NCBI GenBank assembly: GCA_021324115.1
Contig: JAJPJS010000027.1
Span: forward strand, 62,001-126,000
Length of the DNA stretch: 64,000 bases
Reading direction: 5' to 3'
DNA from: Nitrososphaerota archaeon
GTDB lineage: Archaea; Thermoproteota; Nitrososphaeria; Conexivisphaerales; DTJL01
Part shown: one piece after another, positions 1 to 64,000 of the stretch
How positions within the stretch are numbered: position 1 is the stretch's first letter
Layout of the letters: each line of letters starts with the position of its first letter
The notes under the pieces: generated by a model
Seen by the model: the letters and a program-made list of their open reading frames with translations, nothing else
Databases searched by the model: none
What the model was told of the DNA's origin: nothing
Translations under genes and position numbers: made by a program

Positions 1-189
1 GCCAGAAACGTCTCCGAAGTAACCGGTAGATTCGATTTTCTGGTAACCGTCAAGTCCAAAACGCTGGAGGAACTTCACAACATAGTGTCCGGGCAGATAG
101 GAAACATACAGGGTGTCGTTCACACGGAAACCTTCATCGCTATGAGAACAGGTAGCAGAAGCCCGGCTTACACAGTGGCCCCTGCCTGA
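1..189 (+). CDS. Lrp/AsnC-family regulator, C-terminal ligand-binding (RAM-like) domain, 5'-truncated by window edge
   Basis: Frame 1 open from base 1 to TGA at 187-189: ARNVSEVTGRFDFLVTVKSKTLEELHNIVSGQIGNIQGVVHTETFIAMRTGSRSPAYTVAPA*; typical AsnC/Lrp C-terminal pattern. Confidence 0.7.
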   Translation, partial: ARNVSEVTGRFDFLVTVKSKTLEELHNIVSGQIGNIQGVVHTETFIAMRTGSRSPAYTVAPA

Positions 190-215
190 CTGACACGATG
201 GAGAAGAGGGTCTAG

Positions 216-1166
216 TCACCTGCTAATACGTGTACCTTTATTGCCGGCCACTGCCTCAAGCAAATCTTCTAGCGAAGCAATTATAGAGAGTTCCCCCCCG
301 TCATCGATGAATCTAAGGGCAGCCTTTACTTTGGGTTCCATGCTTCCGGAAGAAAACTGCCCCAGCTCAAGATGATGCTTTAGTTCGCCGTAAGATGTTT
401 GTGCCAGTTTCCTCTGCTTCTCCGTGCCATAGTTCAGATAAACCCCATCCACGTCTGTTAGTATGACAAGGCTCCCCGCGCCTATGAGTGCAGCAAGCCT
501 CTCTGCTGCCAAATCCTTGTCTATGACCGCATCGACTCCGACAATGCTGCCGTCTGACGTTACGGGTATACCACCACCCCCCGCGGAAATCACCACATAG
601 CCTGCACCTACAAGTGACCTGATCGCGTCTGCCTCGAGTATCTTCTTGGGTTCTGGTGAAGGTACCATGCGTCTCCATCCTCTACCAGCATCTTCAGAGA
701 AGAAAAATGTAGGGTTTGACTTCGCAAGTTCAGCCGCCTGCTCGCGTGTATAAAAAGGTCCCACGGGTTTTGTCGGTTTCTTGAATGCGGGGTCTTCGGC
801 GGAAACAAGTGTACGAGTCAGGACGGTGACAACCTCACGACGCAGATTCCTTCCATTTAACTCATTTTGGAGAGCCTGTTGAATCATGTATCCGATGAAT
901 CCCTGTGTTTCAGCACCGCACGCATGCATCGGGAAGGCGGGTATCCCTGCCAGTCTGGCACCGGCGTCATGCCTGATTATTGTGGCACCAACCTGTGGTC
1001 CGTTTCCGTGGGTTATTGCAATGCTATAACCTGCTTCGATGAGGTCTGCAACCCTCTTGGTGGCTCTTCGAACGTTTTCATATTGCTCTTCGAAGGTGCC
1101 ACGCTGTCCCCTTTGGAGCAGCGCGTTCCCCCCCAAAGCGATGACTACTGGCTTTTCGCGATTCAT
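216..1166 (-). CDS. arcC: Carbamate kinase
   Basis: 316 aa; MNREKPVVIALGGNALLQRGQ..., THGNGPQVG, GGGGIPV, DKDLAAERLA motifs of the amino acid kinase/carbamate kinase family. Confidence 0.92.
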   Translation of the reverse strand: MNREKPVVIALGGNALLQRGQRGTFEEQYENVRRATKRVADLIEAGYSIAITHGNGPQVGATIIRHDAGARLAGIPAFPMHACGAETQGFIGYMIQQALQNELNGRNLRREVVTVLTRTLVSAEDPAFKKPTKPVGPFYTREQAAELAKSNPTFFFSEDAGRGWRRMVPSPEPKKILEADAIRSLVGAGYVVISAGGGGIPVTSDGSIVGVDAVIDKDLAAERLAALIGAGSLVILTDVDGVYLNYGTEKQRKLAQTSYGELKHHLELGQFSSGSMEPKVKAALRFIDDGGELSIIASLEDLLEAVAGNKGTRISR

Positions 1167-1400
1167 GAGGTGTGTTGCCTCCTTACAATGTGATTATAAA
1201 CATTAAATTTCCATGAAGTGTGTATGGCCAAGATCGCATGATGTCTCCGAAGACCGTGTTTGATGAATGATAACACTGCTTCATGCTCTAGCTTTGTTCA
1301 CGTTGTGAAATGAACTCTAGATTTTCGGGTCAGACTGCCGCGACTCACCGGAAGGTAGCTACGGAAACGCTTTTCTCGGGGAAAGATTGCTAGCCTCTCG

Positions 1401-2090
1401 ATGGAACGATTAAGGGTGGATCCCCTTGGCAAAGTCAACGAAGCAAGCAGAATGGGGAAGCTGCCGCCCGATATAACCGAGAAGATATTCTCAAGGATGC
1501 CGGAGCTTGCAAGCATGGTGAGCAAGGTAGAGGCTGCGGCAAGACTCACCTATCCACCCTACTACGTTCAGCCAGTCATGATTCTCGTAAAGAGCCAGGC
1601 GGAAGTTGGGGCCACCGGCGTATACTACGCAAGAAATGTTCCAGCAGTCCTTAACAATAAGCTGAATCTGTTGATCGAGTTTACGGCTCCCCTGTTACTG
1701 TATTCGTCCAAACAGACATTGCAGGCGGTTGTCGCACATGAATTCACTCACTACCTGGAACTCGTGAGAAGGTTCGCTACCTCTCCATTTTCATCACCTT
1801 CCCCCTCGACGATGTTTGAAGCCACCTACAAGGATATGCAGGAAGCCGTTCCCCCGGAACTTATATTCGGCAGGCGGAAGGGGCTTGTGAGCGCGATAGA
1901 CAAGAAATTCTCAGAAGGGTTTTCTGACGAACCGATGAATCGAAGGGCCATCAAGAACTGGTTAGAGAGGAAACTGCCCTACGTTGTCGTTAGCCCGGAC
2001 GACAATGCTGTGAAGGTTCCAGCGGCTGCCGTCATGAATGCGAACTTGGATGTTGCGGTTGTTGAAAGGGTGGCAAAGCTCGGCAGGTGA
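1401..2090 (+). CDS. Putative zinc metalloprotease-like protein (HExxH)
   Basis: 229 aa ORF with AVVAHEFTHYLELV (HEFTH) motif; family not recognised. Confidence 0.6.
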   Translation: MERLRVDPLGKVNEASRMGKLPPDITEKIFSRMPELASMVSKVEAAARLTYPPYYVQPVMILVKSQAEVGATGVYYARNVPAVLNNKLNLLIEFTAPLLLYSSKQTLQAVVAHEFTHYLELVRRFATSPFSSPSPSTMFEATYKDMQEAVPPELIFGRRKGLVSAIDKKFSEGFSDEPMNRRAIKNWLERKLPYVVVSPDDNAVKVPAAAVMNANLDVAVVERVAKLGR

Positions 2091-2136
2091 ACTCTTTGAC
2101 ATCATGCATCTGCCTAGTTGTTCAGGGTGATAGCCG

Positions 2137-3765
2137 GTGAACGAACTCACTCCTGAGGAGCTCAGGAAATTAAATGAAGTTGTTCAAAAGGTGGGTGGCA
2201 GCAGAAAGGTGGAGGCGGCAATGGTTTACGGCTCACGGGTATCGGGATATTCGAGGCCGGACAGCGATTATGACATTATGGTAGTTGTGGAGAAGATCCG
2301 CCCGCGTGCGAAATATGTATACGGCCAGTTTGAAGATATGTACTATTCGGCGCTACTTGTGGAAAAAAAGGCTTTCGAGAATGACTGCGCCAAAGCCACC
2401 CTCGGTGAATTTGTAAGCGGCAGGCTACTCAACAGGCACGTTCCGATACTGGGCGAAGCATTTTTGAAGGAACATGAGGCAGTACTGAAGAAGCGGGTAA
2501 TAGTCGAAGGGGTGCAGGAGCTGCTTGCCAGATACGGACCCTTTGCAAACCATTTGTTGCTTTCCCCAGCCTACTTCCTTTTCAACAAGCTGAAGAAGAG
2601 AGCTTTCATCTACCCTCCGGTCGTCTACAGCTACGTGAAGACATATTCGAGCCCACAATCCGTTTCGAATATCCAGTCTGCCCTCCCTTCATTTTCAGAA
2701 CAGATGGAGGTCTTGTGCGAAGAAGGCGTTCTTGTGCATGACAGGCATGGATACAGAATTTCTGAAGAAGCCCTGAAGAGGCTCAAGGTTTTCCCTATTT
2801 CTCCAACAGTCAGACTCGCCACGCTCGGAGTGAGACAATACGTCACCCATGGTCTGGCGGGTAATGTGGGTGCGGAGGTCGCCATAAAGGAGCTGCTGTC
2901 CAAGATAGGGCGTGCCAGGTCCAAAACCACCGTACCGGAAGAGCTCGAGGAGCCACGAAGGCTGCTTTCGTTGCCCGAGGGTAAGCTCGTCTTTGGCGGA
3001 GACTGGGTGGAAAAGGCTGTTGAAGAGCTGGGCATTGAGCAGCCTTATTCGCGGCGTTCAAACCCGCTCGGGGACTTCTTTTCCACGGCAGACCTGCACA
3101 CAATTGTATCCGACGGAAAAGAGACGAGATTCGTTTCGAAACATTACCAAGACATATGGTCCCTCAAATGGATGGTAGCAAGCGTAGTCGCGCTTAGCGC
3201 AAGAACCTTTGAGGCAAGACCGCTGTACAGGATGAGCAACGAGTACGAAGGGCTGACCACATTAAAGGGGTTGGGCGTACGAACGCCAAGGGTTCTTGTC
3301 GTCGCACTGGATGAGAAAGTCATGGTTCTGGAGCACCTTTCAGGGGTTCCGCTGGAGGAACTCATCAAGAAAAAGAAAGGGGATGACAGTCTGGTTCGGC
3401 AAGCATGCTACCAATTTGGCTTGACGCTTGGAAGGCTTCACCAAAGGGGGGTTACCATGGGAGACACGAAACCCACAAATGTGCTCTGCACAGGCCCGGA
3501 AATATCGATAATCGACCTGGAACAGTACCAGCGTGAAGGGGATTACGCCTGGGACGTTGCTGAATTCGTGTATTACTGTGCAACACTGACAAACGAAGAT
3601 ATGATGATGAAGATAGTGGAAGCTTTCGCTTCAGGTTATACCGAGAGCGGAAAAGAAGAGACACTCAGGAAGGCTTCGGCGGAGTCGTATATCATTCCCT
3701 TTCAACTTCTGGTGCAGCCAACCGTACTCGTAAGAGTAAAGGAGGCACTCAAAAGGAAGGGTTGA
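2137..3765 (+). CDS. Nucleotidyltransferase domain fused to Bud32/RIO-like kinase domain
   Basis: GTG start. N-term MVYGSRVSGYSRPDSDYDIMVVVE (GSx10DxD of MNT-type nucleotidyltransferases); C-term LGRLHQRGVTMGDTKPTNVL...ISIIDLEQY (kinase catalytic and metal-binding motifs). Confidence 0.75.
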   Translation: MNELTPEELRKLNEVVQKVGGSRKVEAAMVYGSRVSGYSRPDSDYDIMVVVEKIRPRAKYVYGQFEDMYYSALLVEKKAFENDCAKATLGEFVSGRLLNRHVPILGEAFLKEHEAVLKKRVIVEGVQELLARYGPFANHLLLSPAYFLFNKLKKRAFIYPPVVYSYVKTYSSPQSVSNIQSALPSFSEQMEVLCEEGVLVHDRHGYRISEEALKRLKVFPISPTVRLATLGVRQYVTHGLAGNVGAEVAIKELLSKIGRARSKTTVPEELEEPRRLLSLPEGKLVFGGDWVEKAVEELGIEQPYSRRSNPLGDFFSTADLHTIVSDGKETRFVSKHYQDIWSLKWMVASVVALSARTFEARPLYRMSNEYEGLTTLKGLGVRTPRVLVVALDEKVMVLEHLSGVPLEELIKKKKGDDSLVRQACYQFGLTLGRLHQRGVTMGDTKPTNVLCTGPEISIIDLEQYQREGDYAWDVAEFVYYCATLTNEDMMMKIVEAFASGYTESGKEETLRKASAESYIIPFQLLVQPTVLVRVKEALKRKG

Positions 3766-3823
3766 TGTAATTTGGAAAGAAGATCCAGCATGTATATGAT
3801 AAGAACGGTTTGAATCTGTCTTT

Positions 3824-4075
3824 TTACCTTCCCTTCTTTTTCCCCAGCCACTCCGTGTAGCCGCACTTGCCGCAATGGAGCCTGTCCTTGTGAAGGGCCA
3901 TAAAAACGCCCCTGCCACATCGTGGACATTCCCTCCTCAGCCTCTCGGCCTTGTCTCCTGAGATGTTGTAAAACTTGTACACCTTTGGGCTTACACGCTT
4001 TTTACGTGGCTTCCTTTCCGCCCGGGGTTTCGGAGCTTCCTCTGCCGCCGTTTCAGCTTGTGGTTGTTCAGCCAT
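3824..4075 (-). CDS. rps27ae: Ribosomal protein S27ae
   Basis: 83 aa; [27 protein letters not shown] zinc ribbon. Confidence 0.93.
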
Positions 4076-4105
4076 GGTAGATCATCAAGTATATTCTAAC
4101 CGGAA

Positions 4106-4444
4106 TCACTTCTTCTGAGTGGCAACCTTTGGCGCCTTCTTTTTCTTTTCTTCTTCGATTATTTTCTTTCTTTCTTCTTTTGGCAGATTTCTCATGATGA
4201 CATACCTTGGAACCTGTGACTTTGCAGATTTATCAGTATAAACATGGAATGATGCAACCTGATCCCTTGTGCCATGCCTGCCCCTCAGAGAGAAGAGAAC
4301 CACCGACTCTTCCGGAACGTTAAGGTCTCCCGCAACTGCCTTAATTGCATCAATACGCGTGAGCTTTCCAGCTGAGTCTTCGAACAGATAGCTGGCTTCC
4401 TTACGCTCAAGGACAGGGTTTTCCTTCAGATCGAGCCGCCTCAA
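4106..4444 (-). CDS. rps24e: Ribosomal protein S24e
   Basis: ENPVLERKE..., SLRGRHGTRDQVASFHVYTDKSA; adjacent to rps27ae. Confidence 0.92.
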   Translation of the reverse strand: MRRLDLKENPVLERKEASYLFEDSAGKLTRIDAIKAVAGDLNVPEESVVLFSLRGRHGTRDQVASFHVYTDKSAKSQVPRYVIMRNLPKEERKKIIEEEKKKKAPKVATQKK

Positions 4445-4715
4445 TAAAGCTTCAACCTCCCCACGGCTATGGGAATAGCATTTATAAGAAGTGCGGAAAC
4501 AGTCGGAATCACTTCTCTGCTGTAGTTTTTTACAGTTTCTGCAAAGTGCACGGCAGGCAGTTGTTTGTTCGAAGAATGATAGGTTCTGTTCGGATTGCTT
4601 AATCCGCGATTAAGATTGAATCCTTCCATACTTTTTTGTCTCCTCAGCCGATTTTGCGCTGTCGAATCCTTCCAGAACCCAGCACGAGTCAAGCAAGATG
4701 AACACCTTCTATGGT

Positions 4716-5222
4716 CTACTCGCTCCAGCCCATTTCTTTTAAAATCAAAAGGGCCGCATGTTTTGATTGTTCGTCTACAGTTACTGCCACCAATCCCACG
4801 TTGGGCTGACCGTAAAGTACCAGAGAACCAGGCTTGGCGAACTGTATGCAGGGGATTACCAGCAGGTCTTCCTCACCTTCGACCACCAGCCTGTTTCTTT
4901 TTTCTTGTGAGAGCAGATTTCTTATCGCGTTAATGGATTCAGCCGTTATGGTCCCGGGCGGGTTATTCACCCTCGTTACAGGCAGTTCTCTGTTTTCCGG
5001 TGTCTGCGTCCTGGATCGCTTTTCCCTGTAATCTATTATCTCAAGGGCGGGTTTTATTCCCACTTCTTCACATCTTCGGGTGGTGTGGTCTCCCACAGTC
5101 ACAACTGTCGTTATCTCTTTCAACGAGGATAGGAATCCATCTACCTGAGAGTCCTGTATCAGCCTGCCCATCGGCTTCTTAAGACGCATCCTCAGCGAGT
5201 CGGAGAGATGCAGGTCTGCCAA
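4716..5222 (-). CDS. GTP-dependent dephospho-CoA kinase (DUF359 family)
   Basis: 168 aa; VTVGDHTTRRCEEVGIKPALEIIDYREKR..., VVEGEEDLLVIPCIQFAKPGSLVLYGQPN; conserved position next to spt4. Confidence 0.88.
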   Translation of the reverse strand: MADLHLSDSLRMRLKKPMGRLIQDSQVDGFLSSLKEITTVVTVGDHTTRRCEEVGIKPALEIIDYREKRSRTQTPENRELPVTRVNNPPGTITAESINAIRNLLSQEKRNRLVVEGEEDLLVIPCIQFAKPGSLVLYGQPNVGLVAVTVDEQSKHAALLILKEMGWSE

Positions 5223-5411
5223 TTAGCTCACTTGCAGGGCATACCTGCCCGGCTTTTTTAGTGCGAGCACCGAGGCCACGTCGGAGCCCTCAACCTGAAA
5301 TAGAATCACAAGGCCCTTCCAGTTTTCCGAAAGGTCCTCAGAACCACAGACCGGACAGACCTTTCCCTGTGTGATAGCCAAGCACTTTCTGCAGGCCAGC
5401 TCTCTAGGCAT
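5223..5411 (-). CDS. spt4: Transcription elongation factor Spt4 (RpoE2)
   Basis: MPRELACRKCLAITQGKVCPVCGSEDLSENWKGLVIL; start re-assigned to the internal ATG at 5411. Confidence 0.9.
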   Translation of the reverse strand: MPRELACRKCLAITQGKVCPVCGSEDLSENWKGLVILFQVEGSDVASVLALKKPGRYALQVS

Positions 5412-6006
5412 CTGGTTTCTCTGCTCCTTCGTCAGCTGGCTTCTTTGCAGGCTGGCCACTCGCTTTGGCTGTATCTTCCTTTATCCACTCGAGGGCACCG
5501 AGGAAGGGCTGTCTGCAGGTTACGCCTATCTTGCCCATGCTAACCCCTCTGCTCAGGCTGACTGCAGTGATCCTCACCCTGACCTTAGAGCCGACGACTA
5601 TCTTCCTTCCGGTGTTCGTTCCGACTATCACACCCTGCTTCAGGTCTGCGGATATGTAATCATCCATTATCTGGGATATGTGAAGGAGGGCGTCAGCCGG
5701 GCCTATCCTCACAAATGCACCGAATTCTGTGATCTCCACCACCTCCCCCTCAACGATCTCCTGCATCCTCGGTTCGAAGGCGAGCACATTGAAGCTCGCT
5801 CTGTGATATGTTCCTCCGTCTCCCTGAATGAGCTTACCTACAGGTTCTACGGCCACGCCGCTTACAAGTATGGTGTAACCAAATTCCGGTGTCAGCGTAC
5901 TTTCATATCTGGCCTTGAGTATTTCTTCTGCCACTTCAGTCAAGGGACCATTCAACTTCTCAGGGGGTATCCTCACCACATCACTCAGCGATACAAGCTG
6001 GAACAA
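5404..6006 (-). CDS. rpoE1: DNA-directed RNA polymerase subunit E' (Rpb7)
   Basis: S1 domain VVEITEFGAFVRIGPADALLHISQIMDDYI; overlaps spt4. Confidence 0.93.
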   Translation of the reverse strand: MFQLVSLSDVVRIPPEKLNGPLTEVAEEILKARYESTLTPEFGYTILVSGVAVEPVGKLIQGDGGTYHRASFNVLAFEPRMQEIVEGEVVEITEFGAFVRIGPADALLHISQIMDDYISADLKQGVIVGTNTGRKIVVGSKVRVRITAVSLSRGVSMGKIGVTCRQPFLGALEWIKEDTAKASGQPAKKPADEGAEKPDA

Positions 6007-6125
6007 ACTAGGAAATCATCTCTCCATAAAATTGCATGGGATTAATCCCAACGGCAGCCTCTTCCTCGTCAAATATTTTAAACTTTTGAGTGAATCAGCG
6101 CAAAATCGGAATCCAAGATAATAAG

Positions 6126-6518
6126 TCATATCCTGTCTCTTTTCACTACCGCAGCCCTGTTGCTACGAAATGTTATTACAGTTCCACCCGCGGAGCGGAT
6201 CCTCCTGATCAGTTCGTGGTCCATAGTAGCTACTGCGACTTCTCCCGAAGCTGCAGCTTCAGCAAGGATGTCGTCCGCCTTGCCCTGACCAGGATAGCTT
6301 GGTAATGATGACGCATATTCAAGAGCAAACTTCGCAATTCTGCCTCTCTTTGTTCTGCTTCTGGATATCTTTTCCAGCTCTGCCCTTACCGCATCGGGGA
6401 CACAAAGCTGCACCTTCCCCAGGGCTTCCCAGAGGCTTTCGATGCGCACGCTTGGATCAGATAGATGCATGAGTATGCTCGTATCGAGCAGAACGAGCAA
6501 CTTCCTCTCAACCCGCAA
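6126..6518 (-). CDS. PIN-domain ribonuclease-like protein
   Basis: VLLDTSILMH..., DDILAEAAASGEVAVATMDHELIRRIRSAGG; overlaps aIF2-gamma 3' end. Confidence 0.85.
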   Translation of the reverse strand: MRVERKLLVLLDTSILMHLSDPSVRIESLWEALGKVQLCVPDAVRAELEKISRSRTKRGRIAKFALEYASSLPSYPGQGKADDILAEAAASGEVAVATMDHELIRRIRSAGGTVITFRSNRAAVVKRDRI

Positions 6519-7752
6519 GCGTACCGGAGCCTATCAATCTCCATCTGTCTCCTATACGTCGGCTTATCGCAACGCGGAGACTTGAATTGGCGCACACCGG
6601 CTTGCGCAGCTTGACAGAAACCTGTCTGCCGTGCAGAGAGACAACCGAACCAGCAGTAGTTGCAGTCGCTACGTTGAGTCTGAGTATTTCGCCCATCTTT
6701 ATCGGCTCAACCTTCAGGGATTCTGAAGCTCCTACCACGGAGTCGAACAGACTCGTCTCGAACACCAGCGTATCAAGCTCTGGGGGAAGCGTTCCCGGCA
6801 CACCCAGCACACTCCCGGCCAGCGAATCGCTCTTTACGAATGAAGGGTCGAGGAGCGTACCGACAGCTATCAGGCCTCCCGGATGAACGGAGTCCACAAA
6901 CCCTGCACTTGAGCCCAGGGAGGCCACCTTCGTGACCACCGGGGTGTACTTACCCTTGCCTTCATCATAAATTCCGGGCCTGATTTCGACTTCGTCTCCC
7001 ACCCTTAGGGTTCCCTGGACGAGAGTTCCACCCACCACGCCCCCCTTGAGCTTGGACACATCTGTTCCCGGGAGGTTAACGTCGAAGGATCTGAGTATGT
7101 ACATAAGAGAGTTCGCATTGGGGTCTCTCTTGGGTGTGGGGATGGTCCGCTCCATTGCTTCGATCAGGGCGTCTATGTTCAGTCTTCTCTGGGCTGAAAC
7201 AGGTATTATCTTGGGATCCTTGTAGCCATATGAATCAAGGAAAGCCCTGATCTTTTCCATGTTGTCTAATGCCTGCTGATAGGTCACCAGGTCTATTTTG
7301 TTTTGCACAACCACCACGTTTTTCACCCCAATCATCTGAAGTGCCTGAACATGCTCCTTTGTTTGTGGTTGAGGTACCATTTCGTTGGCTGCTATGACAA
7401 TGAGGGCACCATCCATCAGGGCGGCGCCGCTCAGCATGTTCGCCATCAGACTTTCATGCCCGGGGCTGTCAACAATGCTAATCACCCTCTGGAGCTGAGG
7501 TTCTCCACCACAGTCGCCGCACTCCCCGTCTGTATTGTAACACTTTGGCGGTGGACAGCCTGTGCATTTGTAGATGGCGGCATCCGCATAGCCCACACGG
7601 ATCGTTATACCCCTTCTCAGTTCCTCACTATGGGCTGATGTCCACTTTCCTGTGAGAGCTTCTGTGATGGTGGTCTTTCCATGGTCTACGTGTCCGGTGG
7701 TCCCTATGTTAACCTCGGGCTGCTGTGGGATTGGCTTCATGGAGGGAGACAT
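6508..7752 (-). CDS. eif2g: Translation initiation factor aIF2 subunit gamma
   Basis: 414 aa; NIGTTGHVDHGKTTITEALTG, zinc-binding CTGCPPPKC...CGDCGG, VDSPGHESLMANMLSGAALMDGA. Confidence 0.97.
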   Translation of the reverse strand: MSPSMKPIPQQPEVNIGTTGHVDHGKTTITEALTGKWTSAHSEELRRGITIRVGYADAAIYKCTGCPPPKCYNTDGECGDCGGEPQLQRVISIVDSPGHESLMANMLSGAALMDGALIVIAANEMVPQPQTKEHVQALQMIGVKNVVVVQNKIDLVTYQQALDNMEKIRAFLDSYGYKDPKIIPVSAQRRLNIDALIEAMERTIPTPKRDPNANSLMYILRSFDVNLPGTDVSKLKGGVVGGTLVQGTLRVGDEVEIRPGIYDEGKGKYTPVVTKVASLGSSAGFVDSVHPGGLIAVGTLLDPSFVKSDSLAGSVLGVPGTLPPELDTLVFETSLFDSVVGASESLKVEPIKMGEILRLNVATATTAGSVVSLHGRQVSVKLRKPVCANSSLRVAISRRIGDRWRLIGSGTLAG

Positions 7753-7802
7753 AATGTCAAGACATTCCGGAGTACCATTGATAAACGTTGTATGCTTTCG
7801 AG

Positions 7803-8222
7803 CTACTTCTGAGGCTTTTTCTGTCCCTTCTGTTCTGCCTCTTTCTGAGCAGGTGGCTGTTCGACCTGCTCAGGAAGTGTCCCTTCCACCAGGACGGCGT
7901 TTATCTGATAAACTTCGGAAGATATGGTATTGCCTCTTACCAGTTTTCGTTTCCTAAAGCCTGACTCTCCGGCCCTTATCCCTGGTGGGTTGCCAAGAAG
8001 AATTCTCTTCTTTCCAGAGCCCTGAACATCGGTTCTCATGGGGGTTCCAGACCTATCACTCCCCCCCGTGATCTTGATCTTTCCGTGAATGCCGGCACTC
8101 GAAGCGTCCACGGTATCACCTATTTTCAGACCCATGAAGAATTGAGAGGTGGGGTCCTTGACCTCAAGCTTCGCAGACTTCCTGGTCTTGGGGTCAGAAA
8201 GAACGAGCTGAAAATCTGGCAT
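7803..8222 (-). CDS. rps6e: Ribosomal protein S6e
   Basis: MPDFQLVLSDPKTRKSAKLEV..., ITGGSDRSGTPMRTDVQGSGKKRILL; start re-assigned to ATG at 8222. Confidence 0.92.
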   Translation of the reverse strand: MPDFQLVLSDPKTRKSAKLEVKDPTSQFFMGLKIGDTVDASSAGIHGKIKITGGSDRSGTPMRTDVQGSGKKRILLGNPPGIRAGESGFRKRKLVRGNTISSEVYQINAVLVEGTLPEQVEQPPAQKEAEQKGQKKPQK

Positions 8223-8387
8223 GAATTGTAAAACACCTTCCTGTTGCATCGGGCCGTAGTGGGCTTGATTTAACTTTTCCGAAAGCAAACGTCCGCTAGG
8301 CAGGTCTGAAGAGCGACTGGTTTGATTTACGGGTACGAAGTGTGGCTACTTCTGGAGAAATCCGTATATACAAAAAACTCTGGAAAA

Positions 8388-9128
8388 ATGCACGACAACG
8401 GAGATGCGGCTGTGAAACCTAAATTAATAATTTTGATCGTAATTATTGTCGCGGGGTCAATTACATCGTTGGTAGCATATGATTACTACTTGAAAGGACA
8501 GGTTGGGCCTCACCAATCCGGTGGCCCGCCGAGCACCGGAACCAACTACTCGGGAAGCATAATAGGTAACTTCCAAGCTCCAACTGTCCTTGCGGCTTCG
8601 GACCTCCTTGTGAATTACACGTTTACCGTAACAAGCATAGGGAATGTACCCTCATCGGCAACAATAACGTCTGCCACACCCCCTGGCATATCGGTCACAT
8701 TTAATCCATCCCAAGTCACCATCTCGCAAGGCCAGTCCTCTGTCATTAATGCTCAGATTTCGGTATCGCAAAACGTAACCCCCTCCACATATGACTTCAC
8801 GGTAACCTTTACAGGAGGAGGATTTGTGCAAAATGAGTCCCTGTCTGTGCAGGTGGTCAAGTATCTTGTTGTAACGGTGGGCGAATCCTTCATCCCGAAG
8901 AACATTACAGTTCCAGCTGGCAGTACGGTGATCTGGTACAGGCTCAACGGGGTTCTGAGTCAGTATGACAGTGGTGTGCACAATGTCGTCTTTACCAATG
9001 GTATGGCGTCTTCGCCCCCTCTACAACAGTACCAAAGCTGGAGCTACACTTTCACGAAGTCAGGCGTGTACAATTACGAGTGTACCTATCATCTTCCCTT
9101 TATGATTGGCGTTGTAAACGTCGAATAG
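8388..9128 (+). CDS. Membrane-anchored cupredoxin (blue copper) domain protein
   Basis: N-terminal TM KLIILIVIIVAGSITSLVAY; C-terminal plastocyanin-like ligand set GVHNVVF...YECTYHLPFM (His, Cys, His, Met). TATATA about 24 nt upstream of the ATG. Confidence 0.8.
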   Translation: MHDNGDAAVKPKLIILIVIIVAGSITSLVAYDYYLKGQVGPHQSGGPPSTGTNYSGSIIGNFQAPTVLAASDLLVNYTFTVTSIGNVPSSATITSATPPGISVTFNPSQVTISQGQSSVINAQISVSQNVTPSTYDFTVTFTGGGFVQNESLSVQVVKYLVVTVGESFIPKNITVPAGSTVIWYRLNGVLSQYDSGVHNVVFTNGMASSPPLQQYQSWSYTFTKSGVYNYECTYHLPFMIGVVNVE

Positions 9129-9313
9129 TGCCAGTTTGGCCTGGAAGGTATGATCGGTTTTTGACGGACTACTAGTTCATCCTTTGCAATTGATTGCGGG
9201 AGTCTCTTTGCGGACTCTGTTATGGCCTGGATGGTACCGCCCGCATGTGAAAATGTTAGGGCTACGAACATGATTTAACAGGAGCGAAAATGGGGCAGCT
9301 CAGATACATCGCC

Positions 9314-12300
9314 TCAGAATGCGTACGAAATGTGCACCTTGCGTCGTATGGAAACTATCTCTTTCAGCAGGTCTTTTTCTTCTGGAGATAACCGTTCAGC
9401 ATATTTTTCGATAAGCATCCTAGCGTGGACGCTTTCAGGCAGTGTGTAAAGCTCCTCACCTTCCTTGACCTGCCTTCCAACCGTTGGTTCCTTCATCGAA
9501 ACGGCAACCTTGTCGCCAGCTCTGGCTTCAGTGATATTCTGCCCTTCGTGCTGTATCTGCTGAATGGACCCCACCTCCTCCCCCCTTGAGTTCATGACTT
9601 TTGCTTTCTGCCTGAGCGTTCCCGTAATCACCTCGACGCCGAACACCGCTGGATCATTGCGCCTGAAAATGAATCCCTTCATGATCCTGAACTTGCAGGG
9701 AAGGACGATTGAGGAAAACGTTGCCCTTGCTTCGTTTTCCTTCTCGGAACCCACCCATGTAACATATGAATCTATCAGTGTATAGATCACATTCTCATTG
9801 AAGATCTTGACCCCCCTGGTGGCGGCTTCCTGCTCCGCGTCTTCCAGCACCTTCACATTGAACGCAAGAATGACGCCGAGGTATCTGTCATCCTGCCTTA
9901 CGGAGCTCGCCTGAACCACATCACCCTTTGTTACGGGTCCGATATCGGCCACTCTAACTGGTATTCCCTGCTTTTTGAGAAGATTTGAAAGGGCCTCAAG
10001 CGCTCCGAGTGTATCTGCCTTGAGTATGACCCCGAGTTCCTTCCTCTCATATATCGCAGTTTTGACCTCGCTCATCACCTGGCGTTTCGCGTCCTCCTCA
10101 TCGTCGGTCTCGGATACCCCCAGTAGTGGGGAACCCGCAAGAACGCCTCCGAGGTCGGGCGCAGAAAGTTTGACCCCGGCGGCAGCTGCAATCTCCTGAA
10201 CAGACTCGAACCTATCCCTCGGGTCTCTCATTTCGTCAAGTGGTTTGGGAAGCAGCAGTGCCCTTACCTTGACAGCCTCTGCTGAGTCCCTCTTTGCAAC
10301 CACCACCTTTGAACCAACCTTCAAGGTGCCATCCACAAGAATCACGTTCGCCGTTGGTCCGAGGCCTGGCTCTTCATTAACCTCCAAAACGATTCCCCTT
10401 GTTCTGTTAGAGCTGGCCTTCAGTTTCTTGGCGAGGTACTGCTGCGATAGCCCCACGACTATCGCAAGAAGTTCCGCGATGCCTTCCCCGGTCTTCGAAC
10501 TCACGGGGACTATTGAGACTTCTCTTGTGAAGTCCTTCACCCGGTAGTAGGCTTCACTGGCAAAGCCGACACGAGAAAGCTGCCCAACCACCCGGTAAAT
10601 GGCTTCATCGAGGAGTTGCAGGGTGGCTGGCTGGAGCCTTACTGATGCATCCTTCACAAGGCTGTTGGGGTCTGGTCTCCATCCCGCCAGGAGGTCTATC
10701 TTGCTGAGGGCTACAACGAACGGCACCTTTCTGGAGCGGAGTATTTCAATCGACTCCAGTGTCTGATTCTCGAGTCCTTTTGTGACATCCACTACGAGTA
10801 TTGCAATGTCGGCTGCGGAACCCCCCCTGCTCCTCAAGTTGGCGAATGCCTCATGGCCTGGGGTATCTATCACAAGAAGTCCTGGGACCTGGACATTGCC
10901 TCCGAACATTTTGAGAAGAGGACCGCAAATCTTTACCAAGGTTTCGGGTGGGAAAAAGCTGGCACCAATTTGCTGGGTTATCCCTCCTGCTTCTCTGCTC
11001 TGAACCGCCGTACCCCTCAGTCTGTCAAGAAGGCTCGTGTTATGAGCCACCAGACCATTTGCAAGAAAGTTGTGGAATCCTTCCACCGTAAAGTCGTATA
11101 CCGTACGCATGCCGCTTCTTACTTCGATACCGGTCACCTTCACAGTGGCCATTTCGGTGGTCTGGCCGATGGCTGGCGCAGTTTCACCGAGTGCAAGCAA
11201 CCCTTGAAGGGAGAAGCCAGAACGGTTCTGGATCGTAGAAACAACAGTATCAGAACCGGGCGGTGAAAGTACATTTAGGGAAGAGTTTTGCGCAGGTGCC
11301 GAGCTTGGCATGTAGGTCAGGTGTTTGCCGGAAGCTGGGCAAAGCGCGGAGTTGGTATGGCTCTGTAAGAGACGCTGAACCTGAACCCTTCTGCGGGCAT
11401 CAAAGAAACCGATCTTGTCCACAAAAACTTCAAGGCTTTCCCCTTCTTGGATCGAAAGACTTCCGTCTTCGCGAATTCTTGGAATACATCCGATGCGGAC
11501 AAGTAGAATACATAATATGGCTCTGAATCTGGCACTCCGGCAATGAATGACGACCCCTCTCTCTTGGTCAACATCCGCTAGCGAGTCGAAAAAACCCCGA
11601 AGGAATCCTAGCAGAATTTTCTCTGGAAGATGAAACAGTAGTTCGTATCGGAGTCCAAGACTAGACTGCCCTGCGGGATTGTTGATTCCAACGAATGCTG
11701 ATGTTATGCAGCGGATCTGTAAAGGCACACACGGCCCGTCTTGTCTCATTCCATGCGGGAACCCTGACATTCCCGAACCTAAGAATTCGGTCACGGCTCC
11801 GAATACTCTGTGAAGAACTTCCTGAGAATGAGTGTGGTGTTCCTGAGGAAGTTTTTGACGTTCACCCTCTGCGAATCCTGCCAAGTAGTAAAATCGGATG
11901 AACTCATTCAAGGTCTTTGGAGGCTTGAGTATGAGGGGGAGACGGGTTCGTTTCGATCTAGGGCTTAATATGTAAAGAATACGATCGTATTCCTTTCCTC
12001 GGGTTGATGTTGTCTTTATGGTGTCCGTACGCCGTTTCATCTTAAATGTTTCAAATGTCGGTTCCGTGGGCGCAGGTGGTGTTCGATCAGAATGGAAATC
12101 CTTTCCTGATGAGCCTGAAATTAGATTGCGATTTTGTATGTCGCTTTGAAGGTGGCATCGTTCCGGCAGAAGATAAAACAGTCTTGATTTCAACCCTGAA
12201 AGGTGGGCTTTTTTGGGGGTCAAGCCACGCGGGACAAGAAGGTCATCCCCTGCTGTAAGCTTTGAAGCAGAAGTGAATGCAGCAGTTCCATTCATTTTTC

Positions 12301-12637
12301 TTGTGAGGAGTCTATGTTCGGGAGTGCATTCGATTGATATGCCTGCATCGGTTTGTATCTTCAGGGTTGTGTCAGCTTTCAGTCTCCAGACATGTGATAC
12401 CTTGGACGAGACGACTTTGCCACTTGTGTTGACAGATAAAAGCCGCAACCCCTTTGCCCTGTATGCTTCGCCGTCCGTGAGTGCATACCGATTCCCGATT
12501 CTGAATCTTCTGAATGCGTGATCAGCACGGATCAATGATCCGTCGGCTAGCTGCAGAAGAGTTTCGCCAGAAACGCACTTGCCACTGTCCACATGTCCTA
12601 GGACCACCACTATGGGCTGTCTTATGGGTGCAGACAT
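9314..12637 (-). CDS. infB: Translation initiation factor IF-2 (aIF5B), interrupted by an intein
   Basis: 1107 aa; N-extein MSAPIRQPIVVVLGHVDSGK, C-extein TSLLDRLRGTAVQSREAGGITQQIGASFFP...DTPGHEAFANLRSRG; downstream of ndk as in other archaea. Confidence 0.96.
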   Translation of the reverse strand: MSAPIRQPIVVVLGHVDSGKCVSGETLLQLADGSLIRADHAFRRFRIGNRYALTDGEAYRAKGLRLLSVNTSGKVVSSKVSHVWRLKADTTLKIQTDAGISIECTPEHRLLTRKMNGTAAFTSASKLTAGDDLLVPRGLTPKKAHLSGLKSRLFYLLPERCHLQSDIQNRNLISGSSGKDFHSDRTPPAPTEPTFETFKMKRRTDTIKTTSTRGKEYDRILYILSPRSKRTRLPLILKPPKTLNEFIRFYYLAGFAEGERQKLPQEHHTHSQEVLHRVFGAVTEFLGSGMSGFPHGMRQDGPCVPLQIRCITSAFVGINNPAGQSSLGLRYELLFHLPEKILLGFLRGFFDSLADVDQERGVVIHCRSARFRAILCILLVRIGCIPRIREDGSLSIQEGESLEVFVDKIGFFDARRRVQVQRLLQSHTNSALCPASGKHLTYMPSSAPAQNSSLNVLSPPGSDTVVSTIQNRSGFSLQGLLALGETAPAIGQTTEMATVKVTGIEVRSGMRTVYDFTVEGFHNFLANGLVAHNTSLLDRLRGTAVQSREAGGITQQIGASFFPPETLVKICGPLLKMFGGNVQVPGLLVIDTPGHEAFANLRSRGGSAADIAILVVDVTKGLENQTLESIEILRSRKVPFVVALSKIDLLAGWRPDPNSLVKDASVRLQPATLQLLDEAIYRVVGQLSRVGFASEAYYRVKDFTREVSIVPVSSKTGEGIAELLAIVVGLSQQYLAKKLKASSNRTRGIVLEVNEEPGLGPTANVILVDGTLKVGSKVVVAKRDSAEAVKVRALLLPKPLDEMRDPRDRFESVQEIAAAAGVKLSAPDLGGVLAGSPLLGVSETDDEEDAKRQVMSEVKTAIYERKELGVILKADTLGALEALSNLLKKQGIPVRVADIGPVTKGDVVQASSVRQDDRYLGVILAFNVKVLEDAEQEAATRGVKIFNENVIYTLIDSYVTWVGSEKENEARATFSSIVLPCKFRIMKGFIFRRNDPAVFGVEVITGTLRQKAKVMNSRGEEVGSIQQIQHEGQNITEARAGDKVAVSMKEPTVGRQVKEGEELYTLPESVHARMLIEKYAERLSPEEKDLLKEIVSIRRKVHISYAF
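11039..12577 (-). mobile_element. Intein (~513 aa) inserted in the IF2 P-loop (GHVDSGK|C...HN|T)
   Basis: Block A CVSGETLLQLADGS, block B TPEHRLLT, C-terminal blocks VYDFTVEGFHNFLANGLVAHN/T; LAGLIDADG-like segments YYLAGFAEGE and LLGFLRGFFDSLAD. Removing codons 21-533 restores GHVDSGKTSLLDRL. Confidence 0.95.
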
Positions 12638-12663
12638 GGCGCATCAACAACAGGAGCGTCTCC

Positions 12664-13065
12664 TCACCCGAATATAACTTTAGATTCTCTTTCGAAGCTT
12701 TCCTTGGAATCGGACGCATGTATGGAATTGTCGGTCAGTCCAAGCGAAAGGTCTCCTCTTATTGTGCCGGGCGCAGCCTTTACTGAATCCGTTGCACCGA
12801 TCATATTCCTTACTACTGCCACGGCTTCGCGTCCTTCTAAAATTGCGGCAACCACGGGCCCAGAGGTGAAAAAATTGACAAGTTCAGGAAAGAAAGGTTT
12901 TCCCCGGTGTGGCGAATAAAACTCCTCCGCCCTCTCTTTCGACATGTTCTGCATGGTGAGGCTGACCAGAGCAAGGCCCTTCCGCTCAAATCTTCCGATT
13001 ATTTCGCCAACGAAACCCTTCCTGACGGCGTCAGGCTTGATGACTATGAGCGTTCTTTCGGTCAA
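12664..13065 (-). CDS. ndk: Nucleoside diphosphate kinase
   Basis: [23 protein letters not shown]..., [32 protein letters not shown]; probable TTG start at 13065. Confidence 0.93.
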
Positions 13066-13256
13066 AGTCCCTTCCCGCCCTTTACATACTTCGAAGTCCA
13101 CCGCAGTTTGCGGGGATCTCTCTTCAATTTCAGATGATTTATCCTGCATTTCGAGCTGCAGTAATTTGATACGGAGCCGTCATTCTTTACCAACGTAAGA
13201 CCCTGGCCTGGCATTATTTCCTTCCCGCAGAACGAACACTTTTTGAGACTCAGCAA
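13062..13256 (-). CDS. rpl24e: Ribosomal protein L24e
   Basis: [33 protein letters not shown]. Confidence 0.93.
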
Positions 13257-13563
13257 ACTGTACCATCCCCTGAAACGTTTACCTTACCCGACCTTTATAC
13301 GAGGGGGATATAAAGGACTCGCAATCAAAAGTTCATGATCACGGTGGGGAGGGAAGGAAAGCGTCGAACCGGATGTGTCATGGGAAACCTGTTTGTTTGA
13401 CAATGCGTGACCCTGTAATTTTATGGATGACGAATCCATTGATCTCAGTGTGTTTTGGTGATATTTTTCAGTTCAGCTGCAGTGGGGGTCTATCGAAAAA
13501 TTAGGGGATAGATTCAGGCTAAGGTACTGCACAATGCACATGAATGATTAAAGAGTCTTCAAC

Positions 13564-13779
13564 TCACTTTATCTTTCTGGCTTCACGTTCGGTTTCGCGA
13601 AGCATGAGTATGTCGCCAGCCCGAATAGGACCCTTTACATTTCGTGTGAGAATTCTTCCCTTATCGCTTCCCTCCATTATCCTCACCCTGACCTGAGTGA
13701 TCTCACCTGCGACACCAGTCCTCCCCACAACCTGGATCACCTCTGCAGGGGTGACGGTTTCCTCGGAACCTTTACTCAT
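13564..13779 (-). CDS. rps28e: Ribosomal protein S28e
   Basis: [58 protein letters not shown]. Confidence 0.95.
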
Positions 13780-13795
13780 CTTTCTTCAGCCCGGT

Positions 13796-14194
13796 CTAGG
13801 CGGACCGTATTTTTGAAAGAGACGCCAGTATCTGTTCAAGGAGGGGTTGCGCCTCTCCCGGTTCAATGATGGCGCATGCGGCTGAACCCACGTCAATTCC
13901 CATACTCTGCCCAAGCTGTGTTTTCGAAGAGACGAAAAGATATGGTATCTTTCTTTCGTCGGCTATGATGGGGAGATGGGCTACCACCTCGGGTGGTTCT
14001 GTATCCTCGGCCACCACGACAAGCTTGGCTACACCCCTCTCAATTGCCTTTGTTGTCTCGTTCGTTCCCTTCTTTACTTTGCCTGTCTGTCGAGCCTGCC
14101 TTACCGCCTCGTAGGCAGCTTCAACAAGTTCTCTCGGCGTATCGAATTTCACAAAGCTTGGTTTTCCTGATACTTCAGGGCTCATCCCCATCAA
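13796..14194 (-). CDS. rpl7ae: Ribosomal protein L7Ae
   Basis: KKGTNETTKAIERGVAKLVVVAEDTEPPEVVAHLPIIADERKIPYLFV. Confidence 0.95.
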   Translation of the reverse strand: MMGMSPEVSGKPSFVKFDTPRELVEAAYEAVRQARQTGKVKKGTNETTKAIERGVAKLVVVAEDTEPPEVVAHLPIIADERKIPYLFVSSKTQLGQSMGIDVGSAACAIIEPGEAQPLLEQILASLSKIRSA

Positions 14195-14311
14195 TCACCC
14201 TTCGGACACTCCATAAAAACACCCGTTTTAAACTTTTGTGAGTATGCTTTGATGACGGTCCAGCCGGCCGCTGATTCACCCAGATTGCCAAGAAAATGAG
14301 TGGTCGTCGGT

Positions 14312-16078
14312 TTACTTGGAAGTGAAGTAAAACACGTAGACCCCATCCTTTGAATCCAGCCTTGCAAAAAACTGTCGCTCAAATTGGACCACGGTTCCGA
14401 CCTTCTCATCTTCCAGTTGACTTTCAGCCAGCCCCTTCTTTATTGTGGCATCAGGCATCACCACGTCTATGTTAATGTTCCCGGTGTCAGGCAACCATTG
14501 AAGTGCCTTTGCACCAATCTTCCTGGCCTCATCAAGTGAATACCCAGCAAATTGGGCTTTTCGCGCCCCCTTTGCAGCACTGGGTGACACCTGAATGTTC
14601 ATGAGTCCGATCAGCCTGTAAGTTTGTCCAGCCTTGAGTTCGGTTCTGGGCACGACCAGCCTCAGTATGGCGTTCTTTTTGTGAAGAGTGAACTCCCTAC
14701 TCCCCATTTCAGGAATGTCCGGATGCCGGTGCAGAGAAATCCTGAGCGTTTCATCTGGAACACCATGTATGTTTAACTGAATCGGGTCGAAAACGGCAAA
14801 GTGTCTGGGTGAAGTCCTGTCGATCAACTGCCGGTTGTACGCCAGAAGATTTTCCCAGCTTACTGTTGCGTCGTTCGGCTTCGGGCCTACCTCGAGTATG
14901 AGTCGACGAATCGCCTGCGGTGAGATCCCCCTCCTTCTGAGTGCTCTGAGTGTTGCCAGCCTGGGATCGTCGTATCCTGAATACAGCTTTTCCCTTATCC
15001 CCTTTTCTATCTTTGACTTGCTCAGCTCTCCCCCCTCGATCTTCAGTCTTCCGTAGTGAATCGCATCGGGATAACTCCAGCCGAAGGCCTTGTAGAAGTA
15101 CTTCTGTCTAACTGCGTTTGTTGCATGCTCCTGACCCCTAATGATGTGAGTGACGCCAAGCAGATGATCATCCAGGCCTGCCGACCAGTTGTAGAGAGGC
15201 CACACCCTGTACTTCGAGCCAACCCTCGGGTGTCTGTACCTTTTGGTATCTATTATCCTCATGGCCGGCCAGTCACGGACTGCCGGGTTCGGGTGCTTCA
15301 GGTCCGTCTTGACCCGGAGTACGGCTTCGCCCTCCGCGTAACTTCCGTCGATCATCTTCTGCCATCTTGATATGTTTTCTTCAATCCCCACATTCCTGTC
15401 CGGACACGCCCTTCCCTGGGTCACACTGGACCTGAATTTCTCCTGAGAGCAGGTACAGACATACGCACCGCCCAGTTCGATCAACTTCACAGCATAGTCA
15501 TAGTAAATTTCGAGTCGGTCGCTCTGGTAAAATATCTGGTCCGGTGTGCAGCCTAGCCATTCGAGGTCTTCCAGAACATAGCGGTAGAGTGAGATTGCTG
15601 ATTTTTTGAGCCGGGGGTCCGTATCTTCGTATCTGAGGATGAACATCCCTGAATACATCCTTGCGTAGTCATGGCTGAGAATAATCGCCCGCGTGGACCC
15701 TAGGTGAAGGACGCTGTCCGGGTTTGGTGCAAACCTAGTTACCACACGCTTGTACTTTTCGATGTTCGGCAGAGGAGGCAATCTGCGAAATTCTTCTCCC
15801 CCCTCCTTCTTTCGTTCGGAACCCTTCTCCTGTAGAAGTTCTGGTTTGAGCCTCTTGATAGACTCTTTTTGCTGTTCCGGTGTGAGCTTGTTGACTTCGG
15901 AAACTGCAACACTAACCATCGAAGAAAGCTTACGTGCAAAGCCCCGTAGCTCCGGGTTTTCAGCAAGTACCCTCCCCAGCACCGCCCCCGTATCCGCTTT
16001 GCCGCCGTGTCTGAATGCGTTATACAGGGCTGCGAGTCGTATTGTATCCTCGGTTCCCTTCGGCAGGTTTTCCGACAA
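14312..16078 (-). CDS. gltX: Glutamyl-tRNA synthetase (archaeal type)
   Basis: FAPNPDSVLHLGSTRAIILSHDYAR (HIGH-like), GGELSKSKIEKGI (KMSKS-like). Confidence 0.95.
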   Translation of the reverse strand: MSENLPKGTEDTIRLAALYNAFRHGGKADTGAVLGRVLAENPELRGFARKLSSMVSVAVSEVNKLTPEQQKESIKRLKPELLQEKGSERKKEGGEEFRRLPPLPNIEKYKRVVTRFAPNPDSVLHLGSTRAIILSHDYARMYSGMFILRYEDTDPRLKKSAISLYRYVLEDLEWLGCTPDQIFYQSDRLEIYYDYAVKLIELGGAYVCTCSQEKFRSSVTQGRACPDRNVGIEENISRWQKMIDGSYAEGEAVLRVKTDLKHPNPAVRDWPAMRIIDTKRYRHPRVGSKYRVWPLYNWSAGLDDHLLGVTHIIRGQEHATNAVRQKYFYKAFGWSYPDAIHYGRLKIEGGELSKSKIEKGIREKLYSGYDDPRLATLRALRRRGISPQAIRRLILEVGPKPNDATVSWENLLAYNRQLIDRTSPRHFAVFDPIQLNIHGVPDETLRISLHRHPDIPEMGSREFTLHKKNAILRLVVPRTELKAGQTYRLIGLMNIQVSPSAAKGARKAQFAGYSLDEARKIGAKALQWLPDTGNINIDVVMPDATIKKGLAESQLEDEKVGTVVQFERQFFARLDSKDGVYVFYFTSK

Positions 16079-16087
16079 ACGAAAACA

Positions 16088-17077
16088 CTACATCCTTCTG
16101 AGCGTCAGTACATTTGCAAGCTCAAACAAGGAATCCACCGCAGCGCCCTTCGGGAATGATTCCAGAGAGCGAAGTGCCTGCTCCAGATGTTCAGATGCGA
16201 GCTTCCGGACCTGAGCCTCCACGCCTATCTCCTTTATGTATTTCACAATCTTATCCACCGTTTCCTGAGAAGCCTTCCTCGAGCCCCATGTAGCTAGTAT
16301 CGTTTCGCTCCAACCCCGGTCTGCGAGCTTGAGTGCGATAAGCAGAGGAAGCGTTCTCTTTCCTTGCACTATGTCACCCCCGACGGGTTTTCCGGTGACA
16401 GATGAATCCCCCGCTATGCCGAGCAGGTCGTCCACAAGCTGAAAGGCGGCACCCAGATGGTCTGCATATTCTCGTGCCTTGGTTACCGCATCAGGACCCC
16501 CTCCGCCTGCCACACAGCCAAGCACGGCCGATGCTTCAAACAGCGCAGAGGTCTTCCTGTGTATCATGTCAAAGTAAAACTTCTCCGTGAAATCTTCGAG
16601 CCTAGGCGGATTCAGGTCCAATGCCTGCCCTTCGCAAACGGTGACCAGTGATCCCGCCAACTCTGAAACCGCAGCACCCAGCTTGGACGGATCCCCCCTG
16701 AAGGCCTGGGATTCTGAAATCAGCCTGAAGGCTTTGGCAAAAAGTACGTCCCCCGCAAGTATCGCCATCGCTTCGCCGAATCTTTTGTGCACGGTGGGAA
16801 CACCTCGACGCAGTTCATCATTGTCCATTATGTCGTCATGTATGAGGGTGAAGTTATGAACGAGCTCAACCGCGGCAGCGGCTGGGAGAGCTGCGGATTC
16901 ATCCGCGCTGTAAATTGAATGAAACTTCAGAAGTATGAAAGGCCTCAGCCTCTTTCCACCCGCGGCAAGCAGATGATACGAGGCGTCGTAGAGTATCGCG
17001 GGATATCCCTTTACCGATTCTTTAATGTATCCATCCACAAGCGAAGCAACACGCTTCATTTCTGCTTCAAGGCTCAT
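16088..17077 (-). CDS. idsA: Polyprenyl (geranylgeranyl/farnesyl) diphosphate synthase
   Basis: GGKRLRPF, LIHDDIMDNDELRRGVPT (first Asp-rich motif), QLVDDLLGIAGD (second). Confidence 0.93.
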   Translation of the reverse strand: MSLEAEMKRVASLVDGYIKESVKGYPAILYDASYHLLAAGGKRLRPFILLKFHSIYSADESAALPAAAAVELVHNFTLIHDDIMDNDELRRGVPTVHKRFGEAMAILAGDVLFAKAFRLISESQAFRGDPSKLGAAVSELAGSLVTVCEGQALDLNPPRLEDFTEKFYFDMIHRKTSALFEASAVLGCVAGGGGPDAVTKAREYADHLGAAFQLVDDLLGIAGDSSVTGKPVGGDIVQGKRTLPLLIALKLADRGWSETILATWGSRKASQETVDKIVKYIKEIGVEAQVRKLASEHLEQALRSLESFPKGAAVDSLFELANVLTLRRM

Positions 17078-17084
17078 TGTCTAT

Positions 17085-18146
17085 TCACGAACTCCCGGCC
17101 CACTGGGCAAGCTCCCCAGTGATCACCTTTCTAGCCTTCTTGAGATCGGTAATATTGCCGGAGCCAGTCAAAAACATCGCCAGCCTGAGTTGCGAAGCCA
17201 AAGACTCGATGAACGAGAGCACCTGAGCCTTTCCACCCTTGGCTGCTTCGATGAGGAACGGTCGTGCCATGGCACAGACATCCGCCCCAAGTGAGATTGC
17301 CTTTGCAATTTCTATTCCGCTTCTTATCCCACCCGATGCAACCAGCGGAAGCTTCACCCTCCTTCTAACATCGATGAGGGCAGCCGCTGTGGGGATTCCC
17401 CAGTCCCAAAATGCTTCGCCCAGAGCCGCAACCTTCTCATTTCTGGCCCTCAGTGCCCTTATGGATTCCACCCCTGACCAGCTTGTACCCCCCGCACCTG
17501 AAACGTTTACTGCAGCAACACCGGCCTCCTCGAGCATTGCACCCACATCCCCCGAAATTCCGGCCCCGACCTCCTTTGCTATAACAGGAACGCTCAGTGA
17601 AGCGGCCAGCTCCTTGATCTTTTCAAGCGCACCCTTCCAGAGCGGATCCCCTCCCACCTGTACCGCTTCCTGAAGAGGGTTAATGTGAACCGCAAGGGCA
17701 TCCGCGCTTATCATTTCAACTGCCCGTTTTGCGTCCGAAACAGTGAGGCCCTTAACAAGTTGCGCGGCGCCAATGTTTCCAAAAATGAATGCGTTGGGAG
17801 CAACCTTTCTCACCACAGAATAAGTTTCTGCCACTTCTGGACGCCTCAGTCCAGCGCGCTGGCTGCCAACACCTATTCCGATTCCGGCTTCTTCAGCGGC
17901 TGAAGCTAACGCGCTGTTTATCTCGAGCGACATCTGCGTACCACCAGTCATTGAATCGATGAGGAGTGGAAGTTTAAGTCTGTGACCAAGGAATGTGGTT
18001 TCTAACTCCACCCTCTCCAAGTCGAGCTCCGGAAGGGCCGTATGTACCAGATTTACACACTCAAAGAGTGTGGTTCTAGCCCTGGCGTTGACATTTTCGT
18101 GTAGACAGATGTCCAGATGATCCCTCTTTCTTTCTTCAATTGTCAC
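17085..18146 (-). CDS. fni: Isopentenyl-diphosphate delta-isomerase, type 2
   Basis: RKRDHLDICL, DSMTGGTQMSLEIN, VGSQRAGL, VKEVGAGISGD-type motifs. Confidence 0.94.
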   Translation of the reverse strand: MTIEERKRDHLDICLHENVNARARTTLFECVNLVHTALPELDLERVELETTFLGHRLKLPLLIDSMTGGTQMSLEINSALASAAEEAGIGIGVGSQRAGLRRPEVAETYSVVRKVAPNAFIFGNIGAAQLVKGLTVSDAKRAVEMISADALAVHINPLQEAVQVGGDPLWKGALEKIKELAASLSVPVIAKEVGAGISGDVGAMLEEAGVAAVNVSGAGGTSWSGVESIRALRARNEKVAALGEAFWDWGIPTAAALIDVRRRVKLPLVASGGIRSGIEIAKAISLGADVCAMARPFLIEAAKGGKAQVLSFIESLASQLRLAMFLTGSGNITDLKKARKVITGELAQWAGSS

Positions 18147-18901
18147 TTCTTGCTCACTACCAGTGTGCCTTTGAAGGGTCCGCCAAGAACCGATTTTATA
18201 AGCGCATCTCCGTTAAAACCGCTTACGAATGCAGTTTCCACGCCTAACCCGGCAATCTCCTTCGCTATTTTGAGTTTATACTTGAAACCTCCCGTGACGT
18301 CATGACTCCCGCCATGTCCGAATGATTCCAGTTCGTCTGGTTCGACACGTCGAACCAAACTTTCATCATCCTGTGGATCTTTCAGAATACCGGGTTTATC
18401 CAGCACGAAAACCATTCTCCTGGGTTGCATCAGGCTGCAAAGCGTTAGAGATAGATAATCACCGCTAACGATTCTGAATCCTCCTACGACGGGCAAGACA
18501 TCGCCGTAGCTGACCGGTGTGAGTCCACTATTCGATATGATATCTAGCGTATCTTTGATGCCAGGCCTGACGCGCAATTCAGTGTCCAGGATCGCAACCC
18601 CGGGAACCACGTACGGTTTTAGTCCTGACTTCGCCATCGCTTGACAGATTATGTCATTCAATCTTTGCATGGCGCTCCTGGTTTCCCAGACCCCTTTGCG
18701 AGATGTTGATGTGTTCATCCCTGAAAGACCGTATTCTGAAGCTACGGGATGGCCGAATGAGCCACCGCCGTGTACCAGAACGAACCGGGTGTTGGAAAGA
18801 GCCTGAAAGGCGGCCTGGACCGCCCTTTTCCTGACGCTGAATTTCCGGCTCTTTTCCGATATGAATGAGCCACCGAACTTGACCACGGCTAAAACAACCA
18901 T
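18143..18901 (-). CDS. ipk: Isopentenyl phosphate kinase
   Basis: VVKFGGSFISEK..., FVLVHGGGSFGHPVA; start re-assigned to ATG at 18901; in the mvk/idi2 cluster. Confidence 0.92.
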   Translation of the reverse strand: MVVLAVVKFGGSFISEKSRKFSVRKRAVQAAFQALSNTRFVLVHGGGSFGHPVASEYGLSGMNTSTSRKGVWETRSAMQRLNDIICQAMAKSGLKPYVVPGVAILDTELRVRPGIKDTLDIISNSGLTPVSYGDVLPVVGGFRIVSGDYLSLTLCSLMQPRRMVFVLDKPGILKDPQDDESLVRRVEPDELESFGHGGSHDVTGGFKYKLKIAKEIAGLGVETAFVSGFNGDALIKSVLGGPFKGTLVVSKK

Positions 18902-19818
18902 GTTTTGACCCCTTCCCCGGGCACCGAACATAAGAATGATGATGGGTAATTGGCCCTGAAATTTTCAAAGGATTTCTGCGGATCCGGTGCCTGTACCGCG
19001 ATGATGCACCCCCCTCCCCCTGCCCCGGTGAGTTTTGCGCCCGTGAAACCCACAGCTCTGGCAGTTCTCACCATGGTATCAATCTTTTCCGTTGAGGCTC
19101 CAACCAGACGCAGCGCCTCCTGATTGAAATTCATCCCCTGCGCAAGTATGGATATGTCGCCCCTCCGAAGTGCTTCAACAGAATCATCGACCAGCGCCTC
19201 GGTTGCCCTGAGGAGTGTCTCAAAGGATTCCCTGTTCATGTTTCTGTATTCAGATACTCTTCTCACCATGTCCCCTGTATTGCGGGATTCACCACTGTCA
19301 GAAACCATCAGCCAGAAGGGAGGACATCCGACGACCTCTCTCTTGTTGCCTCGAACCTTCACAAGCCCCCCGTTTATGGATACGAATGCATCGATGCCAG
19401 ATGGTCTTCCATGAACCAGCTTTTCACCTATCATTGCATATTCATAAAGCTGGGCCGGATCAAGAGGCGAGTTGAAAAGAGTTGCCACCGAAGCCAGGAC
19501 CGCAACCGAGGTTGCCGCGGACGATCCAAGCCCGCTTCCGGACGGCACATCGGAATTTATGGTGATCGAAACCCCACGCCAACCCCGTGCCTCCAAAAGT
19601 GAATTCGCGCACCGGGCGCAAGGTTCCAAAAACCCCACTGCGTCGTCAAGAGCTGCTGTTTCGCGTGTGTTGATAGAAGTTATGGTGTTTTTTTCAGACC
19701 TGACGGCTGTCGCTTCGACCCACTTGCAGAGGGCGACTGCAAGGGCGCTGCCACCATGTACCACAAAGTGTTCTCCGAGCAGTATGGCCTTAGCCGGTGC
19801 ACGAGCAACAGCCTTCAG
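18889..19818 (-). CDS. mvk: Mevalonate kinase (GHMP family); conserved N-terminus requires a non-ATG/GTG/TTG (CTG) start
   Basis: (L)KAVARAPAKAILLGEHFVVHGG..., DVPSGSGLGSSAATSVA, GAKLTGAGGGGCI; the track ORF starts at 19764, inside the conserved motif. Confidence 0.92.
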   Translation of the reverse strand: MKAVARAPAKAILLGEHFVVHGGSALAVALCKWVEATAVRSEKNTITSINTRETAALDDAVGFLEPCARCANSLLEARGWRGVSITINSDVPSGSGLGSSAATSVAVLASVATLFNSPLDPAQLYEYAMIGEKLVHGRPSGIDAFVSINGGLVKVRGNKREVVGCPPFWLMVSDSGESRNTGDMVRRVSEYRNMNRESFETLLRATEALVDDSVEALRRGDISILAQGMNFNQEALRLVGASTEKIDTMVRTARAVGFTGAKLTGAGGGGCIIAVQAPDPQKSFENFRANYPSSFLCSVPGEGVKTWLF

Positions 19819-19824
19819 ACACAG

Positions 19825-20673
19825 TCACCTTAGAAAAAGAACAGAAGCATAACCCACCACAGAGTCTTTGCTTCCGCCTGTCTCCCCACTAGTCCCATAG
19901 CACAGCCTCTCGGCATGGGTCGCACCTAGTCCTTTCGAAGCTATCATAACCGCTGCCACCGGACCGTACCCGCACATCGACAGGTTGACGCGCTGAACAT
20001 ATGAGTAAAAACCATCAACGTCAAAGTTCAGTATATATTCAAGTGCCTTCGTGTCCTTCGACCTAGCCTCCGAATCCTGCTCGTAATGAGTGAAATCACT
20101 CGAAGCTATCAGTACCCCGCCACCCCTGCGGCGAATGAATGCGGTGAGAGATTGGCCAAGCACAGTTGCAGTTTCCTTGTCCTGCATTGCCATGCTGATT
20201 GGGAGTATGCTGAATCCGGCACCGTATATGTACTGCAGAAAAGGCACCTGCACTTCAATGCTGTGTTCCCTCCAGTGGGCCGAATCATCAAGGTCGACCA
20301 TGCGGGATTCGCGCATAAGCTCCCTTGCCGCGAGTACATCAACGGGTACCGTTCCCAGCGGCGTTTCCCACGCATCACTTAGAGGCGCGGCTATGCCACT
20401 GCCAATTCCGTAATGGTTTGGCCCAACGATTACAACCAGGTCATGCCCGGGCACGGAAGCAAGTGCCATGAAGCTGTGGGCGGCCACGGGCCCCGAATAC
20501 ATATAACCTGCGTGTGGATTAACGGTCGCTACGATGTCGTCACGTAAGGGACTCTCTCTGGGCAATTTCCCAGGTCCGAGTCTGTGCAAAAAACAGTCTT
20601 CTATCTGCTTCCTGAGAAGGTCGGGTTCTGCTTCATAAAATTGGCCTGCAACAGCAGGCTTTCTATTCCGCAG
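19825..20673 (-). CDS. MEMO1 family protein; conserved N-terminus implies a CTG start at 20673
   Basis: Upstream of the track ORF the frame reads (L)RNRKPAVAGQFYEAEPDLLRKQIEDCFLHRLGPG...NPHAGYMYSGPVAAHS, the MEMO signature. Confidence 0.9.
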   Translation of the reverse strand: MRNRKPAVAGQFYEAEPDLLRKQIEDCFLHRLGPGKLPRESPLRDDIVATVNPHAGYMYSGPVAAHSFMALASVPGHDLVVIVGPNHYGIGSGIAAPLSDAWETPLGTVPVDVLAARELMRESRMVDLDDSAHWREHSIEVQVPFLQYIYGAGFSILPISMAMQDKETATVLGQSLTAFIRRRGGGVLIASSDFTHYEQDSEARSKDTKALEYILNFDVDGFYSYVQRVNLSMCGYGPVAAVMIASKGLGATHAERLCYGTSGETGGSKDSVVGYASVLFLR

Positions 20674-21328
20674 CCTCCCCCTCCTCCTCTATCAGCTTTG
20701 TTTCGAAGTCGTCTATCGTGTACTTCATGGGCTGGTCTGCGGAAAGTGCTGAAGAATGAATCAGCACCGCCCGGGCGAGGAGCCAGAACAGTGCGGCCAG
20801 AGCGCGCCTTCCCCTGTTGTTCGCGGGTATTACCACATCAACGTCGTCTGTCGTGTTGTCTGTATCGGCGACCGCTACAACGGGTACCCCGATGCTTGAA
20901 GCCTCCACGATGGCCTGCCTGTCTAGTGCCGGGTCAACGACAAGAAGCAGATCCGTGTCTGTGTAGTAGGGAAGCTGAGGGTTGGTAAATGTACCGGGCA
21001 TGAATCTCTTTGTCAGGGGCTTGCAGCCCGTAAGTTCACAGAACTTTTCCACCGGTGTTAATCCAAAGTCTCGGGAAGTGTAAACCACTACGTGACTGGG
21101 CTGAAATCTGGAGATGAATTTGCCGACGGTGTCGATCCTCGAAAGAGCCTTGTTCATGTCGATTATGTGCAGACCATCGTTCCTGGTCTTTGAGACATAT
21201 CCGGCCATATACTTGGTTTTCACGGTGGTTCCTATTCTTATGCCTGTTGAAACCAGGGTTTTCTCGGAAAGCTGAGATGTTATCAGTCGCTCGGCACTGC
21301 CCTCTTCGTCATCAAAATCCTTCGACAA
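20663..21328 (-). CDS. rps2: Ribosomal protein S2
   Basis: GIRIGTTVKTKYMAGYV..., MPGTFTNPQLPYYTDTDLLLVVDPALDRQAIVEASSIGVPVVAVADTDN. Confidence 0.96.
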   Translation of the reverse strand: MSKDFDDEEGSAERLITSQLSEKTLVSTGIRIGTTVKTKYMAGYVSKTRNDGLHIIDMNKALSRIDTVGKFISRFQPSHVVVYTSRDFGLTPVEKFCELTGCKPLTKRFMPGTFTNPQLPYYTDTDLLLVVDPALDRQAIVEASSIGVPVVAVADTDNTTDDVDVVIPANNRGRRALAALFWLLARAVLIHSSALSADQPMKYTIDDFETKLIEEEGEAAE

Positions 21329-21410
21329 GATACAATTTCACCAGTCAGTTGTGCGTTCAGAAGGTCTTTCAGGGGGTATTAACGCTTTTGCTTCCTTGCG
21401 GCGGCAATAA

Positions 21411-21641
21411 TCAGGATCCCAGAAGCTCACGCCTTCGCATCTCGACGGCTTCGTTGTAGGGAAGCTGATAATCGATGATCTCGAAACCACCAAGTAGCAT
21501 TCTGCGGCAACAATACCTCTTGAGACCCAGGTCGTCGAGAACCTTGCTAGGGTCTTCACCTATGTCCACCCTCCTGATGAAGTCTGCATATTTATCTCCA
21601 ACGAGGGCTCCGCAGGTAAAGCATCTTATAGGAACTAGCAT
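21411..21641 (-). CDS. rpoN: DNA-directed RNA polymerase subunit N (Rpb10)
   Basis: [21 protein letters not shown]...[15 protein letters not shown]; start at 21641. Confidence 0.95.
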
Positions 21642-21738
21642 TCTGCGCCACTTAGACCTCCTTTTCGGCGTGCTTATAAGCAGTTTTGAAAAATAGATGT
21701 GAACGGAACGACGGTAGGGGTGGAGAATGGGTCTCCGG

Positions 21739-22905
21739 TTATCTATCGCTCGCCACAGGCCAGTAGTCCAGACTCCAGTGCGCCACGGGCACATCCGCAA
21801 CCTTTCCACCGATCAGAACCGGACGCATGGCTGCAAGGTTCCTTGAATCGCCCGTGTTTACCCTCACCCTGTATGGGTGGATCTGGCCGTCGGAGATTAT
21901 GTAGTATGAATTCATTCCCCTTGCTCCCTCCGTGCGCGCGTACGCTTCTCCAACCTTTCCCCTGATCTGACCCCTGAGCGGGACCTTGACAGGTCCGGGT
22001 CTGAGTTTCTTTGCCGCCTGCCGCACGATTGAAAGGCTCTCCTTCACCTCTTCAAAGTGCACCATCATCCTAGCCATTGCATCACCCTCTTCCCTGGTTG
22101 GTATGTTGAACTCGAGCGTATCATACAAGGAATAAGGTTCATCTTTGCGGACATCCGATTTTACGCCTGATCCCCTCAACGTGGGACCGGCTAGCCCGAG
22201 GGCTACCGCATCGCTTCGCTTGATCACGCCCACGCCTGTCAACCTCATCCTCGCGAATGGATTCTCTTCGAGGTATGCCTTGTAGGCTGGTATTCGGCTC
22301 TCAAGATAATCGCATGTTTTGAGGAGTTTGTCTTCGAAACCATATGGAAGGTCTGTGCGCACACCACCAGGCACAAAGTAGCTGAAAGTAACCCTTGCAC
22401 CAGTGGCAGAGGCTGCCACATCGATGAGGTAGTCCCGGTCACCCATTCCCCAGGTTATCGGTGTTGTATGCCCCATGAATATTCCAAGGATACCAAAAAA
22501 GTAGAAGTGATTAATCATTCTGTTGAGTTCGGCCATTATCACCCGTATGTACTGCGCCCTTTCGGGCACCTTTTCCGTCATGTCAAGAAGTCTTTCGACC
22601 GCCAGAATGTATGGGAATATTGTTCCGCTCGAGTCATGAATGGCAGGCCTCTCGATGTGGGGTATGTTCTGAATATAATTCTTGTATTCGCACATCTTTT
22701 CAACGCCCCTGTGAACATAGCCTACATCGGGAACCGCGTCCTCCACGATATCTCCGTTGACTGTCAGAATTATCCTCATGTGTCCGGAGCCAGGATGCTG
22801 CGGGCCAAAGCTAACCTTGAGCCTCCCCTCGGGCGCTTCTTCCTGTTGAAATACGCCCGCGAGCATCTCCGGGTTGGATTCAGTGTTCGCGCTCATGCTC
22901 CACAC
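21739..22905 (-). CDS. nuoD: NADH-quinone oxidoreductase-type complex I subunit D (49 kDa)
   Basis: [16 protein letters not shown]..., [32 protein letters not shown]; lacks the CxxC pairs of NiFe hydrogenase large subunits. Confidence 0.93.
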
Positions 22906-23398
22906 GCTCTATAACCAGGTCATGACGGTCTCTCTCCTCATCCACCCACCTTTTCAGTTTGTAATCCTTGAGCAGAGGAGGAATCTCGTTCCAGTCTTCC
23001 GGAAGGTAAAGAAACTTCAGCTCAGGATTGCCTTCAAATCTCACGCCAAGCATCTCAAACTCTTCCCTTTCAAGCTGTACTGCTGCGGGCCAGACGTCCT
23101 TCACAGTCGGTACAATCGGCCTTGCTCGGGGCAAGCGCAGCACGACCATGATTATGTTTTCCTTCAGACTGTCCTGCACCGATCCAATTATGTAGTTGAA
23201 TTCGAATTCGCCAGTCTGAGGATAATCTGTGACGCATATGGTCTGCAGGTGGTCGAATCCCATCGAGAGGAGTGTGGAACAGGTATCATGGAGTTTCTCG
23301 AGGTATGGCTTCAACTTCAGGCGGTGGGAGTACACGATGGAGGGCGTGGTATCAGGCAGCTTTGTCTGAATAAGGCCGAGGAGTTCCTCATCTTTCAT
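22880..23398 (-). CDS. nuoC: Complex I subunit C (30 kDa)
   Basis: RARPIVPTVKDVWPAAVQLEREEFEMLGVRFEGNPELKFLYLPEDW. Confidence 0.9.
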   Translation of the reverse strand: MKDEELLGLIQTKLPDTTPSIVYSHRLKLKPYLEKLHDTCSTLLSMGFDHLQTICVTDYPQTGEFEFNYIIGSVQDSLKENIIMVVLRLPRARPIVPTVKDVWPAAVQLEREEFEMLGVRFEGNPELKFLYLPEDWNEIPPLLKDYKLKRWVDEERDRHDLVIERVEHEREH

Positions 23399-23909
23399 CG
23401 TGTGATCCCCTCTTCTTGTCGAAGTTCACATGGACCTTGGGGGCCGGATTGGGTACAGGTGGTACAGAAAGCTCAACAGGGGAGTAGTACAGGTCGTTTC
23501 TGTTCATTTCGCTGATTTCGGCCACGGGCGTCATGTAAAGCGCGTAAAACGGACAGGCATCCACACAGAACCCGCAGAAAACGCACCTGCCATAATCCAC
23601 GCCAGGGTATATGCTCTTCTTGTTCTGAGCATGAGCCGCTTCAGGGACAGGGATCATTTCAATGGCTTCGGCTATATTTTCACATGCTATGAAGCAGAGC
23701 TGGCAGCCGGTGCATTTTGACATGTCAAGGTAATGCCTACCACGCCAACCGCTGACGGCCACCCCCTTTTTCGGGTCGTAGGCGTACATCTCTGTATTGG
23801 GGTAGTTCTGAGTCTCGGGATACATTGATGTCATTCTGTGTCTGAAAAGGTGGACGGTTCCAGTCCATACGGAAACGGCAAGCCCCTTAAGGAATTCGGA
23901 CGTCTTCAC
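23388..23909 (-). CDS. nuoI: Complex I subunit I (two 4Fe-4S clusters)
   Basis: CTGCQLCFIACENIAEAI and CVFCGFCVDACPFYAL; GWRGRHYLD. Confidence 0.93.
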   Translation of the reverse strand: MKTSEFLKGLAVSVWTGTVHLFRHRMTSMYPETQNYPNTEMYAYDPKKGVAVSGWRGRHYLDMSKCTGCQLCFIACENIAEAIEMIPVPEAAHAQNKKSIYPGVDYGRCVFCGFCVDACPFYALYMTPVAEISEMNRNDLYYSPVELSVPPVPNPAPKVHVNFDKKRGSHDER

Positions 23910-24511
23910 TTCGCCGTCTCCTCCTTTATCTTTGCCTGGGCAAATTCGGGGAGATGGTATCTGCCCTTGATATCACTGTTCCTTATCTTCTCCATAAGCA
24001 CCATTATTCCGTCAAGAATCGTATACGGGCTGGGCGGGCAGCCAGGTATCTTAACATCGACCGGAATATACTGGTCCACACCCTGGAGCACGTTGTAACT
24101 GTCAAGGTAGAGGCCCCCGCTTATGGAGCAAGCACCTATAGCGATGCACCACTTCGGCTCAGGCATCTGCTCCCAAACAACCCTCAACCTCGGCATCATC
24201 TTTCTTGAAACGGTACCAAGAACTATCAAGAGGTCACACTGGCGAAGCGAACCAAAGGCTTCAAGGACACCGAACCTTTCCATGTCCCATCTGGACCCCG
24301 AGGAGGCACCAAGCTCCACACTGCAGCAACCCGTTTCAAGATGGACAGGCCAGAGTGAGTAAAGTCTCCCCCAGTTTATCATATAGCCCAAAGGAGTTCC
24401 CACCGCCCGCTTCACAACTTCGGAGAGTTTTCCGACGAGAGCCGGGCTGTCGCCGCCCCCTACACTGTAAATCATCTTCCTTTGAGGGGCGTTCGGTATG
24501 CTCATGCCCAC
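23906..24511 (-). CDS. nuoB: Complex I subunit B (20 kDa, N2 cluster)
   Basis: ETGCCSVELGASSGSRWDMERFGV..., VLGTVSRKMMP, CIAIGACSISGG, VPGCPPSP-type motif VKIPGCPPSPYTILDG. Confidence 0.95.
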   Translation of the reverse strand: MGMSIPNAPQRKMIYSVGGGDSPALVGKLSEVVKRAVGTPLGYMINWGRLYSLWPVHLETGCCSVELGASSGSRWDMERFGVLEAFGSLRQCDLLIVLGTVSRKMMPRLRVVWEQMPEPKWCIAIGACSISGGLYLDSYNVLQGVDQYIPVDVKIPGCPPSPYTILDGIMVLMEKIRNSDIKGRYHLPEFAQAKIKEETAK

Positions 24512-24884
24512 AACACACTCTCATTGTACGCGGTTGGCGTGGTGTTTATAAAATGTATGCCGAAAACGAATTAATCCATACGTGGGAAGGCTAACAGAAT
24601 CGGTGCGTCCGACTTTGCCATACAAGCTAAAAATAGATGGAGAAGCACAGCAAGTCGAGCGATGATAGGTTCTGGGGTAACTGATTCAGATGATGATATC
24701 CCCAGCTCACTTTGAGCTCATGTGGATTCACTGGAATATATGTCCGATTTTGGTCGATTAGATGTTTTGATAGCCTTTTTGAGACCGGATGCATAATAAA
24801 AGGAAAGATGCGATACCTCCTCTAGGGCTAAGCTGATCATTTGAAAAAAGGTTAAACCCATTCACTGGGCACCCACGGTGATAC

Positions 24885-26732
24885 ATGTCAAACTTAAGGA
24901 GGCGAGTTCGCATGGCGTCAAGCGCAGGACTGGAATACACTGTTTCAATGAAAAGGGCTCAGAAGCATTACTTTGATATCGGTTTGAAGGCTGTGTTTGA
25001 AGAACCCAAGTCCGGTCAAATCAGGTTTGAGATGCCTGTCTGGATACCGGGTCACTACGTGATAGATGACTTCCCGAAAAATGTCATACAGTTTGAGGTG
25101 AAAGAACCTCATTCGGGACGACCGATTCCTGTGTACAAGGAATCCAAGAATGTATGGGTTGCGCTTTCCAGTTCAAAGTTAGATTCGATTCAGGTCGACT
25201 ATTCGGTTTACTCCCTTAATTACAGCAATTCGGCGAGCTACATTGATGTGCTGCACGCAATAATCAACGGACCAAGTCTTTTCGTCTATCCAGTGGGGAT
25301 GGAAAAGTGCCCGATAGAACTGAGGCTGGTGCCTCATGGAGAATGGAAGAAGGTAACCACGGCGCTGGATATGGTATCTGAATTTGTGTACAGGGCAGAG
25401 GGGATAGATGAGCTGATGGATTCCCCCATCGAAGTTGGTAACCAGAAAGAGCACGAATTCGTGGTCAGAAACACCAAGCATATTGTCTCAACATTTGGCA
25501 GTTGCCCCATAGATGAGGACGAATTTGTGCGGGACATAAAGAAGATCGTAGAGACGGAAAGTGAAATCTTCCAGGGCTTGCCTTATCGCAGATACGTTTT
25601 CATCGTGAATTTTACCGATGAGGCTTCAGGAGGCCTCGAGCACATGAACAGCACAGTCTGCTTCGTTCCGAGGCTCAGGCTTCTGCCCCGGCAGGAGTAC
25701 AACAACACGATGGGACTGTTTTCTCATGAATTCTTTCACACATGGAACGTCAAGCGTATAAGGCCCAAAGAGATTTCGAAATATGATTACAGTAAAGAAA
25801 ATTACACAAAATCCCTCTGGATTGCCGAAGGGATCACGAGTTATTACGACGATTTAGTACTTAGGAGGGCTGGAATATTCACCACGGCAGAATATCTTGA
25901 TGCTTTTTCGTTCAACGTAAATCTGATGAAATCATACCCGGGAAGCAGGGTGCAGAGCGCGGAAGAAGCAAGCTTCGATACCTGGATCAAATACTACAAG
26001 CCTGACTCCAACATGCCGAACGTAACCATGTCCTACTACATTCAAGGCGCAGTCGTGGGCTGGATGCTGGACATGCAGGTCAGAAAAAACACGAGAAGCC
26101 GGCGCTCGCTGGACGACGTGATGAGAGCCCTCTACAGAGAAACCTACCTGAAGGATGGCAGGGGATACAGTGAGGAAGACTTCGAACGATTGGCCATCAG
26201 GATAGGTGGAAAGGGGGTGAAGGAGGTGTTTGATTCAAGGGTGAGAGGGAAGGAGGAGGTGGATTTCGACAGGTATTTTGGATATGCAGGTTTGAAGGTC
26301 GAAGCTAAACAGGACAAAGGAGTCGGGGCTGGTTTCATTGGCCTCCGGCTAACTTATGACGGGCCAAAGAGCATCGTCGGGACAGTTCTGACTGGATATC
26401 CGGCTGAATCGATGGGCCTCACGACCGGAGATGAAATAATTGGAATAGATGGTCTCAGGCTGGGAGGTGAGAGACTGAGCTTCTATGTGTTCAACAAAAA
26501 ACCCGGAAGCGAGATAAGCATACTCATTGCCAGAAACGGGGAACTTATAGAGGTCGAAGGGCAGGTTGGTAAACGTCCGCCACTCGAATACAAGATAATC
26601 CCTTTGCCAAATGCTACCGAAGAACAGAAACACCTCTACAAAGGATGGCTGAATGATGACTGGGTCCCCACAATTGTCTATACTGAGTACCGAAAGTCAC
26701 CTGATAGGAAGCCGATTCTGGATTTCGTATGA
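24885..26732 (+). CDS. M61-family metallopeptidase with C-terminal PDZ domain
   Basis: 615 aa; SGGLEHMNST and SHEFFHTWNVKRIRP...WIAEGITSYYDDL; C-terminal PDZ-like GTVLTGYPAESMGLTTGDEIIGIDG. Confidence 0.92.
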   Translation: MSNLRRRVRMASSAGLEYTVSMKRAQKHYFDIGLKAVFEEPKSGQIRFEMPVWIPGHYVIDDFPKNVIQFEVKEPHSGRPIPVYKESKNVWVALSSSKLDSIQVDYSVYSLNYSNSASYIDVLHAIINGPSLFVYPVGMEKCPIELRLVPHGEWKKVTTALDMVSEFVYRAEGIDELMDSPIEVGNQKEHEFVVRNTKHIVSTFGSCPIDEDEFVRDIKKIVETESEIFQGLPYRRYVFIVNFTDEASGGLEHMNSTVCFVPRLRLLPRQEYNNTMGLFSHEFFHTWNVKRIRPKEISKYDYSKENYTKSLWIAEGITSYYDDLVLRRAGIFTTAEYLDAFSFNVNLMKSYPGSRVQSAEEASFDTWIKYYKPDSNMPNVTMSYYIQGAVVGWMLDMQVRKNTRSRRSLDDVMRALYRETYLKDGRGYSEEDFERLAIRIGGKGVKEVFDSRVRGKEEVDFDRYFGYAGLKVEAKQDKGVGAGFIGLRLTYDGPKSIVGTVLTGYPAESMGLTTGDEIIGIDGLRLGGERLSFYVFNKKPGSEISILIARNGELIEVEGQVGKRPPLEYKIIPLPNATEEQKHLYKGWLNDDWVPTIVYTEYRKSPDRKPILDFV

Positions 26733-26845
26733 ATGGGTTTGATCCAACATATAACCGTATCAAGCATATGCACCGACTCAGCCCCTTCTAAAATCCGTCC
26801 GGTTCCCGTGACCCCGGGGATCGAGCGGAAGGACCCAATTGGACA

Positions 26846-27613
26846 TTAACGAAGTAGAACGAAAGATAACGTATCTTTGGAATGGTCGTAAGAAGCATCC
26901 CGCACACCTACAACCTTGAAGAAGAGTGATTCGATTATCCCAGCGGCCATCCCCCTTATGAAACTGCTTTCGGCAGGACCCGGGTCGTTGAGCACGGGAG
27001 GATGCTTCACGACAACATTGAAGCCCGCAGAATACTGTCTGAATTCGAAAAGTCCCCAACCGGTAGCCCTGAGACCATCCACGACATTCGACAGTATGAG
27101 CTGCTTATCTTCTGTTTGCAACGATGCTTTATACTCAAAAAGAACTTCCTTGGCATAGGATTTCCCCTCCTCGAACATGATTATCGTGCCTGCTGTGCCC
27201 AGTCTCTCGCGGAGCCTGCGTTCTATTTTAAGAAGAGGTGAGAGCCTCATGACAAGAACCCTGCTATTGTTGAATATGGTTGGGGGGAAGTAGAATTTGT
27301 CGAATATTGAACCATTCATGTTCACAAAATCGACCTCCGTGACATTGGGAAGTTTGGCAATCTCGTCCTTCAAGGCAGCGGGGGAAAAACTTGCTTTTGT
27401 GAAATCCAGGAACAGACTGGTTATGTTTGAATCCTGCTCTCCATCCCTCGTGGTGTGTGCGAGCAGTATATCTGCACCCGAATCATGCAACAGCTTGAAC
27501 AGGGTGACGAGTGAATCCTCCTGCTTTTTCCAGACGACCAGAAACTCGTGCAGCATATCTCCTGAAGGCCTGGTAAAGGCTAAATGATCTGGATAGTATT
27601 TCCTGTCCTCCAC
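26846..27613 (-). CDS. Uncharacterised protein with V4R-like C-terminus
   Basis: 255 aa; C-term SSFIRGMAAGIIESLFFKVVGVRDASYDHSKDTLSFVL resembles 4-vinyl reductase-like domains; weak assignment. Confidence 0.45.
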   Translation of the reverse strand: MEDRKYYPDHLAFTRPSGDMLHEFLVVWKKQEDSLVTLFKLLHDSGADILLAHTTRDGEQDSNITSLFLDFTKASFSPAALKDEIAKLPNVTEVDFVNMNGSIFDKFYFPPTIFNNSRVLVMRLSPLLKIERRLRERLGTAGTIIMFEEGKSYAKEVLFEYKASLQTEDKQLILSNVVDGLRATGWGLFEFRQYSAGFNVVVKHPPVLNDPGPAESSFIRGMAAGIIESLFFKVVGVRDASYDHSKDTLSFVLLR

Positions 27614-27776
27614 TCGAGACCTTTTTCTATTATTCGGGGGTGTAATTTAAATGCTTTAGCACTCTGGGTAGGCCACACCCAATATAACATAAATGAAATA
27701 ATTCTGGAATCCATTTGCGATGTTTCGGCGGACCACGCGATTGCCTAGTCTTTTGCGGGTTTTGTCTTCTCTTAGT

Positions 27777-28193
27777 TTACCTGTACGACTTTTGTTTCCT
27801 GCGCCTTGCTCCAGGGCCACCAAACTTCTTTGGTTCGGCCTGCCTCGGATCACCGGTGAGAAGATGTTTGTCATACTCGAGCAGCTTCTTTTTCAGGTCA
27901 GAGCTTTTCACAAAACCCACGAGGGCCCTTGACAGAGCCATAGCGGAAGCATAGGCCTGGCCCATGTACCCACCGCCTTTCACTGAGATGTCAATGTTGA
28001 CCTTCGACCTGTACTCACCCGCAGTCCGCAGAGGTCCGAGAATGATTTCTCTCTGCAACTCGTTGGGGAGAGCTTCCACAAGGTAGCCGTTCACCCTGAC
28101 TCTGCCCACACCGGGTGTGATTGATGCTGTAGCGCGCGCCATCTTCCTTATCCCCGAATACAACTTCGGTTTCTTGGTAGCCGATGAACTCAT
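27777..28193 (-). CDS. rps9: Ribosomal protein S9
   Basis: GIRKMARATASITPGVGRVRVNG...VNIDISVKGGGYMGQAYA...DPRQAEPKKFGGPGARRRKQKSYR. Confidence 0.95.
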   Translation of the reverse strand: MSSSATKKPKLYSGIRKMARATASITPGVGRVRVNGYLVEALPNELQREIILGPLRTAGEYRSKVNIDISVKGGGYMGQAYASAMALSRALVGFVKSSDLKKKLLEYDKHLLTGDPRQAEPKKFGGPGARRRKQKSYR

Positions 28194-28642
28194 TGCGCAT
28201 CTCCCTTCCACCCAAGCTCTTTCGCCAGGTCTCCCAGCGTAACATAGAAGCTTGACGGCCTTGTTGCCTTCGCCTTTGAAACATCAAAAGTCCGTGTCTT
28301 CCTGAGTGATTCCGGGAAGCCATGGTAGGCCCGTATTCGTCTGAAGGCATCCTTCCCCCTCGGTTTCCGCCAGGGCAGCATCCCCCTGACCACCCTCTTG
28401 AATATGTTATCCGGCCGCCGAGGATGTATAGGACCATGCTCTGGGTTGATGACAGAACCCACTTCAAGGAACTTCTTCGAGGCTTCGATGACATGCCTTC
28501 TGTTCCCACTTATTAGGATCTTCTCGACGTTGACCACATGCACCATCCTGCCTTCAAGGGCCTGTTTTGCAACTATACTGGCAAGACGACCCAGCATAGT
28601 ATCCTGGGCGTCCAGCAGTATCTCATGCTCATCGGCTTCCAT
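28190..28642 (-). CDS. rpl13: Ribosomal protein L13
   Basis: LLDAQDTMLGRLASIVAKQAL...FKRVVRGMLPWRKPRGKDAFRRIRAYHG; start uncertain (track start 28669). Confidence 0.94.
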   Translation of the reverse strand: MEADEHEILLDAQDTMLGRLASIVAKQALEGRMVHVVNVEKILISGNRRHVIEASKKFLEVGSVINPEHGPIHPRRPDNIFKRVVRGMLPWRKPRGKDAFRRIRAYHGFPESLRKTRTFDVSKAKATRPSSFYVTLGDLAKELGWKGDAQ

Positions 28643-28970
28643 AAACCTGGACCCCGCCAGACTTGCCATATTTCTTCACAAACTCCGTCAACCTCAAGGC
28701 CTCTCCCCCCGCTTCTTTTATTTTACGACTGCCCTCGGCCGAGAATGAAAGTGCTCCAACCCTCAGCTTCTTAGTAACCTCCCCCGTTCCAAGAACCTTT
28801 CCGGGAACTAATATGAGCGAGCCTTCACTAGCGACCCTGTTCAACTTTCCCACGTTCACCGCAGCCATGTGCCTTCTCGGACCCCTCAGCGCCTCCTCGG
28901 CCACCCTCCAGACACCCTCTTCTGAAGACAGTTTTGAAAGCGCCTTGAGTGCAGAAGACCTATCTAACAA
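28629..28970 (-). CDS. rpl18e: Ribosomal protein L18e
   Basis: AVNVGKLNRVASEGSLILVPGKVLGTGEVTKKLRVGALSFSAEG. Confidence 0.93.
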   Translation of the reverse strand: MLDRSSALKALSKLSSEEGVWRVAEEALRGPRRHMAAVNVGKLNRVASEGSLILVPGKVLGTGEVTKKLRVGALSFSAEGSRKIKEAGGEALRLTEFVKKYGKSGGVQVYGSR

Positions 28971-28996
28971 TGTATCAACCCACCATTTTTATTCAA

Positions 28997-29644
28997 CTAT
29001 TCGCCGGCGCCCACACCATCTGAGACCTGTTTTATTTCCTTCTCCAGGAGCTGGACTGATTTAAGCATAAGCGTAGGAGCGGTATAATTTCCTACGCTTT
29101 CCACTTCAAGTGTGTGGGCTCCCTCCTTTCCTTCAACGTCTGCGAGAACGGCAACAGGCGCAGCCTGCCACTTGGCATGCTCCCTGCCACGTCCCATTCT
29201 TGCATATGCTTCTATCTTGATCTTCTGATTTGGGGCCAGCTTCACGATCGGTATCTTGTCGCTTACAGGCCTGACGGAAGGGTCTTCGGGTGCCACGAGC
29301 TCGCCAGAATAAACTGTTCGAGCGACATTCGCAGCCGCCGCATCAAGCACGATCATTACGCGACATTTTGGACAACCGCTTGGGCTGTTGCAGTCGCACT
29401 CCTCCGGCAACGGATATTTGTCGACAGGTGTAACCAGCGGAATCAGGCCAAGCCTGTGTGCCACAACTTCGTCATATACGGGAGATGTGTTTTCGAGTAT
29501 TACCACGTCATCGATCGCGAGCACAGGTAGTTCCGCCAGCGAAATCCGCCTTACGGAGTTCAGATATGACTGGTCGAAGCCCTCAATTTTCAGCTTTACA
29601 TGGGACTGGTCTGCCTCGAGAACCTTGACGGATTTTGCCGGCAT
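28997..29644 (-). CDS. rpoD: DNA-directed RNA polymerase subunit D (Rpb3)
   Basis: NSVRRISLAELPVLAIDDVVILENTSPVYDEVVAHRLGLIPLVT; C-x-C...CPKC segment. Confidence 0.95.
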   Translation of the reverse strand: MPAKSVKVLEADQSHVKLKIEGFDQSYLNSVRRISLAELPVLAIDDVVILENTSPVYDEVVAHRLGLIPLVTPVDKYPLPEECDCNSPSGCPKCRVMIVLDAAAANVARTVYSGELVAPEDPSVRPVSDKIPIVKLAPNQKIKIEAYARMGRGREHAKWQAAPVAVLADVEGKEGAHTLEVESVGNYTAPTLMLKSVQLLEKEIKQVSDGVGAGE

Positions 29645-29650
29645 CTGGTA

Positions 29651-30064
29651 TCAGGCCCTCCTTCCCCTTCTGCCACCCGCCTTTCGGGTCGTGTCATGAG
29701 GCACTGGCGTAACGTCCTCTATCCTGCCAATCTTGAAACCTGCCCTGGCTATTGCCCTTATCGCAGCCTGAGCACCGGGTCCTGGTGTGCGGGGACCCGT
29801 TCCCCCCACCGCCCTTACCTTGATATGCACGGCTGTTATTCCCTTTGTCTTGGCAATTTCGGCACATTTGCTCGCAGACTTCATCGCCGCATATGGGGAA
29901 GATTCCAGTCTGTCAGCCTTCACGTGCTGACCCCCCGAACTAATGGCGATCGTTTCTGCACCTGAGAGGTCAGTTATATGAACCAAGGTGTTGTTGAATG
30001 AACTGAACAGGTGCACTACGCCCCACCTGTCTTCCTTCGCCTGCGCAACGGGCTTTTCAGACAT
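29651..30064 (-). CDS. rps11: Ribosomal protein S11
   Basis: [26 protein letters not shown]...[20 protein letters not shown]. Confidence 0.96.
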
Positions 30065-30561
30065 TACCCTGAAACCCCCGGCTGAACACCCACAGATGTC
30101 AATGCTATAGTTGGCTCCTCATCACGTGACACGATGTAGCTAGGCTTTGATACGAGCCTACTTCCCACCCTCACCTTCTTGTGCGTAATCAGTTGTCTGG
30201 CTTCGTATGGAGACCGTCCAAGACCCTTCCGCCAAACGATGCTCTGGAGACGTCTTTCCAAAAGGTCCTCGACCTTCAGACTCAGAATCGAATCAACAGG
30301 CGCCGCTTCGCTAACAAGACCCATCCTTGTCAATCTTTTCATGAGGTAACCGCTCAATCTTTCCCTTATGTCGGGAGGAGCGGCTAGCAATGTCCTGGCC
30401 TGCTTACGAATTCGGGACAGCTCCGTTTCTGCTTTCCAGAGTTCCTTCTTATTTCTCAGGCCATAGCTTCCGACAAGAAAGAGCTCGCTCGATAACTGGT
30501 CACCGCTCCAGGGATGCCTGGGGGTAGTGTACTTATTCTTCGGTTTCTTTGGGTCTCCCAA
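30064..30561 (-). CDS. rps4: Ribosomal protein S4
   Basis: [13 protein letters not shown]..., [33 protein letters not shown]. Confidence 0.95.
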
Positions 30562-30567
30562 TCAGTA

Positions 30568-31062
30568 TCACTCTTCCTTTCCTTCTTTGGCGGCAGCTGC
30601 AGCAGCTGCTTGGACCGCAGCCTTGCGAACTCCCACGGTCTGACCCTTTCTACCTGTGGTCCTGGTGTGCTGCCCCCTAACCTTTAGTCCGAGGCTGTGT
30701 CTCATACCCCTCCAGCTACCTACAGATTTCTCCCTTTCGATGTCATTCTTTATTATAAACGCGAGGTCCGACTCGAGCAGGTGCCTGTCTTCTCCGGACT
30801 CTATATCCTTCCTCCTGTTGAACATCCAGGGGGGGAGGTTCAGCTGTCTCATATCCCTGACGCTTTTCTCAATTTCAGCAACCTGCTGCTCAGAGAGCTG
30901 GCCCAATCTCATTCTCCCGTCCAGTTTCAGGGCATTTACAAGAGCATTTGCAAGATTTATGTTCAGGCCCTTCACTTCCTCCAAAGCATAGGCTAGCCTC
31001 TTGGTCCCATCCAAATCACGACCGGCAAGGCGGACTATAGGTCTGAACTCAGATGACAACAA
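30568..31062 (-). CDS. rps13: Ribosomal protein S13
   Basis: IVRLAGRDLDGTKRLAYALEEVKGL..., MRHSLGLKVRGQHTRTTGRKGQTVGV. Confidence 0.95.
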   Translation of the reverse strand: MLSSEFRPIVRLAGRDLDGTKRLAYALEEVKGLNINLANALVNALKLDGRMRLGQLSEQQVAEIEKSVRDMRQLNLPPWMFNRRKDIESGEDRHLLESDLAFIIKNDIEREKSVGSWRGMRHSLGLKVRGQHTRTTGRKGQTVGVRKAAVQAAAAAAAKEGKEE

Positions 31063-31287
31063 ACGACACTTGTGCGTTTTTGCCTCCCTGTGAATAGCTT
31101 ATATGTCTTACGAATCTTCATTCAGGTGACGTTGGTATTGGTGGGAGTCAGATGAAAAATGATGGGAGGGCAACAGACAGCGACCCAGAACGGCCTCCCT
31201 GGTCCCTTTCGTTGAGGAGTTTATGGAGCACGTTCCTTGTTTGTTCTTCCTCTTTTTAATAGGGCTTTGCTTGGCGCTACGAAAGTT

Positions 31288-32250
31288 TCACTTCGGGTAG
31301 GTCGCGATAAGGTCAGCCCTGTCGACCTTGCCATCCCCGTCCTGGTCGAATCCTCTTATCACACAGGCGAAGGAATCCTGACCTTCGAATCCCGTAAGGA
31401 TCTCTCTCGACTGTTGGGTCAGGGCTATGACGGCAGCCTTTGTGCCTATGTGCCTTATTCCAGCTATCACGATCATGTACTTTCCCGGAGAAAATGGGTT
31501 CGGGGTTCTTGCTATGACTGCATCTGTGTCTGTGCTGAATCGCCTCCCGCTGTCATCAACAAGTCCGGCCCAGTAATTTGCTGGGTCAAATCTCACAGGC
31601 AGGTAGGAGTTCACATCTGCAGTTATCTGGTTCGTAGCTGGACCTCCGATCAGGATCAGGCTGCTGTTGCTGTACGCCATCTCGAGTTTTGCGTCTGTGT
31701 CAAGTTTTACGGCAAAGTCATCAGAGACAGATGCAAATGAACCTATGTAAAGAGCCAACTGTGTGGCATAATGGCCATCCCTGGCCGACGCCCTGAATTG
31801 GCCATGCGGCTCCGGGCTACCCACCACGATGTAACCTTGGAGTCTTCCATCAACAACCACGCCCTGAAAAAACCTCATCAGTTCCAGGGTACCTGCTTTG
31901 TTTCCTGTTTGCTTCATCGATGAAGTATCGTAAACATACGCAACGCCATTTGATGAAGCTACCACCTTCTTCGCGAGGGCACCACGCACCAGTTCAGTCG
32001 AAGCGATGTGCAGCAGGCCAAGAGAGGTGAGCCGACGAACGTGGTAGTAGACGGATTGCTCTCTGACACCAAGCTTCTTCGCTATCTCGCGTGTATACAT
32101 CGGTTGCGTTGATGTCAGTTTCAGTATCTTCATTGAGGTGTCGTCCGAGATCATACACAATCCATGGGTGGATTCAAGCAGGTCTACCTCAGCCATGAAT
32201 TCCGTTCCATTCCTGTCAAGCGTAAGATGGGCCTTCAACCAATTCCTCAC
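31288..32250 (-). CDS. ArsR-like wHTH regulator fused to S-layer-like segment and C-terminal EF-hand/dockerin-type loop
   Basis: MKILKLTSTQPMYTREIAKKLGVREQSVYYHVRRLTSLGLL (wHTH); YIVVGSPEPHG...LILIGGPATN (S-layer-like); GFDQDGDGKVDRADLI (canonical 12-residue EF loop). Confidence 0.75.
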   Translation of the reverse strand: MRNWLKAHLTLDRNGTEFMAEVDLLESTHGLCMISDDTSMKILKLTSTQPMYTREIAKKLGVREQSVYYHVRRLTSLGLLHIASTELVRGALAKKVVASSNGVAYVYDTSSMKQTGNKAGTLELMRFFQGVVVDGRLQGYIVVGSPEPHGQFRASARDGHYATQLALYIGSFASVSDDFAVKLDTDAKLEMAYSNSSLILIGGPATNQITADVNSYLPVRFDPANYWAGLVDDSGRRFSTDTDAVIARTPNPFSPGKYMIVIAGIRHIGTKAAVIALTQQSREILTGFEGQDSFACVIRGFDQDGDGKVDRADLIATYPK

Positions 32251-32392
32251 CTCTTATAATATTATTAACTGTGTTGTAAGGGTTATGACTGATGTATATA
32301 AATAATGTATGAAGGTCCACTGAAAATTCGACCACCTTTCGTTTTCCAGTCATATATGGTCCTTTTATACCCCCGTTTTTCGAGAGAAAATC

Positions 32393-34150
32393 ATGTGCGG
32401 GATCATAGGAAGGGTTGACTACAGAGACATCTCGCCAAACCTCATCGAAGGGCTCAGGAGGTTGGAATACAGAGGTTATGATTCTGCAGGTATCGCAACG
32501 CTCGACGGTGGTAAAATTAGGGTTGTAAAAAGGGCCGGCACCGTTGACAGGCTGGCAGAAGCTTTCAGAAGTTCACCTGTAAGGGGAACCCTGGGGATCG
32601 CACATACGAGGTGGGCCACGCATGGAGGGGTGAATGATATCAACGCACACCCGCACGTTTCATGTGATGGTAAGGTAGCAGTGATACACAACGGGATCAT
32701 CGAAAACTTCGCAGAACTCAAAAGCTCACTTAGAAGGGAGGGCCATGATTTCGTGAGTGAAACGGACACGGAGGTCGTCGCGCATCTCTCCGAAGACATC
32801 CTCCGGGAAGGGGACGACCTGATGCAAACAGGGCTGAAACTTGCAAAGATGCTCAAGGGACAATATGCTCTGGTGATAATGAATTCTGATAATCCGGAAC
32901 GACTCCTCGGGATGAGGCACAATGCACCACTCATGGTGGGGGTTGGAAGGAACTACTCCGTGTATGCCAGTGACGTGCTTGGTTTTATAGATGAAACAAA
33001 GAGGGCGGTGTTCCTCGAGGATGATACGGTCAGCGTCGCTGAGAGAAACCACCTTGAAGTTAGAAGTTTGGGGGGGCTACCGAGGGATTACAAAGTTGTT
33101 GACCTGGCAGAGGAGCTTGGTTCTCCAGACAAGAAGAACTTCGAACATTTTACACTGAAGGAGATCCATGAACAGCCAGGATCTATCCTGAGGATAATGA
33201 AGCAGGATCCTGGAAAAGTGACGCTTTTTAGAAAACAGCTCGAAGAAGCGAAGAGAATATTCTTTGTCGCTGCCGGTTCGAGCTACCATGCCAGCATGTT
33301 GGGTAAGATCTACCTTTCCGAGCACATGGGGCTGTACAGTGATGTCATCTTGGCAAGCGAGTACAGGTCCTACGAAAGGTGGTTCGACGAAGGAACTGTG
33401 CTTGTGGCTGTCTCTCAGAGCGGAGAAACGATGGATGTGCTTGAGGCTGTGAGGGCGGGAAAGGAAAAGGGGTGTTCCATACTCGGAGTTGTGAATCATG
33501 CACCTTCCAGCCTCGAAAGAATGAGCGACACCGTGGTCAACCTGAGGGCTGGGCAGGAAGTGGGCGTGGCTGCCACAAAAAGCTTCACGTCTCAGGTGGC
33601 CCTCTTCTATTCGATTGCGAACAAGGACATCGATGACCTTGAAGTGGAGTCTATCTCAAGGGCGGTGTCGGATTCTCTTGCACAGGAGGAAGCGGTCAAA
33701 AGTATTGCGAGAGAGATAGCTTCGTCAAAGGACATCTACTTCCTCGGAAGGGGGAAGAATTTCCCCCTCGCACTGGAGGGCGCGCTGAAGATGAAGGAGC
33801 TTGCATACCTGCACGCCGAGGGCATCGCCGCAGGTGAACTGAAGCACGGCCCGCTTGCCCTGATAGAGAAAGGAACTCCACTTATCCTCATCAACCCTGA
33901 TGATGAGACACATGATGACACGATATCAAACGGTATGGAGGTAAAGGCAAGGGGTGGGGTTCTGATAGGTGTTGCGCCTGATACACACGGAGGTTATGAT
34001 TACTTCATTCGTATCCCCAAGGTTCTTCCAGACCACTACCCTCTAGTCGTGGCGGTGCCTCTTCAGCTGCTGGCATATCACACTGCGCGTCTTCTCAGGG
34101 CCAATATAGACAAACCAAGAAATCTTGCAAAGTCAGTAACGGTAAAGTAA
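32393..34150 (+). CDS. glmS: Glucosamine-fructose-6-phosphate aminotransferase (isomerizing)
   Basis: MCGIIGRVDYRD (class II GATase Cys), HTRWATHGGVNDINAHPH, VSQSGETMDVLEA, SIS domains. Confidence 0.96.
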   Translation: MCGIIGRVDYRDISPNLIEGLRRLEYRGYDSAGIATLDGGKIRVVKRAGTVDRLAEAFRSSPVRGTLGIAHTRWATHGGVNDINAHPHVSCDGKVAVIHNGIIENFAELKSSLRREGHDFVSETDTEVVAHLSEDILREGDDLMQTGLKLAKMLKGQYALVIMNSDNPERLLGMRHNAPLMVGVGRNYSVYASDVLGFIDETKRAVFLEDDTVSVAERNHLEVRSLGGLPRDYKVVDLAEELGSPDKKNFEHFTLKEIHEQPGSILRIMKQDPGKVTLFRKQLEEAKRIFFVAAGSSYHASMLGKIYLSEHMGLYSDVILASEYRSYERWFDEGTVLVAVSQSGETMDVLEAVRAGKEKGCSILGVVNHAPSSLERMSDTVVNLRAGQEVGVAATKSFTSQVALFYSIANKDIDDLEVESISRAVSDSLAQEEAVKSIAREIASSKDIYFLGRGKNFPLALEGALKMKELAYLHAEGIAAGELKHGPLALIEKGTPLILINPDDETHDDTISNGMEVKARGGVLIGVAPDTHGGYDYFIRIPKVLPDHYPLVVAVPLQLLAYHTARLLRANIDKPRNLAKSVTVK

Positions 34151-34160
34151 GCTGGAAAAG

Positions 34161-35330
34161 CTACACCAGAAGATCGTCCAGTCCCATGACGTTCACATCA
34201 TATTTTAGAGCACTCTTCATGTAGAAGCTGCCCTTCGGGGAATCCGTGGCCACGCTTTTCCATCCTCCCCATGTCCCTTCAGGGGTGAGGCTGGGGCACA
34301 CGTCCTTAAGGACCCTCGCACCGGCTTCATTCAGTTTTGAGATGTATCCTTTTTTCTCCGCCCGTTCATACACCGACCTGGAAATATGAAGAAGTGCGGG
34401 GACCCTGAACTTCTTTGTTTCCATCTTGCGCGATAATTCCCCTACTTCTTCCAGAGTATAAAAGGGGCAACCGAGTAACACAACCTGCGGCATTGATTTC
34501 GCGCTGTTCTCATCCTTAACATTCTGCAGTTCGGCTTTGGTGAAAGGGACTGTCTCGACGCCTCTAGGCGCATGGTCGAGAATTATGAACATGGGGGAGG
34601 AACCCGAAGTACCGATCCCCGCTCCCAAAGCTTTGCCTTCTGATTTTGTAATCCTGCCAACACCCGTTATACCGATCGGTTTGGAGGTGAGCTTGCCGGC
34701 AAAGATCCCCAGCAATCCAAAATCTGTGGGAGATTCTAATGGCGCCTCAACGTCAACCACGATGCCCGGCCTTCTGTTCCTGTCAAGATGCATCCCGGCA
34801 TTGGGTGTTTTGCCGGTAATTGCAGAGGCAAGCGCGCTGATAGCACTTTCCTTGTTTGTTTTCAGACCCATCATGGAATTCGCGTACAGGCAGGCAGAGC
34901 TTTCTGCCCATGCGACGTGGCTTCCCCTCCTTGGCGCATTATCAAACTCGTACGGAACGCACGTCATTGTGGGGGCGACGCCGAGCTTCTTGTAATATTC
35001 GACTATCTTGAGCTGCTTTGCGATGAACGAGGCTGGTGGGTTCAGTGATTTTGGATTCTCCAATTCGATACCACACGGATTCAGCGTCGTTCTGACGGAG
35101 ACCCTGCCGTCATCGCTGAATCGGTGCAGGAAATCTAGTCCTTCATCCCCAATGTTAGCATAATTGACTCCGGATATGTGTGCAGAAATAACAGGAATCA
35201 GCCTGTCCGCGCCGAGGTATTCGCCAATCGAAAGAAGGACCCGGTAAGATGCCGCGACCGCCTCCCCGTTCTCGCCATTCAGCGCTTTCTCTTCTCTTGC
35301 CGTGAGATACAATTCGGATGGTTCTCCCAT
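34161..35330 (-). CDS. Aconitase X catalytic domain protein; probable phosphomevalonate dehydratase large subunit
   Basis: YLTAREEKALNGENGEAVAASYRVLLSIGEYLGADRLIPVISAHISGVNYANIGDEGLDFL..., TTLNPCGIEL. Confidence 0.85.
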   Translation of the reverse strand: MGEPSELYLTAREEKALNGENGEAVAASYRVLLSIGEYLGADRLIPVISAHISGVNYANIGDEGLDFLHRFSDDGRVSVRTTLNPCGIELENPKSLNPPASFIAKQLKIVEYYKKLGVAPTMTCVPYEFDNAPRRGSHVAWAESSACLYANSMMGLKTNKESAISALASAITGKTPNAGMHLDRNRRPGIVVDVEAPLESPTDFGLLGIFAGKLTSKPIGITGVGRITKSEGKALGAGIGTSGSSPMFIILDHAPRGVETVPFTKAELQNVKDENSAKSMPQVVLLGCPFYTLEEVGELSRKMETKKFRVPALLHISRSVYERAEKKGYISKLNEAGARVLKDVCPSLTPEGTWGGWKSVATDSPKGSFYMKSALKYDVNVMGLDDLLV

Positions 35331-35341
35331 TCTGGTTATAA

Positions 35342-36187
35342 TTAACGGTTTTTGAATAAAAGTGAAGGGTAGAAATTACGTTTTCCGTTTGCCTCCTTAA
35401 GGTTATCCCATTCATTTAGTATAGAAACCGTAGTATTAGCTACGGATATCGCTTCACTTACCCCCGCCTCCTTGACAAACTCGTCTGTTTCTCTGTTCGC
35501 TATGACGGCACAGACGCACCCAGCACGAGCATGGTAGAGACCCGCCAGGGTGAATATGGTGGCCGATTCCATTTCGAAATTCACGATACCCGCTCGTTTT
35601 GCGTCATCTATTATTACCTCGGACTGATGTTGCATATAATCACGGAAGCCAGGCCTGCCCTGACCGGTGTAGAAGGAATCCGTGCTCGCGGTTACGCCGA
35701 GGGTGTACCTTACGCCAAGCGATTCTGCCGCCTGAACCATTGCTGCTACGACTTCGTAGTTTGCCATGGCAGGGTATCCTGTCCAGACATACTGGCTGCT
35801 TGTGCCATCTAGCCTTACCGAACCTGTTGAAATTACAACATCGCCAACCCTGGTTCCCTTTGAAAGCGCTCCTGTCGTTCCTACACGAATAAATGTATCC
35901 GCACCAACCCTCAGCAGCTCCTCCACGACGATCGCAGCCGCCGGCCCCCCTATTCCTGTTGATGTACATGAAACAGGTGAGCCCTTGAACTTTCCAGTAT
36001 ATGTTATGAACTCACGGTGCTGTGCGACCTTTCTTCTCGAACTCCATTGGGAAGCGATCTTTTGGACCCTGTCAGGGTCGCCAGGAAGAAGAACATATCT
36101 CGCCACATCACCAGGACCACATGAAATATGATACTGTACGTGGGCTCTGTCTTCTGGTCGAGCTGCGGAAAGCAGTTTCTTTACCAA
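35342..36187 (-). CDS. udp: Uridine phosphorylase / nucleoside phosphorylase
   Basis: YVLLPGDPDRVQKIA, STGIGGPAAAIVVEELLRVGADTFIRVGTTGAL, VNFEMESATIFTL. Confidence 0.92.
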   Translation of the reverse strand: MVKKLLSAARPEDRAHVQYHISCGPGDVARYVLLPGDPDRVQKIASQWSSRRKVAQHREFITYTGKFKGSPVSCTSTGIGGPAAAIVVEELLRVGADTFIRVGTTGALSKGTRVGDVVISTGSVRLDGTSSQYVWTGYPAMANYEVVAAMVQAAESLGVRYTLGVTASTDSFYTGQGRPGFRDYMQHQSEVIIDDAKRAGIVNFEMESATIFTLAGLYHARAGCVCAVIANRETDEFVKEAGVSEAISVANTTVSILNEWDNLKEANGKRNFYPSLLFKNR

Positions 36188-36468
36188 TACTCATCAGGGT
36201 TTGATTGGACCAAGTTTTAGGTTTTGTTGTTTGGCCGTATTTGCCCCAGACTTTCTTGCAATTCGCGGAAAAGATTGGTTGCTGGAAAGTTGTGTCTCTC
36301 AGCTGAAATCCTCTTCATCTTGGCTCATTCATTTAAGATTGTGAATATTCCGGCATCGCCACAGAACTGCCCTCTACCCCTTACCAAGCGATATTCGAAC
36401 CTTGATCGGTAACCAGAGAGGAGGCAAACATATGATTAAAGCGTATGACTATGTCCCGTGGTAAAATG

Positions 36469-36575
36469 CGCCGAGGGTGAGATTTGAACTCACGAGTCCT
36501 TTCGGACACAGGCTCCCTGTGCCCGGCTCCAGGCTTGGGCCGTGTCTGCCCCCTACCAGGCTAGGGTACCTCGGC
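36469..36575 (-). tRNA. tRNA-Ser(GGA), class II, with two predicted short introns (36535..36545 and 36515..36526)
   Basis: Acceptor GCCGAGG/CCTCGGC, D-arm CCCTAGCCTGGTAGGG, variable arm GTCC-GAAA-GGAC, T-arm GTGAG-TTCAAAT-CTCAC. Removing 11+12 nt yields anticodon arm CAGGC-CTGGAGA-GCCTG; 84-nt mature tRNA. Confidence 0.85.
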
Positions 36576-36687
36576 ACGTTTCGGGAGTTATTTTATGCCG
36601 TATTAAAACCCTATTCAGCGCGATCTTTTCCAGCGAAGTTAGTTTGAACATGATTGAAGGTTCTGTAATCCTTTGGGGGTTCCTCAA

Positions 36688-37695
36688 TCATCTCGCGGAT
36701 GCGACCTCATGTTTCTTCCACCCCTGTGGATACGTTCCAGATGGCATGACTACACGATCGACCTTTGCGGCTATTCCATGGATGGCCTCTGCTAGTTGCA
36801 CAAAATCGAGATTCGAAGTGCCAAGGGCAACGAGTTCCCCCTTCTGAGTGTATATTGCGACATGGTCTCCCTTCTGAAGCTCCGGCATCACACGGGCAAT
36901 CCCTGGCACCGCCACCTGCGCCCCATGACACACTGCGTCCACCGCGGAATCCTTTATCACCAGAGCCTTCATGTGTGACAGTGCTCTTTCAATCGGCCAG
37001 AGTGTTTCGCGCAGCTGCTCCTCTGACCCCTTATCTCTGTAATGTCTGTACGATAATGCAAGCTCCTGAAGTCTTACAAACCCGTCCTTCTCTGAAATGT
37101 TACAAACCCTGGTTCTTCTGAGTTCAACCATTGTGGCACCGACCCCCAGAACCTCCCCCATGTCGTACACAAGCTTTCTGATGTAGGTCCCGGCTTCGCA
37201 TGTCACCCTAAGTAGTGCGAGGTTCCCGCTTCTTTCCACCAGTTCGATTTCGTATATTGTCCTCTTTCTTGTCACCCTCTTGACGCTTGAACGCTCCGGC
37301 GGCCTCTGGTAAATTTCCGATGTGAATTCAGAAAGCACGGACAGCAGTTCTCCTTCGGGCACGGGGCTGTGCAACCTCATGACAGCATGATATTCCTTGG
37401 GGCCCAGCAGCAATGTGCCAAGCGCCTTTGTGGCGTGATTGATCCCGATGGGCAGGAGGCCGGTCGCCATTGGGTCAAGCGTACCACTGTGACCCGCGGT
37501 CTCGACCTCGAGAAGCTTTCTCACCCATGCAACCACCTGATGGCTCAGCTGACCTCCTGGTTTGTCGAGTGGAATGAAACCATACTTTAACAGCTCGGGC
37601 ACCGGCCTCTGATCTGGCTGATGACCAAACTGTCCCTCAGACTCCTCCCCTATGACCTTCAGTCCGGCAAATATCTTATCTCTGAGCGAATTCAA
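36688..37695 (-). CDS. cbf5: tRNA/rRNA pseudouridine synthase Cbf5/TruB (with PUA domain)
   Basis: FIPLDKPGGQLSHQVVAWVRKLL..AGHSGTLDPMATGLLPIGI, EAGTYIRKLVYDMGEVLG. Confidence 0.95.
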   Translation of the reverse strand: MNSLRDKIFAGLKVIGEESEGQFGHQPDQRPVPELLKYGFIPLDKPGGQLSHQVVAWVRKLLEVETAGHSGTLDPMATGLLPIGINHATKALGTLLLGPKEYHAVMRLHSPVPEGELLSVLSEFTSEIYQRPPERSSVKRVTRKRTIYEIELVERSGNLALLRVTCEAGTYIRKLVYDMGEVLGVGATMVELRRTRVCNISEKDGFVRLQELALSYRHYRDKGSEEQLRETLWPIERALSHMKALVIKDSAVDAVCHGAQVAVPGIARVMPELQKGDHVAIYTQKGELVALGTSNLDFVQLAEAIHGIAAKVDRVVMPSGTYPQGWKKHEVASAR

Positions 37696-38267
37696 TCCAC
37701 AGCAGCCCGGTCCGTTACAAGTCTCACGTAATCGATGACTATCTGACTAACGGCCTCCGCATCGATCATCTCTGTATTCACCATCAGGTCGAAAACGGAA
37801 AGGTCCTTGTCGAAGTCGTACCCATACATCTTCTTATAAAGCTCGGCATTCTCGGTGTCCCTCATCTTGACAATTTTGAGGGCATCGCTTACGGGTATCT
37901 TGTCCCTTCTTGCCATCCTTCTGGCCCTCGTAGACTGGGAGCCCTTCAACCAGACCTTGATGCCACCCGGGTTCAGCCAGGGGATGGCGTAACTCGTGAT
38001 TATATGGTCCCCCTTTGCGACCAGCCCCTGAAGTCTTCTGTCAACTTCGAGGTCGTACTTGTAATCCTTTGCCCTTTCCCTTAGAAACTTCTGCCCTTCC
38101 TTTGTGTCCCACCACTCCTCTCCCCCAACCTTGTAACCCTGCTCCTTTGCCAGCTCCTTCAGCATGTCACCTCCCGACACGTATTTTACAGGGAGCCGCT
38201 TTGCGATTATCTTTGCCACGGTGGTCTTGCCCACGGCCGGTGGGCCGGATATCACGATTGTTTGCAT
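37692..38267 (-). CDS. cmk: Cytidylate kinase
   Basis: MQTIVISGPPAVGKTTVAKIIAKRL...YVSGGDMLKELA; start re-assigned to ATG at 38267. Confidence 0.92.
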   Translation of the reverse strand: MQTIVISGPPAVGKTTVAKIIAKRLPVKYVSGGDMLKELAKEQGYKVGGEEWWDTKEGQKFLRERAKDYKYDLEVDRRLQGLVAKGDHIITSYAIPWLNPGGIKVWLKGSQSTRARRMARRDKIPVSDALKIVKMRDTENAELYKKMYGYDFDKDLSVFDLMVNTEMIDAEAVSQIVIDYVRLVTDRAAVD

Positions 38268-38284
38268 GAAGCAGGGTTCACCCT

Positions 38285-38791
38285 TCATTGGATCGTTATG
38301 CTGGTGCCCATTATGCGACTGACTACAAGGTTGAACACAGTGTATGTGAGGAAATACCAGGAGAACAGTGTAAGGCCAAACCCTGAATGAAACGGTTGAA
38401 CGGCCGTGATGAGCAGCAGATTGAAGTTGTATGGGGAAACCGCGATGATCTTCGTGAAGCCGATCAGGTAGCCCAGTACGTAGTATATGCCGGTCAGAGG
38501 CAGAAGATATGAGAAGGACACCCTAAGCCGTTCCTTCTGAGCCTTTGTGTAGGGGTCCTGCACGCTCTTCATCTTCTTTTTGAGTTTATCCACCTTCGCC
38601 TGATCCCTTTCCCTCATGGCCTGTCTGTATTCCTTCATGAACGCGTTGTAATCTCTTGTCGCAATCCTCATCTGATTGACGTCAGTCTTCTTCAGTATTA
38701 CGAAGTTTGCGATGAAGCTGGCTATGGCCTCGATCGGCATGATGAATACTGTGACCAGAGGGTATGAGAGAAGGGAAGATAGGTCGAACAT
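38285..38791 (-). CDS. DUF106 / EMC3-TMCO1-like (YidC/Oxa1 superfamily) membrane protein
   Basis: Multi-TM 168 aa with cytosolic coiled-coil; conserved location between adk and cmk. Confidence 0.85.
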   Translation of the reverse strand: MFDLSSLLSYPLVTVFIMPIEAIASFIANFVILKKTDVNQMRIATRDYNAFMKEYRQAMRERDQAKVDKLKKKMKSVQDPYTKAQKERLRVSFSYLLPLTGIYYVLGYLIGFTKIIAVSPYNFNLLLITAVQPFHSGFGLTLFSWYFLTYTVFNLVVSRIMGTSITIQ

Positions 38792-38968
38792 ATCAGCAAC
38801 TCACACTCGGCTTATGCATCGCTCCCTGCCTGACACAGACATCTCCGGGCTCCGCTTGACTCTGAACCGGCGGAATATATCCGCAATGAACGCCTGCACC
38901 GTTTTCTGCAGCCACTCGCCCACCTGCCCGCAACACTGCTACACCCATCAACCCACTCAGTTATCAGT

Positions 38969-39550
38969 TTATTCGGCCCTTATCGTGCTCAGGAATTCCT
39001 TCATGGCCAGTTCTGCTCCGCTTTCTTCATTATTTATTATTTTCATGGGCGCCCCGGTTTCAGCGGATGCGATCACCATGAACTGCCTGGAAAGCTCGAG
39101 TTCGGCTTCTATGTCCTCGGGCCTTTCCTCATCTCTCTTTCTTGTAGGGTCATTGCGCCTCCGGCTGAGTATCGACTGCACGGCAGCCTGTATCATGACT
39201 ATGTGTGTCGGGTTCAGCGTCTTCAGAACCTCGATCGGGAGCCCTGGCCAGAATCCTTCGGGTGTCCTGATTACAAAGTGAGTGTCTATCAGGACGAAGT
39301 CTGCCTGCATGTCGTATATCTTCTTCGCAGCCTTCAGCTGCAGCTGCCTTTGAGTTTCCACAGGAAGAAACCTGAGCCTGTCCCTGTCTGAAACACCGAG
39401 TTTCTTGGCTTCATCCAGCATCACGGAGCCGAACACGACCAGAAGTACGCTCCTTGAAGATGCCCTTATCGATTCGGCTGCCCTGCTGAGGATCGTGGTC
39501 TTTCCGACTCCGGGAAGGCCACCGACCAGCACCCTGCTATGACCGGCCAA
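38969..39550 (-). CDS. adkA: Adenylate kinase (archaeal AdkA)
   Basis: VLVGGLPGVGKTTILSRA, VLIDTHFVIRTPEGFWPGLP, immediately downstream of secY. Confidence 0.92.
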   Translation of the reverse strand: MAGHSRVLVGGLPGVGKTTILSRAAESIRASSRSVLLVVFGSVMLDEAKKLGVSDRDRLRFLPVETQRQLQLKAAKKIYDMQADFVLIDTHFVIRTPEGFWPGLPIEVLKTLNPTHIVMIQAAVQSILSRRRNDPTRKRDEERPEDIEAELELSRQFMVIASAETGAPMKIINNEESGAELAMKEFLSTIRAE

Positions 39551-40976
39551 TCAAACCGCCCAGCCTTGGCATGAGTTCGTCCACCTGTTCCTTCACGAAT
39601 GTCTGGTAGTACTGGAGTATGATGTCTATCATCAGAAGGAGGCCTATACCCGAGCCACCAAACACACCCAGGACGCTCGATACGCTCGCGATCACCCCTA
39701 CAAGTATACCTCCGATTATGGTCACCGATGGGATGTACTTCGCAAGCACCATCCCGAGTGAATTCGTCGTGCTTCTGAAGCCGGGCACGACCACCTGTGC
39801 GTCGAGAAGGCTCTTGGCTGCCTTCTCCGGGGACATGCCGCCCAGCTCAACCCACAGCCGGGCGAAGATCACACTCATGAAGATCATGAAGGCGACGGAC
39901 GTGAGCGTCTGCAGAGGCTCCGTCGCAGCCTGGCCAAGTGATGTAGGCACGACAAGGTAGTACAGCAACCCTCCGGTCAGAACAGGCTGACCCCCCGACG
40001 CGCCGGAGGATGTGTAGGTGGCCAGAAGGTTGACAAGCCAGTTACCCGTGCCTGTTCCAAGCCTCGAAACAAGAAGTAAGGAGAAGAACTGCAGGTTGGC
40101 AATAAGTGCCCCCACAAGTATCACCGGTATGTTGCTTACGTAAAGAAGCTTGATCGGGTAGACGCCGGTGAATCCCTTGTACTTTTGCGAAGATATAGGT
40201 ACTTCTATCCTGACGCCTTCGAGGTATATTATGAAAAGCATCATGGCGATCGTCGCAATAAAACCGATCAGAGCCGGCTCTATCCCTCTGTATACGATCG
40301 TCGGAAGGGTTCCGGTAAGAGTCGCATTCACCGTCGCGGGGATGAACCCGACATATCCAACGCCACCAACGCTTATCGGGCTGAACAGGTCAAGCATGAA
40401 CCTGAGTGCGACGCCGGCCATGATGAAGAGGCTGATACCGCTGCCAAACCCCCAGCCTCTCTGAATCATCTGGTCAAGCATGAAAACCACCATGCTGGCG
40501 GCTATGAGTTCAAGCATCACGATTATGGCCGTCTCTGTGCTAAGTACCGCCCCGCTTGGCCCCCTGAGGTATCCGCTCAGGGTGTAGAGCACGGCCTCGG
40601 CTACTATGAAGCCAACCGTGAAAACCTTGTTGAAGGCAGTGAAGGTGGACCTGTCCTCAGGCTTTCCAAAGTCAAGTTTGATGAGTTCTGAACCCACAAG
40701 CAGCTGACTGATGAGGCCTGCGGTTACAATAGGGCCAATCCCTAACTCCATCAGGGAGCCCTGTGAGGAGGCGAATATCGTCCTCAGGAGAGAAGCCGAG
40801 TTGGCCTGGCTTCCTGCGGTCGAAACGCCGTAGAGCGGCACTTCAGACATAACTAGAAAGAGAACGAGGGCTATGGCGGTCCAGATGAATTTTTCTGTGA
40901 TTGAGGGCTTCCTGGTAGGTTTTGGGATTTCAGGAAGCACGGAGGCCGCGCCCCTGATTACATCACCTATGGCCAC
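39537..40976 (-). CDS. secY: Preprotein translocase subunit SecY
   Basis: 479 aa multi-TM; GIGPIVTAGLISQLLVGSELIKLD, GFRSTTNSLGMVLAKYIPSVTIIGG. Confidence 0.96.
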   Translation of the reverse strand: MAIGDVIRGAASVLPEIPKPTRKPSITEKFIWTAIALVLFLVMSEVPLYGVSTAGSQANSASLLRTIFASSQGSLMELGIGPIVTAGLISQLLVGSELIKLDFGKPEDRSTFTAFNKVFTVGFIVAEAVLYTLSGYLRGPSGAVLSTETAIIVMLELIAASMVVFMLDQMIQRGWGFGSGISLFIMAGVALRFMLDLFSPISVGGVGYVGFIPATVNATLTGTLPTIVYRGIEPALIGFIATIAMMLFIIYLEGVRIEVPISSQKYKGFTGVYPIKLLYVSNIPVILVGALIANLQFFSLLLVSRLGTGTGNWLVNLLATYTSSGASGGQPVLTGGLLYYLVVPTSLGQAATEPLQTLTSVAFMIFMSVIFARLWVELGGMSPEKAAKSLLDAQVVVPGFRSTTNSLGMVLAKYIPSVTIIGGILVGVIASVSSVLGVFGGSGIGLLLMIDIILQYYQTFVKEQVDELMPRLGGLIGRS

Positions 40977-40982
40977 TACTCT

Positions 40983-41414
40983 CTAAGCCCCCTCCACCCT
41001 TCCGCCCGCGGCTTCGAGCTTCGCCACCGCAGATTTTGTAGCTGCCCGAACCTTGACGACCACTGCCCTTTTGACCGAACCTCCTCCAAGCAGTTTTTCA
41101 ACACCCAGAGCAGTAAGGTCGATTACGGGAAGCCCGGAGTCTTTGTCACCTTCGATTGCACCGTTAGCCGTCGGCAGGTCGTCCAGTTGGGAGACGTTCA
41201 ACCACCTTTTTGTGCTGTTCGGGGAGGGAGGGACAAATCCATGGGAGCCAAAATAGTCCGGAGCATACTTGACCACCCAGCTCCATTTATGCTTGTGAAG
41301 ACCGGCCTTGCCGTATCCTCCCTTGGCACCATGCTTCCTGTGCTGTCCCACCTGCCCCCAGCCCAGGGTTCGGCCTCCCTTTCTCTTCCTCATCTTCCTG
41401 ATCCGTGTTGGCAT
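40983..41414 (-). CDS. rpl15: Ribosomal protein L15
   Basis: KRKGGRTLGWGQVGQHRKHGAKGGYGKAGLHKHKWSW. Confidence 0.95.
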   Translation of the reverse strand: MPTRIRKMRKRKGGRTLGWGQVGQHRKHGAKGGYGKAGLHKHKWSWVVKYAPDYFGSHGFVPPSPNSTKRWLNVSQLDDLPTANGAIEGDKDSGLPVIDLTALGVEKLLGGGSVKRAVVVKVRAATKSAVAKLEAAGGRVEGA

Positions 41415-41469
41415 TACCAGAACACCATTCCTGACCCGGGGGACACTTTTACCACCTTTCTGGCACCTC

Positions 41470-41934
41470 TTAAATCATTCGTTCAACGAGCTTTGGAAGC
41501 TCGGGGTTCTCGGCAAGCAGGCCTCCGGCTCCGTAGAACCTGTTGGCCGGTCTGGGATAACCTCCCCTGGGTGGGGCAAGGTTAAATGTGTGGAGAAACT
41601 TTTTCACTTCCCCCCACTTCACTTCTCCACCAAGCAACTTATCGGCGAGCTCCTCGGCACCATCAAATCCTGCTGCCTTGAAATCGTTCTGCGTGGGGCG
41701 TCTGCTCCCTGGGAGCCTAACCCTTTCATGGATAAGCTTCACAAGCAACTCCTTCTCCACCCTTGACCAGGCAACACTCGTCGCGGCCACCTTCAGCATT
41801 CCCAGTGTGGGTGGGTCGTCCTGAACAAGCGTCGCACTGTACTTGGTGTTCAATCCAAGGCGTCTCATGGACTCTGACGCCTCGGACCTAACATTCAGTG
41901 TGCCCCTGAGCCGCACAACAAGCAGTAGACCCAT
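41470..41934 (-). CDS. rpl30: Ribosomal protein L30
   Basis: VVRLRGTLNVRSEASESMRRLGLNTKYSATLVQDDPPTLGML; gene order. Confidence 0.93.
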   Translation of the reverse strand: MGLLLVVRLRGTLNVRSEASESMRRLGLNTKYSATLVQDDPPTLGMLKVAATSVAWSRVEKELLVKLIHERVRLPGSRRPTQNDFKAAGFDGAEELADKLLGGEVKWGEVKKFLHTFNLAPPRGGYPRPANRFYGAGGLLAENPELPKLVERMI

Positions 41935-41941
41935 TTTCCTG

Positions 41942-42574
41942 TCACCCGGTTGGCGTCAGAAGCTTGTACATATTCAGAAAAGCGTCGTATAGGGCGTTGG
42001 AGACTGAGGAGGGGGTGCTCGTCTTGCCGAATGTCACTGTCCAGCAGTCCTTTATTCCTGCGATACCAAGAAGACTCTTCAGTGTTTCGCCGGCAACGAG
42101 TCCCAGGCCCCTTGGTGCAGGAAGCACGGTCACCTTCACGCTTCCGCTTTTCCCTTCCAGTCTGAAGGGGACCGAATGGTTTGTTCCGCACCTGCATTCC
42201 CAGCTCCCGCAACCCTGAACGACAGGAATTATGTTAAGCATCGCAACCACGGTGGCCTTGTCGATGGCTGTCCTCATCTGGGGGGCCTTTGCGTGTCCCA
42301 CACCGAACCATCCGTCCTCCTCGCCGACAGCCACCACAGCCCTGAACCTGGTGAGCTCCCCTGCGTCCGTCTGTTTTTGGACTATACCAACTCCAACCAC
42401 ATAGCTCTTCAGATTTGGCAGAAGCGTCTTTACTATTTCGGGTTCTCTGATCTTCCAGCCATTTTCGAAAACTTCCTGAAGAGAAGTTACCTTCCCTCCT
42501 GCAACAAGCTGCCCCAGCTTGGTACGTGGAACCCAGGGGGGCGCTTCCTCTTCGTACCTCTGTCTACCACTCAT
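41942..42574 (-). CDS. rps5: Ribosomal protein S5
   Basis: WVPRTKLGQLVAGGKVTSLQEVF..., RFRAVVAVGEEDGWFGVGHAKAPQMRTAIDKA. Confidence 0.95.
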   Translation of the reverse strand: MSGRQRYEEEAPPWVPRTKLGQLVAGGKVTSLQEVFENGWKIREPEIVKTLLPNLKSYVVGVGIVQKQTDAGELTRFRAVVAVGEEDGWFGVGHAKAPQMRTAIDKATVVAMLNIIPVVQGCGSWECRCGTNHSVPFRLEGKSGSVKVTVLPAPRGLGLVAGETLKSLLGIAGIKDCWTVTFGKTSTPSSVSNALYDAFLNMYKLLTPTG

Positions 42575-42591
42575 GATCGATAATCACTCAC

Positions 42592-43206
42592 TCACTCACG
42601 CGTACCTGTACTTCCCTTTGCACCCTTCGCATCAATCTTCAGTATGGCCTCTTTCACTTCTTCGAAGTTTTTGCCCATCTCCTCAGGTGTGAGACCCTTT
42701 GAGATCAGCCTTCCAAACCTGCTGCCGTAAAGTTCAGAATTCGATTTCTTCAATTCGGCAGCGTAAGACGATATATGAACTCCCGAAAGTCTTTCTTCTG
42801 CAGGAAATGTTTGCTCGTCGACCCTCACCTTGAGGCCGCCGTCGAGTGCTCCCTTAACCAGGGCAGAAACCCTGGAGCCACTCCTGTATGCACTCAGGCC
42901 GGTGTAGAGTATTGCCTCTTCAACCCCGGCAGCCGCGGACCTCTTACCTAGCAGGAGGCCGGTGAGGTAGCAGGCCGGCAGGTTCTTGGTAGCGCCCTTC
43001 CATCCGAACTTGGGGAGCTGTGTCGAGCTTGCTGAAGCCAATGTCAGGTCCCCGCTAGGACCCGCCTTTATAAGCTGGGCGTAAACATTGTGTGATGAAA
43101 CGAAACTCCTGACAAAGCACAGTCTCGAGGTAATCAGTGCCCTGCGCTTCTTGTAATCAGTTTTACCTTCTCTTCTCCTCCTGAAAATGTCAATGTGTTT
43201 CTTCAA
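42592..43206 (-). CDS. rpl18: Ribosomal protein L18
   Basis: RRRREGKTDYKKRRALITSR...LPACYLTGLLLGKRS; gene order. Confidence 0.94.
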   Translation of the reverse strand: MKKHIDIFRRRREGKTDYKKRRALITSRLCFVRSFVSSHNVYAQLIKAGPSGDLTLASASSTQLPKFGWKGATKNLPACYLTGLLLGKRSAAAGVEEAILYTGLSAYRSGSRVSALVKGALDGGLKVRVDEQTFPAEERLSGVHISSYAAELKKSNSELYGSRFGRLISKGLTPEEMGKNFEEVKEAILKIDAKGAKGSTGTRE

Positions 43207-43215
43207 GACATCAGG

Positions 43216-43659
43216 TCACCTGCCGCTCTTTGCCTCCGCAATCAGTTCCTTCAGTCTCCTCAGAGTCCTGACGTCGCCACCCTTGACCTTGAGATAGAAC
43301 CTTTTGAATTCTACTGGAGAAAGCTCCCCCCTCTTTTTCATGAGCTTGAGGTAACCCCTGAGATGCCTCACCTGATTGACCCACGACCTTTTTCTTGGCG
43401 TTCTTGTGCTGTCTCTACCGCTCTTCGACCCCGGGCCCCTTCCGCGCCTGGAGCGCTTCTCCTTCGAAAGTTTTTTCCTTCCGCCGGATATTCCTTTTTT
43501 CTGCTCAGCCCAGATGTCGCCAGCCCTTATCAACTTCCTCATGTCATCCCTGGTCACTGCGTCGGACACCCTGTCCAGAGAGTCTGTGTGGAATCTTACC
43601 CTGGTCGTGCCGGCCTTGAGAAGCTTAGCTGCCATGGCCTTCCTGCTGGAGAGACTCAC
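43216..43659 (-). CDS. rpl19e: Ribosomal protein L19e
   Basis: SRKAMAAKLLKAGTTRVRF..., GRGPGSKSGRDSTRTPRKRSWVNQVRHLRGYLK. Confidence 0.95.
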   Translation of the reverse strand: MSLSSRKAMAAKLLKAGTTRVRFHTDSLDRVSDAVTRDDMRKLIRAGDIWAEQKKGISGGRKKLSKEKRSRRGRGPGSKSGRDSTRTPRKRSWVNQVRHLRGYLKLMKKRGELSPVEFKRFYLKVKGGDVRTLRRLKELIAEAKSGR

Positions 43660-44048
43660 TTTTCAGTCAGCCTCCCAGGGTTCAGCACTCTTATCCCCCT
43701 TTCCTTTGCCAATCTGACGATCTCCCTCCTCTTGTTTCTTCCTACAGTTGAACCGATTCTCACGGCGCTGGTCTTCCGGTCAACCCCCTCCAGCTGCGCA
43801 GGGTTCTCTACCCTCACCTCTCTCAGACCGGAAGGATGCAAACCTCGCAAAGACGAAGGAGTTCCGTAACCGACCCGCACCAGAGGGGGGCTTCCTTTCA
43901 TGCTCAATCTCACCTTGTGGTCTATTCCCTTCGGCTTCCTCCAGTTGGGCTTGAGCCTCTTGTATCTCCAGCTCTCGGGTCTCATGAAGGCAGGTTTACT
44001 TGACTTCATTCGAGCTGCCTTCTCTATTCTGTCGCCTCTTTCACTCAA
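43656..44048 (-). CDS. rpl32e: Ribosomal protein L32e
   Basis: FMRPESWRYKRLKPNWRKPKGIDHKVRLSMKG..VRVGYGTPSSLRGLHPSG. Confidence 0.95.
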   Translation of the reverse strand: MSERGDRIEKAARMKSSKPAFMRPESWRYKRLKPNWRKPKGIDHKVRLSMKGSPPLVRVGYGTPSSLRGLHPSGLREVRVENPAQLEGVDRKTSAVRIGSTVGRNKRREIVRLAKERGIRVLNPGRLTEK

Positions 44049-44054
44049 TGAATT

Positions 44055-44636
44055 TTACCCCTCCACAGCCTTCCTCTTGTATATGTAAACACCGTCTAAA
44101 AAGACCCGCTGGTCCTTCTTCTTTACTCTGGTAGAGTTCTCTATGTTCGCAGCCGTTTGGGCAACGCCTTCAAGAGAAGGACCAGATACGACGATGTCAT
44201 CCCCTTCGCTTTTGACGGTTGTTCCTTCCCCGACTATCCTGGCCACCCTCGGGGACCTTTCACCGTAGAAATTCTCGAGGTGCACCTCGCCATTTTGAAC
44301 CTTGACCGTTATGGGAAAATGGGCAAAAACCACCTTGAGTCTGTAGTTGAAGCCTTCCCTCACCCCCTTGAACATGTTTTCGACGTGGCTCCTGCAGGTG
44401 CTGAGTATCGCCCTGTCCATCTTCTTCTTCCTGTATGCGCTCAGCACAACCTTCCCTTCCCTAACAGACACGCCAACAGGGATCTTTGAAAAGTTCCTGC
44501 TCACCGTGCCCTTTGGTCCCTTCACCTGCAGGGTTTTCTCCGAGAGTGATACAGTCACTCCCTCCGGAGGAGAGAGCTCCACCTCCTGAAATGGCTTCAG
44601 TGCGTTCTCAGTAGACATAACCAAGTAACCTCCCAC
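44055..44636 (-). CDS. rpl6: Ribosomal protein L6
   Basis: VELSPPEGVTVSLSEKTLQVKGPKGTVSRNF...MFKGVREGFNYRLKVVFAHFPI. Confidence 0.94.
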   Translation of the reverse strand: MGGYLVMSTENALKPFQEVELSPPEGVTVSLSEKTLQVKGPKGTVSRNFSKIPVGVSVREGKVVLSAYRKKKMDRAILSTCRSHVENMFKGVREGFNYRLKVVFAHFPITVKVQNGEVHLENFYGERSPRVARIVGEGTTVKSEGDDIVVSGPSLEGVAQTAANIENSTRVKKKDQRVFLDGVYIYKRKAVEG

Positions 44637-45000
44637 CCAGCCCGTTTTCCACGGCCTCCGTGTGACTCATGACGCCTTTGCTTGTGCTGACGACAAGCAT
44701 GCCCACGTTTACCGCCGGCAGGTATCTGCGCTCCCACAGGTAGTATGTTTTCAGTGAAACAGGATACCTGGGCGTTATAGACCCGCACTTTGTTATCCTG
44801 CCCAGCAGCTGAACTCGAAGCTTTCCCCTTATCCCGTCGTCTATGTACTCAAATTCTCCTATGTACTTGCCCTTCTGCATCACCCTGAGCACCTCCTGGG
44901 CAAGCTTGGACGCAGGTATCACAAGACACTCCTTCTTGTTCCTGAGCTCGTTGTTGTACACCGTGGAGAACAGGTTTGGTAAAACAGCAGTTGCTCCCAT
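44608..45000 (-). CDS. rps8: Ribosomal protein S8
   Basis: GRITKCGSITPRYPVSLKTYYLWERRYLPAVNVGMLVVSTSKGVMSHTEA. Confidence 0.95.
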   Translation of the reverse strand: MGATAVLPNLFSTVYNNELRNKKECLVIPASKLAQEVLRVMQKGKYIGEFEYIDDGIRGKLRVQLLGRITKCGSITPRYPVSLKTYYLWERRYLPAVNVGMLVVSTSKGVMSHTEAVENGLGGRLLGYVY

Positions 45001-45015
45001 CGATCACTCAACTCC

Positions 45016-45180
45016 TCACTCGAACTTCTTGAAACCCATCTTGGGTGCGACCTCCCTGAAGCACTGTCTGCACAGCATGAGGTTATACTTCTGAATCACG
45101 GGGCCGAACTGGCCGCAGCGTCTGCAGGGCCTGGCTCCCTTCCCGAATTTCCTAGATTTTCCATGCCTAATCTTGACCAT
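45016..45180 (-). CDS. rps14: Ribosomal protein S14 (zinc-ribbon type); missed by the ORF track because it is only 54 aa
   Basis: Manual translation: [54 protein letters not shown]. Confidence 0.95.
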
Positions 45181-45185
45181 ATCCT

Positions 45186-45722
45186 CTAAGTCACCTCTAC
45201 TCCGAACTGCTTCCTGAAGAATTCCTGTGCCTCCTCTCTGCTAACCCTCTGCTTCAGGGGGACGTTCCCGGGAGACCTCCTTCTTCTTGAAACCCTCATA
45301 CCTGGTTTTTCGAGGGAGACGGCTACATCCATTCCAAATATTCCAAGTTCAGGGTCATATTTCATGCCGGGAATGTCTATGTGTTCGCGTATACCGAAGC
45401 TCACGTTTCCCATACCATCAAATGATGAAGCCTTAATTGTGTTGCCCTTCGCCTGGAGCAGCCTCTTCAGGGTATCCAAGGCCACGGATTTTCTCAGAGT
45501 CACCGTGGCGGCAATCGGCTCCCCCTTGTGCACCCCAAAGTCCCTGATCGTCTTCTTCGCATTTCTCTGACTGGGGGTCTGGCCTGTCAGATTTTCAAGC
45601 ACTTTGACCGCCTTTTCAAGCTGTTCGCCGGATTTTCCGACGGCTATGTTAAGCGTAACCTTGGCCAGTCTTGGCGCAAGCATGGGATTCTGCTTTTCTA
45701 CGCTGGCGGTTTCCGCTGTCAT
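45186..45722 (-). CDS. rpl5: Ribosomal protein L5
   Basis: [53 protein letters not shown]. Confidence 0.95.
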
Positions 45723-45731
45723 TTTAATTCA

Positions 45732-46466
45732 TCACTCACTCCTCACAGGCAGAGAAACGAGTGGCCTTTCCTTGCCCACAGGCATGACGAGGCTTGATGG
45801 TAGTATGACTTCGCCCTCACTCAAAGAGAGCCTTACGCTTCGTGGTGTCGAGAAGGTTCCCTTTATAACCTCCTGAATCTCCCCATAATAGCCGAGCCTC
45901 TTGCCGGAGATCACCAGAGCCAGGTACCCAGCCTGCATCGGTACAACATCAAGTATCTTCTGAGACGGAAGTTCGACGAGCAGGGAATCCCCCACAGAAT
46001 ACTTGGAACCATCCTCCACAATGAATGACCTACCGTCGTGGGTTCCGACCTGTATCCTTCCACCCCTTATCGTGGATTTGGAAGTCACCTGACAAAGCTT
46101 CAGATTCCTTTCACCTTCGGATACAGGGAAGGGATGGACCACGCTCCCCCTCGCAGGCAGGAGCCTGTAAGCTGCCCCCGTACCGGCGAACTCGATCACA
46201 TCCATGAGTCCTACGGGAAGCTTGGGGGTCCTCCTAGGCACCCTGTCAAGAAGAACCTTCCCCTTGTTCAGTATGAGTTCAGCCTCCTCCGCTGTTGACG
46301 CGAGCCTGAGCACGTCCCTTAGAAGCGTGACCAGGTCGTAGCTCCTTGACCTGGGATGAGGTCCGGGACTCGGCCTTGTTATGAAGGGATATCTCTTTCT
46401 CGGAACAGAATAGAACGCCGGTGCGGCTTGTCTCTTCAGGTTCTTGGGTGCAGACTTCTTGCCCAT
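45732..46466 (-). CDS. rps4e: Ribosomal protein S4e
   Basis: LKRQAAPAFYSVPRKRYPFITRPSPGPHPRSRSYDLVTLLRDVLRLA. Confidence 0.95.
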   Translation of the reverse strand: MGKKSAPKNLKRQAAPAFYSVPRKRYPFITRPSPGPHPRSRSYDLVTLLRDVLRLASTAEEAELILNKGKVLLDRVPRRTPKLPVGLMDVIEFAGTGAAYRLLPARGSVVHPFPVSEGERNLKLCQVTSKSTIRGGRIQVGTHDGRSFIVEDGSKYSVGDSLLVELPSQKILDVVPMQAGYLALVISGKRLGYYGEIQEVIKGTFSTPRSVRLSLSEGEVILPSSLVMPVGKERPLVSLPVRSE

Positions 46467-46876
46467 CAGCTGGCACCTCCCTGCTCCAGTCTTGATTTCC
46501 TCCTCTTGTCATCAAGACTCAGACCTGTCACCAGAACCTTTGACGCACTTACTGAGAGTTGGGTTGTTCCTCCCTTCACCTTCTGCCTGGTAACCCCTTC
46601 GACGAACAACCTTCCTTCCTTGACGTCCACCTTCTGAACCTTGCCTTCCACGTTCTTGAAATCGCCTCTCACAATCTTCACGGTGTCCCCTTCACGCACG
46701 GTCACCGCCCTCCGTCTGTACTTCTCGCGGAGCTGATCGCTCAGTGGAGCCCTTACAAAAATGCTCTTCAGCATGCTCCTGGCTTCATGGAGTGACCTTT
46801 TCACCTTTCTTGGTTGACGAGATTCAGTCAAGTCTATTGCATCACCACTAAACAATGAGCGGGGCAACGTTCGCAA
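46466..46876 (-). CDS. rpl24: Ribosomal protein L24 (KOW)
   Basis: VRAPLSDQLREKYRRRAVTVREGDTVKIVRGDFKNVEGKVQKVD. Confidence 0.94.
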   Translation of the reverse strand: MRTLPRSLFSGDAIDLTESRQPRKVKRSLHEARSMLKSIFVRAPLSDQLREKYRRRAVTVREGDTVKIVRGDFKNVEGKVQKVDVKEGRLFVEGVTRQKVKGGTTQLSVSASKVLVTGLSLDDKRRKSRLEQGGAS

Positions 46877-47282
46877 TTCTTGCCCACCTCTCGGCCGCTT
46901 CGGCTGCCACGGGCCCCCTGATGTCCGTGCCTTTGAGTTCCCCCTCCGGGGTTACTATTACAGCAGCATTGTCCTCGAAGCTGATCCTCGAACCGCCAAC
47001 CCTGCGCACCGGATACTTCTGCCTCACGATCACTGCGTGGAGTATCTGCTTTTTCAGGTCGGGTGGACCCTTCTTCACCACGGCTATAACCATGTCCCCG
47101 ACACTCGCGGCTGGCATCCTCTTCAGCCTGCCTTTAAACCGAGCAACCTGAACGATCCTGAGCGTCTTTGCGCCCGTATTGTCCGCACAGTTAACCACCG
47201 CATAGAATGGTATGGACTTTGTTATGTAGGGCTTGAACTCCTGAACGCCCTTGGCGGAAACGGCTCTAGATTTTGTTGACAT
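46848..47282 (-). CDS. rpl14: Ribosomal protein L14
   Basis: VVNCADNTGAKTLRIVQVARFKGRLKRMPAASVGDMVIAVVKKG. Confidence 0.95.
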   Translation of the reverse strand: MSTKSRAVSAKGVQEFKPYITKSIPFYAVVNCADNTGAKTLRIVQVARFKGRLKRMPAASVGDMVIAVVKKGPPDLKKQILHAVIVRQKYPVRRVGGSRISFEDNAAVIVTPEGELKGTDIRGPVAAEAAERWARIANVAPLIV

Positions 47283-47314
47283 TTCACCAGCTCAACCTCG
47301 ACTGTTTACTCCCG

Positions 47315-47644
47315 TCACTCACCCTGCGCACCCACCACGACGAAGGATATGGACTTGGAGAGGGGTCTGCACTCCGCAGCGATCACCTGCTGTCCCTCCT
47401 TGGCCGAAATGCAGGGGGCCAGATGGGCATGAATCCTGCTCTTTCTTTTCTCATATCTGGAATATTTCGAAACGAACTGATAGTAGTCCCTTTCGATCAC
47501 AGCCAGCCCTCTGGCTTTCCTGCTGACAAGCCGTCCATACACCAGCTTACCCCTTGTTGAAACGGTACCATGCCAGGGGCAGTCGGGATCCTCACACGAC
47601 CTGCTGGGTGCCTTTGTACCCAGAATACTCTGTTTCCTGGTCAT
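47315..47644 (-). CDS. rps17: Ribosomal protein S17
   Basis: CPWHGTVSTRGKLVYGRLVSRKARGLAVIERDYYQFVSKYSRYEKRKSRIHAHLAPCI. Confidence 0.94.
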   Translation of the reverse strand: MTRKQSILGTKAPSRSCEDPDCPWHGTVSTRGKLVYGRLVSRKARGLAVIERDYYQFVSKYSRYEKRKSRIHAHLAPCISAKEGQQVIAAECRPLSKSISFVVVGAQGE

Positions 47645-47880
47645 GCCGAGCTCAACCTTTCCACCGGCCTGCGAAGGATGGTCCTTCCGTCCAGCCTTGT
47701 GCCATCATCCAGAATGAAAACAGATACGGACTTGGGGATCGACTTCGCCTTCGAGCCTGAACTGACCAGTATCATGTTCTTGGTTTCCAACACGCAGGTT
47801 CCTGAACCCCTCTCCTTTCTGCACTCCAGGTCGTAGACCATTACAGTACGATTCAGAAGAGAAACCGAACTGCTCCTCAA
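47641..47880 (-). CDS. rnp1: RNase P protein component 1 (Rpp29/Pop4)
   Basis: VMVYDLECRKERGSGTCVLETKNMILVSSGSKAKSIPKSVSVFILDDGTRLDGRTILRRPVERL; between rps17 and rpl29. Confidence 0.85.
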   Translation of the reverse strand: MRSSSVSLLNRTVMVYDLECRKERGSGTCVLETKNMILVSSGSKAKSIPKSVSVFILDDGTRLDGRTILRRPVERLSSA

Positions 47881-48086
47881 GACGATTCCCTCCTCTTCTC
47901 GGTCTTTATCGTCTCAAGCATGGCGATCACACGTCTTACACGTGCAACCTTTCCCGATTCCTTATTCAGAGTTCCCCTTTTTGAAAGTGTTTGTAACCTG
48001 AGATACTCCTTCCTGTACTCCTCTATCCTGGCTTCAAGGTCATCCAGGCTCAGCTCCCTTACCGCCTTCGATTTAAGCTGGGGCAC
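47877..48086 (-). CDS. rpl29: Ribosomal protein L29
   Basis: ELSLDDLEARIEEYRKEYLRLQTLSKRGTLNKESGKVARVRRVIAMLETI. Confidence 0.92.
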   Translation of the reverse strand: MPQLKSKAVRELSLDDLEARIEEYRKEYLRLQTLSKRGTLNKESGKVARVRRVIAMLETIKTEKRRESS

Positions 48087-48729
48087 CTTCCTCCACCTTC
48101 TTGACCTGTTCCGGTGACTGCCCCTCCTTCTCTGTTTCCTGCTTCTTTAATTCGAATTCGGGAGGAAGCACGTCCTTGTAGGCAATCTTGACGTTTATTC
48201 CATAAAGTCCCATCTTCAAAAGCACGGATGTAACAGCCGAGTTGACCATCACCTTGCTCGTGTTACCACTCAGGGGGACGACCCCTGCAACATATCTTTC
48301 AAAGTGCGACCTTTCGCTCCTAAGCTTCCCCCTGATCGTTATGATGCACCCCATGGCACCAGCGCGCATTATGCCAGCCATCGCCATATTCGCTGCCCTC
48401 CGAAAAGCCATACCACGTTCTGCCATGGATGCAATGCGGGCCGCGACTGTCCTTGGATTGAGGTCAGGCTGGGTCACTTCAACGACGTTAATAGAAAGGT
48501 TCTCCAGCTCGAAGGTCTGGCTGAGCCTGTCGGTGAGATCCCTTATACCAACACCCTTCCTCCCGATGACCAGTCCGGGCCGCACTACAAAGACATTCAG
48601 CCTGTACCCGAGGGGAAGCTTTTCCAGTTCACATCCACCGTATCCAGCTTCCTTGAGCGCAGATTCTAGGAATTCATCCAATTCGGCAAATTTATAGAAC
48701 TTCGAAAGAAGAGCCTTTCCATGCGGCAT
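48073..48729 (-). CDS. rps3: Ribosomal protein S3
   Basis: VFVVRPGLVIGRKGVGIRDLTDRLSQTFELENLSINVVEV (KH domain). Confidence 0.95.
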   Translation of the reverse strand: MPHGKALLSKFYKFAELDEFLESALKEAGYGGCELEKLPLGYRLNVFVVRPGLVIGRKGVGIRDLTDRLSQTFELENLSINVVEVTQPDLNPRTVAARIASMAERGMAFRRAANMAMAGIMRAGAMGCIITIRGKLRSERSHFERYVAGVVPLSGNTSKVMVNSAVTSVLLKMGLYGINVKIAYKDVLPPEFELKKQETEKEGQSPEQVKKVEEGAPA

Positions 48730-49194
48730 CTATGATACCTCCTTTGCGACAAGTTCGATATGCGTCAAAACGTGAATAGAGGGGCTGGAACGACCAAAAG
48801 CGCGCGGTTCAAACCTTTTCAGGCGTCTACCAGCGGAGGCGGCGGCATGAATTATCCGCAGATGCTCTGTATTCATGCCACGGTGCTCGGCGTTATTCTG
48901 CAGGTTTTCAAGCACCCGCAATATCTCCCGAGCACACTTTGTGGGATAGCCCCCGGTCGGAAAACCTTGAAGCTGTTTTCTGTGGCCCCTCTTCAGTTTG
49001 AACCTCCTGTATGCCACCGGTCTCTTCATGTCAGCCACTTCTTCAAGAAAATTTCTAGCAGAATCAATCGAGAGACCTTTAATGGACTCGCACACTTCGC
49101 GGGCCATCTTCGGGCTTACGTCGACTTCCCTGCCGCTGGCTCGTACATATGATGCATTATCATGTGTATGGAAAGAGTACCCGAATTGAGGCAT
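48730..49194 (-). CDS. rpl22: Ribosomal protein L22
   Basis: ASGREVDVSPKMAREVCESIKGL..., GYPTKCAREILRVLENLQNNAEHRGM. Confidence 0.94.
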   Translation of the reverse strand: MPQFGYSFHTHDNASYVRASGREVDVSPKMAREVCESIKGLSIDSARNFLEEVADMKRPVAYRRFKLKRGHRKQLQGFPTGGYPTKCAREILRVLENLQNNAEHRGMNTEHLRIIHAAASAGRRLKRFEPRAFGRSSPSIHVLTHIELVAKEVS

Positions 49195-49296
49195 ACAGCT
49201 AACACGCGCGTACTACTCGCCTTGAAGTTACCACATAAATACTTTCTGCTTTTATATTATGAAATAGCCCGAGATTGTCTAAAATTTAGCTCTTTA

Positions 49297-50133
49297 CTAT
49301 TTTGAAACCGCTTCACAAAGCATCATTGCTTCCAGGGAGCAGAACACTGCTTCCTCCGTCCTGACCGTTTCGACCCCCTGACCTGGTATTGTATTCAGCA
49401 CAAAGTCGAACCGATCCTCCACATCCACCCTTCGGAACATGTCGAACAGTCCTCTCTTTGGAGAGCCGAATGCAAGAAAACATCTTTTCGAATCTGTTAT
49501 CCTTCTGGAAACCTTGTCCCAGACTTCTGCTAGCGGTGTGCCGAACCTGGAAGTTGCCACCTTCATGTCGAACTGTCTTAGCGTTTCAAAAAGGTCGTTG
49601 GAGAGCATCACGGTGTAGCCCCAGTATTCACCTGACTGACTGGGTGATGCGTCCGACGCCCTTGCAACACCCCCCTGAATCGAAATCCTCACGGTCTGAC
49701 GAGAGCCTGTACGGCCACTTCCAGAATACGGAATCAGGCTGGGGGCACCTACAAAGACCATTCTTTCGCCACCCTTCGCCTCCTCCACGTAGGCTTCTCT
49801 GTATTCACCATCCTTCAGAGAAGCATCCTTTTTGTGTGAAGGGATCTTGAGGGGAGGAAGGAGACCGGCATACTTCAAATGAGGTTTCAGGGGGTACAGT
49901 CGCTTTCGCAGGTACTGGGGAGTTTCAAGGTACTGGAGCATGTCCCTGATGAGAAGATTTTCGGAACCCCCACTTCCCTTTGGGTCTGGAAATATCACTA
50001 TCTTTCTGACACGGAAGATCGAAGCGGCGCGTGCCAGCTGTCCAAGCTTTACCGTTTTGTCCCTCAACTCCCTATCCTCCATGAGGACTGAATCAGGGAT
50101 ACCGATGCTTAATTCGGTCAAAATCTCGACCAT
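49297..50133 (-). CDS. SPOUT-type RNA methyltransferase-like protein (COG2106-like)
   Basis: MVEILTELSIGIPDSVLMEDRELRDKTVKLGQLARAASIFRVRKIVIFPDP...YLRKRLYPLKPHLKYAGLLPPLKIPSH...FDFVLNTIPGQGVETVRTEEAVFCSLEAM. Confidence 0.8.
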   Translation of the reverse strand: MVEILTELSIGIPDSVLMEDRELRDKTVKLGQLARAASIFRVRKIVIFPDPKGSGGSENLLIRDMLQYLETPQYLRKRLYPLKPHLKYAGLLPPLKIPSHKKDASLKDGEYREAYVEEAKGGERMVFVGAPSLIPYSGSGRTGSRQTVRISIQGGVARASDASPSQSGEYWGYTVMLSNDLFETLRQFDMKVATSRFGTPLAEVWDKVSRRITDSKRCFLAFGSPKRGLFDMFRRVDVEDRFDFVLNTIPGQGVETVRTEEAVFCSLEAMMLCEAVSK

Positions 50134-50226
50134 TGAGCATGCATGCCTGGGGTTAAAAAGAAGAATCGGGTACTCCGAACATCTTATAAGCTGCACAGAA
50201 TCAGTTGCGCGAAAGGTAGACAGGAA

Positions 50227-50595
50227 TTGTCCTCCGATGAAGATGACGAATTGAAGAAGCTTATGAGTAAGAAACTAAGGGAGCTTGCAGCTAAATCACA
50301 GCCTCCGCCCCCACGACCTTCCCCCAGAGATGTGGTGGTTGCGAAGCTTTTCGACAGGGGCGATGAAGTGCTGGCCGCGGCAGAGGCGCAGTTCCCATCT
50401 GAGACCAGGGTCATCATCGGGAGGCTTGCTGAACTGTATACTTCAGGAAAGCTTACCGCCCGGATAAGCGGCGGGGAGCTGCTGTATCTTTTCAGAAGGC
50501 TCGGACTCGATGTCAGAATAGAGACTTCGATAAAGGTGGAGGAGCATGGAAAATTCGTTGACCTGTCCGAAAAGCTGAAGAGCGGTAAGTATTGA
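50227..50595 (+). CDS. PDCD5/TFAR19-like DNA-binding protein (probable)
   Basis: (L/M)SSDEDDELKKLMSKKLRELAAK N-terminus and helical core; TTG start proposed; C-terminus divergent. Confidence 0.5.
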   Translation: MSSDEDDELKKLMSKKLRELAAKSQPPPPRPSPRDVVVAKLFDRGDEVLAAAEAQFPSETRVIIGRLAELYTSGKLTARISGGELLYLFRRLGLDVRIETSIKVEEHGKFVDLSEKLKSGKY

Positions 50596-50602
50596 GTAGG
50601 AA

Positions 50603-50986
50603 CTACTTCAACGGAACGTAGAGAGAACTCCTGCTGGCACCTATACCGGGTGTGCCGTGCACAACCTTCTTTATCGGCGACGCATACTCTCCGAGGTAAT
50701 GACCCACCATTTCTGGTTTGATTTCAACCGTCGTGAACTCCTTTCCGCTATATACATCGATCGACATTCCGACCATGAACGGCAGTATGACCATATCCCG
50801 GGCGTGCGTTCTTATTCGTCCCTCCTTTGCGCTTCTCACCCTTTCGATGAGCTTCTTCTTCTCATGGCTGAGCTCTCTGTTTAGGGACCGTCTCTGGCGT
50901 GAGGGCATTAGGTCGAGAACCTGCTCAAGGGGCATCTCCTGGAGCTGTTCCATCGTCCTTCCCCGATATCTGAATTCACGTGGCAT
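50603..50986 (-). CDS. rps19: Ribosomal protein S19
   Basis: [32 protein letters not shown]..., [30 protein letters not shown]. Confidence 0.95.
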
Positions 50987-51015
50987 TCTGCTTCATGACC
51001 TCCTTGCCTGACTTA

Positions 51016-51765
51016 TTATCGTTTCTGTTCAACCGTTTCCCTGCTTATTACTCTGCCTCTTCCCGTCTTTCTCGGAGCTATGTGACCCACCTTTCGTCCA
51101 GGAGGCGTATTCCTAGCAGTAGAAGTTGATTTGCCTGGATGCTGATGCCTTCCACCTCCGAAGGGATGATGCACTACGGCCATCGCTATTCCCCTCACAG
51201 TAGGATAGCTCTTGTTTCGGGATATCATGTATCTCTCTCTTGCACCGGCCGTGAGAAAGGGCTTCTCCGTTCTTCCACCTGAAGCGATCGTGCCCACGGT
51301 TGCCCTTCCCCTGGAATCCATGAAAAGGCTCTTTCCGGATGGCAATCTTACAACGGTGGTGGAGCCTGCCTGAGAGAATACAATTGCTCCGCATCCGGAA
51401 GTCCTCACCATCCTTCCCCCATCCCCATAGACTGATTCTATGTTGCTGACGGTTGTTCCTTCGGGGATTCTGGACAATGGCAGTATATTACCGGTAGATG
51501 CTGGTGCTTCTGGTCCGATCATTACCTCACCGCCCTGGGCAAGGCCGGCAACGGCCGGAACGAAGAATTTCTTGCCATCCGGCATGATCAATCTGGCGAG
51601 CGGCGCACCGCGGCCTCTCTCATGGAATATGGATTCCACAAGAGCTGAAACGGTTTGGGTATGTGGCAGACGGGGATATGAAACCGGAGCAACCTTCCCC
51701 TTTTTCGGTGCCAACCACTGCAGCCCGGCTTTACCTCTTCTTCTGACAAGTATTCTCTTTCCCAA
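51016..51765 (-). CDS. rpl2: Ribosomal protein L2
   Basis: GKRILVRRRGKAG..., VRGIAMAVVHHPFGGGRHQHPGKSTSTARNTPPGRKVGHIAPRKTGR. Confidence 0.96.
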   Translation of the reverse strand: MGKRILVRRRGKAGLQWLAPKKGKVAPVSYPRLPHTQTVSALVESIFHERGRGAPLARLIMPDGKKFFVPAVAGLAQGGEVMIGPEAPASTGNILPLSRIPEGTTVSNIESVYGDGGRMVRTSGCGAIVFSQAGSTTVVRLPSGKSLFMDSRGRATVGTIASGGRTEKPFLTAGARERYMISRNKSYPTVRGIAMAVVHHPFGGGRHQHPGKSTSTARNTPPGRKVGHIAPRKTGRGRVISRETVEQKR

Positions 51766-51780
51766 TTTACCATCACCCTA

Positions 51781-52047
51781 CTAGAGGACTCCCAACCTCG
51801 AAGCCAGCTCAGAAGCAGGTGTGTCCGTTGTGAATGTCACATATGCCTTTTTGCCTGTCGAGGTTCGGAGTGTATTCACGTCGGCCACCTTTACGTCATA
51901 CATCAGCTCTATTGCCCTCTTGACCTGAGATTTAGTAGCCTCATCACTCACCATGAATACCATCTTGTTCTGCTTTTCGATCAGCGCAAAGGTTTTTTCA
52001 GTAACGTAGGGCATCCTTATTATGTGGTAAGCCTCTTCAAAATCCAA
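51781..52047 (-). CDS. rpl23: Ribosomal protein L23
   Basis: PYVTEKTFALIEKQNKMVFMVSDEATKSQVKRAIELMYDVKVADVNTL. Confidence 0.95.
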   Translation of the reverse strand: MDFEEAYHIIRMPYVTEKTFALIEKQNKMVFMVSDEATKSQVKRAIELMYDVKVADVNTLRTSTGKKAYVTFTTDTPASELASRLGVL

Positions 52048-52056
52048 TCCGACTCA

Positions 52057-52848
52057 TCACGCTCCTCTTTCAGAAAATCTTTCCTTCAACGATGTAAGGG
52101 CCGAGTTCGTAAAGATACAGAGTCTTCCAGGAACCCCTCCCGGCGCGAGGTCAAGAAGGCTCAGGTCCGTCGCCTTTACCACCTCAACACCCGGGAAGCT
52201 TCCGGCCGCTCTTGAAATCCCCTTGTCATCCGCAACGACGATCAAAGGGCCTCTTCCCACCCTTTTGGCCCTTCCCCTCCAGGCTGACCGGCCTCCCCTT
52301 CTTTTTCTTCCCGTGGTCCGGCGGACATCGTCCAAAACGCCAACTTTATCAAAAAACTTCCTCAGCTCGACTGCCTTTGTAACCCCCTCCAGAGAATCGT
52401 CGGCGATGATCGGAACCAACCTGTCGTCAGGAACCCTGTGGCCCCTTGAAACGACGAAATCTCTCGAGGCAACCGAACCCAATGCAGAAAGAAAAGCGAC
52501 CCTTCTTTCCTTTGAATTGATGCCCAGTCTAACCACCTTTTCAGACTTTGGGGGCATCGCAAGTCTTCCCTTGACAACCCCGCCCACACCAGCTGCCTGT
52601 CCCGACCGTTGGGTGCGTTCGCCTTTGACCCTTGCAGGACGAGCGACGCCCCTACCAGTATTCCATGACATTGCACTAGTTCTTTCTCCGGCGAAGGGGT
52701 CGGTACCTTTCTTTTGCAGAGAGTGGGTATGGAGGAGCCAGAATGCGCGCTTTATCAGACGCAGGTTGACGGGGGTCGAGAATGTATCCGGTAATTCGAC
52801 CTTTGAAACTTCGCCCCCTTCAAGGTCAAAAACAGGGAATGACATCAC
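52057..52848 (-). CDS. rpl4: Ribosomal protein L4
   Basis: MSWNTGRGVARPARVKGERTQRSGQAAGVGGVVKGRLAMPPKSEKVV. Confidence 0.95.
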   Translation of the reverse strand: MMSFPVFDLEGGEVSKVELPDTFSTPVNLRLIKRAFWLLHTHSLQKKGTDPFAGERTSAMSWNTGRGVARPARVKGERTQRSGQAAGVGGVVKGRLAMPPKSEKVVRLGINSKERRVAFLSALGSVASRDFVVSRGHRVPDDRLVPIIADDSLEGVTKAVELRKFFDKVGVLDDVRRTTGRKRRGGRSAWRGRAKRVGRGPLIVVADDKGISRAAGSFPGVEVVKATDLSLLDLAPGGVPGRLCIFTNSALTSLKERFSERGA

Positions 52849-53828
52849 GCAACCACCTTCGTAGGTCTGGAACTCACGTATATCAGCTGTGGCGCCTTGG
52901 GCTGTCTTACCCGCGCCCTCACGGGTTGGCGAATGATGACTGGCCTTCTGAACGGGCCTGGAATCGATCCCTTAAGGACGAGATAATCACCCTTCACTAC
53001 GCCAAAGTGAGGGAACCCGCCTGCAGGGGTGACTGGTGTCTCCTTCTCGTTACCCAGCGCCATGATTTTGTGGTTGTACTCAACTCTCTGATGGAATCCC
53101 TTCTGACCCGCCCTTGCGACGGTGTACATTACATCGTGAGGATGCCAGGGCGAAAGAACACCAACTGCCCTTACACTTTTCCTCGATTTGTGTTGCTTCC
53201 TCTTCACGCCGAATCTTGTAATGGGACCCTCGAATCCCTTACCCTTCGATACGGATGCAACGTCAACCATCTGGCCGGGTTGAAGTTGCTTATGTGCTTG
53301 AACCTTCTTCCCGAGATTTCCCAGCGCGAACTCGAGTCTTTCCTCCAGACTCCCACCCACGACGGGGACCTCGAAAAGAATTGAACTCTTCTGCTCGAGT
53401 CCTGCTTCCGAAGGTTTAACCGAAATTATAACAAACACGTCACTTGCACCGCCAACCAGCTTTCCAAAAGAATCCAGCTGCTCCTTCGAAGGTGCGGCAC
53501 CCTCCTTTGTTACGTTGATATCCTTAAGCACAGAACGCCTTCCATCTGCTTCTTGATACAGGCGAACACCTGTGACCAATCCATCAGAAACGGAAAGCAC
53601 TGTCGCGGGAACAAAAAGCGGTTTGCCAAAGTTGGGTGTCTTCTCCCTGTCATCCACGGTTACGAGATGGATCATGCCTACCTTGAAGCCGACGAAGCCG
53701 CCTAGAGAAGGTGAAGATGATTCGGGGCGAGACCATGCCCTGACGCGGGGGATCAGACCATGAGCCCGGCTACGTGGATAGTATGCAAGAGAACCTCTTC
53801 TTGGTGCGCTGTGTTTTCTGTGACCCAT
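52845..53828 (-). CDS. rpl3: Ribosomal protein L3
   Basis: PRRGSLAYYPRSRAHGLIPRVRAWS..., GFVGFKVGMIHLVTVDD, VDVASVSKGKGFEGPITRFGVKRKQHKSRKS. Confidence 0.96.
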   Translation of the reverse strand: MGHRKHSAPRRGSLAYYPRSRAHGLIPRVRAWSRPESSSPSLGGFVGFKVGMIHLVTVDDREKTPNFGKPLFVPATVLSVSDGLVTGVRLYQEADGRRSVLKDINVTKEGAAPSKEQLDSFGKLVGGASDVFVIISVKPSEAGLEQKSSILFEVPVVGGSLEERLEFALGNLGKKVQAHKQLQPGQMVDVASVSKGKGFEGPITRFGVKRKQHKSRKSVRAVGVLSPWHPHDVMYTVARAGQKGFHQRVEYNHKIMALGNEKETPVTPAGGFPHFGVVKGDYLVLKGSIPGPFRRPVIIRQPVRARVRQPKAPQLIYVSSRPTKVVA

Positions 53829-54164
53829 AACCCATGCATTCCGCTGGACACGCCCAGTCAGAACCTAATAAAAAGTTATCTGGGCAAAAATGGGCCAATT
53901 GTCCTTCTTGGCTTCAGCGGGTGAAGCTGCATATGATTAATGTGTGGGACCATAATTGTTTTTGGGATGAGACCGGAATAACGGAGCCAAGAGCTTCGGC
54001 GATGGAAGCGGCCTAGAACAATGTACGAAAGGTAATCTGATGCCGCTCACCCGGTTGCATGATTTATGACGCAATGAACCTCTGGATGACAGGGATAGGG
54101 CATGAACTTCTGGAAAAACACGTATTGAAAATGATAAAAGAAAGTCCGTTATCTTACCTATTCT

Positions 54165-55706
54165 ATGACAACTAAAGAAAAGATGAACCTGAAACTCGGA
54201 CCCCTGTTTCAGGACTGTTTCACGGTTCAGGAGAATGTGACTGTATTCAAGCTGCTCGCGGATGGAAGATGGCTTGAAGCGAATCCCCCTAAACTATTGA
54301 ATGTTGTTTCCCCGATTGATGGGTCAATCGTAGCCGCGGTTCAGGCCGCATCTCCAGCCGATGTGGACTTCGCTGTGAAGGCGGCACATGAAGCAAGAAG
54401 AAGGATACGGGACATACCGGCGATAGACAGGATAGATATGCTCAACAGAGCCCGCCACATCATCCGGGATCATATGGATGAATTCGTCAATGCGCTTGTA
54501 CTCGAATCGGGAAAGACGGTCGTTTCTGCGCAGGCCGAAGTGATGGCCGCGCTCAATAGAATAAAGATGACAATGGAGGAGGCAAGGAGCATTTTTGGAG
54601 AGTACGTTCCTGGAGACTGGTCAGAGGACACCATGGCGAAATTTGCCTTGGTGATCAGGGAACCAATCGGAGTTATTGCATGCGTGTCACCATTCAATTA
54701 TCCACTTTTTTCGATGGTTGCTAAAGTAGTGCCCGCGATCGTATCAGGAAATTCGGTCGTGATGAAGCCTTCCTCGGATGATCCTATTCAGGCCATAATG
54801 CTTGCACGGGTGCTTCAGGAATCGGGCCTGCCGCAGGGTGTCGTAAATCTGGTCACGGGAAAGGGGGGAGAGGTGGGTGACACACTTGTGGGTCATGAAC
54901 TAGTGGGCATGGTTACCCTGACTGGGAGTACCGAAACCGGACGACATGTTGCCTCTCTTACCGGAATGAAGAAGGTGCACCTAGAACTGGGTGGAAAAGG
55001 CGCAGCGATCGTTACAGCAAGTGCGGATCCAATCCTTGCCGCAAAGAAGGTTCTGGAAGGTTGCTTCAAATTCTCCGGGCAGAGGTGTGATGCGATCTCG
55101 AGAGTCCTTGTCGATAAAAGCGTAAAGGAGATGTTCATGAAGGAATTATTGAAGGAGTATGAAGGATGGAGGCTGGGTAACCCCAGGGACGCCTCAGTGA
55201 ACATGGGCCCGCTCATAAATGAAAGAGCGGCTGAAAGGGTTCAGAAGTTAGTGGATGATGCAGTTTCCAAAGGAGCAGCACTTGTAAAGGGCGGAAGGCA
55301 CAAAGGCACCTACTTTGAACCCACAATATTGGATTCGGTTCCGCTGAATGCGAGCATAGCCTGGGAAGAAACGTTTGGTCCTGTGGTTACACTTATCGAT
55401 GTCTCCGGTGTGGACGAAGCGATCGAAATAGTGAATCGCTCGAAGTATGGCCTTGATTCCTGTGTGTTCACGAATGATTTCTACACGGCGTGGAAGGTTG
55501 CAAAGGCCCTCCAGGAGGGTTCCGTCACAATCAATGATGCACCGTCTCACGGGGTAGGCTACTTTCCATTCGGCGGAAACAAGGATTCAGGAATTGGCAG
55601 GGAAGGGGTTGGATACAGCATAGATGAGATGACACGAATCAAGACGATTTCGTTCAATCTGCTGCCTGGCGGGTTGGGTAAAACCCGGAAGACTCCAAGG
55701 ATGTAA
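54165..55706 (+). CDS. Aldehyde dehydrogenase family, probable non-phosphorylating glyceraldehyde(-3-phosphate) dehydrogenase (GapN-like)
   Basis: 513 aa; PIGVIACVSPFNYPLFSMVAKVVPAIVSGNSVVMKPSSDDP, LELGGKGAAIV, FSGQRCDAISRVLV. Confidence 0.8.
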   Translation: MTTKEKMNLKLGPLFQDCFTVQENVTVFKLLADGRWLEANPPKLLNVVSPIDGSIVAAVQAASPADVDFAVKAAHEARRRIRDIPAIDRIDMLNRARHIIRDHMDEFVNALVLESGKTVVSAQAEVMAALNRIKMTMEEARSIFGEYVPGDWSEDTMAKFALVIREPIGVIACVSPFNYPLFSMVAKVVPAIVSGNSVVMKPSSDDPIQAIMLARVLQESGLPQGVVNLVTGKGGEVGDTLVGHELVGMVTLTGSTETGRHVASLTGMKKVHLELGGKGAAIVTASADPILAAKKVLEGCFKFSGQRCDAISRVLVDKSVKEMFMKELLKEYEGWRLGNPRDASVNMGPLINERAAERVQKLVDDAVSKGAALVKGGRHKGTYFEPTILDSVPLNASIAWEETFGPVVTLIDVSGVDEAIEIVNRSKYGLDSCVFTNDFYTAWKVAKALQEGSVTINDAPSHGVGYFPFGGNKDSGIGREGVGYSIDEMTRIKTISFNLLPGGLGKTRKTPRM

Positions 55707-55844
55707 TTTAAGTTCACTCCGTTGTAATTTACTTAGAAGCTTGGTGAAGCGGTGATTGATTGTAGGATTCAAATCGACATGTTAAACCCAAAAAGGGGGT
55801 AAAGCATTTAAAGAATTTAAGCAAGTGAACTTTTTCGCTTTCGA

Positions 55845-56426
55845 GTGGCATCGAGCACAACTGGGCTTGAAAGTGTATTTCCTTCTTACGTGCGTAACCT
55901 GCTGATGGGCAGCTTTCTTGTGGGTATGCTCCCGATCGTGGCACTGATAGCGGCCCTAGGCATTCACAGCATGTATCTCTTGGAGTTCGATCATGTGTTC
56001 ACGGGTGGCACTTGGACGGGTATAGACATCTTCATGGGAGTTGTGCTGACACGGATAATGAGAGTGATGGACGTGCCTTCGCGCGTCGAGGTTGCAAAAC
56101 GGCTCACGCCTGCAACATTTTTCATAATGCCATCCCTTTCGGCAACTGCGATAACTTCGGGGATATACCTCGCAGAAGAATTGGGGAAGTTTGATCTCCA
56201 TTCGCCTTGGATAATCGCTGCGGGGATTGTCGTGATTATATTAACCGCACAGGGGTTCGGTATATTCATGCCAAACGGCTTGAGAATATTTCTAGAGCTC
56301 TCAAAGGCAAAGCCTGATACTCAAAAGATAGCCAGACTGAACATGATAAACATCCGACTTGCTGGCAGCCAGGCATTATTCCAGGTGATAATAATCCTGA
56401 TAATGGCCCATTTGGCGGTGTATTAG
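55845..56426 (+). CDS. Multi-TM membrane protein (CopD/DUF2269-like?)
   Basis: 193 aa with several hydrophobic segments; family assignment tentative. Confidence 0.6.
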   Translation: MASSTTGLESVFPSYVRNLLMGSFLVGMLPIVALIAALGIHSMYLLEFDHVFTGGTWTGIDIFMGVVLTRIMRVMDVPSRVEVAKRLTPATFFIMPSLSATAITSGIYLAEELGKFDLHSPWIIAAGIVVIILTAQGFGIFMPNGLRIFLELSKAKPDTQKIARLNMINIRLAGSQALFQVIIILIMAHLAVY

Positions 56427-56479
56427 TTGACCTGTGATAACCTTAGTAGAAGGAGTTTTTTAGGAGGAAATAAGCCAAG

Positions 56480-56677
56480 TTGAATGTTGGCGCGCTTGCG
56501 GCTACGCTGGTATTCTTCGCTTTACTATCTATCGTATACATTGCATTGTTCGTATCTGCAAGGAGGAGTGTTGTGAGAGGCGAGATGAAGCCCGGGGGTC
56601 CGAGACTTCTGGGTTGGGCGTTTGTCGGGAGTTCCATCCTCTTTGTGTTGCTCGCGCTCACCGCATTCCTTGTTTGA
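56480..56677 (+). CDS. Small two-TM membrane protein
   Basis: 65 aa, MNVGALAATLVFFALLSIVYIALFVSARR...LLGWAFVGSSILFVLLALTAFLV; same strand just after the preceding membrane-protein gene. Confidence 0.55.
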   Translation: MNVGALAATLVFFALLSIVYIALFVSARRSVVRGEMKPGGPRLLGWAFVGSSILFVLLALTAFLV

Positions 56678-56739
56678 AATTAACGCAGTAGTCTCCTTTT
56701 CTAAAACGGTTCAGCTTTTAAACCGGCTGAAGGACGCTT

Positions 56740-57699
56740 TTGAATGGTACATCCATGCTGAAGGTTATAATAGATACGGACACCGCGGGAGATGACACCA
56801 CGGCTCTTATGCTTGCACTGAGAAGCTCAAACGTCAGGGTCGAGGCAATCACAATTAATTGCGGAAACGTGGCGTTCGACCAGCAGGTTGAAAATGCGCT
56901 TTACACTGTGGAGCTTTCTGGTAATTCCGGACGGGTGCCCGTGTATCCTGGGGCTAGAAGACCCTTGTTAAGGGACTGGCAAACCGTCGAAGAAGTTCAT
57001 GGGAAGGATGGCATGGGGAACTCATTCTTTCCAAAGGCAAGGCAGCGGCCAGAAGAGAAGCATGCCGTGGATGCCATGATCGAATCGATTAACAAGAATC
57101 CAAACGAGGTGACCGTCATCGAACAGGCGCCCATGACAAATCTGGCCATGGCCATCAGAAAGGATCCGGAGATCGTCAGGAAGATCAGACGGGTATACTT
57201 TATGGGTGGAACAAATCAGTATCTTGGCAATGTTACGCCTGCAGCCGAATTCAATATCTGGGTCGACCCGGATGCCGCCAAGATAGTGTTCCATTCAGGG
57301 GTGAATCTGACTATGGTCGGCTGGGAGATATGTATGAAGTACGGCCTGCTGATGCCTGACGAGATTGCGGAGATTGAGAGTCTGCACACTAAAGAATCCG
57401 ATTTCTTCATCAAGGTCAACTCGGTGGCAAGAGAATTTCTGAAAAAGAGCACGGGCATAGACGCCATACCCTGCCCTGACAGTATCACAGTGGCCATGGT
57501 TCTTGATCCTTCGATCGCGACTTCCGTTAAGAAAAGGTATGTCGATGTAGACAACCAAAGTGAAATCAGCAGGGGAGCCACTTGGGTGGATGAACTCGCG
57601 GTATGGTCAAAAAAACCGAATATGGAAGTCGTCTATGAAGCATCCAAGAGTAAGTTCCGCTCACTCCTCATGAAAATGCTGAAGGGCCAAACGATCTGA
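56740..57699 (+). CDS. Inosine/uridine-preferring nucleoside hydrolase family
   Basis: KVIIDTDTAGDDTTALMLAL, GAMGG-like YFMGGTNQYLGNVTPAAEFNIWVDPDAA; probable ATG start at 56755. Confidence 0.92.
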   Translation: MNGTSMLKVIIDTDTAGDDTTALMLALRSSNVRVEAITINCGNVAFDQQVENALYTVELSGNSGRVPVYPGARRPLLRDWQTVEEVHGKDGMGNSFFPKARQRPEEKHAVDAMIESINKNPNEVTVIEQAPMTNLAMAIRKDPEIVRKIRRVYFMGGTNQYLGNVTPAAEFNIWVDPDAAKIVFHSGVNLTMVGWEICMKYGLLMPDEIAEIESLHTKESDFFIKVNSVAREFLKKSTGIDAIPCPDSITVAMVLDPSIATSVKKRYVDVDNQSEISRGATWVDELAVWSKKPNMEVVYEASKSKFRSLLMKMLKGQTI

Positions 57700-57906
57700 A
57701 GTTGCTCTCAAGTGCGTTATAAAAAGGTCGGAGGTCAGATCAGTGCCCAGGAAATCAGGTTAGGTGGCGGAAAACATCAAGATAAAACAGCCAAAATCAG
57801 CGGACCGTCATCTGAATTGAAAGGATTAAAGTGGTTTATGTGGATTAGAAGTCATGCTGGACCTACCTACAAGCGAGTATTTCGTTCGCTGGGTAAAATC
57901 TTGTAA

Positions 57907-58659
57907 TCATTCTGCCAGTGCAATGAGGTCATCAGCAAGTTCCACAGGCTTGGTGATCATTGGCCAATGGCCTGTTTCGATCACTTTGCTTGGACCATTT
58001 AGCTTGCCCCACTTACCCGCCAGGATTTCATCCACAGGGTCGCCCGACAGACTGCAGAAAATGTAGGCTTCCTTTGACGGACCGTAGTTCGAAGACAAAG
58101 CTATCGGGTCATTTGCGAGTTTGACTGGCCAGGGAGTAGCCCTGGACATCAGCCACTCTCTTTTGGGACCTACAACATCCTTACCGATCCTGTTTATGAT
58201 ATCCTCTGTGAGGGGGATGGAGTAGCTGCCTGTTTGAAGAGGACCGAATTCGAGAGTAGGGTCAAATCTGCCCTGAGGTTTATGAGTAGCCTCTGGTCTG
58301 AATGCATCGAGGTAGATAACTTTCTTCACCTTGTCATGCGCACGATCGGCAACTGAAGCGGCTACCTTTCCTGCGAAGCTGTGGCCCACCAGGACAAAAT
58401 CATCAACGTCGTTGTACTTGACCGCGTTGAGGACGTCCATTATGGCAGTTTCCATTCCCACATAAGGTGTGGCCAGATGGACTCTTTCTGCCATACCAGT
58501 CAATGTGACTGGATAGGATCGAATGCCTCTCTTTTCAAGAGAGGAAACCACGTCTCGCCATGCCCAGGCTCCGAGCCAGGCGCCTGGCACAAGTACAAAA
58601 TCCGTCATTGTTTGAATTTTTCGTGCCAAGCTACTTAAAGATTCGTTTGTCCGCCACAA
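57907..58659 (-). CDS. Alpha/beta hydrolase
   Basis: FVLVPGAWLGAWAWRDVVSSLEKRG..., FVLVGHSFAGKVAASVADRA. Confidence 0.88.
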   Translation of the reverse strand: MWRTNESLSSLARKIQTMTDFVLVPGAWLGAWAWRDVVSSLEKRGIRSYPVTLTGMAERVHLATPYVGMETAIMDVLNAVKYNDVDDFVLVGHSFAGKVAASVADRAHDKVKKVIYLDAFRPEATHKPQGRFDPTLEFGPLQTGSYSIPLTEDIINRIGKDVVGPKREWLMSRATPWPVKLANDPIALSSNYGPSKEAYIFCSLSGDPVDEILAGKWGKLNGPSKVIETGHWPMITKPVELADDLIALAE

Positions 58660-58675
58660 ATTTAAAACTAATTAA

Positions 58676-58768
58676 TGGGCCGGGGGAGATTTGAACTCCT
58701 GACCTCGTGATTATCAGTCACGCGCTTTGGCCGCCAATTAGGCCCTAACCATGCTGAGCTACCGGCCC
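58676..58768 (-). tRNA. tRNA-Ile(GAT) with an 18-nt intron in the D-arm (58727..58744)
   Basis: GGGCCGG/CCGGCCC acceptor; CGTGA-CTGATAA-TCACG anticodon arm; D-arm restored to GCTC-AGCATGGTTA-GAGC after excising GGCCTAATTGGCGGCCAA. Confidence 0.93.
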
Positions 58769-59191
58769 TGTTTCGTGGCCAATTCGGCGTGGTTATAAGA
58801 ATTTGTCCTCGTAAATCTGCTGTTCGTCCATCGCTTCGCTTAAATTGGGTAAGGCATGATTCAGGTGACGAAATGATGCAACAGATGCAAAATTCCTTAT
58901 CTAGACAATGATAAGTACGAAGCTATATTGGCTTCGAGGAGGTTAGTTTTATTACTCAAGGAGGCACAAGACGCCTGATGACTGGGAGAAATGTCCTATT
59001 TGCTGATCCCGAAACCGGGTATGATCACTCTGAGAGTAGATTCATGGTCGCTCCAACTCATTTACAAAAGGGCACTTGCAAGGCGCGGAAGTGATAAACT
59101 CGTCCTCTTCTGCCTGACATAGATTGCACCCGTTTTTGCATCTGAGTTACGATTAATCCTTTTTAATGCGAAAGTTAAACGGTCAAATGCC

Positions 59192-59283
59192 GGGCTGGTA
59201 GTTCAGCGGTAGTAACGCCCGCCTTGCACGCGGGAGGTCGCGGGAGACCTCTGGGTCCGCGAATTCGAGTCCCGCCCAGTCCA
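59192..59283 (+). tRNA. tRNA-Ala(TGC) with a 19-nt intron in the T-arm (59245..59263)
   Basis: GGGCTGG/CCAGTCC acceptor; CCCGC-CTTGCAC-GCGGG anticodon arm; T-arm restored to GCGGG-TTCGAGT-CCCGC after excising AGACCTCTGGGTCCGCGAA. Confidence 0.95.
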
Positions 59284-59436
59284 TCTTGACTCCGCCCGGC
59301 ACAAAATGATTGGTTTAACCAAAACAGGTCATGAACTGGAATTTTGCTTTACTGGGAGGAACACGGTGGCAGATTCAGGGAGGCTTTACTTTATATAAAT
59401 TATTGTGCTCGGAGGTCGTTTGGAGAAGAAAAATCA

Positions 59437-60837
59437 ATGAGACACGCCCCTGACAAAAGCCTGCATAAATTTGTTATTGTTATGGTTGTAGTATTGATTC
59501 TTCTGGCGGTTCTTATGGCTTACTCATACGGCTATATTGGGAATGCTCCAACTTCAAACTCTGTTCCACCTGTTCAAACGCCAAATGCTCACAATGCCTC
59601 ATGGATAGCCTACCATGGCGGAATGCTGAGAAATGGATATGATCCCGCCAATGTGCTCGCGATACAGCCTTCACTTAACTGGAAATCGCCCCAGCTCGAC
59701 GGAGCCGTTTATGCTGAGCCGCTTGTGCTTAATAGCACTGTATTCGTGGCAACAGAGAACGACAGCGTTTACGCATTAAATGTGACAGATGGAGGTGTGC
59801 TGTGGCGCACACACCTTGGTTCACCGATGCCGGGCTCTCTTCTCCCCTGTGGAGACATCAACCCGTCTGGAATCACGGGTACACCTGTGATCGACACCTC
59901 CTCCAGCAGGATCTACGTAGTTGCCTTTCTGCAGCCGGGCGTGCACAGACTTTACTCGCTTGACGCCCTCACCGGAAAGGTGCTCTGGAACGTCACTGCT
60001 GACCCACCCGGTTCGAACCCTATCGTGGAGCAGCAGAGAGGTGCACTTGCACTATTCGACGGTATGGTGTATGTGCCGTACGGCGGACTTGATGGAGACT
60101 GTGGAGATTATCATGGGTACATCGTGGGAATTTCGACGTCCGGCAACGGCTCCCTGATTTCCTTCCAGGCAACCCAAAGCAGAGAAGGTGGAATATGGGC
60201 CCCATCGGGCATCGTCGTCTATGATGGGATGCTGTTCGTAGCGACTGGAAACGATGCATCGACGACGAATTTTGATTATGGCAACAGCGTCCTTGAACTT
60301 ACTCCATCCCTTCGACTTGTTAGCTGGTTCGCGCCGACAAACTGGGTAAGTCTTAACCTGAACGACCAAGACCTAGGTTCGACCTCGCCCACTGTGATCG
60401 AGCCGGATCTGATATTCCAGGTGGGAAAACAGGGCGTTGGCTATCTACTGAATGAGACCGATCTGGGCGGGGTCGGGGGTCAAGTCTTCGAGGCCAATGT
60501 ATGTGAAGGGGCCTTTGGAGGAACGGCATACCTTTACCCATACATTTACGTTTCATGCTCGAACGGTCTGTTTGCGCTATTTGTGCAGGAAGGGTCCACG
60601 CCTTCGTTCACCGTGGTATGGTATGAGGGAGGGAACTCCGGACCACCGATCATTTCTGGAGGATATGTCTGGGCAGTGAATCTAGCTTCGGGGCAGCTTA
60701 CAGCCTATGATCCCAGTTCGGGAACAATTCACTATGAAATCCAACTTTCAGGACCTGTGCACTTCGAAACACCAGCAGCCGGAGACGGAATGATTTTCGC
60801 CGTTTCCGGAAATGAGGTCATCTCGGTGACCGAGTAA
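59437..60837 (+). CDS. Secreted/membrane-anchored PQQ-like beta-propeller repeat protein
   Basis: N-terminal TM VIVMVVVLILLAVLMAYSYGY; repeated VFVATENDSVYALNVTDGGVLWRT / LYSLDALTGKVLWN blades; TATA-like tttatataaat upstream. Confidence 0.8.
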   Translation: MRHAPDKSLHKFVIVMVVVLILLAVLMAYSYGYIGNAPTSNSVPPVQTPNAHNASWIAYHGGMLRNGYDPANVLAIQPSLNWKSPQLDGAVYAEPLVLNSTVFVATENDSVYALNVTDGGVLWRTHLGSPMPGSLLPCGDINPSGITGTPVIDTSSSRIYVVAFLQPGVHRLYSLDALTGKVLWNVTADPPGSNPIVEQQRGALALFDGMVYVPYGGLDGDCGDYHGYIVGISTSGNGSLISFQATQSREGGIWAPSGIVVYDGMLFVATGNDASTTNFDYGNSVLELTPSLRLVSWFAPTNWVSLNLNDQDLGSTSPTVIEPDLIFQVGKQGVGYLLNETDLGGVGGQVFEANVCEGAFGGTAYLYPYIYVSCSNGLFALFVQEGSTPSFTVVWYEGGNSGPPIISGGYVWAVNLASGQLTAYDPSSGTIHYEIQLSGPVHFETPAAGDGMIFAVSGNEVISVTE

Positions 60838-60858
60838 ACAAGCGAGACCGAGCAGGAC

Positions 60859-61680
60859 TCAGCGACTCCTCCGGTTCAGAATAAAAAGAATGAGATACAG
60901 GGCCGAGAGAACGGCTATCGCGTAGACTATCAACTGTGTAAGAAACATGGAGATAAGTGGAAGTTGAGATTGCCATAGCGGCCCCGCTCGGAATCCAAAA
61001 TAGACCAAGGCTGCCGTCCAGCCAAGGGCTCCCACAAATGTCAATGAAACAAACGCAAGGAGTTTCATTTCGAACAAGCCTGCAGGGAAGGAGATTATTC
61101 CTCGCAGACCGGGAATGAATCTTGAAACAAAAACACTCCAGCTGCCCCTTGAGTTGAACCAGCTCTCGGCGCGGTCAAGCGACTGGTCGTTGATGTGGAG
61201 CCGGCGCAGGAGGGTTCTCAAGGCAGGCCTTCCTAACCTGAGCGCCAGATAATAATCCACAAGCGCACCCAGAACTCCTGCCACCGTGGCGACTAGTATT
61301 GCATTGGTCATCGTCATGCTTCCGGTGTAGACAAGGTAACCCGTGAATGGAAGCACGACTTCGCTCGGAATTGGAAGTGACGCACTTTCAAGCAGCATCA
61401 GAAGAAAGAGTCCAACGTACCCAAGCTGAGATGCCCAGAGGGTGAAACCGGAAAGTGAATTCGGGCTAAGCAGGGAAGCGAGATAAGCTTCGAATGGAAG
61501 CTCGAAAGGGTCAAGAATCTCGATCGCGGAAAGTGCGAAGGCGATGAATGCGAATATGAATATGTACCTTGACCTCGGGACGCCGCTGTCCCAGCTCCCC
61601 AGCTGAATCGTGTCCCCCAACGTCATATCAAGCCGGTCTGTGAAGGTATCTTTCAAGTTTTCCATCATTTGCATTAACAA
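60859..61680 (-). CDS. DedA/SNARE-associated family membrane protein
   Basis: GLFLLMLLESASLPIPSEVVLPFTGYLV..., VSRFIPGLRGIISFPAGLFEM. Confidence 0.9.
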   Translation of the reverse strand: MLMQMMENLKDTFTDRLDMTLGDTIQLGSWDSGVPRSRYIFIFAFIAFALSAIEILDPFELPFEAYLASLLSPNSLSGFTLWASQLGYVGLFLLMLLESASLPIPSEVVLPFTGYLVYTGSMTMTNAILVATVAGVLGALVDYYLALRLGRPALRTLLRRLHINDQSLDRAESWFNSRGSWSVFVSRFIPGLRGIISFPAGLFEMKLLAFVSLTFVGALGWTAALVYFGFRAGPLWQSQLPLISMFLTQLIVYAIAVLSALYLILFILNRRSR

Positions 61681-61768
61681 CGGAGTGTGGCCTGTACTCG
61701 CTTCTCTGTGATCCTGCAGGTGTTTCCTGCACAGACCAGTATGGCTAAATAAAACTCAAAATGAACGT

Positions 61769-62329
61769 TTGGGGTTGAGGATAGACAAACCGGACGATTT
61801 GAAGAAACTTATCCGACAGCTTCCGGATTATCCTGTCAAGGGGGTGATCTTCCTTGATGTGACTCCTGTTTTCAAGGACAGCAACGCGCTGAAATATATT
61901 GTGAATTCGCAGGCCAGATTATACAGGAACAGGAAGATAGATGTTGTAGCCGGTGTCGAAGCGAGAGGCTTCATTGTGGGTGCACCCCTCGCCTACAGAC
62001 TTGGCGTCGGATTTGTTCCGATTCGTAAGCCAGGGAAGCTACCCTGGAAGAAAAGGGCGATCACATATGAGCTGGAGTATGGCAAGGAATCCGTGGAGAT
62101 TCATGAAGACGCGGTTTCAAAGGGCCAGAATGTACTTCTTGTAGACGACCTGCTTGCCACGGGTGGAACGGCAAGCGCTGCTGCTACGCTCCTCAAGGAG
62201 CTGGGAGGCAAGGTTGCCGGTATTTCCTTCGTCGTTGAACTTTCTCACATAGGTGGCAGGTCGAAGCTTGGCGGATACGATGTGCATTCTCTTATCACCT
62301 ACACAAAACAGGGTAACAGGCTGGTTTGA
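61769..62329 (+). CDS. apt: Adenine phosphoribosyltransferase-like PRTase
   Basis: LPDYPVKGVIFLDVTPVFKDS..., VAGVEARGFIVGAPLAYRLGVGFVPIRKPGKLPW..., VLLVDDLLATGGTASA. Confidence 0.92.
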   Translation: MGLRIDKPDDLKKLIRQLPDYPVKGVIFLDVTPVFKDSNALKYIVNSQARLYRNRKIDVVAGVEARGFIVGAPLAYRLGVGFVPIRKPGKLPWKKRAITYELEYGKESVEIHEDAVSKGQNVLLVDDLLATGGTASAAATLLKELGGKVAGISFVVELSHIGGRSKLGGYDVHSLITYTKQGNRLV

Positions 62330-62371
62330 ATAGTATTTCGCCCGTTTTTGCCATCAGATGATAACGATTCA

Positions 62372-63157
62372 CTACGTATTCAGACGCCTGATCTTCACCA
62401 CATCCCCCGTTTTGATCAAGGGTGAGGCGGGTCCCCGTCTGTTTGTCGACAGTTCCAAAAGACCGCTGCTCCCCACAACAAAGCCACGGTCAACTAACCC
62501 GATGTAGGATTTAGAGAAGCCGGATTCGAATTTTATACCGCCCACCTGTACTTCAAAACGGAGCTGTCCTTTAGACCAATCGTAGAACTCCTCGTCGGTC
62601 AGGTCCAGAATGGCGTTTCCGAAGTCATCGATGTGGAGGATGTGTGCTATTACGAGACCGGCTGCAATGTGTGGTCTGGGGAATCTGTAGCTGACCATGT
62701 TCTTGATTGCTGGCCCCAATTTCGCAAAGGGATATCCTTCTGCCAGGTGTGCAGCGGTTGGCGCAAAGACATCTCTTCCGTCAAATGTGCCCCCCCTTTT
62801 CAGCACCACCTCGTTCGACTTTATTTCGCGGACCTCGAAGTCGCCACAGGCACGAACCGCTTCAAACATCAAGCCGTTGTCGGGTCCGACAAAAAAGAGT
62901 CCCTTTGCTCTTATGGCTATGCACCGTCTTCGAGAACCCACGCCAGGGTCCACCACCCCAACAACTATGGCAGATTCAGGAAGATATCTCACAGCCTGCT
63001 TGAGGACGAAGGCGCCGGTGTGAATATCAAATTTGGGAATGTTGTGCGTAATATCAATTATATCTGTGGAAGGCGAAATTCGTTTTATCACTGATTTCAT
63101 CTGAAAAACATACTGGTCCTTCAGGCCGAAGTCTGTCAAGAGGCAAATGGCGCCCAT
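62372..63157 (-). CDS. SAM hydroxide adenosyltransferase / SAM hydrolase (DUF62, chlorinase-fluorinase superfamily)
   Basis: ICLLTDFGLKDQYVFQMK..., VVGVVDPGVGSRRRCIAIRAKGLFFVGPDNGLM, GGTFDGRDVFAPTAAHLA. Confidence 0.92.
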   Translation of the reverse strand: MGAICLLTDFGLKDQYVFQMKSVIKRISPSTDIIDITHNIPKFDIHTGAFVLKQAVRYLPESAIVVGVVDPGVGSRRRCIAIRAKGLFFVGPDNGLMFEAVRACGDFEVREIKSNEVVLKRGGTFDGRDVFAPTAAHLAEGYPFAKLGPAIKNMVSYRFPRPHIAAGLVIAHILHIDDFGNAILDLTDEEFYDWSKGQLRFEVQVGGIKFESGFSKSYIGLVDRGFVVGSSGLLELSTNRRGPASPLIKTGDVVKIRRLNT

Positions 63158-63366
63158 GGGCGAAGGTAAGCCGGGGGAAGCTAAAAAGGAGCCACTTTAA
63201 TCGAGTGTCTGAAAGGTTCTGAAGCGGGCGATAGATTTTCCAATGCTCAGCAATAAAATATAAGCAAGCATTGCCTAATGATTCACGGTATGCCCTTCCC
63301 CATTTCGCCCTGCCCAGCTTCAGGGGGCAGTTCAGGGATTTTAGCCCACAGGATGGCGTTGCAACT

Positions 63367-64000
63367 GTGAATGTGACTCCAGAGGAAAGTGCTGACGTGA
63401 TTGTGGTAGGGGCAGGAGTGATAGGGTTGATGGTTGCATATCGTCTCTCGACACAGGGGTTACGAGTGCATGTCCTGGAGCAGAGAGAGGGACCGGGGCT
63501 GGGTGTTACTTCGGGTCAGGCTGGCGTCATCCACGTCGTGCAGCTTCCCTTCGGCTCGATGAAAAGCAAGCTCGCCAGACTCGGGAACAGGAAATATGAA
63601 AACATTCGACAGGAACTCGGTGTAAAGCTGGTTAGAATGCCTGCGCTGCTCATCGTGGAGAGCCTGGTGCGTATTCCGCTGCTATTCTTCGCATACCTGT
63701 ATCTTTATGCGAACCTCCGAAGGGATTTCGGCGTCAGCTTGAGAAGAGGCTCCGGATTGAGGAAGCTCGAGCCTTCCCTTTCAGATTCTGTGAAGGCCGG
63801 GATCGTGGTAGAGGGATACGGAACGATTGACTCAAACGCGCTTGTGAACGGACTTGAGAAAAACCTGATTGGCAGGGGCTCCCACATCACCTACGAAACC
63901 GGCACCCTCAAGGTCGAAGCCCGTAAACCTTGGGTACTAGGAACCGATAAAGTGAAGGTCACGGGAAGGTGGGTGGTCAATGCTGCGGGATTGAACTCCG
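63367..64000 (+). CDS. FAD-dependent oxidoreductase (DAO/GlpA-LhgO-like), 3'-truncated by window end
   Basis: Not in the ORF track (no stop in window). Manual frame: VNVTPEESADVIVVGAGVIGLMVAYRLSTQGLRVHVLEQREGPGLGVTSGQAGVIHV...; start uncertain (open frame back to a TTG at 63271). Confidence 0.8.
   Translation, partial: MNVTPEESADVIVVGAGVIGLMVAYRLSTQGLRVHVLEQREGPGLGVTSGQAGVIHVVQLPFGSMKSKLARLGNRKYENIRQELGVKLVRMPALLIVESLVRIPLLFFAYLYLYANLRRDFGVSLRRGSGLRKLEPSLSDSVKAGIVVEGYGTIDSNALVNGLEKNLIGRGSHITYETGTLKVEARKPWVLGTDKVKVTGRWVVNAAGLNS

Follow-up and report, generated by a model that had tools for sequence, protein, structure and literature searches.

Three tRNA genes, each interrupted by one or two short introns, lie within the 64,000-nucleotide stretch of DNA that we analyzed (the window), as follows.

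36469..36575, minus strand: tRNA-Ser(GGA) gene, with a type II variable arm and two introns
36535..36545, minus strand: tRNA-Ser intron 1, position 29/30, 11 nt, ACACGGCCCAA, with a bulge-helix-bulge (BHB) lacking the inner helix
36515..36526, minus strand: tRNA-Ser intron 2, canonical position 37/38, 12 nt, CCGGGCACAGGG
58676..58768, minus strand: tRNA-Ile(GAT) gene, with one intron
58727..58744, minus strand: tRNA-Ile intron, position 22/23, 18 nt, GGCCTAATTGGCGGCCAA
59192..59283, plus strand: tRNA-Ala(TGC) gene, with one intron
59245..59263, plus strand: tRNA-Ala intron, position 53/54 in the T arm, 19 nt, AGACCTCTGGGTCCGCGAA

The introns were placed using a home-made solver that excises an intron only where a BHB can form and then scores the spliced cloverleaf. 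The type of the variable arm was required to match the anticodon, because the type II arms of tRNA-Leu and tRNA-Ser could otherwise be removed as introns, and accepted introns have at least 3 of 4 central BHB pairs by construction of the search. The solver recovered all four introns of 11–19 nt that a first-pass annotation had described in these three tRNAs, at 22/23, 29/30, 37/38 and 53/54. The BHB consists of 4 central, 4 outer and 0 inner pairs at Ser 29/30 (3′ junction CAA^G), of 4 central, 1 outer and 3 inner pairs at Ile 22/23 (CAA^A), and of 4 central, 0 outer and 4 inner pairs at Ala 53/54 (GAA^T), and 3 of the 4 central pairs form at Ser 37/38 (GGG^A). Thus, the AA^N style proposed for three of the four 3′ junctions was borne out, with Ser 37/38 as the exception. 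Since this same intron occupies the canonical position, the description of the window introns as non-canonical applies to three of the four and not to all. The outer helix of the Ser 37/38 BHB extends from 2 to 5 pairs only once the 29/30 intron is removed, so that the 29/30 intron is predicted to be the first one out.

Solver scores exceeded those of all shuffles in each of six genes tested; with 100 dinucleotide shuffles, the score and the shuffle maximum were 104.6 and 87.8 for tRNA-Ser(GGA), 98.2 and 73.8 for tRNA-Ile(GAT), and 96.9 and 70.3 for tRNA-Ala(TGC). Thermodynamic folding of the pre-tRNAs was supportive for Ser (z-score of −3.4) and Ile (−2.3) and gave no support for Ala (−0.95). 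In the genome of a sister genus (G001), mature tRNA-Ser(GGA) and tRNA-Ile(GAT) are identical to those of the window and carry introns at the same sites that are 55–62% alike, and the tRNA-Ala(TGC) ortholog is intronless.

tRNA loci throughout the genome assembly (27 contigs, 95% complete) were found by Rfam model RF00005, a T-arm pattern, BLAST searches using three tRNAs from a relative, and a D-arm pattern. Across the genome, 30 of 46 tRNA genes are interrupted by a total of 48 introns at 18 positions, 15 of them at the canonical 37/38 and 33 elsewhere, which confirms the genome-wide spread of non-canonical introns that had been extrapolated from the window. The resulting load is 1.04 introns per tRNA; published loads are 0.84 per tRNA gene in Thermoproteales (PMC8450103) and 0.21 per tRNA for archaea overall. 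A suspicion that some tRNAs might be missing because they are split or permuted found no support, as all 46 isoacceptors are encoded contiguously in cis, with none missing and no split or permuted gene among them. Two candidate split genes, each seen as a 3′ half only (L038 and L040), turned out to be the Leu-CAA and Leu-TAA genes, each containing two introns, and a locus with an Asp-like anticodon (C2:104975) was rejected as a tRNA because its best score was only 54. Either the outer or the inner helix is missing from several of the BHBs, and a few introns (Asp 15/16, Phe 24/25 and Leu 21/22) could be placed alternatively. A search of the Trp intron with Rfam found no known guide RNA.

A practical consequence of these introns is the behavior of standard tRNA finders. 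Within the window, ARAGORN run without introns reported Ala alone (1 of 3 tRNAs) and, when introns were allowed, misread Ser as Gly-CCC, assigning it a 25-nt intron, while RF00005 matched Ala, barely matched Ile and missed Ser. Given the spliced sequences, ARAGORN returned the expected anticodon for all 46 genes of the genome. Because standard finders miss or misname such genes, annotation of the tRNA sets in these genomes is probably incomplete.

Two genes in the genome scored over the cut-off for PF01974, and they encode divergent copies of the splicing endonuclease EndA.

L001:1462-2004: EndA-alpha, catalytic subunit, with Y119/H127/K158 and KPKG at residues 38–41
L002:1213-1791: EndA-beta, 192 aa, degenerate, with the EndA fold but no catalytic His

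The best PDB match of EndA-alpha is the alpha subunit of Aeropyrum pernix (E = 3.4e-47), to which it aligns end to end, with 45–46% identity in a fold search. The A. pernix enzyme is an (alpha-beta)2 endonuclease with a crenarchaea-specific loop (CSL; 3P1Z/3AJV; PMC6379350, PMC12397907), in which the CSL lysine of alpha is followed by P/V and K/R (K44-P45-R46; PMC12397907). EndA-alpha shares both the catalytic triad and K-P-K/R at the CSL: its KPKG aligns to KPRG of 3p1z and forms an unstructured loop in the predicted model, and K38 and P39 are invariant in 11 relatives. EndA-beta, in contrast, is longer than its A. pernix counterpart (192 aa compared with 170) and by both sequence and fold is closest to the M. 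jannaschii alpha4 enzyme rather than to a crenarchaeal beta. In this genome and in two relatives (G001 and G002), rtcB lies immediately upstream of endA-beta. From the pairing of a catalytic alpha carrying the CSL motif with a degenerate beta, we infer that the two paralogues would assemble into an (alpha-beta)2 heterotetramer. The outcome that would have contradicted the first-pass annotation, a genome of mostly intron-free tRNAs with only a canonical homomeric EndA, is not what we observed; the single EndA gene type of euryarchaeal homomeric enzymes (alpha4, alpha′2) is replaced here by two divergent copies.

This endonuclease had been predicted to be unexpected for its host. The enzyme does appear to be of the heteromeric, broad-specificity type, but because alpha2beta2 enzymes, along with non-canonical introns, have already been assigned to Thaumarchaeota (PMC3218864, PMC4090602), a two-subunit enzyme is expected in this group and already known. 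The surprise rested on the view that the host is a euryarchaeon, the genes of the window having been judged euryarchaeal-looking, and we regard this as scarcely credible. The ribosomal proteins, aIF-2 and archaeal GltX that are present are pan-archaeal genes, the nearest named relatives of EndA-alpha are Nitrososphaeria/Thaumarchaeota MAGs, and relatives across the class usually have two EndA copies (52 of 61 genomes sampled). The host is a member of the Nitrososphaeria (Thaumarchaeota), a relative of ammonia-oxidizing archaea.

We also considered the possibility that the inserted segments are not spliced at all and that the loci include tRNA pseudogenes or tRNAs whose loops are unusual, since splicing is predicted here from gene structure and some BHBs are weak, such as that at Ser 37/38. 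Yet no other copy of these essential isoacceptors was found, the mature portions of the loci hardly vary from genus to genus (96.4% identical to the sister genus) while introns at the 40 shared positions are only 63.5% identical, and the Ala insert is absent from the sister's ortholog, which together make a non-splicing explanation very improbable. If the segments are indeed introns, their high density could reflect a recent burst of transposition in this genome like that described for Thermoproteales, and the five introns private to this genome relative to G001, including Ala 53/54 of the window, would fit such a burst. However, of the 45 introns for which a comparison with another genus of the family was possible, 40 occupy the same position, and introns of different genes show no excess of similarity (4 similar pairs compared with 4.7 in shuffles), unlike in Thermoproteales, where introns of different tRNAs are reported to resemble one another (PMC4033280). 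A recent burst is thus unlikely. Because those 40 positions are shared, we conclude that most of the intron load predates the genera of the family, and the recent expansion suggested earlier holds only in part, five introns being private to this genome.

The most heavily interrupted gene is that for tRNA-Lys(UUU) (C19:134030-134168, minus strand), which contains four introns, at 30/31, 37/38, 48/49 and 59/60. The same four sites are occupied in G000 (this genome), G001 and G003, representing three genera of the family, and across them the introns have diverged while the mature tRNA is nearly invariant. The agreement of three assemblies makes an assembly error at this gene unlikely. Published accounts put the maximum at three introns per tRNA (PMC8450103, PMC4033280). 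A close parallel is offered by Thermoproteales, such as Pyrobaculum calidifontis with 71 introns in 46 tRNA genes (PMC8450103), which likewise have short BHB introns, several to a gene and spread over many tRNA positions, and an (alpha-beta)2 endonuclease (predicted here), but they form a separate lineage and reach three introns per tRNA rather than four. Non-canonical tRNA introns also occur in other Thaumarchaeota (PMC8450103). In Caldiarchaeum subterraneum, 13 of 45 tRNAs are interrupted, three of them by multiple introns (PMC3293823); introns in the D, V and T arms and multiple introns in Leu-UAA and Thr-GGU are common to both organisms, whereas the genome described here has more than half of its tRNA genes interrupted, three- and four-intron tRNAs, and no split tRNA fragments that we could find. 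We consider it reasonably probable that this tRNA-Lys(UUU) gene has more interruptions than any other tRNA gene described, with an obligatory splicing order of 30/31 before 37/38, and that a Thermoproteales-like load was reached independently, alongside a family-specific rtcB-endA-beta pair.

Taken together, we are highly confident that the inserts are BHB introns of the archaeal type, which one Nitrososphaeria family carries at an unusually high load and mostly gained before its genera diverged, and that they would be cut by an (alpha-beta)2 endonuclease and joined by RtcB. The pre-tRNA would fold into a BHB or a relaxed variant at every intron, and the heterotetramer would cut both bulges, its alpha subunit supplying the Tyr-His-Lys triad and a CSL-type lysine loop that may relax substrate choice, before RtcB joins the exons. 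Closely spaced introns would be spliced in order, with 29/30 or 30/31 out first, because the anticodon stem that frames the 37/38 BHB can form only afterwards. Some gain and loss would have continued since the genera diverged, and the tRNA-Lys(UUU) gene has accumulated four introns.

With these genes, the published ceiling of three introns per tRNA rises to four, and the very high tRNA-intron density known from Thermoproteales now extends to Nitrososphaeria. Set beside relatives in which this tRNA-Lys has no intron, one or two, the four-site Lys genes of three genomes provide a natural series that would test how introns accumulate, the need for a splicing order, and whether a CSL-bearing endonuclease permits it.

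All three tRNA genes of the window are interrupted. Their coordinates and four intron positions, as claimed in the first-pass annotation, were recovered by a home-made search that enumerates introns having a bulge-helix-bulge (BHB) core, removes them and then scores the spliced cloverleaf:

36469-36575, minus strand, tRNA-Ser(GGA), introns at 29/30 (11 nt) and 37/38 (12 nt)
58676-58768, minus strand, tRNA-Ile(GAT), intron at 22/23 (18 nt)
59192-59283, plus strand, tRNA-Ala(TGC), intron at 53/54 (19 nt)

Three of these four introns have the AA^N 3′ junction, and AA ends 23 of the 48 introns found genome-wide. The description of all four as non-canonical holds for three, the Ser intron at 37/38 being at the canonical position. 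With introns disallowed, ARAGORN detected only Ala; a 'Gly-CCC' that appeared once introns were permitted was a misreading of the Ser gene. Rfam detected Ala and, barely, Ile. Two genes lie immediately upstream of the Ser gene, one for a TruB/PUA (Cbf5-type) pseudouridine synthase and the other cytidylate-kinase-like (36688-37695, minus strand). Elsewhere in the window, the aIF-2 gene (9314-12637, minus strand) carries an intein that splits its GTPase region (N-terminal motif, residues 21-112; C-terminal motif, 513-534).

Across 40 stretches searched on both strands, the two real tRNAs had scores over 100, and no other candidate exceeded 61.4. When the 5′ strand of the acceptor stem and the 3′ end were fixed and the remainder was shuffled with dinucleotides kept (100 shuffles per gene), the real gene outscored every shuffle: 104.6 versus a best shuffle of 87.8 for Ser, 98.2 versus 73.8 for Ile, 96.9 versus 70.3 for Ala, 118.4 versus 80.7 for Asn and 129.2 versus 75.8 for the tRNA-Lys of the sister genus. 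For all 46 spliced sequences, the anticodon called by ARAGORN was the one expected.

Extending the survey from the window (C27:62001-126000) to the whole assembly (2.14 Mb, 27 contigs, 95% complete) showed that non-canonical introns are a genome-wide feature. Introns of 11 to 63 nt, 48 in total, interrupt 30 of the 46 genes (16 with one, 11 with two, Asn and Tyr with three, and Lys-UUU with four; 16 genes are intron-free) at 18 positions, with 15 at 37/38 and 33 elsewhere. The load of 1.04 introns per gene exceeds the 0.84 published for Thermoproteales; the average across 217 archaeal genomes is 0.21 (PMC8450103). A same-order genome (a single contig of 1,593,902 bp) has ∼15 introns in 13 genes by hand count. 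The suggestion that missing tRNAs might be split or permuted was not borne out: all 46 isoacceptors are contiguous in cis, with none split, permuted or missing. tRNA-Gly(CCC) (L025:1501-1575) has a T-stem mismatch (GCGGC against CCCGC) at a base that is paired in the sister genus, reflecting either a sequence error or a decaying gene. Four contig ends, L184 (C4 start), L187 (C7 end), L018 (C20 end) and L197 (C21 end), share a 31-nt stretch comprising the 3′ end of tRNA-Pro(CGG) and a few more bases, CGGTTCAAATCCGCCCGGCCCCATGCCAAAA; these look like duplicated attachment sites, left by elements that inserted into this tRNA gene, at which the assembly broke.

The most heavily interrupted gene is

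C19:134030-134168, minus strand, tRNA-Lys(UUU), introns at 30/31, 37/38, 48/49 and 59/60

The same four positions are occupied in three genera: this genome (17, 15, 17 and 16 nt), the sister genus (40, 14, 32 and 15 nt) and a same-family relative, G003 (16, 15, 16 and 17 nt). At its candidate limit the search gave three introns for the present genome; the four-intron splice, constructed explicitly, has a template score of 94 and matches the mature tRNA of the sister genus letter for letter, with one base different in G003. Among 400 genomes of the class, the 30/31 plus 37/38 pattern, which is strict in its exons and could let more distant cases escape, matched only these three. Lys(UUU) has two introns in G005, one in sampled members of family f4 and none in the same-order genome. 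G002, a second species of the genus of G003, has one, at 22/23 (L367; L366 in G003), and its acceptor and T stems differ from those of G003, a pattern suggestive of gene replacement. The maximum stated in reviews and in the paper on tRNAscan-SE 2.0 is three introns per tRNA (PMC4033280, PMC8450103), in contrast to the four seen here, and no four-intron archaeal tRNA was found in the literature searched, which was largely open-access.

The 30/31 intron interrupts the anticodon stem, so the outer helix of the Lys 37/38 intron has 1 pair in the primary transcript in all three genomes and 5 after the other introns are removed; that of the window Ser gene similarly grows from 2 pairs to 5. Ordered splicing is thus predicted, in which the 30/31 intron would leave, the anticodon stem would close and the 37/38 BHB would then be framed. 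Order dependence has been described for two- and three-intron genes (PMC8450103). While gene structure, intron conservation and enzyme motifs are observed directly, we infer cleavage, ligation and their order.

The proposal of an unexpected splicing endonuclease presumed a euryarchaeal host. Every record with a named lineage in a scan for the EndA alpha subunit was Nitrososphaeria/Thaumarchaeota (the closest two records were YF1.bin89 and DRTY1_bin.15), and that premise is therefore wrong. Two EndA genes exceed the Pfam cut-off. The 180-aa alpha subunit aligns over its whole length with its Aeropyrum pernix counterpart (E 3.4e-47; TM 0.88-0.90 in a fold search), retains Y119, H127 and K158, invariant across 11 aligned relatives, and has a KPKG motif aligned with K44-P45-R46 of the crenarchaea-specific loop, whose lysine is required for broad specificity (PMC6379350, PMC12397907). 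Beta (192 aa) has the EndA fold and lacks the catalytic His and the loop motif. In a sample of 61 genomes spanning the class, 52 have at least two EndA matches. Since an alpha2beta2 enzyme and non-canonical introns were already assigned to Thaumarchaeota (PMC3218864, PMC4090602), the enzyme predicted from this pair is of the expected type. The RNA ligase gene rtcB immediately precedes endA-beta in this genome (L002:19-1791), the sister genus and G002; no rtcB was detected in the flanking sequence captured from the other families sampled.

As for a recent intron expansion, mature tRNAs average 96.4% identity with the sister genus and same-position introns 63.5%; such divergence of inserts within a conserved mature tRNA is what marks spliced introns. 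In this comparison of the 45 introns outside tRNA-Asn, 40 positions were common and five introns, including Ala 53/54, were private. Most gains are thus older than the genus split, and recent expansion applies to a minority only. Similarity between introns of different genes was no higher than in shuffles. The 63-nt tRNA-Trp 37/38 intron (L037, plus strand, locus 1263-1425) is 86% conserved in the sister genus. Like that of the same-order genome, it holds GGATGAAGA along with a segment complementary to the anticodon loop. A box C/D guide role is possible; an Rfam search of the intron gave no guide match. The long Tyr and Gln-CTG introns are 80-82% conserved.

The initial observation is confirmed and its interpretation partly supported. 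Judged from sequence, this is a known kind of system, archaeal tRNA introns with a predicted alpha2beta2 endonuclease, in which the new element would be the four-intron tRNA-Lys(UUU).
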